The notes under the pieces: generated by a model
What the model was told of the DNA's origin: nothing
What the model saw: only the letters and a program-made list of their open reading frames with translations
The model's database searches: none
Assembly (NCBI RefSeq): GCF_030646845.1
Contig: NZ_JAUSLE010000051.1
Coordinates: 62,001-126,000 of the forward strand
Direction: 5' to 3'
Length of the DNA: 64,000 nucleotides
DNA from: Rhodoferax sp.
Lineage (GTDB): Bacteria; Pseudomonadota; Gammaproteobacteria; Burkholderiales; Burkholderiaceae_C
Translations under genes and position numbers: made by a program
In this document: in pieces, positions 1-64,000 of the stretch
Numbering within the stretch: position 1 is the stretch's first letter
Layout: each line of letters starts with the position of its first letter

Positions 1-313
1 CCGAATCCCCCATCAGGTTCGCCGGGCAGCCCAGTTCAGCGGCCAATTCCTTGCGCGCCCCAAGACTGCTGTCGATGTCGAGGAGTTTCAGCAAATCGAC
101 AATGGAGGTCCGCCAGTTCAGCTTCTGCGGGTTCGCCGCCGCTTTCTGCTCCAGCTGTGCCACGACATCAACGACTGCGATCGGTGCAGGGGCAGCAGCG
201 GCCGTGCCCGCAGCCGTACCCGCAGCTGCCGCTGCGGCTGCATCGGTGGGTGATGGAGCCGCAGCCGCGCTACCGATGCCCAGCTTTTCAAGTATCTTGC
301 TGAAGAATCCCAT
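1..313 (-). CDS. DUF3597 family protein (3' end outside window)
   Basis: The gene reads leftwards off the window edge, so only the first 104 residues are present. It starts MGFFSKILEKLG, followed by an Ala/Pro-rich low-complexity linker (about residues 15-48) and a conserved part with LNWRTSIVDLLKLLDIDSSLGARKELAAELG, here cited only as the LNWRTSIVDLLK and ARKELAAELG blocks, which are typical of DUF3597. The function of the family is unknown; members are small soluble proteins, some with LysM-type neighbours. The start is supported by AAGGAGG seven bases upstream and by a good sigma70-type promoter at 391-419. The family assignment rests on motif memory; the missing C-terminus cannot be judged. 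Confidence 0.75.
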   Translation of the reverse strand, partial: MGFFSKILEKLGIGSAAAAPSPTDAAAAAAAGTAAGTAAAAPAPIAVVDVVAQLEQKAAANPQKLNWRTSIVDLLKLLDIDSSLGARKELAAELGCPANLMGDS

Positions 314-390
314 GGTGTCCTCCTTGAGTGGTTTGTGTGACGCCACGCCCCTGCCGGATTGCAGTGACGTACCGCCTCGAATGAAAAAAC

Positions 391-419
391 ATAATATGAA
401 CATAGAACTTGGCAGTCAA
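391..419 (-). promoter_or_regulatory. Sigma70-type promoter of the DUF3597 gene
   Basis: On the minus strand TTGACT (414-419) is followed by exactly 17 bases and TATTAT (391-396), a near-consensus -35/-10 pair. It lies about 75 bases upstream of the DUF3597 start codon, in the 194-base gap before the metallophosphoesterase stop. Predicted from sequence only. Confidence 0.65.
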
Positions 420-507
420 CCGGTTCGGTCTAGTCCGCTGCACATTGGCAGTCATCAAAGCGCAAAGCGTCCGCGCAATAAGGCTGCCATGGCCATGCGA
501 CTGGCGA

Positions 508-1614
508 TCATTTGTCGCTGCTCTTGATGGTGATCAGCGTGATCTCGGGCGCGGCAAACAGGCGGATTGGCGGCCCCCAGGTGCCGGTGCCGCGGCTGAC
601 ATACAGCCGTCGCCCGTCGGCCAGTTCGGTCAGGCCGGTATGCACACGGTAGGCCAACCGTGTCAGGTAGACAAACGGGAATATCTGGCCGCCATGGGTA
701 TGCCCGGACAGTTGCAGGTCAAAGAGGGTGTCGCTGTCCACCACCGGCTGGTGTTTCAGGAGGACGATGAATTCATCCTTGTTGACGGACGTGCGGGCCG
801 GGCGTGTGTCGAGTCTGGCGTGCTGCCCCGCAGGCATGGCGGCGGGGTCATCAACGCCCGTCAGCACGATGCCGCCGACATTGACCGATTCGCCGCGCAA
901 CACTGCAAAGCCGGCGTGGCGCAGGAATCGCAGGGATGTCTCCAGGCCCGCATAGTGTTCATGATTGCCGGTGACTGCGTAGGAACCCAGTGGTGGCGCA
1001 TAGGACTGGAAATGCCGGGCCAGCGCATCAAGGTCGTCACCTTGCCCATCGACGATGTCCCCGGTTGCGACGAGGATGTCAGGCCGGATCTCACGCAACC
1101 TGGCGATGACGCGTTCAAGAAATTCATCTCCCAGCATGACGCCCAGGTGCAGGTCGGATATCTGCGCGATGGTGACCTGGCCGGTGGCGAGCTTCGGCGT
1201 GGTGATGCTGATTTCTTCTACTTGGATCTGTCGCGCCGCGACAATTCCGTAGGCCAGCAGGGTCAGTGCGAGCAGGCTGACGGCACCCAGCGTCATCATG
1301 TGGCTCAGCGACCAATGAAAACGCAGCAAGGTCACGAGTGCATGGCCAAGGTCGAACAGCAGCCCGATGCATAGAAAAAGGAACAGATACCCCATCCACG
1401 TGTAGCTCACCCAGGCCGTGGCGGAGGTGACCCGATGCCAGTTTTGCCGCTCCAGAAACCAGACCAGCAGCGGGGAAAAAGTGAGGAGTGCGCCCGCCAG
1501 TATCAGCGCCAGACCCAGGCCATATGAATGCGCAAGGGCCATCCACACTTTGCTGAGCGCGTAGACATGCATCGAGCCGTAAACCAATAGAGCGGCGCTC
1601 AGAAAAGTCAGCAT
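508..1614 (-). CDS. Membrane-anchored calcineurin-like metallophosphoesterase
   Basis: A 368-residue protein with about four hydrophobic segments in the first 130 residues and then a cytoplasmic-type metallophosphoesterase domain. All metal-binding blocks are visible in order: SDLHLG, ATGDIVDG, TGNHEHY and LSGHTHGGQIFP, the pattern of the YkuE/YaeI-like branch (dimetal phosphodiesterases, some acting on UDP-sugars or lipid intermediates). ATG at 1614 is preferred over the adjacent TTG because GGGAAG lies upstream at a normal distance. It stands alone between DUF3597 and xth on the same strand, with no operon overlap. Substrate cannot be predicted; the enzyme class is secure. Confidence 0.85.
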   Translation of the reverse strand: MLTFLSAALLVYGSMHVYALSKVWMALAHSYGLGLALILAGALLTFSPLLVWFLERQNWHRVTSATAWVSYTWMGYLFLFLCIGLLFDLGHALVTLLRFHWSLSHMMTLGAVSLLALTLLAYGIVAARQIQVEEISITTPKLATGQVTIAQISDLHLGVMLGDEFLERVIARLREIRPDILVATGDIVDGQGDDLDALARHFQSYAPPLGSYAVTGNHEHYAGLETSLRFLRHAGFAVLRGESVNVGGIVLTGVDDPAAMPAGQHARLDTRPARTSVNKDEFIVLLKHQPVVDSDTLFDLQLSGHTHGGQIFPFVYLTRLAYRVHTGLTELADGRRLYVSRGTGTWGPPIRLFAAPEITLITIKSSDK

Positions 1615-1730
1615 CAACGTCTTCCCAAGTGCGATGGACGACTGCCGGTCCCTTGCGTGTGATCAGTCTGGCTTCTTCTCACGACCTGCTTGGGTCGATG
1701 GGGCAGTTCGCCGCCACAGACCAACGGGCG

Positions 1731-2534
1731 TCAGAGACTGAAGTCGTAATCGATCGTGAGCGGGGCATGGTCACTGAAGCGCTGCCCCTTGTACACCTCC
1801 ACCGCCCGCGCACTGCCAGCGAGATCCGGCGACGCCAGGTGGTAGTCCAGCCGCCAGCCCACGTTCTTGGCATAGGCCTGCCCCCGATTGCTCCACCAGG
1901 TGTAGGCTTCGTCAGTGGCAGTGGGCTGCAGCTTGCGGTACACGTCCACCAGGCCAGCCTCGTTCAGCAGCTTCGTCATCCAGGCACGCTCTTCGGGCAG
2001 AAAGCCGGAGTTCTTGCGATTGCCTTTCCAGTTCTTCAGGTCAATTTCCTGATGTGCAATATTCACGTCGCCGCACAGGATGAGCTCGCGTCCGGCCTTG
2101 AGTTGCCCCAGATGCGGATAGAACTCCTCGAGAAAACGGAATTTGGCCTGCTGGCGCTCCTCCCCGGACGACCCACTTGGGAAATAACAACTGACAACGG
2201 ACCGTTTTGCGCTCGGGGTGTCAAAACGCAGCTCGACGTAACGACCCTCGGCGTCAAACTCGGATGAGCCATGACCCACGATGACGTCACTGGGTTCATG
2301 CCGGGTGTAAACGCCCACGCCGGAATAGCCCTTCTTCTCGGCAAAATGGAAGTAGCCCCGGAGACCAGCCAGTTCCTCGAACCGGCCCCGCACATCAACG
2401 GCCTGCGCCTTGACTTCCTGCACACAAATACAATCAGGCTTGACCTGCGCCAGCCAGGCTTCGAGGCCTTTGCTGGTGGCAGAGCGGATGCCGTTGAGGT
2501 TGAGGCTGGTCAATTTAAACAAGGAATGTCCCAT
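1731..2534 (-). CDS. xth: Exodeoxyribonuclease III (AP endonuclease, ExoIII/EEP family)
   Basis: A 267-residue enzyme of base-excision repair that cleaves abasic sites and removes 3' blocks. Family blocks are present: LTSLNLNGIRSA at the N-terminus with the metal-binding Asn, CVQEVKAQ with the metal-binding Glu, GDVNIAHQEIDL, and the C-terminal SDHAPLTIDYDFSL with the catalytic Asp-His. ATG at 2534 is chosen; a TTG four codons further in, giving (M)FKLTSLNLNG, is an alternative. Its start codon interlocks with that of pyrE on the other strand (CATG at 2532-2535). Length is normal for the family. Confidence 0.93.
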   Translation of the reverse strand: MGHSLFKLTSLNLNGIRSATSKGLEAWLAQVKPDCICVQEVKAQAVDVRGRFEELAGLRGYFHFAEKKGYSGVGVYTRHEPSDVIVGHGSSEFDAEGRYVELRFDTPSAKRSVVSCYFPSGSSGEERQQAKFRFLEEFYPHLGQLKAGRELILCGDVNIAHQEIDLKNWKGNRKNSGFLPEERAWMTKLLNEAGLVDVYRKLQPTATDEAYTWWSNRGQAYAKNVGWRLDYHLASPDLAGSARAVEVYKGQRFSDHAPLTIDYDFSL

Positions 2535-3243
2535 GTCAGAGAGTTTCGCAACAGAACCTGGCCAAGCCCCGACGCCGGATGCGTTGGCCCAGGATTTTGT
2601 GCAGTTTGCAGTGGATTGTGGCGTGCTGCGCTTCGGTGAGTTTAAGACCAAGGCGGGCCGCATCAGCCCTTACTTCTTTAACGCCGGCCTGTTTGACGAT
2701 GGTGCCAAGCTGGGAAGGCTTGCTCAATTTTATGCCCAACGTCTGCTCGCCAGCGGCATCGAGTTCGACATGATTTTCGGCCCGGCCTACAAAGGCATTC
2801 CGCTCGGCGCCGCACTGGCGGTCGAGCTCGCACGCCTGGGCCGCAATGTGCCTTTTGCCTACAACCGCAAGGAAGCCAAGGACCACGGCGAGGGTGGAAC
2901 CCTGGTGGGCGCCGCCCTGAAAGGACGCGTGCTCATTGTGGACGACGTGATGTCAGCCGGCACGGCGGCACGCGAATCGATTGCCATCATCCAGGCGGCG
3001 GGTGCGACGGCACACGCCGTTGTCATCGCACTGGACCGGCAGGAAAAAGCAACTGAAAACGGCATGGACGTGGATCACAGTGCTGTCCAGTACGTTCAAA
3101 AACAGCTCGGGCTGCAGGTTTGTGCGATTGCGAGGCTGTCTGATTTAATGCAGTATCTCGAAAAGCACAGTGCCGAGGGTCTGGCCGCCGACCATCAGCG
3201 CGTTCTGGCTTATCGACAACGTTATGGCGTAGAAGAAGGTTAA
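2533..3243 (+). CDS. pyrE: Orotate phosphoribosyltransferase
   Basis: Transfers phosphoribose from PRPP to orotate to give OMP in de novo pyrimidine synthesis. The 236-residue product shows the substrate loop region SPYFFNAGLFDDG, the FGPAYKGIPLGAA block, the flexible-loop YNRKEAKDHGEGG and the PRPP-binding signature VLIVDDVMSAGTA. AAGGA lies seven bases before the ATG at 2533. A short N-terminal extension of about 15 residues precedes the fold, compared with the E. coli enzyme of 213 residues. It is divergent from xth with overlapping start codons and is followed two bases later by the DUF4124 gene, so the two are probably cotranscribed. Confidence 0.95.
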   Translation: MSESFATEPGQAPTPDALAQDFVQFAVDCGVLRFGEFKTKAGRISPYFFNAGLFDDGAKLGRLAQFYAQRLLASGIEFDMIFGPAYKGIPLGAALAVELARLGRNVPFAYNRKEAKDHGEGGTLVGAALKGRVLIVDDVMSAGTAARESIAIIQAAGATAHAVVIALDRQEKATENGMDVDHSAVQYVQKQLGLQVCAIARLSDLMQYLEKHSAEGLAADHQRVLAYRQRYGVEEG

Positions 3244-3245
3244 AC

Positions 3246-3929
3246 ATGTTCGGATCACATCGGTACGCCATGAGGCCCCAGTTGACAATCCTGTTGCTGG
3301 CCATGCTGTCAGGCGTGACATCGACGCAGGCGCAACAAGCGAACCCACAGGGCATCTATACCTGCGTCGACGCCAAGGGTCGCAAACTGACATCAGACCG
3401 ACCCATTGCCGAGTGCACAGACCGGGAACAAAAGGTACTCAATCCCAGCGGCACGGTGAAGGCCAAGGTGGGACCCACCCTGACCGCCCATGAGCGCACG
3501 GAGCAGGAGGCCAGGGAAAAGGCGGAACAGGAAGAACGAGCCCGCATCAACGAGGAGAAACGGCGAGACCGGGCACTGCTGATCCGCTACCCCAACAAGG
3601 GCGTGCACGACAAGGAACGCACCGAGGCATTGGCCCAGATCGGCGTGGTGAGACAGGCGGCGGCCAACCGGGTCGAGGAATTGATGCGCCAGCGCGCGGC
3701 GGTCAATGAAGAGATGGAGTTCTACAAAAAAGATCCGAGCAAGGCCCCGCCATCGGTGCGCCGCCAGGTCGATGAGGTGGCCCAAAGCCTGGCCGTGCAG
3801 GGGCGCTTCATTGCCGACCAGGACAGTGAACTCAAACGCGTCAACGCACGCTTTGATGAAGAGCTGGCGCGCCTGAAGCAGCTGTGGGCAATGCAGTCAC
3901 CCGCGGCTGCGGCCCCAAAAACGCGCTAA
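3246..3929 (+). CDS. DUF4124 domain-containing periplasmic protein
   Basis: A 227-residue secreted protein of unknown function. A signal peptide is visible (LTILLLAMLSGVTSTQAQ), followed by the DUF4124 segment GIYTCVDAKGRKLTSDRPI with its typical 'YTCVDAKG..TSDRPI' pattern. The C-terminal two thirds is strongly charged and predicted helical or coiled coil (EQEAREKAEQEERARINEEK region and a second helix with many Glu/Arg). It starts two bases after pyrE, and the GAAGAAGG that overlaps the end of pyrE serves as ribosome site, so translation may be coupled. An internal Met at codon 9 is an alternative start. It converges with gatB. Confidence 0.75.
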   Translation: MFGSHRYAMRPQLTILLLAMLSGVTSTQAQQANPQGIYTCVDAKGRKLTSDRPIAECTDREQKVLNPSGTVKAKVGPTLTAHERTEQEAREKAEQEERARINEEKRRDRALLIRYPNKGVHDKERTEALAQIGVVRQAAANRVEELMRQRAAVNEEMEFYKKDPSKAPPSVRRQVDEVAQSLAVQGRFIADQDSELKRVNARFDEELARLKQLWAMQSPAAAAPKTR

Positions 3930-3961
3930 CGCGCCCAGGGCACGGACGGATTCAGTCGGGT

Positions 3962-5416
3962 TCAGCCCAGTTTTTTGCGCAACAGGTCGTTGACCTGCTG
4001 CGGGTTAGCCTTGCCCTTGCTGCCCTTCATGATCTGCCCAACCAGGGCGTTCAGCGCCTTGCCGTTGCCAGCTTTGTATTCCTCGACATTTTTCGGATTG
4101 GCGGCCAGCACATCGTCAACGATTTTCTCCAACTCGCTGCTGTCGCTCATCTGTTTGAGACCCTTGGCTTCAATCAGGCCATCAACATCCTCGCCTTCAC
4201 CATTCCAGATCGCATCGAACACCTGCCGTGCAGCGTTGTTTGAAATCGTGCCATCGTTGATCCGGGCGATCAGCTTGGCAAGCTGCCCTGACAAGACCGG
4301 GGTTTGCTCAATTTTGAGTTCGCTGGCATTCAATCGGCGCGAGACTTCGCCCATGATCCAGTTGCCGGCAAGCTTCGGCTGGCCGCAGGCTTTGGCCGTG
4401 GCCTCGAAATAAGACGCGATCTCGCGACTCTGCGTCAAGGCGGTGGCATCGTATTCGGACAGTCCATAGTCAGCCACAAAGCGCTGCGCCATCACACGCG
4501 GCAACTCTGTCATTTCGGAACGCACGCGCTGCACCCATTCGTCCGCAATCACCAGTGGCGGCAAATCCGGGTCCGGGAAATAGCGGTAGTCGGCCGCATC
4601 TTCCTTGGTGCGCATGGCGCGCGTTTCGCCGGTGTCAGGGTTGAACAATACAGTGGCCTGCTGGATCGCATGCCCGTCCTCAATCTGCTCAATCTGCCAG
4701 CGCACTTCATAGTCGATGGCCTGCTGCATGAACTTGAAACTGTTCAGGTTCTTGATCTCGCGCCTGGTACCCAGCGGCTCGCCGGGCCTGCGCACCGACA
4801 CATTGGCGTCGCAGCGGAAGCTGCCTTCCTGCATGTTGCCGTCGCAAATGCCGATCCAGGTCACGATCTTGTGCAGTTCCTTGGCGTAGGCCACGGCCTC
4901 GGCACTGGAACGCATGTCAGGCTCGGTCACGATCTCCAGCAAAGGCGTGCCGGCACGGTTCAGGTCAATGCCGGTCTGCCCGACAAAGTCTTCATGCAGC
5001 GATTTACCCGCGTCTTCTTCCAGGTGGGCACGCACCAGGCGCACCGATTTTTTTTCATCGCCCAGAAAGAACTCCACGTCACCGCCCTGCACCACAGGAA
5101 TTTCAAACTGGCTGATCTGGTAGCCCTTGGGCAGGTCAGGGTAGAAATAATTCTTGCGGGCAAAGACGCTGCGCGGCGCAATGTGCGAGCCAACGGCCAG
5201 CCCAAACTGGATGGCGCGCTCCACCGCACCCTTGTTCATCACTGGCAGGGTACCGGGCAGGGCCAGATCCACTGCGCAGGCTTGCGTGTTGGGTTCAGCA
5301 CCAAAAGCTGTCGGCGCGCGGCTGAAGATCTTGGATTGGGTGGAGAGTTGGGCGTGGGTCTCAAAGCCGATGACAACTTCATAGCCCATCACCAACGGGG
5401 ACTTGGGTGTATTCAT
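3962..5416 (-). CDS. gatB: Asp-tRNA(Asn)/Glu-tRNA(Gln) amidotransferase subunit B
   Basis: The 484-residue kinase/tRNA-binding subunit of GatCAB, which activates mischarged Glu-tRNA(Gln) or Asp-tRNA(Asn) for amidation. Signature blocks: [21 protein letters not shown], cited as [10 protein letters not shown] near residue 15; [48 protein letters not shown]; and the C-terminal YqeY-like tail ending [17 protein letters not shown] at 5416 with GGAGGGA ten bases upstream is preferred; an upstream in-frame TTG at 5422 would overlap gatA. Last gene of gatC-gatA-gatB, two bases after gatA. Confidence 0.96.
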
Positions 5417-5418
5417 GT

Positions 5419-6903
5419 TCAAAATCCCTCCGGCTTGGCGGCATGCCAGTCGGTGGCCTGCTGGAAGCGATGCGCCACATTGAGCAGCTTCGCCTCCTGC
5501 AAATAATCGCCAATCAGCTGCATCCCCACCGGCATGTGACCAGCGCCAAAACCCACCGGCAGACTCATACCGGGCAATCCGGCCAGCGAGCCCGGCAAGG
5601 TGAAGATATCGGCCAGATAATCGGCCAGCGGATCATTGCCGTGCCCTCCGAGCTTCCAGGCTACCGTGGGCGCCACCGGCCCGGCGATCACGTCGCACAG
5701 CTTGAAGGCCTGCTGAAAATCGTCGGCAATCATGCGCCGGATTTTCTGCGCCTGCAGGTAGTACGCATCGTAGTAACCGTGCGACAGCACGTAGGCGCCG
5801 ATCATGATGCGGCGTTTAACCTCATCGCCAAAACCCTCGGCACGAGTCTTCTTGTACATGTCGATCAGATCGACGTACTTCTCCGCTCGGTGGCCAAACT
5901 TCACACCATCGAAGCGGCTCAGGTTGCTGGACGCTTCAGCGGGCGCGATGATGTAATAAACGGGAATGGACAGTTCGGTGCGCGGCAGCGAAATGGGGAC
6001 CAGTGTCGCGCCCAGCTTTTCGTACTCCCTGAGAGCCGCATCCACCGCGGAGCGCACGTCGGATGCCAGACCTTCGCCAAAGAATTCACCGGGCACGCCA
6101 ATGCGCAAACCTTCCAGCGAATCATTCAGTGAGCGACTGAAGTCTTCAGCAGGCACATCAAGCGAGGTCGAGTCCCGGTCCGGGTCGGGTCCGCACATGG
6201 CCGACAGCAGCAAAGCGCAATCTTCCGCGGTGCGTGCCATTGGCCCGGCCTGATCCAGGCTGGAGGCAAAAGCCACCATGCCATAGCGGGACGCGCGACC
6301 GTAGGTAGGCTTGATGCCCGTGATGCCACAAAACGAGGCGGGCTGGCGGATCGAGCCCCCCGTGTCGGTCCCGGTGGCCGCCAGCACCAGGCGGGCTGCA
6401 ACGGCTGCGGCGCTGCCACCGGATGAACCACCGGGTGTGCGTGTGACATCCCACGGGTTCTTGACATTGCCAAAGGCTGAATTCTCATTGGCTGAGCCCA
6501 TGGCAAATTCGTCGCAATTGAGCTTGCCCAGGGTGACCACCCCGTGTTGGGCCAGGTTCGCCACCACCGTGGCGTCAAACGGTGAGCGGTAGCCGGCCAG
6601 CATTCTGGAGCCCGCCGTGCAGACGAAATCCCGGGTCACAAAAATATCCTTGTGCGCCACGGGCACGCCCAGCAGCCCCTGAAGAGGGCTTGCCGTGCCT
6701 GCGGCCAATGCCACGTCCGCAACTCGCGCCTGGGCCAGCGTCACTTCTTCGTTGATGGCCAGAAAGGCACCCAGTGAGGCGTGGGTTCTGGCGCGTGCCA
6801 GGAAGTGCTGCGCGGTCTCGACAGCAGAGACTTTGCGCTCGCGCAGCTGGGCGGCCAACCCGGCCACGGTGAGGTCATGCAGTGCAGGGGTATCGTGTGT
6901 CAT
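5419..6903 (-). CDS. gatA: Asp-tRNA(Asn)/Glu-tRNA(Gln) amidotransferase subunit A
   Basis: The 494-residue glutaminase/amidase subunit, which releases ammonia from glutamine for GatB. The amidase-signature catalytic triad Ser-cisSer-Lys is intact: Lys85 in VAHKDIF, Ser160 in TPGGSSGGS and Ser184 in [11 protein letters not shown]. The order and spacing match the family. The gene sits three bases after gatC and two bases before gatB, so the three subunits are one operon and translation is probably coupled. Full length, no defects seen. Confidence 0.97.
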
Positions 6904-6906
6904 GTC

Positions 6907-7206
6907 TTATTCAATCACCTTGGGTACCAGAAACAACCCGTGCTCTGCGGCCGGGGCATTGCGCATATTGGCCTCGCGGTTGTTGGGCTCGCTCACCAGA
7001 TCCTCACGCAGGCGCAAAGTAATTTCCTGAATGGTAGCCACGGGGTGCGCCAGCGGCTCGATACCCGTGGTATCTACCGCACGCATTTTTTCGACCATGT
7101 CGAAAAATCCATTTATTTGCATCCGCATGCGCTCACTTTCATCCGGTTCGAGTTCAAGTCGGGCCAAGTTGGCAATGCGGGCGATGTCAGCAGATGTGAG
7201 GGACAT
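6907..7206 (-). CDS. gatC: Asp-tRNA(Asn)/Glu-tRNA(Gln) amidotransferase subunit C
   Basis: The 99-residue clamp subunit that wraps GatA and GatB. It begins [19 protein letters not shown] and contains [19 protein letters not shown] and [18 protein letters not shown], the usual GatC pattern. It is the first gene of the leftward gat operon. A 200-base gap separates it from the divergent mreB; promoters of both must lie there. Confidence 0.95.
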
Positions 7207-7349
7207 AACGGATTTTCATTCGAAACCGGTTGTAAAACACCTCCCGAGAGGCATTGCCGGTTAAAGTTTTCACAGGGGATAAGGTATTATCCTGCCTTTG
7301 GCCTGATGTCTGCGGCCCCGCAGGGTTTTGCCAGAATAATTCGATTTGA

Positions 7350-8450
<1,101 letters not shown>

Positions 8451-8465
8451 TTTCCGAATGCCGCG

Positions 8466-9386
8466 ATGCCACTAGGTACGCTGGACGGTACGCCTCCCCC
8501 GTTTTTCAGGCAAGGCCCCTCGGCTTTGTCCAAACTGGTGTTTTTCAGCGTACTGGCCCTGTTCCTGATGGTGGCCGATGCGCGCTTTGATGTCATGCAG
8601 CCGCTGCGTGCAGGCCTGGCCACCGCGCTCTACCCGGTTCAATGGCTGGTCATGCGGCCCGTGGTATGGGCCCAGGGCGGGGCCCAGTATTTCGAATCAC
8701 TCAAGGCCTCCCAGACCAGTGAAGAAGCAGCCCGCCGCAAGCTGGCGTTGCAGTCGCAGCGCGCCAACCAGGTAGAACAGCTCATCCTGGAAAACACGCG
8801 TCTTCGCCAGCTACTGTACCTGCGCGACAGGGTGACCACATCCTCTCAGGCCGCGCAGGTACTGTATGACGCAGCGGACCCCTACACCCGCAAGGTCGTT
8901 ATTGACCGGGGCGTGCTTGACGGTGTGGTGGCCGGCTCACCCGTACTGGATGAAGCCGGCGTTTTGGGTCAGGTCACGAGGGTCTACCCCATGGTCAGTG
9001 AAGTGACTCTGGTCACGGACCGCGACCAGGCGATTCCTGTGCTGAACACACGCACCGGTGCGCGGGGAGTGGCCTTTGGTGACCCGGCATTGCGTGCCAG
9101 CGGGCTGGAGCTGCGGTTCATGGCCGCCAACGCGGACGTCCAGGCTGGCGACCTGCTCACCACCAGTGGCATGGACGGCGTCTACCCGCCTGGTTTGCCG
9201 GTGGCCAGGGTGGAAAAGGTTGAGCGCAGGATGGACTCAGCCTTTGCCCGGATCACCTGTTTGCCACTGGCCCTGGTCTCGGGAGTGGGGCACGTGATGG
9301 TGCTGAAACCGCTCACCGCCCAGGTCGCACCCCGGCCCGCCGCGGAGCCCGCACCCGCACCTGCCAGGAAGGGACTCAGGAAATGA
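8466..9386 (+). CDS. mreC: Rod shape-determining protein MreC
   Basis: A 306-residue bitopic protein that links MreB to the periplasmic PBP2 machinery. A short cytoplasmic N-terminus and one membrane segment (about residues 19-37, LVFFSVLALFLMVADARF) are followed by a coiled coil (residues about 72-115) and the beta-rich MreC domain, with the characteristic VVIDRGVLDGVVAGSPVLD and GVLGQVTRVYP stretches. The tail is Pro/Ala-rich. It begins 15 bases after mreB and overlaps mreD by four bases (ATGA). Confidence 0.93.
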   Translation: MPLGTLDGTPPPFFRQGPSALSKLVFFSVLALFLMVADARFDVMQPLRAGLATALYPVQWLVMRPVVWAQGGAQYFESLKASQTSEEAARRKLALQSQRANQVEQLILENTRLRQLLYLRDRVTTSSQAAQVLYDAADPYTRKVVIDRGVLDGVVAGSPVLDEAGVLGQVTRVYPMVSEVTLVTDRDQAIPVLNTRTGARGVAFGDPALRASGLELRFMAANADVQAGDLLTTSGMDGVYPPGLPVARVEKVERRMDSAFARITCLPLALVSGVGHVMVLKPLTAQVAPRPAAEPAPAPARKGLRK

Positions 9387-9913
9387 TCATGCGCCGAGGG
9401 CATCAGCTGCTGCTGCCCGCCAATCCGCTCTTCATCTGGGGCAGTCTGCTGGGGGCACTGTCCCTCAACATGTTGCAGAACATGGGCCTGTGGGGTCGCG
9501 CGGCCTGGCTGCCGGATATTCTGGCCCTGGTGCTGGTGTTCTGGAGCATCCATCAACCGCGGCGTGTGGGCATTGGTGTCGCCTTTGTCTTTGGACTTCT
9601 TGTCGACGTCCACCAAAGCGCCATGCTCGGACAGCATGCACTGAGCTATACCGTGCTGAGTTTCCTTGCGATTGCCATTCACCGCCGGCTGCTCTGGTTC
9701 AGTGTGCCTCTGCAGGCGTTTCAGGTCCTGCCGCTGTTTGTGGCATCCCATGCCATTGAGTTGAGCGTTCGCATGATGGCGGGCGGAGCCTTCCCCGGTT
9801 TGCTGATCTTGCTGGCGCCGGTCATTGAGTCGCTGCTGTGGCCCGTCGTGAGCGTCGTGCTGCTGCTCCCGCAAACCCGAACGCCCAATCCAGATGCGGT
9901 CCGGCCGCTGTAG
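9383..9913 (+). CDS. mreD: Rod shape-determining protein MreD
   Basis: A 176-residue integral membrane protein with five or six hydrophobic helices, assigned to MreD from position and from the blocks LPDILALVLVFWSIHQP and GFVFGLLVDVHQS-like FVFGLLVDVHQSAMLGQHAL, with the conserved Asp in the third helix region. It overlaps mreC by four bases, showing translational coupling. MreD stabilises the MreC-PBP2-RodA elongasome; sequence conservation in the family is low, so context carries weight. Confidence 0.9.
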   Translation: MIMRRGHQLLLPANPLFIWGSLLGALSLNMLQNMGLWGRAAWLPDILALVLVFWSIHQPRRVGIGVAFVFGLLVDVHQSAMLGQHALSYTVLSFLAIAIHRRLLWFSVPLQAFQVLPLFVASHAIELSVRMMAGGAFPGLLILLAPVIESLLWPVVSVVLLLPQTRTPNPDAVRPL

Positions 9914-9973
9914 TGATATGACGCTCACGCTTATCGCTTCGTGTATTTCAGCGCGTCCGCAGCGGCGACTGCC

Positions 9974-12001
9974 ATGACCGAACTTCGCAATGTCGAAGCC
10001 GACCTGTCCCGCTTTCGGGCACGGGTGCTGGTGGCAAGTATCGCGGTCGTGCTTGGCTTTGTGTTGCTGGCTTCCAGGCTGGTATACCTGCAGATCGTGC
10101 GCCACGACGACCTGATGGAACAGGCTGAAAACAACCGCACGGCCATTGTGCCGGTCGTGCCCAACCGTGGCCTCATCCTGGATCGCAACGGCATTGTGCT
10201 GGCTACCAACTACTCAGCCTACACACTGGAAGTGACGCCCGCCAGGATAGCCGACCTCGAACAGACGATTGACGAGCTGTCAAAGGTCATGGATATCTCA
10301 GTGCGGGATCGGCGCCGTTTCAAAAAATTGCGGGAAGAGTCCAAAAACTTCGAGTCCCTTCCCCTGCGCACCCGTTTGACCGATGAGGAAGTGGCAAAGT
10401 TTGCGGCGCAGCGCTTTCGCTTTCCGGGCGTCGACATCAAGGCCCGGCTGTTTCGAAACTACCCCTATGGGGAACTGGCCAGCCACGTCATCGGCTACAT
10501 CGGCCGCATCAACACGTCCGAGAAAGAGAAGCTCGACGAATCCGATGATCAGGCCAACTACCGGGGCACGGAGTACATCGGCAAGCTGGGCGTGGAGCAG
10601 AGTTTTGAGGCCCAGTTGCACGGCACTACCGGGGTGGACTCGATGGAAACCTCGGCCGGGGGACGTGCCATGCGCAAGCTGGCCAGCAGTCCGTCCACGC
10701 CGGGCGACACCGTCGTGCTGTCCATCGATATCAAGCTGCAACATCTGATCGAACAGCTGTTTGGCGAGCGTCGCGGCGCGCTGGTGGCGCTGGATCCCCA
10801 AACCGGTGAGGTTCTGGCGTTCGTCAGCAAGCCCACTTTCGATCCCAATCTGTTTGTCGATGGCATTGACACCGAAAGCTGGAAGGCACTCAACGAGTCC
10901 ATCGACAAGCCACTGCTGAATCGCGCCCTTCGCGGCACCTACCCGCCAGGCTCCACGTACAAGCCATTCATGGCAATGGCCGCGCTGCAGACCGGAACCC
11001 GCGCCCCGACGACCATCATCAACGACCCTGGCTTCTACATGTTCGGTGGACACCGGTTTGGCAGCCCGGAGAACGAGCGCGGGGGCCAGATGGACATGCA
11101 CCGCGCCATTGTTGAATCCAGTAACGCCTATTTCTATTCTCTGGCCAACGAAATGGGCGTGGATGCGATGCACGACTTCATGAAGCCTCTGGGCTTTGGA
11201 CAGCTCACCGGCATCGACATCCATGGTGAAGTGCGCGGCATTTTGCCCAGCCAGGAGTGGAAGCGCAACTATTACAAACGTGCCGAACAGAAAAAATGGT
11301 ATCCGGGCGAGACCATTTCTCTGGGCATTGGCCAAGGCTACAACAGCTTCACCATGCTGCAGCTGGCCCAGGCAACGGCCACCCTGGCGAACAACGGTAT
11401 CAAACACAAACCGCAGCTGGTCATTGCCACACAGGACGCCACCACCCGAACGCGAATACCTGTGCCGCCTGACGCGCCAACAGACCTGGGCTACAAACCC
11501 GATAACGTGGCGATCGTGCGCAAGGGCATGGTCGATGTGACCCTGGTGGGCACATCGGCGCGCGCGTTTGCCGGTGCGGGCTACGTCAGCGGCGGCAAGA
11601 CCGGTACAGCACAGGCGGTCACCATGAGCCAGAAGGAAAAATACAATGCGGCCAACATGGAGGAGCGACAGCGGGACCATGCGTTGTACATTGCCTTCGC
11701 ACCCGCGGAAAATCCCAGGATTGCCCTGGCGGTGATCGTTGAAAATTCCGGTTTTGGGGGCGCCAATGCCGCGCCCATTGCACGGCGGGCATTTGACTAC
11801 TGGCTATTGAACCAATACCCCAGTGAAGCCGACATCGCGGCCGTCCGGCTGGGGCAGGCCACGGCGCCCGTCGGCAAACCCCGCCCGGTGGTTGAGGTGC
11901 CCTGGCCGCCCGGCGCACCCGTGTCCGCGACCGCGCCGACATCTGCCGGGTCCGCTGCCATGGCGGCATCGCCAAATCCGGCCAGCACCGCACAACCCTG
12001 A
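9974..12001 (+). CDS. mrdA: Penicillin-binding protein 2 (elongasome transpeptidase)
   Basis: A 675-residue class B PBP that cross-links peptidoglycan during side-wall growth. One N-terminal membrane anchor (about residues 20-40) leads into the pedestal, with the conserved NRGLILDRNGIVLA block, then the transpeptidase with the three active-site motifs: S327-T-Y-K330, S382-S-N384 and K542-T-G. The tail of about 50 residues is Pro/Ala-rich. ATG at 9974 (MTELRNVEADLSRFR) is preferred over a GTG 33 bases upstream; neither has a clear Shine-Dalgarno. Last gene of the mre operon; rodA, often next, is absent and the following gene is convergent after 13 bases. Confidence 0.95.
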   Translation: MTELRNVEADLSRFRARVLVASIAVVLGFVLLASRLVYLQIVRHDDLMEQAENNRTAIVPVVPNRGLILDRNGIVLATNYSAYTLEVTPARIADLEQTIDELSKVMDISVRDRRRFKKLREESKNFESLPLRTRLTDEEVAKFAAQRFRFPGVDIKARLFRNYPYGELASHVIGYIGRINTSEKEKLDESDDQANYRGTEYIGKLGVEQSFEAQLHGTTGVDSMETSAGGRAMRKLASSPSTPGDTVVLSIDIKLQHLIEQLFGERRGALVALDPQTGEVLAFVSKPTFDPNLFVDGIDTESWKALNESIDKPLLNRALRGTYPPGSTYKPFMAMAALQTGTRAPTTIINDPGFYMFGGHRFGSPENERGGQMDMHRAIVESSNAYFYSLANEMGVDAMHDFMKPLGFGQLTGIDIHGEVRGILPSQEWKRNYYKRAEQKKWYPGETISLGIGQGYNSFTMLQLAQATATLANNGIKHKPQLVIATQDATTRTRIPVPPDAPTDLGYKPDNVAIVRKGMVDVTLVGTSARAFAGAGYVSGGKTGTAQAVTMSQKEKYNAANMEERQRDHALYIAFAPAENPRIALAVIVENSGFGGANAAPIARRAFDYWLLNQYPSEADIAAVRLGQATAPVGKPRPVVEVPWPPGAPVSATAPTSAGSAAMAASPNPASTAQP

Positions 12002-12014
12002 CGCCAGAGTATTC

Positions 12015-12776
12015 TCACTGACGCAGAAAAGCGTCGTACGCGGTCTTCAGAATCAGGGCACTGACCACAACAATGAAGACCACCCGTACAAAACCGGCGC
12101 CGTGCTTGAGTGCCATGCGCGTGCCCAGCAGGCTGCCCACCACATTGGCCAGTGCCATGGCCACAACGAAATGCCACCAGATGTGGCCCTTGGCAGCAAA
12201 CAGAATCAGCGCGGCCATATTGGTCGCCGTGTTGATCAGCTTGGCCGATGCAGACGCACTCAGAAAATCGTAGCCCAGCAGGCGCACAAACAGAAAGACG
12301 AGAAAGCTGCCGGTCCCCGGCCCGAAAAAGCCGTCATAGAAACCGATCGCAGCCCCTATCGCCGCAGCAACATAAGCCTCCTTGGAGCCAGAGAACCGGG
12401 GCGTGTGGGTGCGACCCAGATCCTTTTTCAACAAGGTGTAGATGAGCACAACCAGCAGGACCGCCGGCAACACTTTGCGCAAGTAGGCGGGCGACACCAC
12501 GGTCACCAGCCAGGCCCCGGCAAAAGCCGCGACAAAACCGGAACCCGCTGCTGGCAACAGGGCCGCCCAACGCATTTCGACCCGGCGGCTGAAATGCCAG
12601 GTGGCGAATGCCGTGCCCCAGACCGAAGCCCCTTTGTTGGTGCCAAAGAGGGTTGCAGGATGGGTCGCGGGGAAGGTGGCAAACAGGGCGGGCACCAGAA
12701 TCAGGCCACCACCGCCCACAATCGAATCCACAAAACCGGCCAGGAGCGAGGCCAACGAGACAATCAACAATTCCAT
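12015..12776 (-). CDS. TSUP/TauE-SafE family membrane permease (YfcA-like)
   Basis: A 253-residue polytopic inner-membrane protein with about eight helices arranged as two repeats. The repeat motifs are visible as FVDSIVGGGGLILVPAL and GFYDGFFGPGTGSFLVF, the paired glycine-rich helices of TauE/SafE (TSUP) transporters. Members export or import sulfur-containing anions such as sulfite, sulfoacetate or thiosulfate; YfcA-like members have no settled substrate. The gene converges with mrdA and has a repeat copy and a terminator upstream. No sulfur-metabolism neighbour helps narrow the substrate. Confidence 0.88.
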   Translation of the reverse strand: MELLIVSLASLLAGFVDSIVGGGGLILVPALFATFPATHPATLFGTNKGASVWGTAFATWHFSRRVEMRWAALLPAAGSGFVAAFAGAWLVTVVSPAYLRKVLPAVLLVVLIYTLLKKDLGRTHTPRFSGSKEAYVAAAIGAAIGFYDGFFGPGTGSFLVFLFVRLLGYDFLSASASAKLINTATNMAALILFAAKGHIWWHFVVAMALANVVGSLLGTRMALKHGAGFVRVVFIVVVSALILKTAYDAFLRQ

Positions 12777-12810
12777 CGCGTCATTGTCTCACCCGTTTTT
12801 TGCGCCATTC

Positions 12811-12858
12811 GCTATGCTATCAATAGCTACTCGCGCAATGAACACGAGGATTTCTGGC
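12811..12858 (+). repeat. Dispersed 17-bp-core repeat, copy 1 (intergenic)
   Basis: The core GCTATGCTATCAATAGC (12811-12827) matches the GCTAT-N7-ATAGC pattern of the family, followed by a diverged tail TACTCGCGCAATGAACACG. It lies between the TSUP gene and the GMC terminator, in non-coding DNA. Confidence 0.7.
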
Positions 12859-12865
12859 ACTTCAA

Positions 12866-12896
12866 TTGAAAAAGGCACCGGGGTTACCGGTGCCTT
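12866..12896 (-). terminator. Rho-independent terminator downstream of the ECH-GMC operon
   Basis: A perfect 10-bp stem (AAGGCACCGG at 12872-12881 with CCGGTGCCTT at 12887-12896) and a 5-base loop; read on the minus strand the stem ends in a run of five T. It lies about 145 bases after the GMC oxidoreductase stop and before the TSUP start, so it fits termination of the ECH-GMC transcript. The stretch between holds only a second short hairpin (12976-12990, CGGGCC/GGCCCG) and no credible gene. Confidence 0.7.
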
Positions 12897-13039
12897 CTCA
12901 AATCGCAGTTGCTTGCAGATGCGTCTTTTTTGTATGCCCGTGCGGGCTTGTCTCCAGGGCCTTTTCTCCTTCAGCGGGCCTGAGGCCCGTTGACGAATGG
13001 CGCAAATGTACGCCCCCAAACCCATCGGCACATTAGGAC

Positions 13040-14770
13040 TTACCCTCTCAGCCGTTGCGCTGCGTCCTCGACGATCCATTGCGCTGCCTTCTCCGCAATC
13101 ATCAGCGTTGGTGAGTTGGTGTTGCCGCTGGTAATCAGCGGCATCACGCCGGCATCGACAACCCGCAGGCCGGCAATCAGGCCGCCTTTGCCGCGCACCC
13201 GAAGCCGCGAGTCCACCACCGCCATCGGATCATCCGACGTGCCCATTTTCGTGGTCCCCACGGGATGAAAGATGGTGGTGGCAATGTCGCCCGCCAGCTT
13301 GGCCAGGTCCTCGTCCGTCTGGTACTGGGGGCCGGGCCTCCACTCTTGCGGCTGGTACTGGCTGAGTGCCGGTTGGGCCACGATGTTGCGCGTGACACGC
13401 AGCGAATCGGCGGCCACCTTGCGATCGGCGTCGGTGCTCAGGTAGTTGGGCGCAATGGCCGGTGCGTCTTCAAACTGGCTGCTCTTGATCTGCACGGTAC
13501 CGCGACTCGTGGGGTTGAGGTTGCACACGCTGGCCGTGAACGCGTTGAAGCTGTGCAGCGGCTCGCCAAAAGCCTCCAGGCTGAGCGGTTGCACGTGGTA
13601 CTCGATGTTCGGATAGGGCTGGGCCGGGTCGCTGCGCGTGAAGGCGCCCAATTGCGAGGGCGCCATGCTCATCGGACCGGTTCGCTTGAGGGCGTACTCC
13701 AGGCCAATCATGGCTTTGCCCCAGAGTGAACTGGCCTGCGTGTTCAAGGTCTTGACGCCCTGGACCTTGAACACCGCACGAATCTGCAGATGATCCTGCA
13801 AGTTGGCCCCCACGCCCGGCGCGTCATGCGCCACGGCGATGCCGTGCTGCTGCAGCAGCGCCGCCGGACCAATGCCGGAGAGCTGCAGAATCTGGGGCGA
13901 ACCAATGCTGCCCGCACTCAGGATGACTTCCGCGGTGGCGGTGGCCGTCACCATCTCGGAGCTGGCCCACACCTGAACGCCAGTGCAGCGCTGGCTGCCA
14001 TCGGGCTGGGTTTCAAGCAGCAGCTTCGCCACCTGGGCCGAAGTCCACATCTCGAAATTGGGCCGTGCGTAACAGGTCGGACGCAAGAAGGCCTTGGCCG
14101 TGTTCCAGCGCCAACCCTCTTTCTGATTGACTTCGAAATAGCCCACGCCTTCGTTGTTGCCCTGGTTGAAGTCATCGCTGGCAGGAATGCCCGCCTGCTG
14201 CGCGGCCTGGGAAAACGCATCCAGCACATCCCAGCGCAGGCGCTGCTTTTCAACCCGCCATTCGCCACCGGCATTGCGGTGACGCAGCACCTGGGCGTAG
14301 GGGTCGGACTTGTTGCTCATCAGCGCCGGGGCGACGCCGCGCGCACCGTGCGAGGCGTTGGCACCTTTGTGATGGTCTTCATGCAGTTTGAAATACGGCA
14401 GAGCGTTACCCCAGGTCCAGGCATCGTCACCGGTGAGCCGCGCCCACTCGTTGTAATCACGGGACTGCCCGCGCATGTAAATCATGCCGTTGATGCTGCT
14501 GCACCCACCCAGCGTTTTGCCACGCGGGTAGCGCAAGGCTCGCCCGTTCAGGCCGGCGTCCGGTTCAGTGTTGTAAAGCCAGTCAGTGCGCGGGTTGCCG
14601 ATGCAATACAGATAGCCCACCGGGATGTGGATCCAGTGGTAGTCGTCACGGCGGCCTGCTTCGATCAGCAGGACGCGCTTGGTCGCATCCGCCGAGAGTC
14701 GGTTGGCCAGCAGGCAACCCGCCGTACCGGCGCCGATGATGATGTAGTCGAAAGTGGTGCTCATGCTCAT
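13040..14770 (-). CDS. GMC-family FAD-dependent oxidoreductase (choline/alcohol dehydrogenase-like)
   Basis: A 576-residue flavoprotein. The N-terminal FAD-binding motif is FDYIIIGAGTAGCLLANRLS; GMC signature 1 is seen in GGCSSINGMIYMRGQ, and signature 2 in GSIGSPQILQLSGIGP. The C-terminal catalytic region reads FHPVGTTKMG (His) and ITSGNTNSPTLMIAEKAA (second catalytic His replaced by Asn, as in many choline-dehydrogenase-like members). It oxidises an alcohol, exact substrate unknown. It overlaps the enoyl-CoA hydratase by four bases (ATGA), so the two work or are at least expressed together, suggesting oxidation of an alcohol that feeds acyl-CoA degradation. Confidence 0.9.
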   Translation of the reverse strand: MSMSTTFDYIIIGAGTAGCLLANRLSADATKRVLLIEAGRRDDYHWIHIPVGYLYCIGNPRTDWLYNTEPDAGLNGRALRYPRGKTLGGCSSINGMIYMRGQSRDYNEWARLTGDDAWTWGNALPYFKLHEDHHKGANASHGARGVAPALMSNKSDPYAQVLRHRNAGGEWRVEKQRLRWDVLDAFSQAAQQAGIPASDDFNQGNNEGVGYFEVNQKEGWRWNTAKAFLRPTCYARPNFEMWTSAQVAKLLLETQPDGSQRCTGVQVWASSEMVTATATAEVILSAGSIGSPQILQLSGIGPAALLQQHGIAVAHDAPGVGANLQDHLQIRAVFKVQGVKTLNTQASSLWGKAMIGLEYALKRTGPMSMAPSQLGAFTRSDPAQPYPNIEYHVQPLSLEAFGEPLHSFNAFTASVCNLNPTSRGTVQIKSSQFEDAPAIAPNYLSTDADRKVAADSLRVTRNIVAQPALSQYQPQEWRPGPQYQTDEDLAKLAGDIATTIFHPVGTTKMGTSDDPMAVVDSRLRVRGKGGLIAGLRVVDAGVMPLITSGNTNSPTLMIAEKAAQWIVEDAAQRLRG

Positions 14771-15555
14771 TGCCCGACCCAGTTCGGCTTGCGCTTTTCC
14801 TGGAACGCCTTCTGCCCCTCTTTGGCATCTTCGGTCAGGGTAAACAGGGCAATCTGACTCTCGGTGAACGACATGGATTCTTCAAACGCCATGGCCTCCA
14901 CCTTCTTGAGGGTGTACAGGCCGCGGCGGATGGCGGCGGGCGATTTGTCCAGCAAACGGTCCAGCAGCCACTGCAGTTTGGCGTCCACATCGTCATCCAC
15001 ATAATTCACCAGCCCAACTTCCAGCGCTTGCGCTGACGTGATGGGCTCGCCGGTCAGACACATCTCATTGAGTGTGCGGCGCGGGATCAGATGCTGCAAC
15101 ACGCTCAGCACCTGGGCCGGAAAGACGCCGACTTTGACTTCGGGCAGGCCAAACACCGCGTGGCGCGCCGCCACTGCCATGTCGCACATCGACATCAGGC
15201 CCATGCCACCCGCCATACAGGCGCCGTTCACCCGCGCAATCAGGGGCACATAACTGGCACGGGCGGCGCGCAACAACTGCGCCAGATGGCCGTGCGGTTC
15301 GGAATAGTCGGTGGTGAAGGCCTGGGCCGACTGCAAATCAGCGCCGGCGCAAAAGGCTTTTGCGCCAGCGCCGGTAATGACAATGGCGCGGATGTCGCGT
15401 TGACCCTGCGCCGCCGAGATTGCCTGCGTCATGCCAGCCAGTACACCGTGGCTCATGGCGTTGCGCCGCTCCTCGCGCGTGATGGTCAGCCACAGCACCG
15501 GGCCACGTTGTTCCACGCTCAGCTCTGGCGTGGATGACGAATTGGGATTGTTCAC
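14767..15555 (-). CDS. Enoyl-CoA hydratase/isomerase family protein
   Basis: A 262-residue crotonase-fold enzyme. The oxyanion-hole segments are AFCAGADL and NGACMAGGMGLMSMCDM; a Glu/Glu hydratase pair is not complete (the first position is Ala-Gly-Gly-Met, the second region reads FGLPEVKVGVFP with Glu), so it may be an isomerase or hydratase of an unusual acyl-CoA. GTG at 15555 is chosen because AGGAGA sits five bases upstream; an ATG 33 bases earlier lacks one. First gene of a two-gene operon with the GMC oxidoreductase. Confidence 0.85.
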   Translation of the reverse strand: MNNPNSSSTPELSVEQRGPVLWLTITREERRNAMSHGVLAGMTQAISAAQGQRDIRAIVITGAGAKAFCAGADLQSAQAFTTDYSEPHGHLAQLLRAARASYVPLIARVNGACMAGGMGLMSMCDMAVAARHAVFGLPEVKVGVFPAQVLSVLQHLIPRRTLNEMCLTGEPITSAQALEVGLVNYVDDDVDAKLQWLLDRLLDKSPAAIRRGLYTLKKVEAMAFEESMSFTESQIALFTLTEDAKEGQKAFQEKRKPNWVGQ

Positions 15556-15589
15556 GGGGTCTCCTGTTTGGGGGACATTTTGCCGCATC

Positions 15590-15621
15590 GCCCGATTGGC
15601 CTGAATCGGGCCATCGGGCGC
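15590..15621. promoter_or_regulatory. Three-armed inverted repeat between ECH and the SGNH hydrolase
   Basis: GCCCGAT (15590-15596) is followed by ATCGGGC (15605-15611) and again by ATCGGGC (15615-15621). The first arm can pair with either of the other two. It lies 35 bases upstream of the hydratase GTG, a position fitting an operator for the ECH-GMC operon. No regulator gene is adjacent. Confidence 0.4.
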
Positions 15622-15805
15622 GGCTCGACCTGTCGAAGAAATTTACACATCAACGGCCCTATCCAGTTTTTTGCACCGGCTTAATGCGCAAGCCCCTGTT
15701 TTCAAATGCCTTTTCAGGATGGCGCGAAATTTGCTGTCTGTTTTGTTGGCCGGCCGAAAACCAGGCGCCGCGACCGTGAAGTTCAACCAAAAAGAGAGAG
15801 ACAAG

Positions 15806-16789
15806 ATGATATTCAAACGCCTTCGCGCCATCCTGCTGCCCCTGCTCGTGAGCCTTCCCCTGAGTGCCCTGGCCGGGCCATTCACCCACCTGTTTGTGTT
15901 CGGCGACAGCCTGTCGGATACGGGAAACCTGTCCACCCTCACGGGTGGAGCAAACCCGGGAACCGCACAACCTTACGACAACGGACGCTATTCGAACGGC
16001 AAGCTGTGGATCGAGGGCCTGGCGGCCGGCCTGGGGCTCGCCAACGACGCCGCCCCGGCACTGCTGGGTGGCAACAACTACGCCTTTGCCGGTGCGCGTA
16101 CCGGCCTTGCCGGGAGCCCCCCCGGCCTGTTGGCGCAGGCGGCCGGTCTTTGGGGCACAGGCTACGCCCCCTGGGGACTGCCCGCTCATCTTTCTGCTGA
16201 TCCCAATGCCCTTTATGTGGTGGTGGGAGGCGGCAACGACATGCGTGATGCGCGCTCAGCCATCGGAGGCAACTCGGCGACCCGTCAGGCTGCAGCCGCG
16301 GCGGCCATCGGCAACCTCGCCAGTACCATCGGCTACCTGGCGAGCATGGGTGCCAAGAACGTCCTGATTTCCACACTGCCCGATCTGGGCTACACGCCGG
16401 AAGCGGTCCTCCTGGGCCTGACGGCAGCATCGTCCGACGCCTCGGCCTGGTTCAACGGGTATTTCCCCGGCCTGATGGGTTTCGGTGCCTCGCTGGGGTT
16501 GAACATGAACCTGCTGGACATGGCGGCCTTGTCCGCTGACATCCGGCAACATCCGTCAGACTATGGCATCACCAACACCAGCTGGCCGTGTGCCGGATTC
16601 GCCTATTCGCAAGGTGTGAGCTGCGATCAATCTTCATTCTCGGACGTCCTGCATCCCTCCGCTTACGGGCACAGTCTGTTCGCCCGCGCCGCACTCGACG
16701 TGCTGGGCGTTCCGGAACCCGATACCCTGGCCCTGTTCGGGCTGGCGTTGCTGGCGCTGGCCGTGGCGCGCCGCCGCCGGGCAAACTGA
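15806..16789 (+). CDS. PEP-CTERM SGNH/GDSL hydrolase (secreted esterase-like)
   Basis: A 327-residue exported protein. Signal peptide: FKRLRAILLPLLVSLPLSALAG. SGNH blocks: LFVFGDSLSDTGN with the nucleophile Ser (block I), VVVGGGNDMRD (block III) and DVLHPSAYGH with the Asp-x-x-His pair (block V). The C-terminus VPEPDTLALFGLALLALAVARRRRAN, cited as VPEP, then a hydrophobic helix, then RRRR, is a PEP-CTERM sorting tag, so an exosortase elsewhere in the genome should process it. ATG at 15806 follows AGAGAGAG. It acts outside the cytoplasm, perhaps on ester-linked exopolysaccharide or lipids. Single-gene unit. Confidence 0.88.
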   Translation: MIFKRLRAILLPLLVSLPLSALAGPFTHLFVFGDSLSDTGNLSTLTGGANPGTAQPYDNGRYSNGKLWIEGLAAGLGLANDAAPALLGGNNYAFAGARTGLAGSPPGLLAQAAGLWGTGYAPWGLPAHLSADPNALYVVVGGGNDMRDARSAIGGNSATRQAAAAAAIGNLASTIGYLASMGAKNVLISTLPDLGYTPEAVLLGLTAASSDASAWFNGYFPGLMGFGASLGLNMNLLDMAALSADIRQHPSDYGITNTSWPCAGFAYSQGVSCDQSSFSDVLHPSAYGHSLFARAALDVLGVPEPDTLALFGLALLALAVARRRRAN

Positions 16790-16927
16790 AGCCCGTTGGG
16801 GCGGTGACAGACGGGCACTGAAAGCCCGCCATGAATGAATTACGCGCTCGACACGCCGGGTGCGGTGCTGGATGACCTGCCTTTAGCGGTACGATCGAAC
16901 TCCAGCTTTAAGAGTCAATACCCCTCC

Positions 16928-18058
16928 ATGGAGGAAAACACCCCACGCATCACACGTCACACCACGCCCGAGGGTGTCAGTGTGCTGCTGTCGGGCTGCT
17001 GGGCGGCGGAGCGGCTGGCCGAGCCCGTGGCATGGGCACAGATTCAGTCGGAGTTGAGTGCATGCGCTGCGCCCGAAGCAACCGGCTGGAGCTGGGATTT
17101 GCGCACATTGGAGCGGCTGGACCATACCGGCGCCCAGCTGCTGTGGAACGCCTGGGACCACCAATGGCCGGCCAGGTTGTTGGTACTTGATCCACAGCGC
17201 GCGATGCTGGCGCGGGTGGCGCAGTACGCCATACGGCCCCCGGTGGCGACCCGCCTCTCGGCCTGGCAGGTTTTCCTGTCGCTCGGCGCCATGGTCTGGT
17301 TTCTGATTGACCATATCCGGGATTTGATCCGCCTGATGGGCCAGCTGCTGCTGGACGCCATCAAACTGGGGCGGGCACCGGCCAAGGGGCCCTGGCGCGA
17401 TGTGTCCGGCCATCTGTACCACATTGGCGCGACGGCATTGCCGATCACGGCGCTGGTGGGCTTTCTGATTGGCGTGGTGCTGGCCTACCTGATGTCGCTG
17501 CAGTTGCGCCAGTTTGGCGCCGATGCCTTCATCGTCAACATCCTGGGCATCTCCCTCATCCGCGAACTCGGGCCGGTGCTGGCGGCCATCCTGATCGCCG
17601 GGCGCTCCGGCTCGGCCATCACAGCGCAAATTGGCGTGATGCGGGTCACCGAAGAACTGGATGCCATGCGCGTGATGGGGATTGCCAAAGGCTACCGGCT
17701 GGTGCTGCCGCGCGCCATTGCGATGGCCGTGGCCATGCCCTTGCTGACGGTGTGGACCACGCTGGCAGCGCTGCTGGGCGGCATGCTGGCGGCAGACCTG
17801 GCGATGGGGGTGACGCCCGCCTATTTCTTTGCATCCCTCCCGCGGGCAGTGGAGATATCCAACCTCACGCTGGCAGTTGGCAAATCGGTGGTGTTCGGCC
17901 TGCTGATTGCGGTGATCGGCTGCCACTACGGTCTGCGCGTCAAACCCAATACCGAAAGCCTGGGGCAAGGCACCACGGCCTCGGTGGTGACCTCCATCAC
18001 CATGGTAATTCTGGTGGATGCGCTGTTTGCGGTCATCTTCAAGGACATCGGCATATGA
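16928..18058 (+). CDS. mlaE: MlaE-family ABC transporter permease with N-terminal STAS-like domain
   Basis: A 376-residue protein: residues about 1-100 form a STAS-like domain (LRTLERLDHTGAQLLWNAW block), and residues about 110-376 are the MlaE permease with five or six helices and the conserved FLIGVVLAYLMSLQLRQFGA, ELGPVLAAILIAGRSGSA and MRVTEELDAMRVMGI segments. It moves phospholipid or a related hydrophobic substrate between inner and outer membrane with MlaF and MlaD. In E. coli the STAS part is the separate MlaB; here it is fused. ATG at 16928 is chosen although its ribosome site is weak. Overlaps mlaF by four bases. Confidence 0.9.
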   Translation: MEENTPRITRHTTPEGVSVLLSGCWAAERLAEPVAWAQIQSELSACAAPEATGWSWDLRTLERLDHTGAQLLWNAWDHQWPARLLVLDPQRAMLARVAQYAIRPPVATRLSAWQVFLSLGAMVWFLIDHIRDLIRLMGQLLLDAIKLGRAPAKGPWRDVSGHLYHIGATALPITALVGFLIGVVLAYLMSLQLRQFGADAFIVNILGISLIRELGPVLAAILIAGRSGSAITAQIGVMRVTEELDAMRVMGIAKGYRLVLPRAIAMAVAMPLLTVWTTLAALLGGMLAADLAMGVTPAYFFASLPRAVEISNLTLAVGKSVVFGLLIAVIGCHYGLRVKPNTESLGQGTTASVVTSITMVILVDALFAVIFKDIGI

Positions 18059-18870
18059 ACCAGGCCACGCCAACCGTCCAGGTCCCCGAACCTGTGGTGG
18101 AGATCGACAAACTGTGGTCGGTGTTTCGCACCGCAGGGCAGGATGCCGTGATTCACAAAGACCTGGACCTCACCATCAACAAGGGCGAGCTGATGTCCAT
18201 CGTGGGCGGCTCCGGCAGTGGCAAGACCGTGTTGCTGCGCCAGATCCTGGGGCTGGAAAAACCGGCACGCGGGCGGGTCACGGTGCTGGGCAAACCGGCC
18301 GCGCAACTGGGCTCAGAGGGCGCAGCCAGCCGCGTGGGCATGCTGTTCCAGCATGGCGCCCTGTTTTCCGCCTTCACGGTCCTGGAGAACATTGCCTTTG
18401 CGCTACGCGAACTCAGAACACTGCCCCGTGCGCTGATTCGGGACACGGCCATGGTCAAGCTGCAGATGGTCGGACTGGACCCGGCGCAGGCGAACAAAAT
18501 GCCGGCTGATTTGTCGGGGGGCATGGTCAAACGCGTGGCACTGGCACGGGCGCTGATCATGGACCCGCCCCTGCTGCTGCTCGATGAGCCCACCGCCGGT
18601 CTGGACCCCGACAGCGCCGACGCTTTCTGCGCGCTGCTGCGTTCCCTGCACCGCGAACTGGGGCTGACCGTGGTGATGGTGACGCATGACCTGGACACCC
18701 TGTTTGAACTCAGCACCCGTATTGCCGTGGTGGCCGACAAGCACATCATCGCGAGCGGCCGCCCGCAGGATGTGATTGCCTATCCCCATCCTTTTATTCA
18801 TGACTTCTTCCTCGGTGAACGGGGGCAGCGCGCCATGGGCTTGTTGCGCGAACAACCCTTCGCAGTGTAA
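18055..18870 (+). CDS. mlaF: MlaF-type ABC transporter ATP-binding protein
   Basis: A 271-residue ATPase of the Mla/MCE importer-exporter class. Walker A is GGSGSGKTVLL, the Q-loop MLFQHGALFSAFTV, the signature LSGGMVKRVALARAL, Walker B LLLLDEPTAGLDP and the H-loop VMVTHDLD. The LSGGM signature with Met and the FSAFTVLEN block are typical of MlaF. ATGA overlap with mlaE and 12 bases before mlaD show one operon. No defects seen. Confidence 0.93.
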   Translation: MNQATPTVQVPEPVVEIDKLWSVFRTAGQDAVIHKDLDLTINKGELMSIVGGSGSGKTVLLRQILGLEKPARGRVTVLGKPAAQLGSEGAASRVGMLFQHGALFSAFTVLENIAFALRELRTLPRALIRDTAMVKLQMVGLDPAQANKMPADLSGGMVKRVALARALIMDPPLLLLDEPTAGLDPDSADAFCALLRSLHRELGLTVVMVTHDLDTLFELSTRIAVVADKHIIASGRPQDVIAYPHPFIHDFFLGERGQRAMGLLREQPFAV

Positions 18871-18882
18871 AAAGAGAACCGT

Positions 18883-19848
18883 ATGGAAAACAAATCCCAC
18901 GCCCTGGCGGCCGGCGCTTTTGTGCTGGTGGTCACGGCCCTGCTCGTGGCACTGGCCACCTGGCTGACCCGCGACACCAGCGAACACCGGGTCTACGAAC
19001 TCTCCAGCGCCGAGGCAATCAGCGGCCTGCAACCACAGGCCGCCGTGCGCTTCAAGGGCGTGAACGTGGGCAAAGTCACGACCATCGGCTTCGACCCCCT
19101 GACCCCCCGCAATGTGCTGGTGCGCATCGCCATCGACGACCAGGCCCCCATCACCCAGTCAACCTTCGCCACGCTGGGCTTTCAGGGCGTCACCGGCCTG
19201 GCCTTTATACAGCTGGACGACAGCGGCGAGTCCAAAGTCGCTCTACCGGCCGGCACCGAGCCACCCGCCCGCATTCCGATGCGGCCCAGCCTGCTGTCGC
19301 GATTGACTGATCAGGGCGCCGGCATCCTGTCGCAACTGGAGGAAAGCAGTCGCCGCGTCAACCTGCTGCTCTCCCCCGAACACCAGAAAAGCCTGATGGG
19401 CGCCATCAACAACATGGGCCAGGCGGCTGCCAGCATCAACCAGCTCTCGACCAGCGCCAGCAAGACACTCCCGCCACTGGTGCAGGAAGCCAATGCCACA
19501 TTCAAGACCATGAAGATCACGTCGGTGCAGGTGGGCGAGAGCGCCGACGAGGCCCGTGCGTCAGCCCGGGCCTTCCGCACCGTCACCGAGCGCATGGATG
19601 AAAAAGGGGGCACGCTGGACCAACTGGCCGAAGGCGTGAACACCCTGGCCGCCACCGGGCAAGCCCTGAATGCCGCGACCCTGCCGCGACTCAACCGCGC
19701 CGTCGATGACGCCGCCCGCACGGCGCGCCAGGTGAGCCGGGCCGCCAACACGGTCAGCGACAACCCGCAGTCCCTGATTTTTGGCAATGGGCCGCCAGCG
19801 CCCGGTCCCGGCGAACCCGGCTTTTCTGCGCCCTCGGGCAAACCATGA
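18883..19848 (+). CDS. mlaD: MlaD/MCE-domain substrate-binding protein
   Basis: A 321-residue periplasmic protein anchored by one N-terminal helix (AAGAFVLVVTALLVALATWL). The MCE domain (about residues 38-120) contains GLQPQAAVRFKGVNVGKVTTIGF, cited as VRFKGVNVGKV, and LGFQGVTGLAFIQLDD. The C-terminal half is helical and rich in Ala/Ser/Thr/Gln, a long coiled-coil-like stretch as in PqiB/Mce proteins rather than the short E. coli MlaD, which suggests a tunnel or bridge across the periplasm. It is followed by the auxiliary lipoprotein. Confidence 0.9.
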   Translation: MENKSHALAAGAFVLVVTALLVALATWLTRDTSEHRVYELSSAEAISGLQPQAAVRFKGVNVGKVTTIGFDPLTPRNVLVRIAIDDQAPITQSTFATLGFQGVTGLAFIQLDDSGESKVALPAGTEPPARIPMRPSLLSRLTDQGAGILSQLEESSRRVNLLLSPEHQKSLMGAINNMGQAAASINQLSTSASKTLPPLVQEANATFKTMKITSVQVGESADEARASARAFRTVTERMDEKGGTLDQLAEGVNTLAATGQALNAATLPRLNRAVDDAARTARQVSRAANTVSDNPQSLIFGNGPPAPGPGEPGFSAPSGKP

Positions 19849-19853
19849 AGGAC

Positions 19854-19907
19854 GCTATGAATTTAATAGCTGCTCAAGCTTATTCCACAAGGGCTAGAGG
19901 CATATTT
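19854..19907 (+). repeat. Dispersed 17-bp-core repeat, copy 2 (start of the Mla lipoprotein gene)
   Basis: Core GCTATGAATTTAATAGC (19854-19870), then TGCTCAAGCTTATTCC and ACAAGGGCTAGAGG. This is the best-preserved copy. The ATG inside the core is the likely start codon of the lipoprotein gene, and the rest of the repeat encodes residues 2-17 of its signal peptide. Confidence 0.8.
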
Positions 19908-20504
19908 CTTCTAATTTCTCTGGTGCTGACCGGTTGTGCCCTGCCCGGCCAACCCGTGCGCCCGGCGATCTACGACTTTGGCCCCGGCGCCCGGAGTGCC
20001 GCGTCAGCCAGCCAAGCTCGTCTGGCCCCGCTGGCGGTGGCCGACGTTGAGGCCAACCCCGCGCTGGACAGCACCGCCGTCCTGTACCGGCTGGCCTATG
20101 CCGACGACCAACAACTGAAGGCCTATGCCCAGGCGCGCTGGAGCATGCCACCGGCCCAGTTGGTTCGACAGCGCCTGCGCGAACGCTTGGGTCAGCACCG
20201 CGCCCTGCTCAACCCCGGGGAAGGCGGCTTGCCAGGTGCACCGGCCCCACTCACGCTGCGCATTGAACTGGAGGAGTTCAGCCAGCTGTTCGAGGCGCCC
20301 GACAAAAGCGTGGGCCTGCTGCGCCTGCGCGCCACGGTGGTCCGGCCCGGCTCCGGTGGTGAAACACTGGTGGCGCAGCGCAGCGTGACCGTACAGCGAC
20401 CGGCCATCAGTGCGGACGCTCCTGGCGGCGTGCGCGCCATGACGGCCGCCACGGACGCCGCGGTGGGAGAGCTTGACCAGTGGCTGCAAGGGCTGATGCC
20501 CTGA
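19857..20504 (+). CDS. ABC-type transport auxiliary lipoprotein (PqiC/LptE-like, Mla operon)
   Basis: A 215-residue outer-membrane lipoprotein. The signal peptide ends in the lipobox LTGC (Cys about residue 26), and the mature part has the beta-sandwich pattern of the ABC transport auxiliary family, with SVGLLRLRATVV and TVQRPA strands and a C-terminal helix AATDAAVGELDQWLQGL. By analogy with PqiC it should receive lipid from the MCE protein at the outer membrane. ATG at 19857 has AAGGA four bases upstream; ATG at 19845, overlapping the mlaD stop, would add four residues. The first 17 codons are encoded by a dispersed repeat. Confidence 0.82.
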   Translation: MNLIAAQAYSTRARGIFLLISLVLTGCALPGQPVRPAIYDFGPGARSAASASQARLAPLAVADVEANPALDSTAVLYRLAYADDQQLKAYAQARWSMPPAQLVRQRLRERLGQHRALLNPGEGGLPGAPAPLTLRIELEEFSQLFEAPDKSVGLLRLRATVVRPGSGGETLVAQRSVTVQRPAISADAPGGVRAMTAATDAAVGELDQWLQGLMP

Positions 20505-20523
20505 ACCTCACAAGCTCAGCACC

Positions 20524-21117
20524 ATGCGATCCATTGAGCAGCAACTTGAAGGTCTCGGGCTGGAGGTGCTCGGCGCCTGCACCAGTCTGTCACGCTACAC
20601 GCCTGGCTGGCGCCATGGCATGGTCCTGCTTGAAGACTTCACCCCGCACGAGGTGGATGCGCTCGGCGCGCTGATGCTCAAGGTGCGAGCCCAGCCCGGC
20701 CAGATTCTGATCAACGAGGGCGACCGGGGCGACTGGATGCTGCTGGTGCTCGACGGCACGGTGGACATCACCAAGAGATCCGGCAACGGCGGTTCCTCTC
20801 GACTGGCGGTTGTCAAACAGGGCGCGACGGTGGGGGAGATGTCCATGTTTGATGCAGCGCCACGCTATGCCTCGTGCCTGGCCATTGAGACCGTCGAGGC
20901 CGGCGTACTGGCACGCAGCACCATCACCCGGCTCATTGCAGACCATCCCGCCGTGGGCGCCAAGCTGCTGGTCAAGTTCACCCAAATGCTGGCCCAGCGT
21001 CTGCGCAACACCAGCAACCAGCTGGTCAAATCCATGCATAACGCCGGGGGCGGCAGCGCCCAGGCCTGGGTCGCAAGCTCGCGCGACGATGACAAAGACC
21101 GGGTGGGGCCCACCTAG
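20524..21117 (+). CDS. Cyclic nucleotide-binding domain protein (no DNA-binding domain)
   Basis: A 197-residue protein with one cNMP-binding domain (about residues 40-150): QILINEGDRGDWMLLVLDGTVDI is the beta-barrel start and VGEMSMFDAAPRYASCLAIE corresponds to the phosphate-binding cassette, which has a weak match because the usual Gly-Glu-x-x-Leu and Arg-Ala-Ala are GEMSM and PRYAS. There is no HTH after the C-helix (QMLAQRLRNTSNQLVKSM), so it is unlikely to bind DNA and may sense a nucleotide through protein contact. It follows the Mla lipoprotein after 19 bases and may belong to that operon. Confidence 0.8.
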   Translation: MRSIEQQLEGLGLEVLGACTSLSRYTPGWRHGMVLLEDFTPHEVDALGALMLKVRAQPGQILINEGDRGDWMLLVLDGTVDITKRSGNGGSSRLAVVKQGATVGEMSMFDAAPRYASCLAIETVEAGVLARSTITRLIADHPAVGAKLLVKFTQMLAQRLRNTSNQLVKSMHNAGGGSAQAWVASSRDDDKDRVGPT

Positions 21118-21417
21118 CGGCGAAGCTGGCCGATCGTATGTTCATGTCACTGCCAATCTGGCGCTGTGTGGGCTAGCCAACAGACATCGGGGCATGGGTG
21201 GCTCAAACTGACCTCTAAGCTGCGAAGTCGGACAGGCATTCAAATCTGTCTTGCCAGAAGCTCAGCAACCCTTCGGAAAATCGGACACAGAAAGGCTTCC
21301 CATGTTTTCAATTGCCATAGTCGTTATCGCTTTGTTGGCAGTACCAGCATGTCAGACTCTAGCGTCGCGGACGCTTTACGAAGCCTAGTTCCTGGGCTAT
21401 CTCGAAATCGCCTGGGA
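21118..21417. other. Intergenic stretch between the cNMP protein and the RNase HI-like gene
   Basis: Three hundred bases with lower GC than the flanks. Both neighbouring genes end here, so no promoter is needed. The only thing of note is a possible 28-codon lipoprotein frame at 21302-21388. I see no strong terminator hairpin with a T run on either strand. Confidence 0.5.
21302..21388 (+). CDS. Possible small lipoprotein (28 residues)
   Basis: ATG at 21302 is preceded by AAAGG with a six-base spacer. The frame encodes MFSIAIVVIALLAVPAC followed by QTLASRTLYEA and a stop. The hydrophobic stretch ending in VPAC resembles a lipobox with Cys17, leaving a mature peptide of only 12 residues. Entericidin-like small lipoproteins have a similar layout, but no family match can be claimed. 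It could be a chance frame. Confidence 0.25.
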   Translation: MFSIAIVVIALLAVPACQTLASRTLYEA

Positions 21418-21879
21418 CTAGCGTCGATTTTTCGATGATTTCACCGGCCGCCGTGGCAGGATTCCCAAGGCGGCACGGGCAAGCGCATCGGCTTCTCCGT
21501 TGCGGTGGCACGGTATCCACTCCAGGCTTGCGTAGTCGAACGAACTGAGCAGTGCGCGAGCTTCGTCGAAGATGGCGGCCAGCCGCGCAATGGGCTTGAC
21601 GTCCACACCGCCGAGCTGTTCGACGAGGATGCTGCTGTCGCAATAGACAAGCAGTGCCGTGGCGCCGCGCGTCTGCAGTTCCCGAAGTGCCGCCATCAGC
21701 GCCAGCAGTTCAGCTTCATTGTTACAGCCCCTCGTATTGGTCGCCTGCGAGAGGGTGTGGCGGGCGCCATTGGGTTCGGTCAGCACCGCACCAATGCCCA
21801 TGCGGCCAGGATTCGGCATCGCGCTGCCGTCACAGTAGATGACCCAGGGCTGGGGTGTCGCGGGAACAGGATCGGCCAT
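21418..21879 (-). CDS. RNase HI-like nuclease
   Basis: A 153-residue protein with the RNase H fold and its four acidic active-site positions in order: YCDGSAMPNPG (Asp), NNEAELLALMAAL (Glu), LLVYCDSSILVEQL (Asp) and HRNGEADALARAAL (Asp). It degrades RNA in RNA-DNA hybrids. It is closer to the short 'RNase HI family' branch (YpdQ/Sto-type) than to E. coli RnhA, so redundancy with a housekeeping rnhA elsewhere is likely. ATG at 21879 is used; an upstream TTG at 21906 would overlap the methyltransferase stop. Same strand and 23 bases after the TPMT-like gene. Confidence 0.85.
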   Translation of the reverse strand: MADPVPATPQPWVIYCDGSAMPNPGRMGIGAVLTEPNGARHTLSQATNTRGCNNEAELLALMAALRELQTRGATALLVYCDSSILVEQLGGVDVKPIARLAAIFDEARALLSSFDYASLEWIPCHRNGEADALARAALGILPRRPVKSSKNRR

Positions 21880-21902
21880 AGCGCCCGCTACAGGATTTCC
21901 AC

Positions 21903-22514
21903 TCAACGGCGAACCAGTCGCAATCCAAGTTCATGGGCGAAGCTTGGGTGGGGCACCTTGGCGTAGGGTGGCTTTGGCCAGACCCATTCGCGCTCGGGAA
22001 ACAGCGCTCTCATCGCATTGATGTCACAGTGATACGGCGGGCCCACCACCAGGCCCTGTTCGCTTGCGGCCGGCCGGATCATCTGCATGAACAGCACCCA
22101 GAGACTGCCTCCCGGCTTCAGCCAGGCATGCAACTGCCGGGCATACTGAAACCAGAAGTCGGGGTGAATCGCGCAGAGACAGGTTTGCTCGTAGATGGCA
22201 TCGAAAGACTCGTCTGGCTGATAGCGCAGCACGTCAGCCTGGATGACCTCGGCACTGAGAGAGCGGCCGTGTAGCAGGGCCCGGGTTCGTTCTACTGCCG
22301 CAGCGGTGTAGTCAATGCCCGTGACATCGAAGCGGCGCCTGGCCAGCTCCGCAACCTCCCACCCGCTGCCGCACCCTGGCACAGCGATCCGGCACGGCTG
22401 CAAGTCGCCGCTGTCCAGCCACGCCAATAACTGGGGACTCGCACTGCCACGGTCCCAGCCGGTTTCTTTCTTCTCAAAACGTTCTTGCCAAAATTCAGTG
22501 CTAGGGCCTGCCAT
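21903..22514 (-). CDS. TPMT-family SAM-dependent methyltransferase
   Basis: A 203-residue class I methyltransferase of the thiopurine-methyltransferase family, recognised by FWQERFEKKETGWDRG at the N-terminus, the SAM motif IAVPGCGSGWEVAELARRRFDVTGID and YEQTCLCAIHP. Members methylate sulfur, thiocyanate/halide, selenium or tellurium compounds as detoxification. The substrate cannot be told from sequence. Followed on the same strand by the RNase HI-like gene after 23 bases; upstream is the carboxyltransferase gene, also leftward but separate. Confidence 0.85.
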   Translation of the reverse strand: MAGPSTEFWQERFEKKETGWDRGSASPQLLAWLDSGDLQPCRIAVPGCGSGWEVAELARRRFDVTGIDYTAAAVERTRALLHGRSLSAEVIQADVLRYQPDESFDAIYEQTCLCAIHPDFWFQYARQLHAWLKPGGSLWVLFMQMIRPAASEQGLVVGPPYHCDINAMRALFPEREWVWPKPPYAKVPHPSFAHELGLRLVRR

Positions 22515-22582
22515 CGTCGTTGCTCTCTGGTGAAAATTCAGTGAAGTCTAAGCGCCGGTACCGGCATTGAAAACAGACCCAG

Positions 22583-24442
22583 CTACCAGGCGTCGATCGC
22601 CAGGCCGTTCGCCGCTGGCAACTCCCGCTGCGCCTGCAGACCGCTCACCAGCCAGTCCCGCGTCTGCGCCGGATCGATCACCGCGTCAATCTCCAGCGTG
22701 GCAGCCATGTTGATGGCGCTGCCGTTGTCGTATTGCCTGGCCACCAGTTGCTCGTACAAGGCCTCGCGCTCCAGCCCCTCGGGCGCCGCTTCGAGCTCCT
22801 TGCGGTAGCCCAGCCGCACGGCCCCTTCCAGCCCCATGGCGCCAAACTCAGCCGAAGGCCAGGCCACGGTGAACAAGGGTGAGTGAAAGCCGCCGGCGGT
22901 CATGGCCATCGCACCCAAACCGTAGCCCTTGCGCAGCACCACACTCAAAAACGGCACCCGCAAATGCGCGGCTGCCAGGAACATGCGGCTCACATGACGC
23001 ACTTGCGCCTGTTGCTCCATCTCCGGGCCGACCATGAAGCCGGGCGTGTCCACCAGGCTCACCAGCGGCAGGCCGTGCGCGTTGCACAACTGCATGAAAC
23101 GGGCGGCCTTGTCCGCAGCGTCGGCGTCAATGGCCCCGCCCAGGTGCAGCGGGTTGTTGGCCAGCAGGCCGACCGGGCGGCCCTCGATGCGCGCCAGCGC
23201 GGTGTGAATGCCTTTGCCGAAGCCGGTGCGCAGTTCCAACAGGCTGCCCTGGTCTGCAATGCCGGCCAGGGCGGCACGCGTGTCGTACACCCGCAAGCGG
23301 TTTTCCGGCACCACGTCGCGCAGCGCCTGTGCATCCGGGGTCAGCCATTCCTTGACCCGCCCCTGGAAAAACGACAGGTAGTGCCGCGCCGCCGCCACGG
23401 CCTCCAACTCATCGTTCACCAGGATATCGATCACGCCGTTGCCGTGCTGCACGCTGCTGGGGCCAATCTGCTCCGGCTTGAACACACCCAGGCCGCCCCC
23501 CTCCACCATGGCCGGTCCGCCCATGCCGATGTTGCTATTTCTCGTGGCGATGATGACGTCGCTGCAGCCCAGCAGCGCCGCATTGCCGGCAAAGCAGCGC
23601 CCCGCCACGATGCCCACCACCGGCACTTGGCCATTGAGGCGCGCATAGCTGGCGAAAGTCGCCACATGCAGACCGGCCACGATTGGCATGTCGACATCGC
23701 CCGGGCGGCCACCACCGCCTTCGGCAAACAGCACCACCGGCAGTTTTTGTTGCAGCGCCAGCCCCAGCATGCGGTCGGTTTTCTGGTGGTTGCGCATGCC
23801 CTGGGTGCCGGCCAGCACCGTGGCGTCGTAGGACATCACGACCGCGCGGCTGTGCTCCGGCCCAAACAGGTTCTGGTTGATGCTGCCCATGCCGGTCACC
23901 ATGCCATCGGCCGGCGTGTTCTTGATCAGGTCCTCCTCCGAACGGCGACTGCGTTGCGCGGCGACAGCCAGCGCCCCGTATTCCATGAAGGAATCGGCAT
24001 CGCACAAGTCGGCGATGTTCTCGCGCGCCGTGCGCTGGCCCAGGGCATGACGCTTGGCCACAGCGTCGGGGCGGTTGGCGTCCGCGGTGAAGGCCTGGCG
24101 ATCCAGTACCCGCTGCAGGTCGGCCCGCGGCTCTGTGGTCGGCTCCGGGTGAACGGGCGAAGAGGGGGCACCCGCTCCAGCCGTTTTATGAGCCGAATCG
24201 GCCTCCAGCCCACGTATCTCCTGCGCAAGCCGCTCCATATTTGATAGCAACTCACCTTCTGCCACCAGCGCGCCGTTGTCAAAGAACAGTTCAAGCACCC
24301 GTCCTGCATGTTGGGCACGCACTTCGTGCTCCATCTTCATGGCTTCCAGAATGACCACCAGGTCACCGGCTTTGACGGTATCACCGGGCTGGACCTGCCA
24401 TTGAACAATCTGGGCTTGCAAGGGGGAACGGATTTCAGTCAT
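22583..24442 (-). CDS. Biotinyl-domain / carboxyltransferase fusion protein (acyl-CoA carboxylase subunit)
   Basis: A 619-residue fusion. Residues about 1-70 are a biotin-carrier domain with the biotin-accepting Lys in EAMKM; residues about 120-619 are an acyl-CoA carboxyltransferase of PccB/AccD-A type (RTARENIADLCD, GGGGRPGDVD, GRCFAGNAALLGCSDVIIA, VDTPGFMVGPE, LRKGYGLGAMAM). It would move CO2 from biotin to an acyl-CoA. Biotin carboxylase is not in the window and must be supplied in trans. The linker (about residues 65-95) is encoded by a dispersed repeat. ATG at 24442 starts right at MTEIRSPLQAQIV; the ribosome site is weak. Substrate unknown. Confidence 0.85.
   Translation of the reverse strand: MTEIRSPLQAQIVQWQVQPGDTVKAGDLVVILEAMKMEHEVRAQHAGRVLELFFDNGALVAEGELLSNMERLAQEIRGLEADSAHKTAGAGAPSSPVHPEPTTEPRADLQRVLDRQAFTADANRPDAVAKRHALGQRTARENIADLCDADSFMEYGALAVAAQRSRRSEEDLIKNTPADGMVTGMGSINQNLFGPEHSRAVVMSYDATVLAGTQGMRNHQKTDRMLGLALQQKLPVVLFAEGGGGRPGDVDMPIVAGLHVATFASYARLNGQVPVVGIVAGRCFAGNAALLGCSDVIIATRNSNIGMGGPAMVEGGGLGVFKPEQIGPSSVQHGNGVIDILVNDELEAVAAARHYLSFFQGRVKEWLTPDAQALRDVVPENRLRVYDTRAALAGIADQGSLLELRTGFGKGIHTALARIEGRPVGLLANNPLHLGGAIDADAADKAARFMQLCNAHGLPLVSLVDTPGFMVGPEMEQQAQVRHVSRMFLAAAHLRVPFLSVVLRKGYGLGAMAMTAGGFHSPLFTVAWPSAEFGAMGLEGAVRLGYRKELEAAPEGLEREALYEQLVARQYDNGSAINMAATLEIDAVIDPAQTRDWLVSGLQAQRELPAANGLAIDAW
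24199..24248 (-). repeat. Dispersed 17-bp-core repeat, copy 3 (in the carboxyltransferase gene)
   Basis: On the minus strand the core is GCTATCAAATATGGAGC (24232-24248), followed by GGCTTGCGCAGGAG and GGGCTGGAGGCC. It is in frame and encodes LLSNMERLAQEIRGLEA, the hinge between biotinyl and carboxyltransferase domains. The right half of the core is the variant GGAGC (GCTCC on the plus strand), shared with copy 6. Confidence 0.7.
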
Positions 24443-24602
24443 GGGCAGGTGGTGGCTTGGACAAGCGGCGCAACATTGGGCCTGCGCCGGTGGCCCGCTT
24501 GAAATTACCACAAGGGGCGGCCAGCGCGTGTCGCGGGCGTTTTCGCGGAATCACCCGCCGCCTGCGGCCATCAGTACACTGGCGTTCAGAAAACATCTAT
24601 AT

Positions 24603-24620
24603 ACCATCCACATGGATGGT
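24603..24620. promoter_or_regulatory. Palindromic operator upstream of the RHH regulator
   Basis: ACCATCCACATGGATGGT is an inverted repeat with perfect 8-bp arms around CA. It overlaps TATATA (24598-24603), a plausible -10 element, and lies 14 bases before the start codon of the ribbon-helix-helix protein. Placement at the promoter suggests autoregulation; the RHH protein would bind as a dimer of dimers. Confidence 0.6.
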
Positions 24621-24634
24621 GCTAAGATGGAGAC

Positions 24635-25060
24635 ATGCCAAAACCCAGCAAAACATCCCTGACGGCAACGCCCAAGCCGGTCGACGAAAAGATCACCATC
24701 AATCTCGGCTGTGTTGACCTCGGCCAGATCGACCTGCTGGTGCAGGAAGGTCTGTATTCGAACCGGACCGACCTGATCCGCACGGCGATCCGCAACCAGC
24801 TCACCACCCACGGCGAGGTGGTGCGCCAGGTCGTTTCGCGCAAGACGCTGGTGCTTGGCATCCAGCACTACACCCAGGCCGACCTGCTGGCCGTGCAGGC
24901 GGCGGGTGAAAGGCTGCAAATCCGCGTGCTCGGACTCGCCTCGATCGCACCCGACGTGACACCTGCGCTGGCGCTCGCCACCATCGAATCCATCACCGTG
25001 CTGGGTGCCCTGCACGCCAGTCCCGCCGTCAAAGCCGCGCTGATACAGCGCATGCTTTAA
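24635..25060 (+). CDS. Ribbon-helix-helix (CopG-like) transcriptional regulator
   Basis: A 141-residue protein. The RHH fold is visible at residues about 17-57: the beta strand KITINLGCVDLGQID, then helix LLVQEGLYSNRTDLIRTAIRNQLT with the SNRTDLIRTAI pattern of CopG/NikR/Arc-type proteins. The C-terminal 70 residues are of unknown fold and could bind a ligand or oligomerise. It starts just after a palindrome at its own promoter and is followed after 31 bases by the PHB-depolymerase-like esterase, which it probably controls. GGAG precedes the ATG at a short distance. Confidence 0.8.
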   Translation: MPKPSKTSLTATPKPVDEKITINLGCVDLGQIDLLVQEGLYSNRTDLIRTAIRNQLTTHGEVVRQVVSRKTLVLGIQHYTQADLLAVQAAGERLQIRVLGLASIAPDVTPALALATIESITVLGALHASPAVKAALIQRML

Positions 25061-25091
25061 CGGCGACCCTGAACAGAACCAAAGGAACCTC

Positions 25092-26168
25092 ATGAACCCT
25101 GACTTCCAGCAACTGATGCGCAACGCCACCCGGCTCACCCGCTCGGGTGACCTGCAAGCCGCCACCGCCGCGATCCAGGCGGCGCTAGCTGGCGCAAGCA
25201 CAGCGCCAGCCAGCGCTCCCGCCACGCCTGCCATCGACAAGCTGTTCCACGTAATCGACGTCGCCGCGCGCGAGGTGCCCGGTACCGAACCCTGCGCACC
25301 CAGCAGTGAGGAGACGCCTGGCCCGGAGAGCTTCATCGCTGGCAGCCACGGCGGCGGCGCTGGCCGGCGCGACTTCAAGCTCTATATTCCGCCGGGCGCG
25401 GGCGACCGGGCACTGCCGCTGGTGGTGATGCTGCACGGCTGCACCCAGCACCCGGACGACTTTGCCGCGGGCACCGACATGAATACGATCGCCAGCACGC
25501 AAGGCTTCTTTGTGCTGTACCCCGCGCAGTCACAGCAGGCCAACCCGCAACGCTGCTGGAGCTGGTTCAAACACAACCACCAGGCGCGCGGGCGCGGCGA
25601 GCCGGCGCTGCTGGCGGGCATGACGCGCGAGGTAATGGCGGGCTATGCGATCGACCCCGACCGCGTCTATGTCGCCGGTCTGTCTGCAGGTGGCGCCATG
25701 GCCGCCATCCTGGGTGACACCTACCCGGACTTGTACGCAGCAGTCGGCGTGCACTCCGGACTGGCACCCGGCGTCGCCACCGACCTGCCCTCGGCCCTGG
25801 GTGCCATGAAGGGCGGCGCCCGCCCGGTCCGCACCGGCGCAAGCGGCGTTGCAACCATCGTCTTTCACGGCGACGCCGACACCACGGTGCACCCAAGCAA
25901 CGGCCACCAGGTCATCGCAGCCAGCGCCGGCACGGCGACAAGCATTGATGTGGAACGCCGACAAGCACCGGGCGGCCGGGCGACCACGCGCAGTGTGCAC
26001 CGCGCCGCCGACGGCGCCGTGGTGGCCGAGCACTGGCTGGTGCATGGCGCACCGCACGCCTGGTCAGGCGGGAGCGCCAAAGGCAGCTACACCGACCTGC
26101 GCGGACCTGACGCCAGCGCCGAGATGCTGAGGTTCTTCCTGGAACATCCGCGCCAGCGCGGCCACTAA
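25092..26168 (+). CDS. PHB-depolymerase-family esterase (alpha/beta hydrolase)
   Basis: A 358-residue enzyme of the 'esterase, PHB depolymerase' (LpqC-like) family. The alpha/beta-hydrolase domain starts at about residue 90: RDFKLYIPPG, oxyanion MLHGCTQHPDDFAAGT, WSWF, nucleophile GLSAGGAMA (Ser), HGDADTTVHP (Asp) and GAPHAWSGG (His). No signal peptide is visible; the first 60 residues are a helical region with an AATAAIQAALAG pattern found in intracellular or cell-bound members. It may cleave poly- or oligo-hydroxybutyrate or other esters such as feruloyl esters. AAAGGAA precedes the ATG. Probably an operon with the RHH regulator. Confidence 0.82.
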   Translation: MNPDFQQLMRNATRLTRSGDLQAATAAIQAALAGASTAPASAPATPAIDKLFHVIDVAAREVPGTEPCAPSSEETPGPESFIAGSHGGGAGRRDFKLYIPPGAGDRALPLVVMLHGCTQHPDDFAAGTDMNTIASTQGFFVLYPAQSQQANPQRCWSWFKHNHQARGRGEPALLAGMTREVMAGYAIDPDRVYVAGLSAGGAMAAILGDTYPDLYAAVGVHSGLAPGVATDLPSALGAMKGGARPVRTGASGVATIVFHGDADTTVHPSNGHQVIAASAGTATSIDVERRQAPGGRATTRSVHRAADGAVVAEHWLVHGAPHAWSGGSAKGSYTDLRGPDASAEMLRFFLEHPRQRGH

Positions 26169-26228
26169 GCGCTACAGCTGCCGTGGCGGGCCGTAATGGG
26201 TCGTACCGCCTTGCGCCACAATGCCGGC

Positions 26229-27236
26229 ATGAACCTCGTCCCCCTCATTGAACTCACCCGCGGCGGTACCCCGGAGTGCCTGCACTTCGGCGCCGTGGCC
26301 GTCGTCAACACGCGGGGCCAGGTCGTGGCGCAGGCGGGCGACCCCCACTGGTTGACCTTCTCACGCTCCACGCTCAAGGCGCTGCAGGCACTGCCCTTCA
26401 TGCAGGCCGATGGGCCCCGGCAATTCGGCTTCTCGCAGGAACAATTGGCCCTGCTGTGTGCCAGCCACAACGGCGAGGATCAACACGTCGCCGTGGCCCA
26501 GGGCATGCTGGACAAGGCCGGCCTCACTTACAAAGCGCTGCGTTGCGGCTGCCACGTACCGGGCCGCTTCGCCTTGCTGGACACCGCACCCCCGCCCGAC
26601 CTGGTTTTTGACGAGCGGCACAACAACTGCAGCGGCAAGCACGCCGGCTTTCTGGCCTATTGCGTCCAGCATGGCCTGACTCTGGAGGACTACACCGACC
26701 CCATGCACCCGCTGCAGCAGGCCATCCGGGCTGACGTCGCGCGGGCCGTGGGCATGGACGCCGATGACTTGAAAATGGGCATTGATGGCTGCTCGGCCCC
26801 CAACTACGCGCTGCCCTTGTCCCGCCTGGCGTATGGCTATGCGAGGCTGGCCAGCGGCTTGAACGATGGCGAGTTTGGCGAGAGCTTTGCCACTCTGAGC
26901 GAAGCCATGACCGCGCACCCGGACCTGGTGTCGGGCACGGGGCGCAATGATCTGGCTTTCATGCAAGCCGGGCGCGGCGACTGGGTGAGCAAGGTCGGCG
27001 CCGACGGCGTGCAGGTGCTGGGCTCCCGTGCCCGCGGCGAGGCCTTTGCCATCAAGATCATCGACGGCAACAAGCCCGCCCTGTTTGCGGCGAGTGTGGA
27101 AGTGCTGGACCAGCTCGGCTGGCTGGACGACACCCAGCGTGCAGCGCTGGCACCCTGGCGGGCCCAGGCCCTCGTGAACGCCCGCGGCCTGCGGGTGGGC
27201 GAGCGCAAGCCGGTCTTCAAATTGCAGACGCCCTGA
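26229..27236 (+). CDS. L-asparaginase of the Rhizobium etli (ReAV / Asparaginase_II) type
   Basis: A 335-residue hydrolase converting L-asparagine to aspartate and ammonia. The class-specific active-site segments are present: SRSTLKAL (the Ser-x-x-Lys tandem), HNNCSGKHAGFL (Cys and Lys near the zinc site) and DGCSAPNYALPL (Asp and Cys). It is unrelated in fold to the E. coli type I/II enzymes and resembles serine beta-lactamase-like folds. ATG at 26229 gives MNLVPLIELTRGG, the expected N-terminus. No signal peptide, so cytoplasmic. It converges with the aldehyde dehydrogenase. Confidence 0.9.
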   Translation: MNLVPLIELTRGGTPECLHFGAVAVVNTRGQVVAQAGDPHWLTFSRSTLKALQALPFMQADGPRQFGFSQEQLALLCASHNGEDQHVAVAQGMLDKAGLTYKALRCGCHVPGRFALLDTAPPPDLVFDERHNNCSGKHAGFLAYCVQHGLTLEDYTDPMHPLQQAIRADVARAVGMDADDLKMGIDGCSAPNYALPLSRLAYGYARLASGLNDGEFGESFATLSEAMTAHPDLVSGTGRNDLAFMQAGRGDWVSKVGADGVQVLGSRARGEAFAIKIIDGNKPALFAASVEVLDQLGWLDDTQRAALAPWRAQALVNARGLRVGERKPVFKLQTP

Positions 27237-27255
27237 AACACTGCCGGGCGGGCAA

Positions 27256-28761
27256 TCAGATGTCGAAGCGCACGCCTTGCGCCAATGGCAACGCGCTGGA
27301 GTAGTTGATGGTGTTGGTAGCGCGGCGCATGTAGGCCTTCCAGGCGTCCGAGCCCGATTCGCGCCCGCCTCCGGTCTCCTTCTCGCCGCCGAAAGCGCCA
27401 CCAATCTCGGCGCCCGAGGTGCCGATGTTGACGTTGGCAATGCCGCAGTCCGAGCCGGCGGCCGACAGGAACGTTTCGGCTTCGCGCAGGTCGGTGGTGA
27501 AAATGGCCGACGACAAGCCCTGGGGCACATCGTTGTTCAGGCAGATAGCCTGCGCCAGGGTCTGGTACTTCAGCACGTAGAGAATGGGCGCAAAGGTCTC
27601 GTGGCGCACCACTTCGGTTTGCCCGGGCATCTCTACCAGCGCCGCGCTCACGTAATACGCATTCGGGTAGCGCTCCTGCAACACACGCTCGCCCCCCAGC
27701 ACCGAGCCGCCCTGCGCCCGGGCCTGCGCCAGCGCGGCCTGCATGGCATCAAAGGCCTGCTGGTCGATCAGCGGGCCCAGCAGCGTACCCATCTCTTGCG
27801 GCGCACCGATCTTGAAGCTGACGTAGGCTTGCTTCAGTCGCCCCACCAGATCGTCATACACCGATTCATGCACCACCAGACGCCGCGCCGTGGTGCAGCG
27901 TTGCCCTGCCGTGCCCGCCGCGGAGAACGCCACCGCACGCACCGCCATGTCCAGATCGGCCGACGGCGCCACGAGGATGGCGTTGTTGCCACCGAGCTCC
28001 AGCAGGCAGCGGCCAAAGCGACCTGCCACGCGCTGACCGACGGCGCGACCCATCCGGGTGCTGCCAGTGGCCGAGACCAGTGCCACACGCGCATCGTCAA
28101 CCATGGCTTCACCCACATCGGCCAGGCCGAGCACCACCTGCGACAGATCGCGGGTCAGTTCGGGCTGGCCAAAGCGGGCGCAGGCGCGCTCAAACAAGGC
28201 CTGCACCGCCAGCGCGCACAAGGGTGCCTTCTCGGACGGTTTCCACACCACCGTGTCACCGCACACCAGGGCCAGCGCCGCGTTCCAGGCCCAGACCGCG
28301 ACGGGGAAGTTGAAGGCAGTGATGACGCCCACCACACCCAGCGGCTGCCAAGTCTCCATCATGCGGTGGCCCGGGCGCTCGCTGGCAATGGTCAGGCCAT
28401 GGAGCTGGCGCGACAGGCCCACGGCGAAGTCGCAGATGTCGATCATCTCCTGCACCTCGCCCAGGCCTTCGGAGCTGACCTTGCCCACTTCCAGCGTCAC
28501 CAGCTCGCCCAGCGCCTGCTTGTGGCTGCGCAGTTCCTCGCCCAGCAAGCGCACCAGTTCGCCGCGCTGCGGCGCCGGCACCTGCCGCCAGCGCAGGTAG
28601 GCCGTATGGGCGCGGTCGCAGGTTGCCGCAACTTGTGCCAGCGGTGTGACGGGCACCTCGGCCATGATCGCGCCGTCGATGGGGGAACGGGTGGCCAGCG
28701 TGCCGCCGCGGCCGGCAGGCGGGCTGAAACCCAAGGATTGCAGCAAGGCGTCAAGTGACAT
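27256..28761 (-). CDS. ALDH7-type aldehyde dehydrogenase (piperideine-6-carboxylate / aminoadipate semialdehyde dehydrogenase-like)
   Basis: A 501-residue NAD-dependent dehydrogenase. Motifs: ITAFNFPVAVWAWNAALAL, SATGSTRMGRAVGQ, the general base Glu in LELGGNNA, the nucleophile Cys in GTAGQRCTTARRL, and the C-terminal GGEKETGGGRESGSDAWK that marks the ALDH7/AmaB group. Such enzymes oxidise aminoadipate semialdehyde in lysine degradation, although other aldehydes are possible. ATG at 28761 follows GGAG. Isolated gene, divergent from the sensor kinase. No other lysine-pathway gene is visible nearby. Confidence 0.9.
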   Translation of the reverse strand: MSLDALLQSLGFSPPAGRGGTLATRSPIDGAIMAEVPVTPLAQVAATCDRAHTAYLRWRQVPAPQRGELVRLLGEELRSHKQALGELVTLEVGKVSSEGLGEVQEMIDICDFAVGLSRQLHGLTIASERPGHRMMETWQPLGVVGVITAFNFPVAVWAWNAALALVCGDTVVWKPSEKAPLCALAVQALFERACARFGQPELTRDLSQVVLGLADVGEAMVDDARVALVSATGSTRMGRAVGQRVAGRFGRCLLELGGNNAILVAPSADLDMAVRAVAFSAAGTAGQRCTTARRLVVHESVYDDLVGRLKQAYVSFKIGAPQEMGTLLGPLIDQQAFDAMQAALAQARAQGGSVLGGERVLQERYPNAYYVSAALVEMPGQTEVVRHETFAPILYVLKYQTLAQAICLNNDVPQGLSSAIFTTDLREAETFLSAAGSDCGIANVNIGTSGAEIGGAFGGEKETGGGRESGSDAWKAYMRRATNTINYSSALPLAQGVRFDI

Positions 28762-28928
28762 AAAAACTCCGAAAAAGGGTCAAAGAATCGGGCAACTCTA
28801 CCTGCTAACGGCCGGATGCCGACTCGTGCCTTCTCTATACTGATGCCTGACGCCCAACTGACAACCCAGGCACCGAACACCGTGACCATTCCTGCAACCC
28901 GACCACCCGTCCCCGGCGCAAGACCCGC

Positions 28929-31394
28929 ATGACCTCGATGGTTCCCGCACTGCGGTCACTCAATACCCGCGTGACACTCGGCACACTGGCCATCTTTCTG
29001 GTGAGTCTCTGGTCGCTGTCGTTCTACGCCAGCCAGATGTTGCGTAAAGACATGGAGCAGTTGCTGGGTGAGCAACAGTTTTCGACCGTGTCAATGCTTG
29101 CGGACTCGGTCAACGCAGACGTGAACGACCGGTGGGGGGCGCTGACAACCGTTGCAAAAACTATCGGCCCGGCACTGCTGGGCAACGCCGCGTCCATGCA
29201 GGCCTTCCTGGACGAGCGACCGCTGCTTCAGAGTCATTTCAATGGCGGCGTCATCGCCCACCGGGTGGATGGCACGGCGATAGCGGAAGTCCCGACTTCG
29301 GCAGGACGGATTGGCGTTAACTACATGGACGTCGACACCGTCGCCGCCGCGCTGAAAGAAGGAAAGTCGACCATCGGCAAGCCGGTCATGGGCAGGAAGC
29401 TGCAGGCGCCGGTTTTCGGCATGACGGTACCCATTCGCGATGCGCAGGGCAAGGTGATCGGCGCCCTGGCGGGCGTGACCAATCTGGGCGTGCCAGGCTT
29501 CCTGAACGCGATCATGGACAGTCGTTACGGCAAGAATGGCGGCTACACGCTGGTGATGCCGCAGCACCGGATGCATGTCATCGCCACCGACCAGCGCCTC
29601 ACCATGAAAGAACTTCCCGCGCCTGGCATCAATCCCTTGGTCGATCGTTTCATTCAGGGCTACGAGGGATCTGGTGTAACAACCAATGCACTTGGCGTCC
29701 ATGTGCTGGTTTCTGCCAAGGCGGTGCCATTGGCGGGTTGGTATGTGGCTGCCGCACTTCCCGCCGCGGAAGCCTTTGCGCCTATTGGCGCCGTGCAGCG
29801 GCGCATGCTGCTGGCCACGGTGTTGCTGACCTTCCTGGCAGGTGGTCTGACCTGGTTGATTTTGAAACACCAACTGGCACCACTACAGACTGCGGCAGCA
29901 ACGCTGGCCGGCATGTCGGATTCAGGCCGCCCCCTGCAGCCCCTGGCCATCATGCGACGAGATGAAATCGGCATGCTGATCAGCGGCTTCAACCGGCTGC
30001 TGGAAACCTTGGGGCAACGGGAAGGCGCATTGAAGCAAAGCGAGGCGCAGAACCGGGCCCTCATCAGCGCCATTCCGGATCTCATCTTCACGAACCGGCG
30101 AGATGGTGAATACCTGGCCGTCCATGCGACGGATGCAAGTACGCTCTTGGCGTCCCCGGAGACCTTCCTCCACCGAAAGGTCGAGGAGGTGCTGCCCATG
30201 CGTGTCGCGAATCTATTCATGAAAGCCTTTGCGGACGCCGTGGACTCGAACTCGATGGTGGAGCTGAACTACTCGCTAACCGTGGGTGGCAAGGAAAGGC
30301 AGTTCGAGGCCCGCGTGGTTCCTTCCGTTGAAGACACCGTCATTTCCATCGTGCGCGAGATCACAGGGCGCAGAGCCGCCGAACAGGAATTGCGGATCGC
30401 AGCCACTGCCTTCGAGTGTCAGGAGGGCATGATCATCACGGACGCCAATCGAATCATCCTGCGCACCAATCAGAGCTTCACCCGCATCATGGGTTACAGC
30501 AACGAGGAAGTGGTTGGAAAGACCACCACATTCATGCGCTCCGATCGACTCCCAGCCGCTTTTTTCGACGCGGCGTGGGAGACGGCGCGACGGGATGGCT
30601 CATGGCAGGCAGAAGTCTGGCACAAACGCAAGAACGGCGAGGTCTTTCCGCAGTGGCTCACCAGCACAGCGGTCAAGGATGAGCATGGCAGCATCACGCA
30701 TTACGTCGTCACACATATCGACATTACCCGCCAGAAGCAACAGGAGGCCAAACGCCGGGCCGACGAAGCGGCCCACCGCGACACACTGGTGCGCGAAGTG
30801 CATCACCGCATCAAGAACAACCTGCAGGGAATCACAGGCCTGCTGCGACAGTTTGCCCAAAAGTACCCCGAAACGGCCAACCCCATGAATCAGGCGATCG
30901 GCCAGGTGCAGGGAATCTCGGTCATCCACGGGCTGCAGGGTGGTGCCGACCCATCGTCGGTGCGGCTATGTGAATTGACGAGCGCCATCGCGGCCGAGGT
31001 TCAGGCCCTGTGGCATACATCGGTGGTCCTGGACATCCCTCCCGGGTGGATACCCTGCGTCATTGCCGGAAACGAGGCAGTGCCCATTGCCCTGGTGATC
31101 AACGAACTCATTGTGAACGCCGTCAAACATGGGGGCAAGGCGTCCGGCCAGGTGAGCATCACGTTGCGCAAAGGCGTCGAACCAGATATGTTGGAAATAA
31201 CAATCACCAACCGGGGGCAGTTGGTCCCCGATGACATGCGAACCGACAGACCCCACAGTGGCCTGCAGCTGATCGCGGCTCTGATGCCACGCCACGGCGC
31301 CCGCCTTGCCCGGGAACAGCACGGTGACCAGGTCATGACCTTGCTGGCGTTGGGGCCGCCCGTCATTTTTCCCCATTTGAAAGAACCCACATGA
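28929..31394 (+). CDS. Membrane sensor histidine kinase with cache-like, HAMP-like, PAS and HisKA_2 domains
   Basis: An 821-residue kinase. Helix 1 (about residues 18-35) and helix 2 (about 293-312) bracket a periplasmic cache-type sensor; a HAMP-like stretch follows, then two PAS domains (about 365-480 and 490-605) and the kinase core. The phosphoacceptor block LVREVHHRIKNNLQGITG (His625/His626) belongs to HisKA_2, and the ATPase shows NELIVNAVKHGG; the G boxes are short. It overlaps the ANTAR regulator by four bases (ATGA), so the two form a two-component pair. The ligand is unknown. Confidence 0.88.
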   Translation: MTSMVPALRSLNTRVTLGTLAIFLVSLWSLSFYASQMLRKDMEQLLGEQQFSTVSMLADSVNADVNDRWGALTTVAKTIGPALLGNAASMQAFLDERPLLQSHFNGGVIAHRVDGTAIAEVPTSAGRIGVNYMDVDTVAAALKEGKSTIGKPVMGRKLQAPVFGMTVPIRDAQGKVIGALAGVTNLGVPGFLNAIMDSRYGKNGGYTLVMPQHRMHVIATDQRLTMKELPAPGINPLVDRFIQGYEGSGVTTNALGVHVLVSAKAVPLAGWYVAAALPAAEAFAPIGAVQRRMLLATVLLTFLAGGLTWLILKHQLAPLQTAAATLAGMSDSGRPLQPLAIMRRDEIGMLISGFNRLLETLGQREGALKQSEAQNRALISAIPDLIFTNRRDGEYLAVHATDASTLLASPETFLHRKVEEVLPMRVANLFMKAFADAVDSNSMVELNYSLTVGGKERQFEARVVPSVEDTVISIVREITGRRAAEQELRIAATAFECQEGMIITDANRIILRTNQSFTRIMGYSNEEVVGKTTTFMRSDRLPAAFFDAAWETARRDGSWQAEVWHKRKNGEVFPQWLTSTAVKDEHGSITHYVVTHIDITRQKQQEAKRRADEAAHRDTLVREVHHRIKNNLQGITGLLRQFAQKYPETANPMNQAIGQVQGISVIHGLQGGADPSSVRLCELTSAIAAEVQALWHTSVVLDIPPGWIPCVIAGNEAVPIALVINELIVNAVKHGGKASGQVSITLRKGVEPDMLEITITNRGQLVPDDMRTDRPHSGLQLIAALMPRHGARLAREQHGDQVMTLLALGPPVIFPHLKEPT

Positions 31395-32068
31395 CAGCAG
31401 GCAATACACCCGCGCCAGGAAAGCATCTTCTACTCGTTGAGGATGACCGCCTGGTGCTCGCCGTGATGGCCAGCAGTCTCACCGACCTTGGCTATCGCGT
31501 CACGACTGCCGAATCGGCCGAGGATGCTGAAGCCTGGCTCGCCGGCGGTGAACGTCCGGATCTGGCCATACTGGATGTGCGCATGCGTGGCAGGGATGGT
31601 TTGCACCTTGCCCAGCGCCTGCGCGATTTCGATCACATCCCGTTCATGATGCTGAGCGCCTACAGCGACGCCCAGACTGTCAAAGAGGCCACTCTTTGCG
31701 GCGCCCTGGCCTATGCCGTGAAGCCGCAGGACGTCACGCAGCTGGCACCAGCCATCGAAGCGGCGCTTGCCCGCGCCAATGAGCTGCAGGATTTGCGTCG
31801 AACACGGCAACAATTGCAGAAGGCCCTGGACGTTGAACGCAACATCAGCGTAGCCACTGGCATTGTCATGGTGCAGTACCACCTCAGACGTGCCGACGCG
31901 TTTGCCCTGCTGCGTGACACGGCCCGCAAGCAGCGTCGCAAACTGGCAGAGATGGCCGAAGAAGTCGTCCGCGCGCGCGAGACGCTCAGTCTGGAATCCC
32001 TTCAACGTGGTCTTGAGGCGAATGCGGCTGTCGCACAATCTCTTGACTCGCCCATATCCTTGCGGTAA
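31391..32068 (+). CDS. ANTAR-domain response regulator (RNA-binding antiterminator type)
   Basis: A 225-residue regulator. The receiver domain carries the acidic pair in LLVEDDR, phosphoacceptor Asp62 in AILDVRMRG and the Lys in AYAVKPQD. After a coiled linker (ELQDLRRTRQQLQKAL) comes the C-terminal three-helix ANTAR domain, ISVATGIVMVQYHLRRADAFALLRDTARKQRRKLAEMAEEVV, here identified by ATGIVM and AFALLRD. ANTAR proteins bind paired RNA hairpins and prevent termination when phosphorylated. Its kinase is the overlapping upstream gene. The targets are not evident from the window. Confidence 0.9.
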   Translation: MTAGNTPAPGKHLLLVEDDRLVLAVMASSLTDLGYRVTTAESAEDAEAWLAGGERPDLAILDVRMRGRDGLHLAQRLRDFDHIPFMMLSAYSDAQTVKEATLCGALAYAVKPQDVTQLAPAIEAALARANELQDLRRTRQQLQKALDVERNISVATGIVMVQYHLRRADAFALLRDTARKQRRKLAEMAEEVVRARETLSLESLQRGLEANAAVAQSLDSPISLR

Positions 32069-32144
32069 AAGCAACCACTCCCATCGGCAAGCCCCTGACC
32101 CCGGCCCCGAATCTGAGGCCCTGAACCTGCCTCGTTAACCTGTT

Positions 32145-32198
32145 CGTGACCGCCTGACGCGTCACGCACCAAGTAACGAAAAGTCCCCGCCGGGGACT
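32145..32198 (+). promoter_or_regulatory. Two hairpins in the leader of the GGDEF-EAL gene
   Basis: Hairpin 1 pairs CGTGAC (32145-32150) with GTCACG (32161-32166) over a 10-base loop that includes part of the palindrome TGACGCGTCA. Hairpin 2 pairs AGTCCCC (32182-32188) with GGGGACT (32192-32198) over GCC and ends one base before the AAGG ribosome site. A paired-hairpin leader right after an ANTAR gene is suggestive, but the loops are not the canonical six-base ANTAR loops. On the minus strand hairpin 2 is followed by TTTTC. Confidence 0.45.
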
Positions 32199-32207
32199 AA
32201 GGCACGC

Positions 32208-34400
32208 GTGTTCAGACCCCTGACAAATTTTCATTTTCTTATCACCCGACTGCTGCTGAACGTCAACATCGGGGTGCGCCTGCTCATGCTGATGGGTTTG
32301 GCGGCATTCGTTGCCCTGCTGCTGGCATGGGCCGGCATTCAGGGACTGGGCGCGTCCAAGGAGAGCTTGCGCTCGGTCTACGAAGACCGCATGCTGCCGG
32401 TGCAAGAACTGGCCAAGATTGCCAGCCTCATGCTGGACAACAGGGTGCTGCTGCTGGCCACCCTCAGCGAGGTCAGCCTGAGCGCGGGCGCTGGTCAGGA
32501 CGCCACCCTCATCCTGGACCGGGAAGTTGCTTCCATGGCTGCTGATGACATCGAGAAAAACATCGCCACCATCGACTCGTTGTGGCACCACTACACATCT
32601 TCCGAGCTGACGCCGGCCGAAAGAACACTGGCCAACCGGTTTGCCGAGAGCCGCGGCACCTACATCAAGGCGGCTTTGCTGCCTGCCGTAGTGGCATTGC
32701 GGGCCAACCACTACGACGTGACGAAGATGCAGGCTGCCAGGGCGCTGGTGCTTTACGACCTGGCGCGCCCCGACGCTCAAGCGCTGAACCAGTTTCAGTT
32801 CGACACCGCACGTGAAGCCTACGCCGAGGGCATCAGACGCTTCGAACTCACGCGCCTGCTGGCCCTCGGCGCACTGGGAGTCGCAATTCTCATCATGAGC
32901 TGGTTGGGTTTGATATTGACGACCTCCATCGTCAACCCGCTTCAACAGGTCATCACCATTTTCAGGAAGATTTCGAATGGCCAGTACGACTCCGTCATCC
33001 TCGTGGAGGGCAGGGATGAGGTCAGCAAGGTGATGCTGGCGCTGGGGGAGATGCAGACCAGACTTGGCGTGAATGAAAAGGCCATTCACCGGCTTGCGTT
33101 CTACGACCCCCTCACCAACCTGCCCAACCGGCGGCTGCTGCGCGACCGATTGCAGCGGGCGTTGGCAGTGAGCACGCGCAATCGTCTTTACGGCGCCGTG
33201 CTGATGATCGATCTGGACAATTTCAAGAGCATCAACGATAGCCGGGGTCATGAGGTGGGCGACCGCCTGCTGGTGGAAACTGCACTGCGTATCCAGTCCT
33301 GCGTGCGCCAGTCGGACACCGTGGCCCGCCTGGGTGGCGATGAGTTCGTGGTGATGCTCGCTGACCTGAGCCCGGACGAGGCGCAGGCCGCACTGCAAGC
33401 GGAAGGGGCAGGCGAAAAAATCCTGGCCGCCATCAACCAGCCCTGCATGTTGGCAAACCAGCTTCACCACAGTTCCGCCAGCATGGGGCTTTGCCTGTTT
33501 CTAGGTGAAAACACCAGCCTCGATGACTTGCTCAAACGTGCCGATATCTCCATGTACCAGGCCAAGGGCAGTGGACGCAATGCCCTGCGCCTGTACGACC
33601 CGCAAATTCAGGAGTCACTTGAAACACATATTGCATTGGAGTCCGAACTGCGCAACGCCATGCCCAACCATCAGTTCCAGGTGTACTACCAGATACAAAT
33701 GGACAACCTGCGTGGCGTGCTGGGCGCCGAAGTGTTGCTGCGCTGGCAACACCCCCAACACGGCCTGGTAATGCCAGAGCAGTTCATTCCAACGGCAGAA
33801 GAGACCGGACTCATCCTGCCGATTGGTGAATGGGTACTGCGCACGGCATGCGAACAGCTCAAGGCCTGGGCCACCGACCCGGTGACAGAAAAATTTGTGC
33901 TCTCGGTCAATGTCAGCGCCCGCCAGTTTCGTCAACCCGACTTCGTTGACATGGTTTGCTCCGTGTTGGAGCAGACCGGCATCAATCCGCAAAGGCTCAA
34001 ACTGGAGCTGACTGAAAGCCTGGTGCTGCACAACATTGTCGACACCGTCGACAAGATGAAGACCCTGAACCGGCGGGGCATTCACTTTTCGATGGATGAC
34101 TTTGGCACCGGCTATTCATCGCTGGCGCACCTGACCCGACTGCCGATTCAGCAACTCAAAATCGATCGCAGTTTTGTGCGCAACATTCCAGCCAACCACC
34201 GTGACGCCGTCATCGTGCAAACCATCATCGGCATGGCCAACAACCTGGGGGTGACCGTGATTGCCGAGGGCGTGGAGACCGAAGAGCAGCGCGCCTTTCT
34301 TGAGCAATCTGGCTGCCTGACCTACCAGGGCTACTTGTGGGGCAAACCCATGCCATTACGCGAATTTGAAGAACTGGCCCTGCAGGTCAGCACGGCTTGA
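32208..34400 (+). CDS. Membrane GGDEF-EAL protein with four-helix-bundle sensor
   Basis: A 730-residue c-di-GMP turnover protein. Helix 1 (about residues 24-45) and helix 2 (about 220-243) bracket a periplasmic four-helix-bundle sensor; a HAMP-like segment leads to GGDEF (motif GGDEF intact at 376-380; YDPLTNLPNRRLL before it) and an EAL domain. The EAL motif reads E508-V-L, with the later catalytic blocks NVSARQF, ELTES, DDFGTGYSSL, KIDRSFV and IAEGVET present, so both synthesis and hydrolysis are possible. GTG start with AAGG five bases upstream. The sensor resembles that of the next gene. Confidence 0.88.
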   Translation: MFRPLTNFHFLITRLLLNVNIGVRLLMLMGLAAFVALLLAWAGIQGLGASKESLRSVYEDRMLPVQELAKIASLMLDNRVLLLATLSEVSLSAGAGQDATLILDREVASMAADDIEKNIATIDSLWHHYTSSELTPAERTLANRFAESRGTYIKAALLPAVVALRANHYDVTKMQAARALVLYDLARPDAQALNQFQFDTAREAYAEGIRRFELTRLLALGALGVAILIMSWLGLILTTSIVNPLQQVITIFRKISNGQYDSVILVEGRDEVSKVMLALGEMQTRLGVNEKAIHRLAFYDPLTNLPNRRLLRDRLQRALAVSTRNRLYGAVLMIDLDNFKSINDSRGHEVGDRLLVETALRIQSCVRQSDTVARLGGDEFVVMLADLSPDEAQAALQAEGAGEKILAAINQPCMLANQLHHSSASMGLCLFLGENTSLDDLLKRADISMYQAKGSGRNALRLYDPQIQESLETHIALESELRNAMPNHQFQVYYQIQMDNLRGVLGAEVLLRWQHPQHGLVMPEQFIPTAEETGLILPIGEWVLRTACEQLKAWATDPVTEKFVLSVNVSARQFRQPDFVDMVCSVLEQTGINPQRLKLELTESLVLHNIVDTVDKMKTLNRRGIHFSMDDFGTGYSSLAHLTRLPIQQLKIDRSFVRNIPANHRDAVIVQTIIGMANNLGVTVIAEGVETEEQRAFLEQSGCLTYQGYLWGKPMPLREFEELALQVSTA

Positions 34401-34427
34401 GCAATTTTTTTTTTGGAGTAGACGACC

Positions 34428-36176
34428 TTGAACCATCTCAAAATATCCACCCGCCTGATCATACTGATCGGCATCATGTCGGCCCTGCTCATGGCCATCG
34501 GTGCGATCGGCCTTTTTGGCATCAGCAAGGCTGACGATGCGCTCAAGTCGGTGTATGAAGACCGTACCAAACCCATGGGCCAGGTCGCCGAAATCCAGCG
34601 CCAGTTGCTGCGCAACCGCCTGGCTGTCGCCGTCTCGCTGGTCACCCCGACGCCCGAGGTCATCAACCCGGCCACCGCCGAGATTGAGGCCAACATCGCC
34701 GCTATCGCCAAGGTATGGGATGCCTACATGGCCACCACACTGACCCCCGAAGAAGCGATCCTGGCCAAGAAATTCGGCGAGGATCGCACCCGGTTCGTGC
34801 AGGAGGGCCTGCGCCCGGCGGTAGCGGCCTTGCGCGCCAACGACATCGAAGGCGCCAAACTGGTGGTCACGGAAAAAATCCGCCCGCTCTACACTCCGGT
34901 GGGCGCTGGCATCGAGGCACTGATGAAACTCCAGCTGGATGAGGCGAAGAAGGAATTCGATGCCGCCGAGGCCCGCTATGTCACGATCCGCATCATCGCC
35001 ATCAGCTCCATTGTGGCCGGCGTGCTGTTCGCCTTTGTCTTCGGCCTGGCCCTGGTGCGCGGCATCGCGCGTTCACTGACCCAGGCCATGGACGCGGCCA
35101 ACGCCGTGGCCCAGGGCGACCTGAGCCACCCCATCCCGGTCGGCGGCCAGGACGAAGTGGCTCAACTGCTCAAGGCGCTGTCAGCCATGCAGCAAAGCCT
35201 GGCGAAAGTCGTCTCCACCGTGCGCAGCGGCTCCGAAGGCGTGGCCACCGCCAGTGCCCAGATTGCCTCGGGCAACCACGACCTCTCAAGCCGCACCGAA
35301 CAGCAGGCCAGCGCCCTGGAAGAAACCGCCGCCTCCATGGAAGAGCTCAGCTCCACCGTCAAGCAAAACGCCGACAGCGCCCGCCAAGCTAACCAGCTGG
35401 CTCTGAACGCCAGCACCGTGGCCGTGCGCGGCGGTGAGGTGGTGGCCCAGGTGGTGGACACCATGAAGGGCATCAATGACAGCTCCAAGAAGATCTCCGA
35501 CATCATCAGTGTGATTGACGGCATTGCGTTCCAGACCAACATCCTGGCGCTCAACGCCGCGGTGGAGGCGGCGCGCGCCGGCGAGCAGGGCCGGGGTTTT
35601 GCGGTGGTGGCCAGCGAGGTGCGCAGTCTGGCCGGGCGCTCGGCTGACGCCGCCAAGGAGATCAAGAGCCTGATCAATGCCAGCGTGGAGCGGGTTGATC
35701 AGGGAAGCGTTCTGGTCGACCAGGCCGGCACCACCATGTCCGAGGTGGTGAGCTCCATCAAACGGGTGACTGACCTGATGGGTGAGATCAGCGCCGCCAG
35801 CAACGAACAAAGCCAGGGCGTGTCCCAGGTAGGTGAAGCCGTCTCGCAAATGGACCAGGTCACCCAGCAAAACGCCGCCCTGGTGGAAGAGATGGCGGCG
35901 GCTGCCAGCAGTCTGAAGTCGCAGGCGCAGGACCTGGTCAACACGGTGGCGGTGTTCAAGCTGTCGGCGGGTGATTCACCGCGGCACAGCGTAGCGCCAC
36001 CGGTCGCCGCGCTTCGCTCGCCGGCGCCGAAGAACCTGACCTTCAAGGGAACTGAGAAACGCCTCGGCAAAGACTCAAGCACTGCTGCCGCCAAACCCAG
36101 GGCGCTGACGCAGACACCCAAGCTGGCGGCGAACAGTACCCCGGCCAATGGTGACGATGAGTGGACCAGCTTCTGA
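34428..36176 (+). CDS. Methyl-accepting chemotaxis protein
   Basis: A 582-residue chemoreceptor: helix 1 (about residues 10-31), periplasmic four-helix bundle, helix 2 (about 190-210), HAMP, and the cytoplasmic signalling hairpin with the invariant tip region [25 protein letters not shown], cited as [16 protein letters not shown]. The C-terminus ends DDEWTSF, a W-x-x-F pentapeptide like the CheR/CheB tether. The start is TTG, with GGAG nine bases before it and directly preceded by a run of ten T (34405-34414). It lies 27 bases after the GGDEF-EAL gene and shares its sensor type. Confidence 0.92.
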
Positions 36177-36251
36177 CAGCTTGACGCCGCATTGCCCGGC
36201 GAAAGTACGGGACGAAATACACTGTGGTTTTGCACTGGAGCTGACCGCGCC

Positions 36252-37169
36252 ATGAACCAAAACATCAGCCTCATCGGCGCCCCCACCGACATCGGCGCGG
36301 GCAGCCGCGGTGCCAGCATGGGCCCGGAAGCCCTGCGGGTCGCCCATATCGTGCCGGTGTTGCAGCACCTTGGCCTGCAGGTGATCGACCGGGGAAATTT
36401 GAGCGGTCCCGGCAACCCGTGGCTGCCGCCCGTGCATGGTTACCGCCACCTCGATGAAGTGGTGACGTGGAACACGGCCGTGCACAACGCGGTGCATGCA
36501 GAACTCGACCAGGGCCGCCTGCCCATCCTGTTGGGCGGCGACCACTGCCTGGGCATTGGCTCGGTCAGCGCGGTGGCCCGCCACTGCCGCGAGGCCGGGA
36601 AAAAACTCCGCGTACTGTGGCTGGATGCCCATGCTGACTTCAACACCCACACCCTCACTCCCAGCGGCAACCTGCACGGCATGCCGCTGGCTTGCCTGTG
36701 CGGCTACGGCCCCCGGGGCTTGACCGAGCTTGGCGGACATACGCCCGCCATCAACCCAAAATGGGTGCGGCAGATCGGCATTCGCAGTGTGGACGAAGGT
36801 GAGAAACGACTGGTCCATGAAGCCGGACTCGACGTGTTTGACATGCGCTACATCGATGAGTTGGGCATGCGCTCAGCGATGGAGCTGGCGCTGGCCCTGA
36901 TGGACGCCAATACCCACCTGCATGTGAGTTTTGACGTGGATTTTCTGGACCCCGACATTGCCCCTGGCGTGGGCACCACAGTGCGCGGCGGCCCGACCTA
37001 CCGCGAAGCGCAACTGTGCATGGAGATGATCGCCGATACCGGGCGACTGGCATCGCTCGACGTCATGGAGCTCAACCCGGCATTCGATGTACGCAACCGC
37101 ACGGCTGAGGTGGCTGTGGACTTGCTGGCATCGTTGTTTGGCAAGAGCACCTTGATGCGCAAAAACTGA
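36252..37169 (+). CDS. rocF: Arginase
   Basis: A 305-residue ureohydrolase converting arginine to ornithine and urea. Manganese-site motifs are complete: GGDHCLGIGS, LDAHADFNT and SFDVDFLDPDIAPGVGT. The arginase-type segment GVGTTVRGGPTYREAQ separates it from agmatinases. ATG at 36252 gives MNQNISLIGAPTDIGAGSRG-type N-terminus (MNQNISLIGAPTDIG). Single gene between the chemoreceptor and the bactofilin. Together with PutA in this window it fits arginine-ornithine-proline catabolism, although ornithine aminotransferase is not here. Confidence 0.92.
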   Translation: MNQNISLIGAPTDIGAGSRGASMGPEALRVAHIVPVLQHLGLQVIDRGNLSGPGNPWLPPVHGYRHLDEVVTWNTAVHNAVHAELDQGRLPILLGGDHCLGIGSVSAVARHCREAGKKLRVLWLDAHADFNTHTLTPSGNLHGMPLACLCGYGPRGLTELGGHTPAINPKWVRQIGIRSVDEGEKRLVHEAGLDVFDMRYIDELGMRSAMELALALMDANTHLHVSFDVDFLDPDIAPGVGTTVRGGPTYREAQLCMEMIADTGRLASLDVMELNPAFDVRNRTAEVAVDLLASLFGKSTLMRKN

Positions 37170-37183
37170 GCGCTTGCGCGCTC
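37161..37183 (-). terminator. Terminator for the bactofilin gene
   Basis: On the minus strand GAGCGC and GCGCTC (37183-37178 and 37173-37168) close a four-base GCAA loop and are followed by AG and five T (37165-37161). It lies about 30 bases after the bactofilin stop and overlaps the last codons of arginase on the other strand. Confidence 0.55.
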
Positions 37184-37213
37184 GCTATTGCCACTGCCCC
37201 TCAGTAATCCGCC

Positions 37214-37759
37214 TTACCTGGCGACTGACAGAGCCGGCTTCTCCACGCTGGCGTTTTTGGTAGCCTGCACGGCACCAAACTGGATATCACCGGTGAGCTG
37301 CCCACCCTCTTCGATCACAATTTTTCCATAGCGAATGTTGCCGGTGACTCTGCCTGTGGCAAAGATCGTCAGCTTCTGGCGCACGGTCAGGTTGCCATCG
37401 AACTGGCCATGAATCTCGGCGATGTCGATCTCGGCTGACCCTTTGAAGGCCCCGTGTTCCGAGATCTGCATCACCCGCGAGTCCATGGTCGCCTCCACCA
37501 GGCCTTCGACCACCAGTGTGTCGCAGTCCGTGATCTCAACGCCTTTGAGCTTGATGTTGGGGCCCACCGTCAGCTTGCTGCCACCCTCTTTGGCTGGCGC
37601 ACTCGCGCTGACGGGATTAGTCGTACTGACCGCGGCGGCTTGCTGGCTGCCCGCGCTGTTCGCAGCACCATAGGCACCGGTGTTCGGCGTCGACGCACCC
37701 TGGCGCACAGGAGAAGTTTCGGTTTCGCGTTTGTTGAAGAAATTCGGGGAGATGGCCAT
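37214..37759 (-). CDS. Bactofilin (polymer-forming cytoskeletal protein)
   Basis: A 181-residue protein. After a disordered Ser/Ala/Thr-rich N-terminus (about residues 1-65) comes the bactofilin beta-helix: LTVGPNIKLKGVEITDCDTLVVEGLVEATMDS, seen as VGPNIKLKG and DTLVVEGLV, then IAEIHGQFDGNLTVRQKLTIFATGRVTGNIRYGKIVIEEGGQLTGDI with regular turns every 15-20 residues. Bactofilins form nucleotide-free filaments that position cell-wall or polysaccharide enzymes. AAAGGAA precedes ATG 37759; in-frame sequence further upstream lacks a ribosome site. Divergent from the diguanylate cyclase. Confidence 0.9.
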   Translation of the reverse strand: MAISPNFFNKRETETSPVRQGASTPNTGAYGAANSAGSQQAAAVSTTNPVSASAPAKEGGSKLTVGPNIKLKGVEITDCDTLVVEGLVEATMDSRVMQISEHGAFKGSAEIDIAEIHGQFDGNLTVRQKLTIFATGRVTGNIRYGKIVIEEGGQLTGDIQFGAVQATKNASVEKPALSVAR

Positions 37760-38042
37760 GTGAGTTCCTTTAAAAGGGCCATGGTATGGGCGCCGTCCTG
37801 GAAAGTCTCCACTGGTTTTGCAAGATCGGTAACAGAATGAATTCTCCAAAACACAGCGCCCAGATGTGTGAGCATGCCGTTCACGGCGCCTGACATGGTC
37901 ATGCAGCGTCTTCCCGCAATTGGCTCCCACCTATAATTTGGCCACCGTCACGGCGCCAAAGATCCGCGCAATTCCGCCACTGAGGCGAGTTGGGCGTGAC
38001 ACCGCAAAGATGGCAATCACACGTCGGATTGGAACGGGCAGC

Positions 38043-39821
38043 ATGCTTGACAAAGAAAAATTCCGGCTGTCCTTGCGTCAGGTGCTGACCATTCCCTATG
38101 TCGCGCTGGTGTTGGCTCTGGCACTCACGATCGTCGGCCTGTCTTACGTGGCAGGCAGCCGCGCGGTAGACACCGTATCGTCTCATCTGCTGCTTGAGAC
38201 CGTGGGCCGCATAGGCCAGTCGGTCGACAGGCATATTGTGGGTTCTGGCGCAGTGGTCGAAGCCGCGTTTCCGGACGGTATGCCGGTCTCGCCAACCATC
38301 GATGCTGACATAGAGAGTCTGCGCACCCGCTTCTGGATTGCCACATCGCTGCACCTGGACCCGAACAACTATGTCTACTTTGGCAATCGCCTGGGCCAGG
38401 GGATCGGCCTGTACCGACATTCGCGCACGGAAGGTGAATTGCGCATCAAGCTCAAACCCGAGGACATGCGCACCTTCTACCGGTTCACCGGCATTGACGG
38501 CAAACTGGCGTTTCATTCCCGCGAGAGCAAGCTTTTTGACCCGCGAACACGCCCCTGGTACGAGGCCGGTGCAACCCGCAGTGCACACACCTGGACTGCG
38601 GTCTACATCGACTTCAGCACCGCAGACCTGGTGGCGACGCGCGCACGCCGTGTGCTGGGCCCCCGCGGAGAGTTCGAAGGCGTGGTCGCCACCGACGTGT
38701 CCTTGCGGGCCCTGAATGAATTCGTGTCCAGACTCCCTGTCTCACGGCACGGACTGGCTTTCATCGTCGAGGCCGATGGCGAACTGATCGCCTCATCGGC
38801 CAGCGCCAATGTGAAATTGATGCCCGACGGCAGCAAGACCCGACTCAGCGCGAGCGAGAGCGGCAACCCGGTCATCGCGGCCGCCTATGGCGAGGTTCGC
38901 AAGCGTCTGGCCGAACCCGGCAGCAAGTCGGGTGCGCAGACATTCGATTTTCGCGCGCCGGACGGCCAGGTGATTCATGCTGCGTATGACCGCCTGAGGG
39001 ACGACGCAGGCCTGGAGTGGGTCACAGTCGTTGCCATGCCCCGCGGCGACTTCATGGCGGGCGTGACCGGGAACGTGGTGCGCATGGCCGTGCTGAGTGC
39101 GCTGGCCGCGCTGGTGGCGATTGCCATTGGCTTGCGCATTCTCAGTTGGGTGGCTCGTGACCTGAAGCATCTGTCCGAGGCTGCACTGCGGGTCGGCGAC
39201 GGCCAGCTCAACTGGCCGGTGGGCATCAAACGGCCCGATGAGATTGGCCAGCTTGCCAAGAGTTTTGAGACCATGCAACAGCTTCTGCAAACGGACGCAC
39301 TGACCAGCCTGGCCAATCGCGAGGCTTTCATGCTGCGTCTGCGTCAAAAAATAGGCCAATCGTCTGGCAGCCCCGGCGATGAACGTTTTGCCGTCCTGTT
39401 CATTGACCTGAACCGCTTCAAGCACATCAATGACCATTTTGGTCATGAGGCAGGCGACCGGGTGCTGATTGAAGTTGCCCAGCGCCTGCGCAACGCCGTC
39501 CGGTCCGGGGACCTGGTGGCCCGCTTGTCTGGTGATGAGTTTGTGATTCTGCTGGACCGGGTGGACAGCGGGGAAGGTCTGGAGCGTGTCCGCCAGGAGA
39601 TACAGGCAAGCCTGAAGGAACCGTTCATGGCCCTTCGAAAAGAGGTTCTCGACGGAATTGACTTTGGTGGCTCGGTGGGCGAGGCCATTTACCCGGACGA
39701 CGGGGCAGACGCCGAATCCTTACTCAAGAAAGCCGATCGCAGAATGTATGGACAGAAATTTGCGGAGCGGGCCCAGGGCAGTTCGCATCCGCTTAGGCGG
39801 GCGTCCGACCAACGCAAATGA
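38043..39821 (+). CDS. Membrane diguanylate cyclase with cache sensor
   Basis: A 592-residue protein: helix 1 (about residues 14-35), a periplasmic double-cache-like domain (with FDPRTRPWYEAG, a dCACHE hallmark, and VVATDVSLRAL), helix 2 (about 345-365), a HAMP-like stretch and a C-terminal GGDEF domain. The active-site motif is S496-G-D-E-F, an accepted active variant, preceded by TDALTSLANREAF and DLNRFKHINDHFGH. A possible I-site is not evident. ATG at 38043 is preferred; an ATG at 38010 is possible. TATAAT at 37932-37937 is a good -10 candidate but lacks a clear -35. Confidence 0.86.
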   Translation: MLDKEKFRLSLRQVLTIPYVALVLALALTIVGLSYVAGSRAVDTVSSHLLLETVGRIGQSVDRHIVGSGAVVEAAFPDGMPVSPTIDADIESLRTRFWIATSLHLDPNNYVYFGNRLGQGIGLYRHSRTEGELRIKLKPEDMRTFYRFTGIDGKLAFHSRESKLFDPRTRPWYEAGATRSAHTWTAVYIDFSTADLVATRARRVLGPRGEFEGVVATDVSLRALNEFVSRLPVSRHGLAFIVEADGELIASSASANVKLMPDGSKTRLSASESGNPVIAAAYGEVRKRLAEPGSKSGAQTFDFRAPDGQVIHAAYDRLRDDAGLEWVTVVAMPRGDFMAGVTGNVVRMAVLSALAALVAIAIGLRILSWVARDLKHLSEAALRVGDGQLNWPVGIKRPDEIGQLAKSFETMQQLLQTDALTSLANREAFMLRLRQKIGQSSGSPGDERFAVLFIDLNRFKHINDHFGHEAGDRVLIEVAQRLRNAVRSGDLVARLSGDEFVILLDRVDSGEGLERVRQEIQASLKEPFMALRKEVLDGIDFGGSVGEAIYPDDGADAESLLKKADRRMYGQKFAERAQGSSHPLRRASDQRK

Positions 39822-39843
39822 ACGCGCACTGAAAACCCGGCGG

Positions 39844-41979
39844 TCAGCCGCGCCGGTACACCCGGTCGGCATATTCGCGCACCATTCTGGTGGCCGAAAA
39901 CCGGGGCCCGTTCGTCAGCAGGCTACGGCGCATCATGGCTACCCAACGCTGCGGCACACCATCGGCGTCGCGTTCGTGGAACATAGGGACCACCACCCGT
40001 TCCAGAAGGTCGAACATGGTGCGAGCGTCGCGTTGGTCCTGCGCCTGGGCATCCATGTCGACATCACCATTGATCGCCCACCCGTTGGTCCCGTCCCAGG
40101 CTTCCGCCCACCACCCATCAAGGACCGACAGTTGCAGCCCTCCGCCGAGGCACGACTTCATGCCACTGGTCCCACTGGCCTCATTCGGCGGCCGTGGCAC
40201 GTTGACCCACACATCACAGCCCGCGACGAGGTGGCCGGCCAGGGGAATGTCGTAGTCCTCCAGGAAGGCAGCTCGCCCGGCGACACTCGGTGCCCGTTTG
40301 AGTGCGAACACCTGGCGGACCACCTCTTTCGCGCCGATGTCGTCGGGGTGGGCCTTGCCGGCAAACACGAACTGGACCGGGTGCACGCCCCCAATCAGGC
40401 CGAGCGCACGCTCTGGCAGCAGTGCGACGAGGTGCAGTCGTTTGTAGGTGGCGAGTCGCCGGGCGAAACCGATGGTGAGTCGGTCCGGGTCAAAGCCGCT
40501 GCTGGGGGCCTCCGCATAGTCCAGAGGATCGCCACGACGCAGCCGGTCGCTGGTGGCACGGCGCGTGATCATGTCCACGAGTTGCGCACGCGCGGCACAG
40601 CGCGCTGCCCACAGTTCCGGGGCAGGGATGTCCCGCACCGGCTCCCAGGTTGCCGGCTCGTCAGCGCGACTCAGCCAGCCATTCCCCAAATGCCGATCGA
40701 GCAAATCGCGCATCGGCCCGTGCAGCCAGGTGGGTACGTGCACGCCGTTGGTGACGTGGGTGATCGGAACGTCTTCCACCGCGCGGCCAGGGAACAGCGG
40801 TTGCCACATCGCGCGCGCGACATGGCCATGCCGTTGGCTGACCGCATTGGCGTGGCGGCTGGCCCGTAACGCCAGCACAGTCATGCTCATGGGCTGGTCG
40901 GGATTGGTGGGGTCCATACGACCCATGGACAGCCATTGCTCGCGTTCGCCGACCAGATCTGCGATGGGGCCAAGCATCGCCAATACTTCTGTGCGCTGGT
41001 AGGTTTCATTGCCGGCCGGCACGGGCGTGTGGGTGGTGAACACGACCTGCTCGCGCACGCGGCGCCACGCATCGTCGGCATCGCTCCCCGCCTGAGCCTG
41101 CGCCTGGAGCAGCAGTTCGAACACGCCAAGCACCGGATGCCCCTCGTTCAGATGGTAGACAGCCGGTTCGATGCCGAGCGCACGCAGCGCACGGACCCCG
41201 CCAACGCCAAGCACGGCGTATTGGGCCAGGCGAATCGCGCGGTTGCTCTCGTAAAGCCGCGACGTGATCCAGCGGCCGACCTGGCTGTTCTGGGGAAGAT
41301 CGGTGTCCAGCAGGTAGAGCGGTACGCGGCCCACGTCGACCCGCCAGATATGCACCGCGACGCTCTCGTCGTCAACCGGCACCGTGACCGTGACCGGTCG
41401 CCCATCGGCGCCGGTGACCTTGACGCATGGCAAACGCTCTGGATCGGCATCAAGCCAGTATTCATACTGATAACCGGTCACGTCGATGCGCTGATGAAAG
41501 TAGCCGGTGCGGTACATCAGGCCCACGCCCACCATTGGCAGTGCCAGGTCAGAAGCCTCCTTCAGGATATCGCCGGCGAGTACGCCGAGTCCGCCCGAAT
41601 AAATCGGCAAGGAGCCATGCACGCCGAACTCGGAACAGCAGAACGCGACCGGGTGCTCCGTGCTGACGTCGCCGCCCTGCCACGGTCGGGCCCGATCTGC
41701 GTCAAGCTCTGTTGCCACACGGTTAACCCAGCCAACGAAGCCGGCATCCGCAGCGGCGCGCTCAAGCATCGACGGGTGTGTCTCGGTCAGCAGGCGCCGT
41801 GGGTTGTGCCCGGTGCGCGCCCACCGATCAGGATCAATCGCATCGAACATGGCAGCGCCATCGGCAGACCACGACCACCGGTAGTTGTAGGCAATGCGTG
41901 CGAGCGGTCGCAGCGGCTCGGGAAGCAATGCTTCCAGTTCGACCACTGCACGTTCGATGTCATGGTCACCAGCGAACAT
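39844..41979 (-). CDS. glgP: Alpha-glucan (glycogen/maltodextrin) phosphorylase, GT35
   Basis: A 711-residue phosphorylase releasing glucose-1-phosphate from alpha-1,4-glucans. It is of the short archaeal/actinobacterial type: N-terminal RIAYNYRWSWSADG, then CCSEFGVHGSLPIYSGGLGVLAGD, YHLNEGH, HVTNGVHVPTW, GFARRLATYKR, and the PLP-lysine region PNEASGTSGMKSCLGGGLQLSVLDG, here cited as EASGTSGMK. GAGGAA precedes ATG 41979. No other glycogen gene (glgA/B/C, malQ) is next to it, and its sequence style reminds me of actinobacterial homologues, which could mean transfer. Convergent with the diguanylate cyclase. Confidence 0.9.
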   Translation of the reverse strand: MFAGDHDIERAVVELEALLPEPLRPLARIAYNYRWSWSADGAAMFDAIDPDRWARTGHNPRRLLTETHPSMLERAAADAGFVGWVNRVATELDADRARPWQGGDVSTEHPVAFCCSEFGVHGSLPIYSGGLGVLAGDILKEASDLALPMVGVGLMYRTGYFHQRIDVTGYQYEYWLDADPERLPCVKVTGADGRPVTVTVPVDDESVAVHIWRVDVGRVPLYLLDTDLPQNSQVGRWITSRLYESNRAIRLAQYAVLGVGGVRALRALGIEPAVYHLNEGHPVLGVFELLLQAQAQAGSDADDAWRRVREQVVFTTHTPVPAGNETYQRTEVLAMLGPIADLVGEREQWLSMGRMDPTNPDQPMSMTVLALRASRHANAVSQRHGHVARAMWQPLFPGRAVEDVPITHVTNGVHVPTWLHGPMRDLLDRHLGNGWLSRADEPATWEPVRDIPAPELWAARCAARAQLVDMITRRATSDRLRRGDPLDYAEAPSSGFDPDRLTIGFARRLATYKRLHLVALLPERALGLIGGVHPVQFVFAGKAHPDDIGAKEVVRQVFALKRAPSVAGRAAFLEDYDIPLAGHLVAGCDVWVNVPRPPNEASGTSGMKSCLGGGLQLSVLDGWWAEAWDGTNGWAINGDVDMDAQAQDQRDARTMFDLLERVVVPMFHERDADGVPQRWVAMMRRSLLTNGPRFSATRMVREYADRVYRRG

Positions 41980-42312
41980 GATCGTTCCTCATGTCAAAGT
42001 CAATGTGCAAAAAGAACGCTGCCCGGCGAACAAGGACAAGCGGTACGGGTTGAGCATTCGGTCAGGTCAACGCCAGTATCTTTGGCGCGGGCTCGTTTGA
42101 CAAGCGTCCGGCCACCGATTCTGAGGCCGGGTTTGACATGTCGCAACTCCAACGCAGGCGTGTCAGCCCGCGTTCGTTGAAGCAAAGGCCCTTTGCAAAA
42201 GCAGTATTTTATTTGCATCTTTTAAAAGATGCAGTTAACATGCATGTATACAGGCCTTCGATTCAGCCGTCCGCTCATTCACATTTCAACTTCACCCATA
42301 GGGAATCAAATC
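41980..42312. other. Divergent control region of glgP and norB
   Basis: A 333-base gap holding the promoters of both flanking genes. The left 200 bases show no gene and no clear motif; the right part is AT-rich and contains the NsrR-like site and the 20-bp palindrome described separately. Confidence 0.5.
42214..42248 (+). promoter_or_regulatory. NsrR-like operator and 20-bp palindrome upstream of norB
   Basis: TGCATCTTTTAAAAGATGCA (42214-42233) is a perfect 20-bp palindrome. Starting inside it, AAGATGCA-GTTAA-CATGCATGTA (42226-42248) matches the NsrR consensus AAGATGCAT-N5-ATGCATCTT-type motif at 18 or 19 of 23 positions. NsrR is the NO-sensing Rrf2 repressor that controls NO-detoxification genes. 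TATACA (42247-42252) overlaps its end as a possible -10. The norB start is 65 bases downstream. Confidence 0.6.
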
Positions 42313-44592
42313 ATGCACGCCACGCGCAAACTCTGGACTTGGCTCGCCGTCATCTGTGCGCTCTCCTTTGCCGTTCTGGGTTGGGTCGGAACAGAGATCT
42401 ATCTGACCGCCCCGCCCATTCCAAAACAAGTCATCAGCACCAAGGGGACTGTGCTGTTCTCGCCAGGGCAGGTTCAACGCGGCCAGGAGGCCTGGCTGTC
42501 CGCTGGCGGCCAGCAGTTGGGGTCCGTCTGGGGCCACGGCAGTTACGTGGCACCGGACTGGTCGGCCGACTGGCTGCATCGCGAAGCGCTGGCACTGCGT
42601 GCGGTCTGGGCGCAAGGGGATTTTGGCAAGCCGTTCGAGCAATTGAGCATCGGTCAGCAGGCCGAACTCAACGCCCGGCTCAAAACCGAGATGCGCCGCA
42701 ACACCTATGACGCCAGCACCGGAACCATCACGCTCTCACCAGAGCGCGCCGAGGCGGTCACCCAGGTCGTGGCGCATTACGTCGGCCTGTTCGGCAATGA
42801 CGCATCGCTGGACAAGCTGCGCGAACAATACGCAATGAACGCCGGATCCCTGCCCGACCCGCTTGATCTGCAGGCGCTGCCGGCCTTCATATTCTGGTCG
42901 GCCTGGTCGGCCGCGACGGACCGTCCCGGCGAAACCGATCTGAGCTACACCAGCAACTGGCCGCACGAGCCGCTGGTTGACAACACACCGACTGCCGGCG
43001 CCGGCATCTGGTCGATCGCCAGCATTATCTTCATGATCGCCGCCATTGCGGGCATGATTTTCTACCACTCGGTCAGCAAAGAAGAAGGCGATCCAACGCC
43101 GCCCAAGAACGATCCCCTGTTCGACCTGAAGCCGACCCCCTCCATGAAGGCCACCCGAAAATACTTCTACGTGGTGATCGGCCTGATCCTGGCGCAAGTC
43201 GGCATGGGCGTGATCACCGCTCACTATGCAGTCGAGGGCCAGAGCTTCTTTGGTTTCCCGCTGGCGCAGATTCTGCCCTTCACGGTGAGCCGCACCATCC
43301 ATACCCAGTTTGCCGTTCTCTGGATTGCGACGGCGTGGCTGGCCACCGGTTTGTACATCGCACCGGCGATCTCGGGTCATGAGCCCAAATACCAGAAGCT
43401 CGGGGTCAACGTGCTGTTCTATGCCTTGCTGTTCATCGTGGTCGGCTCTACCGCCTTTGGCTGGCTCGGTACCTTGCAGCACCTGGGCAATGATTTCAGC
43501 TTCTGGATCGGCAATCAGGGACTGGAGTTCACCAGCATGGGCCGCATCTGGCAAATCCTGCTGTTCATCGGCTTGCTGTTCTGGGTGACGCTGTTGGGTC
43601 GCGGACTGTGGCCTGCCCTGAAGACCCCGTCTGAGAGTCGCGGCCTGATTGCCATGGTGTTCCTGGCGGCTTTATGCATCGGCGGCTTTTATGCCACGTC
43701 CCTGACCTGGGGCAAGCATACGCACTACGCGATGATCGAGTACTGGCGCTGGTGGTTGGTGCACCTGTGGGTGGAAGGGTTCTTTGAAGTGTTCGCCACG
43801 GCAGTCATTGCCCTGTTGTTCACCCGTCTGGGCCTGATCCGCGCCAGCACCGCCCACAGCGCCATCGTGCTGGAAACCATCGTGTTCCTGTTTGGCGGCA
43901 TTCTGGGTACCCTGCATCACCTGTACTTCACCGGGACGCCCACTTTCGTGATTGCGATTGGCGCCATGTTCTCCGCGCTGGAAGTGGTTCCACTGGCGAT
44001 GATCGGGGTCGAAGCCTGGCGCAACTACCAGCGCTCGAAGGCGGCACCCTGGGTGCAGACCTACAAGTGGTCGATCCTGTGTTTCATCGCCGTCGGCTTC
44101 TGGAACGTGGTGGGTGCCGGTCTGCTGGGTTTCTCGATCAACACGCCCATCGCGCTGTACTACATGCAAGGGCTCAACATGACGGCAGCGCACGGCCACG
44201 CCGCGCTGTTTGGTGTGTACGGCATGCTGGGCATTGGCCTGCTGCTGTTTTGTCTGCGGGGGCTGTCCGATCGTGCGGCCTGGTCTGACCGGTTGCTCGC
44301 CCCGATGTTCTGGTCGCTCAACATTGGCCTCGCCATGATGGTGTTCATCTCACTGGTGCCGGCCGGCATCTACCAGGCTTGGGCCAGCATCACTAGGGGC
44401 ATGTGGTTCGCGCGATCGCCGGAAGTCATTCATTCGCCTTTCATGGAAACCCTGGTGTGGCTGCGCGTGCCGGGTGACGTGGTGTTCGCCATCGGCACCC
44501 TGTTCCTGGCCTGGTTCGCAGTGCGTTTGTTAACCGCAGGCAAACGCCAGCAACTGGCACCGGCACCACTGGCCGACGCCACAAAGGCCTGA
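42313..44592 (+). CDS. norB: Quinol-dependent nitric oxide reductase (qNor)
   Basis: A 759-residue single-subunit enzyme reducing NO to N2O with quinol electrons. The N-terminus has one helix and a periplasmic domain (about residues 40-215: GQVQRGQEAWLSAGGQQLGSVWGHGSY, cited as RGQEAWLSAGGQ) which replaces NorC; the C-terminal part carries about 12 helices with the haem/metal ligands in TIHTQFAVLW, GTLHHLYFTG and AAHGHAALFGVYG. No accessory norQ/D genes follow, as is usual for qNor used in NO detoxification. ATG 42313 follows AGGGA. Regulated probably by NsrR. Full length. Confidence 0.95.
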   Translation: MHATRKLWTWLAVICALSFAVLGWVGTEIYLTAPPIPKQVISTKGTVLFSPGQVQRGQEAWLSAGGQQLGSVWGHGSYVAPDWSADWLHREALALRAVWAQGDFGKPFEQLSIGQQAELNARLKTEMRRNTYDASTGTITLSPERAEAVTQVVAHYVGLFGNDASLDKLREQYAMNAGSLPDPLDLQALPAFIFWSAWSAATDRPGETDLSYTSNWPHEPLVDNTPTAGAGIWSIASIIFMIAAIAGMIFYHSVSKEEGDPTPPKNDPLFDLKPTPSMKATRKYFYVVIGLILAQVGMGVITAHYAVEGQSFFGFPLAQILPFTVSRTIHTQFAVLWIATAWLATGLYIAPAISGHEPKYQKLGVNVLFYALLFIVVGSTAFGWLGTLQHLGNDFSFWIGNQGLEFTSMGRIWQILLFIGLLFWVTLLGRGLWPALKTPSESRGLIAMVFLAALCIGGFYATSLTWGKHTHYAMIEYWRWWLVHLWVEGFFEVFATAVIALLFTRLGLIRASTAHSAIVLETIVFLFGGILGTLHHLYFTGTPTFVIAIGAMFSALEVVPLAMIGVEAWRNYQRSKAAPWVQTYKWSILCFIAVGFWNVVGAGLLGFSINTPIALYYMQGLNMTAAHGHAALFGVYGMLGIGLLLFCLRGLSDRAAWSDRLLAPMFWSLNIGLAMMVFISLVPAGIYQAWASITRGMWFARSPEVIHSPFMETLVWLRVPGDVVFAIGTLFLAWFAVRLLTAGKRQQLAPAPLADATKA

Positions 44593-44683
44593 CCGGATGG
44601 CGGACGGGCCCTCTGCCCGCCCGCCTGGAGATACCCCCGGGCCTGACCATTCCAGCCTGCACCCGGGGCACTCTGCCAAGCGC

Positions 44684-45295
44684 CTAGAAACGGTAGCGCA
44701 GACCCAGGCTGGTGGAGGTGATGCGGTCACGGTCCCCGCCAGAAAACTTCAGGTCATGCTCCTCGTATTGCAGCACGGCCGACCACTGCGGATTGAACAT
44801 GTATTCCGCACCCAGCCCGTACGCCCAGCCGAATTCCTTCTCGGTGCCGGCGGTCACACCCGAGCCGGTGCCTGACGTTACATCCGTGCGCCCATAGGTG
44901 GTGCCGAGTTTGCCCAGCAGATTGAACGAGCTGCCAATCGGCAGTCGACCCACGACGCTCAGGTTGATGCCATCGGCTTTGGTCCTGCCGCCGGCGCGGT
45001 TCACACTGCCCAGATCGAGGTAGCCAAACTCAAAACCGAAGTTCCGGTTGAAGTAGCTGCCCGCGTAAACGCTGTACGCCACGTCGTATCTGTCGGCGCT
45101 ATAAAGCCCGGTCCCGTTGCCCATCGAATAATCAGACCGCCCGGCATTCAGGCCAATGTAGCTGTTGCCGGAGCCATAAATCGCGTAGGGGCTGCTGGCA
45201 CTGGACTCGCTGCTTTGTGCCTGCGCGCCAACTGCTGCTGCCAGCGACGCGACCACTGCGAGCAGGCTGACGATTTTGCGGTTTGGTTTTTTCAC
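44684..45295 (-). CDS. Outer-membrane beta-barrel protein (OmpA/OmpW-like porin family)
   Basis: A 203-residue secreted barrel. Signal peptide KIVSLLAVVASLAAAVGAQAQ; eight alternating amphipathic strands follow (SYIGLNAGRSDYS, GFEFGYLDLGSV, GINLSVVGRLPIG, GWAYGLGAEYMF, WSAVLQYEEHDLKF) and the last residue is Phe (LGLRYRF), the BAM recognition signal. GTG at 45295 is the start, with AAAGGAGG three to four bases upstream of ATTGTG; translation from further upstream would disrupt the signal peptide. Role unknown; small barrels of this kind are often stress-induced. Sits at the end of the pga cluster but separate from it by 175 bases. Confidence 0.85.
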   Translation of the reverse strand: MKKPNRKIVSLLAVVASLAAAVGAQAQSSESSASSPYAIYGSGNSYIGLNAGRSDYSMGNGTGLYSADRYDVAYSVYAGSYFNRNFGFEFGYLDLGSVNRAGGRTKADGINLSVVGRLPIGSSFNLLGKLGTTYGRTDVTSGTGSGVTAGTEKEFGWAYGLGAEYMFNPQWSAVLQYEEHDLKFSGGDRDRITSTSLGLRYRF

Positions 45296-45470
45296 AATGC
45301 CTCCTTTGAAAAGCCAGGGAAAGAACCAGGGTGACAGAACCATTTCCATCCCGCTGGAAATGAGATAACTTTAGTGCTTCCTCTTCGACAGCGATGTAGG
45401 CAATGTTTGGCAGTACTTGTAGGAAAATGCGTGGGCACCCCGCCAGATAGGTGTCAGGATCGGCCCAGCC

Positions 45471-45944
45471 TCATGGCACGCGCACCTCGGGGGCCCCATC
45501 ATCGACCGGATCGACGCGAATGATGCGGCCCTGGCTATCGTGGTGCACGGTCACGATGGCGTAAGAGCGCCATTGCTCAAAGAAAAGCGCCGGGCGACTC
45601 AGGAATTCGCCCAATTGCGGGTCGCTGGGGGGTGCAGATGGCTTGCGTCGATCCATGCCACGAAATCTGAAGTCGTTGTAGATGGCCCAGCCGATCAAGG
45701 TTCCTCCCATGCCAAGGATCACCAGCGCATAGACCGCCAGCAGGTTGAGAAAGCCCTCGTAGCCTTCCAGCCGGATCATGTGAAACTGGAACTGGTACCC
45801 AAAGAACAACCACCCGAACAAGGTGACAAGAGGCAGCCAGAGATAAAACCAGGCAACCCAAAAGACCGCGGTCATGACGCCAAACACCGCCTTTTGCTGC
45901 CAGGCCTGCAGATCGGGGCGTTCGATGATGAGCGGCGTCTTCAT
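45471..45944 (-). CDS. pgaD: Poly-beta-1,6-GlcNAc synthase accessory protein PgaD
   Basis: A 157-residue membrane protein with two helices (about residues 22-48 and 62-90: FGVMTAVFWVAWFYLWLPLVTLFGW and FLNLLAVYALVILGMGGTLIGWAIYN). The short N-terminal TPLIIERPDLQAWQQK and the RFRG motif after helix 2 are typical of PgaD. With PgaC it forms the c-di-GMP-responsive synthase. It overlaps pgaC by four bases. Assignment depends on both helices and context. Confidence 0.85.
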   Translation of the reverse strand: MKTPLIIERPDLQAWQQKAVFGVMTAVFWVAWFYLWLPLVTLFGWLFFGYQFQFHMIRLEGYEGFLNLLAVYALVILGMGGTLIGWAIYNDFRFRGMDRRKPSAPPSDPQLGEFLSRPALFFEQWRSYAIVTVHHDSQGRIIRVDPVDDGAPEVRVP

Positions 45945-47188
45945 GGCTGCAATCCACGATCCGGGCTTTTCCACGTGGCGCGGCGGCGCCCGCGCAGAAT
46001 GACCCTGGGAATGGCGACCAGCGTTGTCGCCACATTGAGCATCCAGTAGGCCAGCGGATACCAGATCATCCAGTAGTAGTAGCGGCCCAGCCCTTTCTCA
46101 TATTTGCGATCAAGAAACATGCTGACAGCAAACTGCAGCAGGCAGGTGGTGCCAATCACCAGACCGTTCCAGCCGGGGAGGAGGGAATTCACCGTCAAGG
46201 CGGGCGGCAAGGTGGTGAATTGACCCGCCACCCACAGCAGGATCATGGCTGCCATCGTGTAGGCCCAGATCACGCTGGTGAAGTATTCGATGTACACCGG
46301 AAGCATGCGGCGGTGCTGCCACTTGCGGAAAAATCCCAACTGGCCGAACAGCACCTGGCTGCCACCCATGGACCAGCGCAGGCGCTGTCGCCACAAACCC
46401 CGCAGCGTCTCGGGCATCAGAATCCAGCACAGGGCGGCGGGCTCGAAGCGCACGTCCCAATGCTGCATTTGCAGACGCCAGCTGATGTCGATGTCTTCGG
46501 TCAGTGCGTGCGGGTTCCAGTAGCCGGCACTGTGCAGCGCGGCGCGCCGGAAACAGACCATCACACCCGACACGGTGAACACCTTGCCATAGGTGCGCTG
46601 GGCCCGCTTGATCAAGCCGATGATGGAAGAGAACTCGCCCACCTGGATGCGCCCCAGCAGCGTGGAGCGGGTACGAATGCGCGGATTGCCGGTGACCGCG
46701 CCCACCCGGGGGCCGGCGGTGTGGTGGCGCATCATCCAGCGCAGGCAGTGCGGATCGACGATGGAGTCACCGTCAACGCACAGGAAGAAGTCGTACCGCG
46801 CCATCATGGCTGCCGTGTTGAGCCCGACCGCCTTGCCCTGGTTGCTCGCCAGATGAATCACGCGAATGCGGGCATCCTGCCGTGCCAGCTGATCCATGAT
46901 CTGCGGGCTGAGGTCGGTACTGCCATCATCAATCAGCAAAATTTCGAATTCAGGGTAGTCGATCGCCAGCAGCGCGGCCACTGTGTCCTGGATGCAATCC
47001 GCCTCGTTGTGGCAAGGCACCAGGATGCTGACCGGCGGGTACTCCGCCAGCGGCGGCGGCTGGTCATAAGGTGGGTCGCGCCGTTCGTAATGAAAATAGT
47101 AATAAAGACCGCCGCACATCCACAGGTAGGACATGAACAGCGGGTAGTAAAAAGTGAAGTCGAACACCATCCGGATGACGGGGCCCAT
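45941..47188 (-). CDS. pgaC: Poly-beta-1,6-N-acetylglucosamine synthase PgaC
   Basis: A 415-residue GT2 glycosyltransferase polymerising UDP-GlcNAc. It has an N-terminal helix, the catalytic domain (SILVPCHNEADCI, LLIDDGSTD, VDGDSIVDP for UDP/metal, ALTEDIDISWRL for the catalytic base, QRLRWSMGG for polymer binding) and three or four C-terminal helices. ATG 47188 is chosen; an upstream TTG at 47203 is in frame. It lies 66 bases after pgaA, where pgaB would usually be found, and overlaps pgaD. Confidence 0.92.
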   Translation of the reverse strand: MGPVIRMVFDFTFYYPLFMSYLWMCGGLYYYFHYERRDPPYDQPPPLAEYPPVSILVPCHNEADCIQDTVAALLAIDYPEFEILLIDDGSTDLSPQIMDQLARQDARIRVIHLASNQGKAVGLNTAAMMARYDFFLCVDGDSIVDPHCLRWMMRHHTAGPRVGAVTGNPRIRTRSTLLGRIQVGEFSSIIGLIKRAQRTYGKVFTVSGVMVCFRRAALHSAGYWNPHALTEDIDISWRLQMQHWDVRFEPAALCWILMPETLRGLWRQRLRWSMGGSQVLFGQLGFFRKWQHRRMLPVYIEYFTSVIWAYTMAAMILLWVAGQFTTLPPALTVNSLLPGWNGLVIGTTCLLQFAVSMFLDRKYEKGLGRYYYWMIWYPLAYWMLNVATTLVAIPRVILRGRRRATWKSPDRGLQP

Positions 47189-47254
47189 CAATGCGTTTTC
47201 CAATTCAATGCTTTCGTGATGTCCGTCAAATGCCTTGGCTTGCAGCGGTCTGGT

Positions 47255-49540
47255 TCAAAACCGCCAGTTGAAAGTCAGGTCAGCGTAGTGGCTGGTCTCG
47301 TGATTCCCGTCGTAAGGAAACCGGCGAACGCCGACGCCGTAGCGCACCGACCGGTCTGGCCCCAATTTCCATTCGTGCTCATAGTGCAGGCCATGAAAAA
47401 GATCCCAGCCGTAGATATCGTCCTTTTTGGCGTCGCCACTTTGCTGGCGGTAGCCGCCCAGCGTGACGGCCAGGCGATGGTTGAAGCTGCGGTTGTAGCG
47501 CCGCCACAGGAGCCAGTCGCCGGTCAGCGTCGCCGACAGCGCCAGATCACGTCGCGGGTTGAAGTAAACGGCGTCGCGCCGGCTGTTGGTGCTGGTGTAG
47601 GCGGCAGTCTGCAAATCCAGCGTACGTCCATAGCCGCTGTAGAGCCGCTCTGACCAGTTGGCCGCCAGTGCCTCTCGCTGGTTGCCGTCGTTGAATTGGT
47701 AGCTGGAAAAATCAACGGCCACCCGACCCGATTCGTTCCGGCGGTAAGCCACACCCAGGGCGCCTTTGCTGCCATGCAGATACCAAGGTGAGCCAGACTC
47801 CACGCCGGGCACGCGCGCCTTCAGCGGGAAGTCGTTGGTCTGGCTCTCGTAGCGCGCGCGCATGGACCACTGGTCGTTGATCTGCCAGCCCGCGCCCAAT
47901 GCCCAAGTGTGATCCTCACCGTTGCGCCAATCGCTGCCCAGTTCGGCTGTGATTTGCAGATCGCGCCGCGTCCACTCCAGCCCCAAGCCGGCACGCTCAT
48001 GGCTGGCATCGCCCGCGTAAAGATGGGCTTTGTCCCACCACCATTGCGCACTGGCCAAATGGTGGGTGGCCAGCAGACGCAGGCCCTGTTCGCTTTGCCC
48101 GCTGTACAGGGTGGAAGCCCACGTCGTGTCGTTGTTGCCGTCGACCGGCCCCTGGCCCAGGCCCCGTGTCACACCGCTGGTAAAGAACACCCTTTTGTTA
48201 CGCTGCCAGGCGCTCAGCAGGCGTTGCACCGCAGGATGCTCGGGCGCCTCGGCCCGGAGTTCGGCCACCAGTTGCGCGGCTTTCTGGATGGCACCCTGAG
48301 CCCAGGTGACTTCGGCCAGGCCCACGCGCGCCTTGAGATGGGCGGGCTCCGCCGCAAGCACCGCGAGGTAGCGCCGGGCAGCCGCACGTGGCAGGCCGCG
48401 CTGGGCGAGCAGATCGGCCTGCGCCAGCCAGATGCCCACATCATCAGGAATTTCGGCGCGCAATTGCAGGAGCTTGACATCGGCATCCTTCAGGCGATCC
48501 GCCCAGCGCAGCGCTGAGATCTCGAGCAGGCGCGCCTGCGGACTGCCTTGCGTATCCGACAGTCGATGCTGCACGATCTGATTCACGCCGGGGAAGTTTT
48601 CAGCCTCCAGTTGCGCATACACCAGGCCGGTTTGAATGCCGGCACTGCCGGGGTCAGTGGCCAGCGCACGCTGGTACAGGGCGCGGGCCTCCTTCGGCTG
48701 GCGCAGCGCCAACAGGGCATCGGCGGCGGCGGTCAGGACGTAGGCTGGCAAGGGGCGGCCTTGCGCTTGGAGCGCCTTGAATTCATCCACCGCCTGCGAA
48801 AATCTGCCGCGCAGACGCAAGGCCACGATGTGGTCCAGGCGCAGGCGTTCGGCCACCACCGGGTGGCTGGCTGCCACCCGTGCCGTCAATGCTTCATTCT
48901 CGGCCAGGGCGGCGTCGATGAGACGATAGCGTGCCGCTGTGAAGTTCTGGTCCAGCACGGTTTGCGCGGCGCGGATATGGCTTGCGTTGCGCTCCTGTGC
49001 GGCCGCCTCGTCGTTGGCGTCGGTCGCCTGGATGGTTGGCAGCGCGACCGTTGGCGTTACAGAGGCCGCGGCCTCCTGGGGCAGCTCTGGCGCGCCAGCC
49101 GCGCTGGGGGCTTTGACCGCTGCCGCGCCCATGGCCAGCGACAAGCCTCGGGCGGCATCGGCGTTGCGGGGCTGACGCGCCACCAGCAGGCGATACGCCT
49201 GTACCGCGCGCGCAGGCTGCTGGGCATTGAGCGCCGATTTGCCGATGGCAGCCACCACGTAATCCGGTACCGCTTTGGTCAGCCGCAGGTCGCGGCTGGC
49301 GCGCAGGGCGTCGTCATGACGATCGGCCCAACTGAGCACGGCAATCCAGTCATACAGGTAGGCGCGTCGACCCGGATGGGCCCGCACCAGGCGCTCCAGC
49401 GTCGGCAGCGCGGCCTCAAATCGGCCAGCACGGGCATCAATGATGGCTTGCTGGTAATTGACCGACGGCGTGGAGAACGCGCTGGCTGACGACACGGCCA
49501 GGCCAAGAGACAAAAATAGCTTGGTAGTGGTGATTCGCAT
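47255..49540 (-). CDS. pgaA: Poly-beta-1,6-GlcNAc export porin PgaA
   Basis: A 761-residue outer-membrane exporter. Signal peptide RITTTKLFLSLGLAVSSASAFS is followed by a TPR superhelix (about residues 30-480, many A-rich 34-residue repeats such as ALRASRDLRLTKAVPDYVVA) and a C-terminal 16-strand barrel (about 490-761) ending with LTFNWRF. The repeat-rich middle is longer in Ala-rich linkers than usual. Start ATG 49540 is supported by the signal peptide. It lies 77 bases after the PEP-CTERM gene on the same strand and is the first pga gene. Confidence 0.9.
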   Translation of the reverse strand: MRITTTKLFLSLGLAVSSASAFSTPSVNYQQAIIDARAGRFEAALPTLERLVRAHPGRRAYLYDWIAVLSWADRHDDALRASRDLRLTKAVPDYVVAAIGKSALNAQQPARAVQAYRLLVARQPRNADAARGLSLAMGAAAVKAPSAAGAPELPQEAAASVTPTVALPTIQATDANDEAAAQERNASHIRAAQTVLDQNFTAARYRLIDAALAENEALTARVAASHPVVAERLRLDHIVALRLRGRFSQAVDEFKALQAQGRPLPAYVLTAAADALLALRQPKEARALYQRALATDPGSAGIQTGLVYAQLEAENFPGVNQIVQHRLSDTQGSPQARLLEISALRWADRLKDADVKLLQLRAEIPDDVGIWLAQADLLAQRGLPRAAARRYLAVLAAEPAHLKARVGLAEVTWAQGAIQKAAQLVAELRAEAPEHPAVQRLLSAWQRNKRVFFTSGVTRGLGQGPVDGNNDTTWASTLYSGQSEQGLRLLATHHLASAQWWWDKAHLYAGDASHERAGLGLEWTRRDLQITAELGSDWRNGEDHTWALGAGWQINDQWSMRARYESQTNDFPLKARVPGVESGSPWYLHGSKGALGVAYRRNESGRVAVDFSSYQFNDGNQREALAANWSERLYSGYGRTLDLQTAAYTSTNSRRDAVYFNPRRDLALSATLTGDWLLWRRYNRSFNHRLAVTLGGYRQQSGDAKKDDIYGWDLFHGLHYEHEWKLGPDRSVRYGVGVRRFPYDGNHETSHYADLTFNWRF

Positions 49541-49617
49541 GAAGTCGCCAGTGCCGGATTGTCTGCAGAAGCCGTCCGGTTTGCAGGGCGCCACCAGGCG
49601 CCGCCAGCACACGCCTT

Positions 49618-50544
49618 TCAGGTACAAGCAGGAGCGACGCGGGCACTGCGGCCCTTGCGCGTTGCCCAAAATCCCACAAGAGCGAGCGCCATCAAGCTCC
49701 AGCTGGTCGGCTCGGGAACCTGGTTACCCGGGAAGAGACTGCCAGTCTCGATCGTGCGCCAGCTATCCGGCGCTCCCGTCCAGCCCAGGTCAATCACACC
49801 CGCTTCCAGGCGGTTGTAGTAGCTGAGGTTGATGCCGTAATAGCCGGGATCGAGGACCAATTCCGACAAGCCAGTTTCAGTCTTCAGCGAATAAGCCTCT
49901 CGCCCTGGACCGTCCGCGTGGGTTTCGAGACCCATGGACAAGCGGGTGCCACCCGCACCCAACAAGGAAAAGGCAAAGCCGTCATCCGAAAAAACACCGA
50001 AGTCGTAAGCGCCCGCCTCCGCTACATAGACGTAACCCGTGAATACGGCGGCGTAATTGGTCTGGGCGCAGTCTGCCGCAGGGTCGGATGAGCACCCCGC
50101 GCTGGCCGCCACAATGGGCGCCAGGGTGCGGGCGTGGTCCTGGTCCCAGCCACTGCGACCGGTCCCATAGAGATCGTTGTAAATGCTGTTGGCGAAGCTG
50201 ACAGCCGAGACGCTGGTGGTGGTGGCGATCAGATTGGCGTTGGGGCCCGAAGTGAACTGGGCAATGTCACCGGTTGACCAGAACCCCGTGCCCCACCCGA
50301 AGTTCTTGATCGGGGCAGTGACGTTAACGCTGTCGGTGTAGACGTGGTTGCTGAAGTGGGCCTGGTCGTCCACCTTGTACCAGTTGCCGTTCAGCCCGGT
50401 CCCCACCTGGCTGTTGCCCAGGGCAGCATTGCCAGAAATCAGGGGGGCGAGCGTGGGCGCCGCCTGCACTGCCGCCGCAAACAGCAATCCAGCGCACCCA
50501 CCCAACAGTGAATGTCCAACTTTGTTTAGTTTTTGTGTACGCAT
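49618..50544 (-). CDS. PEP-CTERM protein with PA14-like domain
   Basis: A 308-residue secreted protein. Signal peptide with HSLLGGCAGLLFAAAVQAAPT; then GLNGNWYKVD at the beginning of a PA14-like beta-sandwich (FTGYVYVAEAGAYDFGVFSDDGFAFSLLG, cited as YVAEAGAYDFGVFSDDG) that often binds carbohydrate or adhesion partners. The C-terminus QVPEPTSWSLMALALVGFWATRKGR is a PEP-CTERM sorting tag. ATG at 50544 has GAGGT upstream. It lies directly before pgaA on the same strand, so it may be made with the exopolysaccharide exporter. Not a known pga component; a matrix or glycan-binding role is inference. Confidence 0.8.
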   Translation of the reverse strand: MRTQKLNKVGHSLLGGCAGLLFAAAVQAAPTLAPLISGNAALGNSQVGTGLNGNWYKVDDQAHFSNHVYTDSVNVTAPIKNFGWGTGFWSTGDIAQFTSGPNANLIATTTSVSAVSFANSIYNDLYGTGRSGWDQDHARTLAPIVAASAGCSSDPAADCAQTNYAAVFTGYVYVAEAGAYDFGVFSDDGFAFSLLGAGGTRLSMGLETHADGPGREAYSLKTETGLSELVLDPGYYGINLSYYNRLEAGVIDLGWTGAPDSWRTIETGSLFPGNQVPEPTSWSLMALALVGFWATRKGRSARVAPACT

Positions 50545-50879
50545 GCTGACCTCGTGTTTCAAGACAAACTTGAATTCTTTTGCGAATTGTCAACGAATTG
50601 TTACAAACGTCCTATGCACTAATTCACGGTAAACCGGGTTGTGAAACGCTGAGTTTGATCTTTTCGCACAGTCAATGCGCCGGCGAGGCATCCGGTCGCA
50701 CAATGGCGCTGACGCCATGGTTTTATAAGATATTGGCCGCTAACCATCGTCCACATTGCTTTAGCAGCTATGAAATAAATAGCAACAATGGTTTTTCCCG
50801 AGTGTCTGAATTGAAGGCTGGACGATGACAGCCACGGGATCGCTGCGCATCATTGGGCGGTGAAAAGAATGAGGTCGTC
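50545..50879. other. Intergenic region between the STAND regulator and the PEP-CTERM/pga cluster
   Basis: A 335-base, AT-richer gap upstream of the PEP-CTERM gene and downstream of the STAND regulator. It holds repeat copy 4 and an ATGGCG/CGCCAT hairpin (50703-50718) followed on the plus strand by GGTTTTAT, of uncertain meaning. No gene is visible. Confidence 0.5.
50735..50783 (-). repeat. Dispersed 17-bp-core repeat, copy 4 (intergenic)
   Basis: On the minus strand the core GCTATTTATTTCATAGC (50767-50783) is followed by TGCTAAAGCAATGTGG and GGTTAGCGGCC, aligning with copies 2 and 5. It lies between the STAND regulator and the PEP-CTERM/pga cluster. Confidence 0.7.
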
Positions 50880-53800
50880 TCAGGGAGCCGACGTCAAATT
50901 GGAAGTCAAACCCGATCCACCGAGATCCTTCACAATTTGCTCAGCAATCGTTCGGGCGCGCGCTTCGCTGTTGTTTTTGCCGGCGCCGTCACCGAGCCCA
51001 GCGGCGACCCGGGCGAGCGCGCCGTGACACTCCCACGCCAATCGGCCTCGGCCGGTCTGCTCGGCCAGCGTCACCGCCAGCGTCAACTCGTGTTGTGCAG
51101 ATTCAAAGGCATTGACGGCCAGCCATGCCAAACCGCGCAAGCGATGGGCTTGTCCCACCAGTGCCCGCATGTCGCCGCGAGTTGCCAGCGCCAGCAACTG
51201 GTCTGCATGCGTGATGCACCCATCCACGTCGCCATTCGCCAGCGCCAACTCGGCGAGCGCCTCCAGGCAGCGCAGCGTCAACCAGGCTTCACTGTGATCT
51301 TGCGCGTACTGGTGAGCCGCCTGCAACGCCGCCCGATCGCACGGAATGTCAAGGCGCAGTTGTGCAATCGCCAAATTGGCCTGCAGCCTGGGCCGCCAGT
51401 ACGTGATCCCGGCATCAAGCGCGACGTGCAGGCCCCGTTCATAGTGAGGCAACGCCTGCTCGGGCCGATTCAGATCGAGGAACAGGCAGCCCAGCGCGTC
51501 ATGCGCCATGATCTGGTATCGCACCAGCCGCAGCGTCTCTAGGCGGGGCAGCGCTTCGTTCAGATCAGCCCAGGCAGCACCGAACTTGCCGAGCGCCATC
51601 TGCACATGGGCACGTCCGATCAGTGTCGGACCCAGATGCCACTGCAGGTCGGCGGCTCGCGCGATGGCAAGCGCGGCATCGAAGTGCGACAAGGCGCGCT
51701 GGTAGTCAGCCAGCCCCATGTGACCGGTGCAAGCCCAGCCGATCATCATCAGGTTCTCCGATTCATAGCTCTTGTCGCCGATGCCGCGCGCCAGGTCGAG
51801 TGAACGCGAGAAAGAGGCAATGGCCGCGGCCGGTTCGGCGTTGGCAAAGTACGCCTCCCCCCGGCCATGAAACGCCTGCACGGCGACCAGGTCAGTCAGC
51901 GCCAGGCGCTCGCAGATATCCACCGCTTGCTGGTGATAGCTGATCGCCAGGTCGTTGCGACCATTGCTCCAGGCCACCGTTCCCAGGTGATACAAGGTAT
52001 CTGCCGCATGGCGTTCATCGCCCATGGCCAGCGACACCTTGAGCGCCTCGTCCAGGCAGACAATGGCCTGCTCATACGCGTCGGCGCGTCGATAGGCCAT
52101 GCCGAGCTGAATCAATACGTCACGCGCCTGTTCGTGCTCGCCAAGCGCGCGCGCTGCATCGATCGCCTGCTGAAAGTCGGCCACCGCCCCCTCGGTCTGG
52201 CCTGCCTGCGCCCGCGCCACGCCACGCCGCTCGTACAGGGCGAGTTGCTGCGCCTGCGTCGCCGCTTCGGGATGTGCCTGGAGCAACGCCACGGCGCGAT
52301 CGAACCAGTGCAGCGATTCGCGCATCGCAAACAGCTTCTGCGAGTGGTCGGCGGCCAGGCCGAGGTAGCGCAGCGCTTTGGGCCAGACATTGGCGCGCTC
52401 GTAGTGCTCGGCAAGACGGGCATCGAGTTCATGCGTTTTGCTTGTCGGATGCTGCTCCAGCATCTCGGCCACCGCTCGATGCAGCAGCACGCGCCGGGCA
52501 ATGCCGATGTCCCGGTAGACCACCTCTCGCACCTTTTCGTGACTGAAGTCATAGAACCCGCCTTCCTGATCCTCGCGCAAGAGCCGGCGCTTCACCAAAG
52601 ACTCAATAGCGTGCAAAAAGCGCTCCTCGGGTTCCCGGGTCAGCGCGAGCAGCGTTTCAAAGTCAAAGCGACGGCCCAGCACCGCCGCCAGGTCGAGCAG
52701 CGGCCGATCTTCATGCGGCACGCGTGCCAGGCGGCGACGCACCGAGTCACGCAGGGCGTCCGGCAGCGGCAGGCTGCCAGCATCCCTGACGGCACAGTCA
52801 CCCTCGCTCAGCGAGTGCATGATCGACCAGAGGAAGAACGGGTTTCCATCGGTTTCACGGTGCAGGCGGACGGCGAGATCGGGCGCGCTCAATTTCGGGT
52901 CGTTCAGCCGTTCGATCAGCATTTCGGTATCGCCTGGTCCGAACCGGGTCAGCGCCATGTGCCGCGTATGCGGTTCGCGGCGCAGGCGCTCGACCAGACT
53001 GGCGAGGCGTTCGTTGTCGTCAAGCTCCTCGTCCCGATAAGCACAGGCGAGGAGTAGCGGCCGGCCCGCCATCTGCCGTGCGAGGAAATGCAGAAACTGC
53101 AGGCTGGCGTCGTCGGCCCATTGAATGTCGTCGATCATGACAATCAACTGCCGGTCTTGCGCCAGCGCGTCCAGAAGTTGCCCCAGTGCATGAAACAGGC
53201 GCGCCTGGCGCGCCTCAGGAAAATCCGCCGAAAGTGGCACCCGTTCAACCAGACGGGCGGCCATGACGGGCACCAGCGCGGCGATCTCGGCGAGGAAAAT
53301 CGGCGCGATTCTGCGTAGCCGGGTCTCGGACGTGGCCTCGCACGCCTGCGTGGCGAGGTCAATGACAGGTTGATACGCTATCGCGCGTTCAATCTCATAG
53401 CAGCTCGTGACCAGCGTCGGCAAAGACCGCTGCCGCGCATAGCGCGCTACTTCATGCATGAGTCGGCTCTTGCCGATGCCGGCCTCGCCTTCGATGAGTA
53501 CCACCTGTCCGCTGCCCGCCGTCAGCCTGGCGATCAGACCGAGGAACTGCCCGTACTCGTTGGTGCGCCCGACAAAGGGAGACTTTTGCTCGCCTGCAAA
53601 TGCGAGCCCATCGCTTGCGGCAGCGGCGGTCAGTGCCTCGATGGGCGATTCGTCAAGCGGCAAGCGGTCGGAAGTTCGCAAGGCACGGGCGGCTTGCAGA
53701 AACGCCGCCCGCTCCTGCGCGGGAATGGCGAGTTGCTCCGCCAGGCGTTGGGCCAGCCCTCTCGAAGGCCGGCGTTCCTCGGCTTCGATCTTCTTGATGG

Positions 53801-53906
53801 CAGCCTGCGAACAACTGACTTTTTGCGCCAGTGCGTCTTGCGTCAAATCAAGCGCCTTGCGTCTGCGCCGCAGCCAGTATCCGAAAGAATTGCTTCGTTC
53901 GTCCAT
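50880..53906 (-). CDS. XRE-HTH / AAA ATPase / TPR regulator (STAND-like)
   Basis: A 1008-residue signal-transduction ATPase. Residues about 7-62 form an XRE-type HTH (LTQDALAQKVSCSQAAIKKIEAEERRPS, cited as LTQDALAQKVSCSQAAIKK). An AAA/NACHT-like ATPase follows (about 110-430): SPFVGRTNEYGQF, Walker A EGEAGIGKSRLMHE, Walker B VMIDDIQWADD, and ETDGNPFFLWSI. From about 480 to 1000 are TPR-type helical repeats. Family relatives sense a ligand through the repeats and switch on transcription; there is no LuxR domain, so DNA contact must come from the N-terminal XRE domain. It is divergent from the truncated haemoglobin gene and probably controls it. Confidence 0.85.
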   Translation of the reverse strand: MDERSNSFGYWLRRRRKALDLTQDALAQKVSCSQAAIKKIEAEERRPSRGLAQRLAEQLAIPAQERAAFLQAARALRTSDRLPLDESPIEALTAAAASDGLAFAGEQKSPFVGRTNEYGQFLGLIARLTAGSGQVVLIEGEAGIGKSRLMHEVARYARQRSLPTLVTSCYEIERAIAYQPVIDLATQACEATSETRLRRIAPIFLAEIAALVPVMAARLVERVPLSADFPEARQARLFHALGQLLDALAQDRQLIVMIDDIQWADDASLQFLHFLARQMAGRPLLLACAYRDEELDDNERLASLVERLRREPHTRHMALTRFGPGDTEMLIERLNDPKLSAPDLAVRLHRETDGNPFFLWSIMHSLSEGDCAVRDAGSLPLPDALRDSVRRRLARVPHEDRPLLDLAAVLGRRFDFETLLALTREPEERFLHAIESLVKRRLLREDQEGGFYDFSHEKVREVVYRDIGIARRVLLHRAVAEMLEQHPTSKTHELDARLAEHYERANVWPKALRYLGLAADHSQKLFAMRESLHWFDRAVALLQAHPEAATQAQQLALYERRGVARAQAGQTEGAVADFQQAIDAARALGEHEQARDVLIQLGMAYRRADAYEQAIVCLDEALKVSLAMGDERHAADTLYHLGTVAWSNGRNDLAISYHQQAVDICERLALTDLVAVQAFHGRGEAYFANAEPAAAIASFSRSLDLARGIGDKSYESENLMMIGWACTGHMGLADYQRALSHFDAALAIARAADLQWHLGPTLIGRAHVQMALGKFGAAWADLNEALPRLETLRLVRYQIMAHDALGCLFLDLNRPEQALPHYERGLHVALDAGITYWRPRLQANLAIAQLRLDIPCDRAALQAAHQYAQDHSEAWLTLRCLEALAELALANGDVDGCITHADQLLALATRGDMRALVGQAHRLRGLAWLAVNAFESAQHELTLAVTLAEQTGRGRLAWECHGALARVAAGLGDGAGKNNSEARARTIAEQIVKDLGGSGLTSNLTSAP

Positions 53907-54115
53907 ATCCGGTGCCTCAGTCCTCGTTGCCCGTGTCGACGCATCTTATGCCTGCAATTTGCCGCTGTCCCTCTTTTTGTATCCCTGTTTGTCCATTTCG
54001 TGGTGACCCTGCGCCGAGGCCGATGGTGTGCAATGCCTTGGCGTGTTCCGGAATCGCGAATGCGTTGGATCACGGTGAAATCAGCGAAGACCCTCAACCT
54101 CAAAAGGAGTTTCCT

Positions 54116-54478
54116 ATGACTACTGCACTGTACGAACGACTGGGCGGCGCAGACGGTATCGCGCGCCTCGTGGACGACATCATTGCCACACACCTGGCCA
54201 ATCCCCTCGTCAAGACCCGTTTCGAGAACATCAAAGACATGGCGCATATCAAACAGTTGTCGCGTGAATTTTTAACCACTGGCTCGGGCGGTCCCCAAAC
54301 TTACACCGGCAAGGGCATGCTCGCCGCGCACAAAGGCATGAACGTCAGTGAGCAAGAGTTCTTGGTAGTGATTGATGACATCTTTGTGGCGCTGAACAAG
54401 AATGGCATAGACGAGGATTCGAAGAAAGACGTCCTCGCCATTCTGTATTCGCTCAAGGACCAGATCATCCGCGTATAG
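54116..54478 (+). CDS. glbN: Group 1 truncated haemoglobin
   Basis: A 120-residue globin of trHbN type. It begins TTALYERLGGADGIARLVDDI, with the proximal His72 in AAHKGMNVSEQEF and the FENIKDMAHIKQLSREFL E-helix region with its Gln/Leu pocket residues. Such proteins bind O2 and NO and can dioxygenate NO to nitrate. AAAAGGAG precedes ATG 54116. It is the first gene of a probable two-gene operon with the SAM methyltransferase 61 bases downstream, divergent from the STAND regulator. Length and motifs are normal. Confidence 0.93.
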   Translation: MTTALYERLGGADGIARLVDDIIATHLANPLVKTRFENIKDMAHIKQLSREFLTTGSGGPQTYTGKGMLAAHKGMNVSEQEFLVVIDDIFVALNKNGIDEDSKKDVLAILYSLKDQIIRV

Positions 54479-54539
54479 ATCAATACGCCCAGCCCACGCA
54501 AACCATCTGAAGTAAAAACCTTATTCAAGGAGCACGATT

Positions 54540-55367
54540 ATGGAAACCTTATCACCGCCACTGGCCACCGACTTGGGGGCGGTCAAGCAGAAGCAGCAGG
54601 CAGCCTGGTCGGCAGGCGACTACGCCGTCATCGGAACAACCTTGCAGATCGTCGGCGAGACGCTGTGCGAAGCGCTCGATTTACGTGCAGGCGCGCGTGT
54701 GCTGGATGTCGCTGCCGGCAATGGCAACGCCACGCTGGCAGCGGCGCGACGCTGGTGCGATGTTGTCTCGACCGACTACGTGGGCGCATTGCTCGAACGG
54801 GGTCAGGCGCGGGCGAGTGCCGAGGGCCTGGCCGTGCAGTTCAAAGAAGCGGATGCCGAGAACCTCCCTTACGCGGACGCATCGTTTGATGTCGTACTGT
54901 CCACGTTCGGTGTGATGTTTACACCGAACCAGGACCGGGCAGCGAGTGAACTCGCCCGCGTGTGCAAATCAGGCGGGAAGATCGGGCTGGCGAACTGGAC
55001 GCCGCCCGGCTTCATCGGTGAGTTGTTCAAGGTGATCGGGCGCTATATCCCCCCACCCGCCGGCGTCAAACCGGCCTCGCTGTGGGGCACCGAAGAACGA
55101 CTGCGCGAGCTGTTCAATGAGCGCATCGCCACGCTCGAAACAACCCACAAGGACTTCGTGTTTCGCTACCGCACGCCTCAGCACTGGCTCGACACCTTCC
55201 GGACCTACTACGGCCCGATGCAAAAGGCTTTCAACGCGGTGGGGACCGCCCAAGAGGAGTCCTTGGCCGCCGATCTGATAGGACTCGTGCAACGGTTCAA
55301 CCGCGCAAGCGACGGCGCGATGGTCGTGCCGAGCGAGTACCTGGAAGTCGCAATCACGATCCACTAA
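54540..55367 (+). CDS. Class I SAM-dependent methyltransferase (UbiE/COQ5-like)
   Basis: A 275-residue enzyme. SAM-binding motif I is VLDVAAGNGNATLAAA, then VVSTDYVGALLERG with the acidic residue, KEADAENLPYADASFDVVLSTFGVMF, and SGGKIGLANWTPPGF. It resembles methyltransferase type 11 proteins of the ubiquinone/menaquinone family but is too divergent to be the ubiE housekeeping gene. AAGGAGC precedes ATG. Same direction as the truncated haemoglobin; the pair downstream of one regulator suggests a common response, target unknown. Confidence 0.82.
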   Translation: METLSPPLATDLGAVKQKQQAAWSAGDYAVIGTTLQIVGETLCEALDLRAGARVLDVAAGNGNATLAAARRWCDVVSTDYVGALLERGQARASAEGLAVQFKEADAENLPYADASFDVVLSTFGVMFTPNQDRAASELARVCKSGGKIGLANWTPPGFIGELFKVIGRYIPPPAGVKPASLWGTEERLRELFNERIATLETTHKDFVFRYRTPQHWLDTFRTYYGPMQKAFNAVGTAQEESLAADLIGLVQRFNRASDGAMVVPSEYLEVAITIH

Positions 55368-55440
55368 CCGCAAATCGGCGGCGGGAAAAGGAGGCGTCGG
55401 GCATGGGCTTCATGGGGAATTTGCGTGTGGATTGCACCGC

Positions 55441-58400
55441 TCACCCCGCCAGCAGCGCCGCGTTGCCCCCCGCCGCCGCCGTGTTGACCGTGATGGTCTG
55501 CTCGGCGCAAAAACGGTACAGGTAGTGCGGGCCACCCGCCTTGGGGCCGGTGCCGCTCAGGCCCTCGCCGCCGAACGGCTGCACGCCGACCACGGCGCCG
55601 ATCTGGTTGCGGTTGATGTAGACGTTGCCAACATGCGCGGCGCGCGCCAGTGCTTGAGCCCGGGAGTCGATGCGGGTCTGGATGCCGAGAGTCAGGCCGT
55701 AGCCCAGCGCATTGATCTGGTCGACAACAGCGGCGGGGTCACCGTTCCAGCGCACGATGTGCAGCACGGGGCCGAAGATTTCCTGCTTCAGGTCAGCGAT
55801 GGACGCGACTTCAAAGGCATGGGGCGGGATCAGGTTTGCTATTGATTTAATAGCTGTTTGTGCATTATCGACGTGGGTTAGCAATGGTTTTGACTCCATA
55901 GTCAAGCATGCCACGTGCTTCTGGATGGCGTCAAACGCTTCCCGGTCAATGACGGGGCCGACGTCGGTGGTCAGATCAGCGGGGTCGCCAGTGACCAGCT
56001 CTTTGGCCGCACCCTGAATCATCTCGATCACCTGGTCGGCTATTGTGGAATGCACGCACAGCAAACGCAGCGCCGAGCAGCGCTGGCCGGCGCTTCTGAA
56101 TGCCGACTGCATGACGGCATCCACCACCTGCTCGGGCAAGGCGCTGCTGTCCACCAGCATGGCGTTGATGCCGCCGGTCTCGGCAATCAGGGGAACGATG
56201 GGGCCGTCTTTGGCGGCCAGCGTGCGGTTGATGATTTTGGCGACCTGGGTGGAGCCGGTGAACACCACGCCGGCCACGCCGGGGGCCGCCACCAGTGCGG
56301 CGCCTACGGTTTCGCCGGGGCCGTGAAGCAGTTGCAACGCGCCCTCGGGTACACCAGCCGCGTGCAGCAGTTTCACCGCTTCCAGCGCGACGCCAGGGGT
56401 TTGCTCCGCCGGTTTGGCCAGCACCGTGTTGCCGGTGGCCAGGGCGGCGGCCACCTGGCCCACAAAAATGGCGAGCGGGAAGTTCCACGGGCTGATGCAG
56501 ACCCAGGGGCCGCGGGCGACCAGGCGCAACTCGTTGCTCTCGCCCGTGACACCCAGCGTCGCGGCACCGCTGTGGCCTGGCATGACCATCGGCACCATGA
56601 TGCGCTCGGCCTCCCCCGCGTAATAACGCATGAAGTCGACCGCCTCGCGCACCTCGCTGACGGCATCGCCCCAGGTCTTGAAGGCCTCCTTGACCAGCAG
56701 GGCGCAGAACCTGGGCAGCTGGTCTTCAAGTTCATCAGCGGCACGGCGCAGGATCTCGGCACGCTCCGTCACCGCCGTTTTGCTCCATTTTTGATAGCTG
56801 CATACGCTTATGGCCAGAGGACCAGCAGCCAATTTGGCATCAAACACCGGCACGGCCGGCACTTGCACCGCTTGATAAGCCGCCAGCAAGGGAGCACGCA
56901 TGATTTGTACCGTCAGGTCCAGCCCGGCGCTGTTTTTGCGCGCCGCCCCAAAGATATCGGCGGGCATCGGCAGCGAGGACTCCGGCGCCAGGCGCAGAGG
57001 CGAAATCAGCAGCTCCTGCATACCGACTGACTCGTCGGCCAGCTGGTGCACGAAAGACGAATTGGCGCCGTTTTCCAGCAGCCGGCGCACCAGGTAAGCC
57101 AGCAGGTCTTTGTGCGCACCAACCGGGGCATAGACGCGGCAGGCGATCAGCGGGTTCTTCAGCACCTCGCGGTACACGCCTTCGCCCATGCCATGCAGGC
57201 TCTGCAATTCAAATTGGGGCCCGCGATGGAGCACCGCCGGGCCGCCCCAAGGTGCGAGAGCCCCCTCGGGGGGCAGCGCAGCACGCGAAGCGGCAGGCGT
57301 GGGGGCCACACTTGCCATTTGCAGAATGGCGGCGATGGTGGCGGCGTTGTGGGTGGCGAACTGGGGGTAAACGGCATCGGGCGCATCCAGCAAAGCCCGG
57401 GCGCAGGCCAGGTAGGACACATCGGTGTGGTGCTTGTGGGTGAATACCGGGTAAGCGGGCAAGCCCAGCTCCTGCGCGCGCTTGATCTCGGCGTCCCAAT
57501 ACGCGCCCTTGACCAGGCGGCACATCAGGCGAATCTTGTACTGGCGCGCCATGGCGGTGATGTGTTCAATCAGTTCCAGCGCCCGAGTCTGGTAGGCCTG
57601 CATGGCCAGGCCAAAGCCGCGCCACTGCGTACAGTGCTGCGCCACCTGGGACGCCAGCGCCTCAAACACGTCCAGCGACAACTCCAGCCGGTCCACTTCT
57701 TCGGCGTCGATCGTCAGATTGATGTTGGCGCGCGCCGCCTGTTCGCACAGGCCCCACACGCGCGGCACCAGTTCGGCCATGACCCGCGCTTTCTGGCCGT
57801 CCTCAAAACGCGGGTGCAGCGCGCTGAGCTTGATGGAGATGCCATCGTTTACCTCGCAAGCCCCCGTGGAGCAAGCGTCATCAGCTATTGATTGAATAGC
57901 ATTCTGATAGCTTGCGAGGTACTTCGAGGCATCGGCACCGGTGCGCGCGCCTTCACCCAGCATGTCATAGCTGACCCGCAGATTCCTGATTTTGCGTTTG
58001 GCGGATGAAGCTTCGTCCATGGCCTCGTCAATGGTCTGGCCCAGCACAAACTGGCGGCCCAGCAATTGCACCGCGCGCAGCGTCGCCGCCACCACCGAGC
58101 GCGCGCCCAGCTTGGCCAGGATGCCGGTCGGTGCGTCGCTGTCGGGCAAAAATTTCTTGCTGAGGGCAATGGCCGCACTGGAAAGGCGCGCCAGCGCCTT
58201 GTCGCCCGCGCTGTCAAAGTCCGCCCGGCCCAGCTGGTCCGCGGTGAGCGCGATGGCGGTCTCGGCATCGGGCACGCGCAAGAGCGCCTCGGCCAGGCGC
58301 ATCAAGGCCAGACCTTCGGCACTGGAAATGGGATATTCCTTGAGCAGGCTCTCCATGGCCCAAAACGGCGGCGGGTTCTGGCGCACGGCCTGTACCCAGG

Positions 58401-58506
58401 GGGTGGCTGCTCTGGCAGTGGCAGCCCAGTCCAGCGCCTGCGCCAACGCAGCCAGGCGATGGGAGACGATGTCGGCTTCGGGGCGATAGGGGAATGGCAG
58501 GCGCAT
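55441..58506 (-). CDS. putA: Bifunctional proline dehydrogenase / P5C dehydrogenase PutA
   Basis: A 1021-residue membrane-associated flavoenzyme oxidising proline to glutamate. The proline dehydrogenase barrel (about residues 80-470) shows YDMLGEGART, ISIKLSALHPRF, RLVKGAYWDAEIK and FELQSLHGMGEGVY; the aldehyde dehydrogenase (about 560-1010) shows ISPWNFPLAIF, ETGGINAML and the nucleophile in SAGQRCSALRLLC. The N-terminal ribbon-helix-helix DNA-binding domain of some PutA proteins is absent, so regulation falls to the divergent Lrp-type gene. Four segments are encoded by dispersed repeats (positions given as separate features). ATG 58506 is preferred with GGAG upstream. Confidence 0.94.
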   Translation of the reverse strand: MRLPFPYRPEADIVSHRLAALAQALDWAATARAATPWVQAVRQNPPPFWAMESLLKEYPISSAEGLALMRLAEALLRVPDAETAIALTADQLGRADFDSAGDKALARLSSAAIALSKKFLPDSDAPTGILAKLGARSVVAATLRAVQLLGRQFVLGQTIDEAMDEASSAKRKIRNLRVSYDMLGEGARTGADASKYLASYQNAIQSIADDACSTGACEVNDGISIKLSALHPRFEDGQKARVMAELVPRVWGLCEQAARANINLTIDAEEVDRLELSLDVFEALASQVAQHCTQWRGFGLAMQAYQTRALELIEHITAMARQYKIRLMCRLVKGAYWDAEIKRAQELGLPAYPVFTHKHHTDVSYLACARALLDAPDAVYPQFATHNAATIAAILQMASVAPTPAASRAALPPEGALAPWGGPAVLHRGPQFELQSLHGMGEGVYREVLKNPLIACRVYAPVGAHKDLLAYLVRRLLENGANSSFVHQLADESVGMQELLISPLRLAPESSLPMPADIFGAARKNSAGLDLTVQIMRAPLLAAYQAVQVPAVPVFDAKLAAGPLAISVCSYQKWSKTAVTERAEILRRAADELEDQLPRFCALLVKEAFKTWGDAVSEVREAVDFMRYYAGEAERIMVPMVMPGHSGAATLGVTGESNELRLVARGPWVCISPWNFPLAIFVGQVAAALATGNTVLAKPAEQTPGVALEAVKLLHAAGVPEGALQLLHGPGETVGAALVAAPGVAGVVFTGSTQVAKIINRTLAAKDGPIVPLIAETGGINAMLVDSSALPEQVVDAVMQSAFRSAGQRCSALRLLCVHSTIADQVIEMIQGAAKELVTGDPADLTTDVGPVIDREAFDAIQKHVACLTMESKPLLTHVDNAQTAIKSIANLIPPHAFEVASIADLKQEIFGPVLHIVRWNGDPAAVVDQINALGYGLTLGIQTRIDSRAQALARAAHVGNVYINRNQIGAVVGVQPFGGEGLSGTGPKAGGPHYLYRFCAEQTITVNTAAAGGNAALLAG
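55838..55885 (+). repeat. Dispersed 17-bp-core repeat, copy 5 (inside putA)
   Basis: Core GCTATTGATTTAATAGC (55838-55854), then TGTTTGTGCATTATCG and GTGGGTTAGC. It is antisense to putA and in frame, encoding about HVDNAQTAIKSIAN in the C-terminal dehydrogenase, in a region that is variable among PutA proteins. Confidence 0.75.
56782..56827 (+). repeat. Dispersed 17-bp-core repeat, copy 6 (inside putA)
   Basis: Core GCTCCATTTTTGATAGC (56782-56798), the variant with GCTCC at the left as in copy 3, followed by TGCATACGCTTATGGCC and AGAGGACC. In frame within putA, encoding about GPLAISVCSYQKWS in the linker before the dehydrogenase domain. Confidence 0.7.
57229..57309 (-). repeat. GC-rich dispersed repeat inside putA
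   Basis: An 81-base GC-rich block read on the minus strand as TGGCCCCCACGCCTGCCG, GCTGCGCTGCCCCCCGAG and GGCGGCCCGGCGGTGCTC. I associate such blocks with intergenic repeats of Comamonadaceae. It is in frame in putA, encoding about 27 Ala/Pro-rich residues (ending GGPAVLHRG) between NAATIAAILQMA and FELQSLHGMGE, where other PutA proteins have only a few residues. Confidence 0.65.
57850..57921 (-). repeat. Dispersed 17-bp-core repeat, copy 7, with perfect 12-bp flanking inverted repeat (inside putA)
   Basis: The core GCTATTCAATCAATAGC on the minus strand (57884-57900) is followed by TGATGACGCTTGC, TCCACGGG and GGCTTGCGAGG. A perfect 12-bp inverted repeat, TACCTCGCAAGC (57850-57861) and GCTTGCGAGGTA (57910-57921), brackets it. 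In frame, encoding about LASYQNAIQSIADDACSTG in the proline dehydrogenase domain. Confidence 0.75.
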
Positions 58507-58557
58507 GATCAAATCTCCGTGTGGTTAGTCGATCGTGCTATCTTTCACGAAATGACC

Positions 58558-58569
58558 ATGAATGTTCAT
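58558..58569. promoter_or_regulatory. Putative Lrp/PutR operator between putA and putR
   Basis: ATGAATGTTCAT has perfect 5-bp arms (ATGAA/TTCAT) around TG and lies in the 101-base divergent control region, 39 bases before the Lrp-type gene start. AT-rich dyads of this size are typical Lrp-family sites. The rest of the gap is AT-rich with no other clear element. Confidence 0.45.
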
Positions 58570-58607
58570 CCAAAATGAGTGTGATTCATAGTTAAATACT
58601 CTGCAGC

Positions 58608-59075
58608 ATGACCCCCGACCTCGACCGCATCGACCTGAAGATCCTCGCCTGCCTGCAGGAGGATGGCCGCATCTCCAACCTCAAACTGGCGGAAAACGTC
58701 ACCCTGTCGCCCACCGCCGTGCTCGCGCGGGTGCAACGGCTGACCCGCGAGGGCTACATCCTGGGTTACGAGGCACGGCTGAACCCGCTCAAACTCGGTG
58801 CCGGCATGATGGTGTTTGTGGAGGTGCTGCTGGACCGCACCAGCCCCAACGTCTTTGAAGCCTTCAAGGCCGCCGTGCAGGTGCGCCCCGAGATCATGGA
58901 GTGCCATATGGTGGCCGGCGGCTTCGACTATCTGCTCAAGACCCGCATGGCGGACATGACGGCTTACCGCGAATTTGCCGGCACCGTGCTATGGCAACTG
59001 CCCGGCGTACGCGAGACGCGGACCTATGCCGTCATGGAAGAAGTCAAGAACTCGACGCACCTGTCATTGCGCTGA
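58608..59075 (+). CDS. putR: Lrp/AsnC-family regulator of proline catabolism
   Basis: A 155-residue regulator with N-terminal winged HTH (DRIDLKILACLQEDGRISNLKLAENVTLSPTAVLARVQRLTREGYILGY, identified by ILACLQEDGR and LSPTAVLARVQRL) and C-terminal RAM ligand-binding domain (VMVAGGFDYLLKTRMADM-type MVAGGFDYLL, and the final GVRETRTYAVMEEVK). It is divergent from putA with a shared 101-base control region, the layout of PutR in alphaproteobacteria and related betaproteobacteria, so activation of putA by proline is the likely role. The symbol is by analogy. Confidence 0.87.
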   Translation: MTPDLDRIDLKILACLQEDGRISNLKLAENVTLSPTAVLARVQRLTREGYILGYEARLNPLKLGAGMMVFVEVLLDRTSPNVFEAFKAAVQVRPEIMECHMVAGGFDYLLKTRMADMTAYREFAGTVLWQLPGVRETRTYAVMEEVKNSTHLSLR

Positions 59076-59157
59076 TGCCCGCACGCCGACACCCATGCGG
59101 TGTTCCCAAAGCCTTTTTCTTTGGCGACAATCAACACTCACTTTTATGGGGATTCTT

Positions 59158-59712
59158 ATGAACAAGTTGCACCATGTCCTGATCACGGCCGCCCTGGCGA
59201 GCGGCGCTTTTGGCGCCACGGCACAGACCATGAAGCCCGGACTGTGGGAAATCGACAACAAGATGACCAGCAGCTCCGGCGAGATGGAAAAAGCCATGGC
59301 CGAGGCCCAGAAGCAGCTCGCCAGCATGCCGCCGGATCAACGCAAGATGATGGAAGACATGATGGCCAAACAGGGTGTTGGCATGGGCAAGGGTGCCGGC
59401 AGCACGGCTGTGAAGGTCTGCATGACCAAAGAAATGGTGGAGCGCAACGAGGTCGCCACGCAGCAGGGCGACTGCAAGCACACCACCTCGCCACGCACCG
59501 GCAACACGATGAAGTTCTCGTTTGTCTGCACCAAGCCGCCCTCCAATGGCGAGGGCCAGGTCACCTTTGTGAGCCCGGAGGCTTACGCCATGAAGATGAC
59601 ACTCAACACGACCGCCAATGGCAAACCCGAGAAGATGAACATGGATGCCACCGGCAAGTTCCTGTCAGCCGAATGCGGCGCCATCAAGCCGATGGCCATG
59701 CCCAAGAAATAA
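59158..59712 (+). CDS. DUF3617 family periplasmic protein
   Basis: A 184-residue secreted protein. Signal peptide LHHVLITAALASGAFGATAQ is followed by the DUF3617 pattern MKPGLWEIDNKM, a Met/Gln-rich helical part (EMEKAMAEAQKQLASMPPDQRKMMEDMMAK) and paired cysteines in KVCMTKEM, GDCKHTT, SFVCTKPP and SAECGAI. Its function is unknown. ATG 59158 gives the signal peptide; longer frames upstream are not needed. Same strand as putR, 82 bases after it. Confidence 0.8.
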   Translation: MNKLHHVLITAALASGAFGATAQTMKPGLWEIDNKMTSSSGEMEKAMAEAQKQLASMPPDQRKMMEDMMAKQGVGMGKGAGSTAVKVCMTKEMVERNEVATQQGDCKHTTSPRTGNTMKFSFVCTKPPSNGEGQVTFVSPEAYAMKMTLNTTANGKPEKMNMDATGKFLSAECGAIKPMAMPKK

Positions 59713-59840
59713 GGCTGACGGGACTGCCCAGGGTTCTGTTGGAGTTGGCGTCAACAACAATCCAGACCCTGCTTGATTTTTGTGTCAGTTCGAGCAACGG
59801 CGTCTTGCGTGATGTCAGACTGTGCGCCCACGCAACGGGG

Positions 59841-61145
59841 TCAAAGCTGCGAGCGGAATAAGGAGGCCAGGCGCTCACCGATTTTTTCTCGCAATGGCCG
59901 CTCCCGCCACTCGGTATAGGTGATCTGGCGCGAACGGTTGAGATCGGCTTCAAAAATCGCCGTCTGCGCATTGGCAAAGTCGGCGTCAATGATGTTGAGC
60001 GTCGCCTCATCGTTGAGCCGGAACGAGCGGTTGTCAAAGTTGGTCGAGCCGACCGAGACCAGCAGCCCGTCCACAATCATCACTTTGCAGTGAAACATCG
60101 TCGGCTGATATTCGGCGATGACGGCGCCATTGGCAAGCAAGGGCCCCCACCGGGCGCGCGAGGCGTGGCGCACGGTCTCGCTGTCCATGTGTTCGCCCGG
60201 CACGACGATGCGCAGCTTGACACCCCGCTTTATGGCCTCTAACAGGGCATGGAGTGTCAGGTCATCGGGAACAAAGTACGCCGCCGATAGATCGATCGAC
60301 CGGGAGGCTGAGGTGATGGCGAGCAGATACATCAGCTGCATGCTCTCACTGCCTCCGGATGGGGAACTGCTGAACATCTGCGCGAGGCTGCTGCCGACTG
60401 GCTCGAGCGCAGGGAAGTAGTCAGGTCCATGCAGTACGTCGCCGGTCACCTTGATCCAGTTGTCGAGGAACACGGCTTGCATCTGCGCAACGACCGGGCC
60501 CTCGACCTGGAAGTGGGTATCGCGCCAATGGTCAGGATCTTGCGCCTGGCCAGTCCATTCCGACGCAATGCCAACGCCGCCGGTAAAGGCCACACGACCA
60601 TCGACGACAAGGAGTTTTCGATGGGTGCGATTGTTGAGCCGTCCAAGGTGCGACCAGTGCGGTGGATGAAACTTCTCTATCCGCACACCTGCTGCGACCA
60701 TGCGGTCGATCAATTGCGCGTCCATCTTCGCGCTGCCCACCCAATCGAGCAATACGTGCACCTTGACGCCGTGACGCGCGCGCTCGCTCAAGGCGTCGGC
60801 AAACTCTCGCCCGATGTCGCCCGACCAATAGATATAGGTCTCGAATGTTATCGATGTCCCGGCGTTGCGAATCGCGGCGAGCATCGCCGGGAAAATCTCA
60901 TCGCCATTTCGCAGAACCATGGGGCGATTGCCGCCGACAAACTGCGGTCCGAGCAGCACGCCAAGTTCATGCCTGAAACGTGGGTCTTCCAGTGAATAGA
61001 GTCGCTCGATACGCCGCTCAATCTTCTTCTCCCCGCTCATAAAGTTGACGGCAATGAGGGCGACGACCAGCGTCAGGATTACAGCCCCCGTCACAAGGAG
61101 GGCTGTTCGACCGGGGAAATTGAATGCCGACATTATTGGTCTCAT
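59841..61145 (-). CDS. Cardiolipin synthase-like phospholipase D protein
   Basis: A 434-residue enzyme with an N-terminal membrane helix (ALLVTGAVILTLVVALIAV) and two PLD domains, each with an HKD motif: THRKLLVVDGRVAFTGG and FHCKVMIVDGLLVSVGSTNFD. This matches ClsA/ClsB-type cardiolipin synthases, which condense two phosphatidylglycerol molecules. ATG at 61145 is used; ATG 61133 is possible and neither has a strong ribosome site. Single gene, separated from its neighbours by 128 and 221 bases; other phospholipase D activities cannot be excluded. Confidence 0.85.
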   Translation of the reverse strand: MRPIMSAFNFPGRTALLVTGAVILTLVVALIAVNFMSGEKKIERRIERLYSLEDPRFRHELGVLLGPQFVGGNRPMVLRNGDEIFPAMLAAIRNAGTSITFETYIYWSGDIGREFADALSERARHGVKVHVLLDWVGSAKMDAQLIDRMVAAGVRIEKFHPPHWSHLGRLNNRTHRKLLVVDGRVAFTGGVGIASEWTGQAQDPDHWRDTHFQVEGPVVAQMQAVFLDNWIKVTGDVLHGPDYFPALEPVGSSLAQMFSSSPSGGSESMQLMYLLAITSASRSIDLSAAYFVPDDLTLHALLEAIKRGVKLRIVVPGEHMDSETVRHASRARWGPLLANGAVIAEYQPTMFHCKVMIVDGLLVSVGSTNFDNRSFRLNDEATLNIIDADFANAQTAIFEADLNRSRQITYTEWRERPLREKIGERLASLFRSQL

Positions 61146-61239
61146 GCTTGCGATTTAATTGAGAGGCGTGCTTATTTGCTTTATAGGCAAGCCCATAGAC
61201 CGACAGAACTTGAATCCGCCGTCTTCCGGGAAATCGTCT

Positions 61240-61270
61240 TGCCTGTGGGAGTGCCTACGCCTCACAGGCA
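61240..61270. promoter_or_regulatory. Inverted repeat upstream of the cardiolipin synthase-like gene
   Basis: TGCCTGTG (61240-61247) and CACAGGCA (61263-61270) form a perfect 8-bp inverted repeat around a 15-base loop. It lies 95 bases upstream of the phospholipase D gene start and just beyond the end of the sensor-kinase gene. No T run follows on either strand, so a regulatory site is more likely than a terminator. Confidence 0.35.
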
Positions 61271-61366
61271 TTGCGTCGCGTCCGACTTAGAGCATGCGCG
61301 GCGTGGGACCGGTCTGTCCATCGGCGGCTGCCGTGACAGCGTGTCGGAGTCATCCTACCCGCCACC

Positions 61367-62728
61367 CTATTCTTGCGGGGCGGCATTCGTTGATTCCGGC
61401 AACGCCACCTGAATGGACGTCCCTTTGCCGAGTGTTGACTCGATTGCCAATGAGCCGCCTTCCGCCTCGACCCGGAAACGCATACCCGTCAGCCCATGTG
61501 CAGAACTGGGCTGCGTCTCAGTATCGAATCCGATGCCATCGTCCCGAACGGACAGGTACACATAGCCGTCCCGTGCGCCCAGCGTGATCCAGACGTTGTG
61601 TGCATGGGCATACTTGGCGACATTGGTAATGGTTTCCTGGACCACCCGGTAAATCACCAGTTCTGCGGTCGACTCCAGTTTGACCGGTGCCAGCTCGCAG
61701 TGCACTTCAACGCCTGACTGCTCGGCGAACTCGCGCGCCAGAATATCAAGAGTCGCCACCAGTCCCAAGTGGCTTAGCGACGACGGTTGCAGCCCTTCGA
61801 TGATGCTGCGCTTCAGCGCAACACAACGGTTAAGCGTTTCAACCAAATGGGTCAGCAAGGCAAGCGCGGCGGGTTCAGCTCCGATCAGCCGCGGCTTGAT
61901 GCGCGCCACATCCAGTTTGGCTGAGGTGAGCAAGGCACCCAACTCGTCGTGCAAGTCGCGTGCAAGGCGTTTTCGCTCGTCTTCGCGGGCCGTTTGAAGA
62001 TGGCGTGTCAATTCGGTCAAGGTCGCGGTGCGCCGGCTCACCTCAATCTCAAGTCGATCGCGTTCGGACTGCACTAGACGCTGCTGCTCCAATTGCTGTT
62101 GCAAGAGCGCCGAGCTCTGCCGCAAATACTTAAGAATGGCCAGCATGCCGAGGGCACAGAGAGAGGCAAGACCGATTCGGCTAATCAGCAGTGTGTTGTA
62201 GACGTTTTTCCGGCCTTCGGCGACTCGGGCCGATTCGTGCTGCAGCAGCTCATCGCTGACAGCCAGCGTGTCAATCATCTGCTCCCTGCCAATACCGCTC
62301 AACAACATCTCTGTAGCTGCGCCCGCCTTACCCTCGTCATAAAGGCGGGTCGTCAACGCAAGTTCAGAAAACTTGGATCCGGTCAACTTATGCAATTCTC
62401 CAAGTAGCTTCTTTGCCTCTGGGGCATCCACGAAGTGTTGATCCAGACGCTGGAGCACCTCTTTGGTCGCGCTGACCGACTTTTCATACTGCTCCAGGTA
62501 CTCCTTGCGGCCGGTCAACAAATAGCCGCGCTGGCCAGTCTCTGCATCAAGGAGGCCGCGCTCCAAATGCTGAATTCTCACGCGGGCCTGCCCCAATGTT
62601 CCCAGTTCGTCGAGGCTCTGGACCGCTTTGCGATATGAGTATTCACTGACGAATACGATGGCCAACGCCGCGACGCAGGCCAGCCAAAAAGCAAGGCGGC
62701 TATTTTTGAAAATCGCAAATTTGTCCAT
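61367..62728 (-). CDS. CHASE3 sensor histidine kinase (NarX/UhpB-type, HisKA_3)
   Basis: A 453-residue kinase: helix 1 (about residues 11-30), a periplasmic CHASE3 domain (about 35-175, helical, with RGLLDAETGQRGYLLTGRKEYLEQYE, cited as ETGQRGYLLTG), helix 2 (about 180-200), a coiled coil, the HisKA_3 block EDERKRLARDLHDELGALLTSAK (phospho-His in ARDLHDELG), and an ATPase with VVQETITNVAKYAHA, DDGIGFD and GLTGMRFRVEAEGG. Its NarL-type response-regulator partner is not in the window. The signal sensed is unknown. Confidence 0.87.
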   Translation of the reverse strand: MDKFAIFKNSRLAFWLACVAALAIVFVSEYSYRKAVQSLDELGTLGQARVRIQHLERGLLDAETGQRGYLLTGRKEYLEQYEKSVSATKEVLQRLDQHFVDAPEAKKLLGELHKLTGSKFSELALTTRLYDEGKAGAATEMLLSGIGREQMIDTLAVSDELLQHESARVAEGRKNVYNTLLISRIGLASLCALGMLAILKYLRQSSALLQQQLEQQRLVQSERDRLEIEVSRRTATLTELTRHLQTAREDERKRLARDLHDELGALLTSAKLDVARIKPRLIGAEPAALALLTHLVETLNRCVALKRSIIEGLQPSSLSHLGLVATLDILAREFAEQSGVEVHCELAPVKLESTAELVIYRVVQETITNVAKYAHAHNVWITLGARDGYVYLSVRDDGIGFDTETQPSSAHGLTGMRFRVEAEGGSLAIESTLGKGTSIQVALPESTNAAPQE

Positions 62729-63168
62729 GGTCAGCTTTCATTGGAATTGAAGTGCATCTTTGTAAACGATTCACCAACGCATGTTGATGGATATTAAGTT
62801 TGAGCATCCGCAAGGCACGAACCGAGTCCGATGGAAGTCCCGACACTGGACGTTCGCAGAGAGGGCGCGAGAAGCGACTCAAATGCCGCACTGTCAAAAG
62901 ACATAGAGCAAACAAGGCCTTGTCCTACGGCCGATCTAACGCACGTCCGACCGCCTTATTTTGAATGGGGACCAATAATTTATTTACGCAACTGCAGGAC
63001 GAAATTATTAAATTCACCTAGGCCCGAAACGGAAGATTGAGCGCCTTTTCATCGTGCCGCAAGGATATGGGTGCGACGGCCTCCAGCGGAAGACACTTCG
63101 ATCCATAGGGCAGTTCGTTTTTGTATTAGCCATCACCAACCCAACCACCCCCTTAAGGAAAATCCACT
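62729..63168. other. Intergenic region between the CHASE3 kinase and hemerythrin genes
   Basis: A 440-base AT-richer gap that contains the promoters of both divergent genes. A short frame at 62831-63040 has no ribosome site or recognisable content and is not called. AATAATTT (62974-62981) and AAATTATT (63002-63009) form an inverted repeat over 20 bases, a weak candidate for a regulator site. AAGGAA lies upstream of the hemerythrin ATG. Confidence 0.5.
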
Positions 63169-63660
63169 ATGTCTACAACTGCAAAAAAAAGTACGAAAAA
63201 ACAAACAGGAGCGCCTGAAACTCAGGACGCAATTGCGTTGCTGCGCGCTGATCACAAGATTGTGAGTGACTTGTTTGCCCAGTACGAAAAAGCGCGTTCC
63301 CCCAAAAAAAAGATGGATCTGGTAGCGACCATTTGTTCCGAACTGACGGTTCATGCCCAGGTCGAAGAGGAGATTTTTTATCCGGCGGTCAAAAAGGCAT
63401 TAAAAGACAAGGAGCTGATACCCGAGGCTACCGTGGAGCATGCCTCCTTGAAAGAACTCATTTCACAAGTTGAGGGTGTGCAGCCCGATGGCGAGATGTT
63501 CGACGCCAAGATCAAGGTGCTTTCCGAGTATGTCGAGCATCACGTCAAGGAAGAAGAGGAGGAGATGTTCCCGAAGGCGAAGGCCACCCGACTAGATATG
63601 GCCGAGATGGGTGTCCGGATGTCCGCACGCAAACATGAGCTGGTCGCACCGCGTGCGTGA
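63169..63660 (+). CDS. Hemerythrin HHE-domain protein
   Basis: A 163-residue protein with a Lys/Thr-rich N-terminal tail and a four-helix hemerythrin fold. Candidate di-iron ligands are His in LLRADHKIVSDLF, His/Glu in LTVHAQVEEEIFYPAV, His in VEHASLKELI, and His-His-x3-Glu in EYVEHHVKEEEEEMFPK. Such proteins bind O2 and some respond to NO or act in stress survival. Start ATG 63169 has AAGGAA upstream. It is followed after 79 bases by the incomplete gene at the right edge. Confidence 0.88.
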   Translation: MSTTAKKSTKKQTGAPETQDAIALLRADHKIVSDLFAQYEKARSPKKKMDLVATICSELTVHAQVEEEIFYPAVKKALKDKELIPEATVEHASLKELISQVEGVQPDGEMFDAKIKVLSEYVEHHVKEEEEEMFPKAKATRLDMAEMGVRMSARKHELVAPRA

Positions 63661-63739
63661 GTTTTAACTTGACCAGCCCCTAGCAAGAGATTTCCGGTTC
63701 ACTGTTCTGCCTACATCGCAATCATTCACAGGAGTTCCT

Positions 63740-64000
63740 ATGCCTTCCAGCAAGAAAACAAGTACGTCAAAGGCGGCCTCGCCTAAACCCCGCGCAACGC
63801 GCGCCGTCTTGAACAAAGCATTGCAGACGAACGACATCGTTGCGCAGCAGGCCCGCACCGTCAATGCGCTGGTGGCCGCGGTGCCGTTCAATGCCACCAA
63901 AGAGTTTGAGTACGGCCACGGCAATGCGGTTTCTCCCACCCGAGGTGTCACCGCAGAGGCTGCTAACGCGGCGTTGACAGCCAGTACACAGTCGGAGGAC
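63740..64000 (+). CDS. Unrecognised protein, incomplete at the window end
   Basis: An open frame of 87 codons running out of the window. ATG 63740 follows AGGAGTTCCT. The N-terminus is basic and Ser/Ala/Lys-rich (SSKKTSTSKAASPKPRATRAV), like the hemerythrin tail upstream, then becomes mixed (ALVAAVPFNATKEFEYGHGN). I do not recognise the family; a stress-related enzyme such as a catalase with a basic extension is possible, but nothing visible proves it. Probably in an operon with the hemerythrin. Confidence 0.5.
   Translation, partial: MPSSKKTSTSKAASPKPRATRAVLNKALQTNDIVAQQARTVNALVAAVPFNATKEFEYGHGNAVSPTRGVTAEAANAALTASTQSED

Follow-up and report, generated by a model that had tools for sequence, protein, structure and literature searches.

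A dispersed palindromic repeat of Rhodoferax and related genera occupies conserved genes in place, possibly through templated copying

Repeats are usually viewed as entering genes by insertion, and coding DNA as evolving by point changes under selection on the protein. The Rickettsia palindromic elements, for example, are in-frame insertions in protein genes that lengthen the protein. The BRE repeats of Bordetella and other betaproteobacteria measure 75-91 bp, occur also in Comamonadaceae and in some cases lie in ORFs; they form tandem arrays, have 69% G+C in Bordetella and number only 4 copies in R. ferrireducens (PMC3110155). The available portion of Tong et al. 2017 (PMC5217627) reports spaced motif pairs, among them ATAGCT(N)22CAAAAG in Polaromonas naphthalenivorans (125 copies) and GCTTAT(N)5AAGCG in Acidovorax ebreus (114 copies), and gives Rhodoferax ferrireducens T118 the most such pairs. 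In the accessible parts of two papers on Rhodoferax genomes, CRISPR repeats are the only ones mentioned, and a search of open-licence PMC papers found no previous account of the complete element presented here.

The window, that is, the whole stretch of DNA that was analysed, comprises 64,000 nt of Rhodoferax sp. (NZ_JAUSLE010000051.1, positions 62,001 to 126,000). A first-pass annotation had noticed seven copies of a 17-bp dyad in it, and a profile built from the genome copies recovers exactly these seven (E<1e-4). Five have the exact core GCTAT-N7-ATAGC (12811, 19854, 50767, 55838 and 57884) and in those at 24232 and 56782 one arm reads GCTCC, just as had been noted. The excess over chance that it claimed is borne out by 6 window matches with one mismatch allowed, against a shuffle mean of 0.41. 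It had also aligned tails of about 30 bases. The constant core is indeed joined to an asymmetric tail, of 36 bp, in a repeat of ~55 bp, and the tail follows on the + strand at 12811, 19854, 55838 and 56782; at 24232, 50767 and 57884 it lies on the - strand, to the left, and the strand had to be corrected.

The gene context of the copies, established here from our own codon-usage gene calls (a single method), had been overlooked: four of the seven window copies are wholly intragenic, one at 24232 and three in putA, and the copy at 19854 overlaps an ORF start. The putA gene (55441..58512, - strand), coding for a proline dehydrogenase / aldehyde dehydrogenase (Pfam Pro_dh, Aldedh, Pro_dh-DNA_bdg), hosts site A (57843..57906, - strand, 38.8 bits), which is sense and whose core codes AIQSIA, and sites B (56782..56850, + strand, 28.4 bits) and C (55825..55903, + strand, 40.6 bits), both antisense to the gene. 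The GCTCC arm of site B is probably imposed by a conserved Trp codon. A carboxyl transferase with a biotinyl domain (22583..24511, - strand; Pfam Carboxyl_trans, Biotin_lipoyl) hosts a sense copy with one arm reading GGAGC on the - strand (24183..24255, - strand, 30.1 bits). The copy at 19850..19925 (+ strand, 55.4 bits) covers the start of the ORF at 19845..20504 (+ strand), an ABC-type transport auxiliary lipoprotein (Pfam ABC_trans_aux), and by translation codes its N-terminal region. The copies at 12802..12883 (+ strand, 37.1 bits) and 50712..50792 (- strand, 52.2 bits) are intergenic by the same gene calls.

The first-pass annotation had suggested a small repeat of Comamonadaceae type, with hundreds of copies and a conserved spacing, and the wider search agrees. 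The genome has 194 exact cores, whereas the reversed control yields 4. Across stretches taken from five genomes, selected mainly for their N7 sites, the N7 spacing accounts for 95 sites, and the remaining thirteen spacings between 2 and 15 for 5 in total. The repeat is abundant in many Comamonadaceae-related genera, and its count is near chance in 24 genomes from other families of the same order. Within genera, copy number is nearly all-or-none (206 and 284 copies versus 1 and 2 in genus g89), and some congeners of repeat-bearing genomes are almost free of copies. Copies lie on both strands, in genes and between them, with 7 in 31.1 kb of divergent-gene spacers and 35 in 13.6 kb of convergent-gene spacers. 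Where an intergenic copy is present in the nirB-nirD spacer, the spacer is ~60 bp longer, a gain in one block; near putA, orthologous gene-pair spacers gave two usable pairs only, with overlapping length ranges.

The core is constant and the tails are genus-specific, with an information content of 23-43 bits in addition to the fixed core. By simple arithmetic, recognition alone of ~200 sites in 4.35 Mb would need roughly 15 bits; the excess points to copying. Compensatory changes in the dyad, also anticipated, are only weakly apparent. In 155 tail-bearing copies the arms are exact in 102, changed on one side in 23 and changed once per arm in 10, of which 5 are compensated, and uncompensated changes are commoner than compensated ones. 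The consensus of G010, G067, G062, G263 and G096 is predicted to fold into a strong second hairpin, that of other tail types such as G000 and G092 is not, and the hairpin was rejected as a conserved feature. Neither the window nor 14 loci matched an Rfam covariance model at the gathering score.

In relatives, putA has copies at these three positions as well. Outgroup alignments rule out the insertion of a whole copy at A and B, where the protein is not lengthened by the repeat; site C is a loop whose length varies. The codons follow the repeat: ATA stands at Ile209 in 44 of the 46 copy-bearing putA genes and in 2 of the 33 others (L068, partial, and L077, a stretched match, were left out before counting), a copy-bearing class that is biased to the G000-type tail because the relatives' copies were sought with a G000-type profile. 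The rare codons ATA and GCT at these sites are kept in nearly all copy-bearing genes and seldom elsewhere, and the six most extreme codon choices among 731 putA columns all fall in sites A and C. Moreover, the tail of a genome's own repeats is the best match in 19 of 27 putA tests (permutation p<=5e-5); in the other 8 it is not, and several of these score low, as sequences without the site do. When 330 putA windows were scanned blind, own-tail matching set apart only sites A, B and C.

A second gene, yggS, has copies at an orthologous place and also shows own-tail matching overall (p<=5e-5), with the own tail not the best in 8 of 12 tests. Here too, outgroup alignments rule out whole-copy insertion and the protein is not lengthened by a repeat. 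The yggS codon test uses the class defined on putA and is free of the circularity of that profile. In-gene lengths are not always constant, because 4-13 extra residues follow site A in 5 of 9 genomes of other genera and 4-8 lie near the yggS core of G088/G276. Only weak codon outliers were found in garR, and the codon test of the carboxyltransferase gene had 12 orthologues only, 3 of them in the copy-bearing class. Neither the in-place sites (putA A and B, yggS) nor the matching to the genome's own tail had been noticed in the first reading of the window.

Since the in-gene copies tend to match the lineage version of the intergenic ones, a process that rewrites the repeat in place is suggested. 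The reading we favour, at somewhat under an even chance, is that templated copying keeps the copies of a dispersed repeat alike and that genes tolerate it where the frame survives. The family would spread and be homogenised within each genome by gene-conversion-like copying, in which one copy provides the template and its sequence is written into partly matching DNA or replaces it. Between genes, a paste could add a whole copy. Within genes, a paste would survive only if the frame stayed intact and the resulting peptide could be tolerated. The gene stretch would thus end up in the repeat's own sequence, and when the tail of a lineage changes, the in-gene copies would be rewritten along with it. 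A little more tentatively, the 55-bp copies may template the replacement of matching chromosomal segments, ORFs included, such that short stretches of conserved enzymes would be recoded time and again in whichever version of the repeat prevails. The recurrence of in-gene copies at orthologous places without whole-copy insertion (putA A and B, yggS), the codon choices in putA, the own-tail matching in putA and yggS and the ~60 bp added by the intergenic nirB-nirD copy speak for copying. Against it count the tests in which the own tail is not the best and the extra residues in some genes, and no single-step overwriting event was seen in the comparisons made. Candidates for the machinery are the annealing of short single-stranded DNA at the fork, a switch of template at the dyad and a new enzyme. 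A reverse transcriptase of the retron or DGR kind was rejected as the driver: PF00078 occurs in 14 of 34 genomes without association and was not found in the repeat-rich G088, G276, G148, G116, G096, G067 and G077.

The main rival, which we consider rather unlikely, is a watermark for self-recognition, comparable to the DNA uptake sequences (DUS) found in Neisseriaceae and Pasteurellaceae, whereby a competence receptor would prefer repeat-bearing DNA, biased uptake would accumulate and match sites, genes included, and the tail would shift with the receptor. The repeat has the over-representation, in-gene sites and dialects of such sequences; DUS are known to form dialects around a constant core (PMC3630211, as far as its available text goes), and the all-or-none copy number would also fit. 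So would the occurrence of sites on both strands without a clear replication-strand bias among the 100 of 141 G010 sites listed (39 + and 35 - on the right replichore, 10 + and 16 - on the left). According to the accessible part of PMC4212676, the Comamonadaceae include a naturally transformable member, Verminephrobacter, and there are indications that its uptake is selective. However, known DUS measure 9-11 bp in the cited text and number thousands per genome, against ~55 bp and ~200 exact cores here, and the nirB-nirD gain is a block of ~60 bp. Less probable again is a binding site for a protein that organises the chromosome or has a regulatory role; ordinary selection would then maintain each individual site, and the tail would drift along with the protein. 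The dyad of fixed spacing, the codon-level constraint in genes (also explicable by selection for a DNA-bound protein, which counts against copying) and the spread on both strands across the listed part of the G010 chromosome would suit such a site, whereas the strong avoidance of divergent spacers does not suggest promoter regulation, some congeners almost lack the repeat, and the tail information far exceeds the need for recognition. Templated copying, rather than selection for a bound protein, is our tentative reading of the cause.

Least probable of all is conventional transposition, with the repeat as a REP- or MITE-like element mobilised by a transposase and the in-gene copies as old, tolerated insertions. 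The repeat's size, copy number, palindrome and preference for convergent spacers are as expected of REPs or MITEs, as is the nirB-nirD block, and in-gene REPs are known, with different REPs at about the same recB site in two Xanthomonas species (PMC3733652, in the part available). Yet for the copies in yggS and at putA A and B the insertion reading is already largely refuted, and old insertions would not track tail changes. The IS200-type (Y1) transposase, the only transposase family examined, was rejected as a driver: PF01797 is present in 33 of 38 genomes regardless of copy number, including many repeat-poor ones, and absent from G077 (235 copies) and G184 (215). The GTAG or CGTC tag at the palindrome foot is absent from the consensus of nine genomes. 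Of the two traits of MITEs, terminal inverted repeats and target duplication, the former is not apparent in the repeat consensus.

From a biological perspective, parts of conserved enzyme genes here track a repeat found across the genome, even in their rare codons and in the tail version of the lineage. If templated copying is the cause, a natural process edits coding sequence in frame; if recognition is, the repeat would be a self-recognition signal of unusual length, in bacteria for which the available literature suspects selective DNA uptake. Either way, concerted evolution in bacterial coding DNA becomes testable, and the repeat can be used as a marker for DNA of Comamonadaceae origin.

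Among known systems, REP / RAYT elements are likewise short, palindromic, dispersed, prefer convergent spacers and lie in some genes, but the present repeat lacks their tag, Y1 does not follow its copy number, and its in-gene copies are in place and tail-matched. Like the Rickettsia elements it is palindromic and lies inside protein genes, although putA is not lengthened at A and B. It is set apart from BREs by their description (PMC3110155) rather than by sequence. Neisseriaceae DUS dialects, in the text available, share a genome-wide signal with a constant core and a lineage-specific remainder; they are short, have thousands of copies and act in transformation, whereas the ~55-bp repeat has hundreds and is known from sequence alone. 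Also close are the motif pairs of Tong et al., which, in the accessible part of that paper, come from the same bacterial group, have similar copy numbers and are mostly intergenic, some intragenic, and many between convergent genes. Their ATAGCT and GCTTAT..AAGCG are pieces of the repeat in some tail types. That text describes motif pairs only, with in-gene rewriting and lineage tails unmentioned; judged by the published motifs, the pairs are probably this repeat.

The seven copies described by the first-pass annotation (starting at 12811, 19854, 24232, 50767, 55838, 56782 and 57884) are present, five with exact GCTAT-N7-ATAGC cores and two with GCTCC in one arm, and they are the sole matches in the window, at E<1e-4, to a profile built from genome copies. 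The genome-wide excess that it expected was borne out, with 194 exact cores vs 4 for the reversed pattern (4.35 Mb, 88 contigs), as was the constant core spacing, N7 being found in 95 sites and thirteen other spacings together in 5. The 7-base spacer is A+T-rich (79% A+T in G000, apparently the window's own genome; 70-97% across thirteen genomes). In aligned copies, the core is followed, usually after a T next to ATAGC, by a 36-base tail. Tails from thirteen genomes of eleven genera differ around shared blocks; no second hairpin is common to all of them, and no Rfam family was matched by the repeat in the window and 14 loci. One compared genome, G116, has a tail that hardly varies among 10 copies (L200-L209), with 43 bits for its 36 columns; this tail does not belong to the GCGCTT/AAGCGC hairpin type and gives the impression of recent spread.

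Exact cores number 0-181 per genome among 35 same-genus genomes and 0-317 across the 299 genomes of a family panel (control 0-7), and 0-10 in 24 genomes from other families of the order (control 0-18). Congeners can differ almost totally, as in genus g89 of the family panel, with 206, 284, 1 and 2 copies. Copy number was not tracked by a Y1 transposase in 38 genomes, nor by the presence of a reverse transcriptase. Many of these 38 genomes, repeat-rich or not, hold a single weak Y1-type match, located in a frame that is a few hundred residues long. On the G010 chromosome, no clear strand bias was seen among the 100 of 141 sites listed. The repeat also matched 1783 plasmid records, mostly from Escherichia, Klebsiella and Salmonella. 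A copy lies in the DUF1010 frame of a class 1 integron cassette, presumably gcuF/orfF, at L336:2501-2543 (E. coli plasmid pUMNK88) and L338:2001-2039; in the one plasmid record and one island record inspected for context, this cassette adjoins resistance cassettes. That it carries a repeat copy suggests a Comamonadaceae-related origin of the cassette.

Stretches of five genomes, about 1 Mb in all, contain 155 tail-bearing copies, a density inflated because the stretches were mostly picked for holding exact cores; the reversed-arm control gave none in the same stretches. By our own gene calls, 87 copies are intergenic, 22 lie over gene ends and 46 within genes. Of the copies not inside genes, 108 have a gene on either side; 35 of these fall in convergent-gene spacers (13.6 kb) and 7 in divergent ones (31.1 kb). 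Between genes, copies are gained and lost as blocks. In 18 nirD loci of the genus, four of them without a usable nirB neighbour, the nirB-nirD spacer measures 79-94 bp in five loci with an exact core, -1 to 37 bp in five without a visible copy and 55-149 bp in four with a copy imperfect by eye. Two same-genus genomes that are about 80% identical share four of five sites at orthologous positions, in one case with a single base altered in an arm; the fifth site lies between genes and is absent along with its stretch. Upstream of nirD in L312, L313 and L314, an AGGA-type ribosome-binding sequence lies in the core's spacer and AAA-ATG comes after ATAGC, so that the copy is fused with the nirD start region.

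Copies within genes are antisense in 33 cases and sense in 13, and in 32 of the 46 the core's frame is GCT ATN NNN NNN ATA GC, where ATAGC gives no stop. By eye, a copy apparently encodes a lipoprotein signal peptide in two different genomes (window 19845-19940 and L105:12490-12590). Three of the window's copies lie in putA (55441-58512, minus strand), at sites A (57843-57906, minus), B (56782-56850, plus) and C (55825-55903, plus). In a profile search of 80 public putA loci, copies turned up at these three positions and in matching orientations; 46 of 79 (the window and 78 loci) have at least one copy and 33 have none. The source organism is probably Rhodoferax-like, as the four top PutA matches obtained, at 82-83% identity, come from Rhodoferax records; the search may have lacked records very close to the window. 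Apart from rows with extra residues at A (L090) or B (L094) and one that stops at B (L089), PutA length at these two sites does not differ between sequences that bear a copy and those that do not. Against 4q72, the nearest PutA with a solved structure, which we take to be the Bradyrhizobium protein, the difference in length is 1 residue at site A and 2 residues at site B. Among nine genomes of other genera, length at B is unchanged in all nine, and five (G088, G276, G092, G116 and G159) have 4-13 extra residues after A. Because the loop at site C varies in length, insertion is possible there. At site B, the GCTCC arm may be due to a conserved Trp codon, TGG. E. coli YggS aligns without gaps across the repeat site of yggS, and the G088 and G276 proteins have 4-8 extra residues near the core. 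In-gene copies are thus mostly in place, and orthologous recurrence was also seen for in-gene sites in yggS, garR and the window's carboxyltransferase gene.

Tails are lineage-specific, and in-gene copies follow the tail of their own lineage. When sites A, B and C of nine genomes were scored against each genome's tail profile (10-41 non-putA copies), the own profile was best in 19 of 27 tests, one a near tie, and genome permutation gave p = 5e-5, the floor of the test, at each site and in sum. When 330 putA windows were scanned blind on both strands, no site but A, B and C stood out: the own-tail effect was 15-17 at these three, and the next highest value was 5.1, on the opposite strand at B (sd 2.15). 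Site C of G116 reads AGCTGCTTCCGCGATATTCTGTTGGTCTAG, the tail of this genome being AGCTGCTCCCGCGATATTCTATTGGGCTGG, and the G276 tail, AGGCAGTAAATACGCCGGCTA, is present within G276 site C. For yggS in 12 genomes, permutation gave p = 5e-5, with the own profile best in four and second in five; G088 and G276 have an exact core and the tail of their genus, and no site was found in G062, G067 and G263. Another profile outscored the own one in 8 of 27 putA and 8 of 12 yggS tests, several of them at places without a visible site (negative scores), others being near ties or sister genomes.

Codon usage also marks these sites. At site A, 44 of 46 copy-bearing putA genes use ATA for Ile209 and 45 of 46 use GCT for Ala205, compared with 2 and 1, respectively, of the 33 others, a contrast that alone is partly circular because the classes derive from the same profile matches. 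Over 731 conserved putA columns, the six most extreme codon choices fall at site A (205, 209, 210, 213) and site C (887, 892), and all six are missing from the 22 highest-ranking of 715 columns in the other class. For yggS, genomes were grouped according to their putA class (29 and 23), and the three columns that rank highest among 168 are all at the repeat site (Arg179 AGG, 20/21; Val171 GTA, 21/21; Ala172 GCT, 25/26); none is among the ten columns listed for the other class, where the adjoining Arg181 does figure (AGG, 6/15).

Taken together, these data may best be explained by templated copying and homogenisation of the repeat, with selection on the host protein as a filter. We hold this tentatively, at a little under an even chance, and favor it because of the block gain between genes, the replacement inside genes and the joint change of both in each lineage. 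The repeat would be copied from a template, adding blocks between genes and replacing an existing stretch inside them; selection on the host protein would filter which in-gene replacements remain, and homogenisation would make in-gene and intergenic copies change jointly in each lineage. A recognised signal maintained by biased uptake, as with the DNA uptake sequence dialects reported in PMC3630211, would account for dialects and in-gene sites, but it fits blocks of 60 bp and a tail of this length less well, and we consider it rather unlikely.

With regard to known systems, the motif pairs listed for Polaromonas and Acidovorax in sections of Tong et al. 2017 (PMC5217627) fit pieces of the present repeat, and BRE, from excerpts of PMC3110155, looks a different repeat. 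Searches of the open-licence PMC literature turned up no description of rewriting inside genes or of lineage tails for the present repeat. In Acinetobacter, short chromosomal segments were reportedly seen by Harms et al. in 2016 to be replaced by DNA of intragenomic origin.
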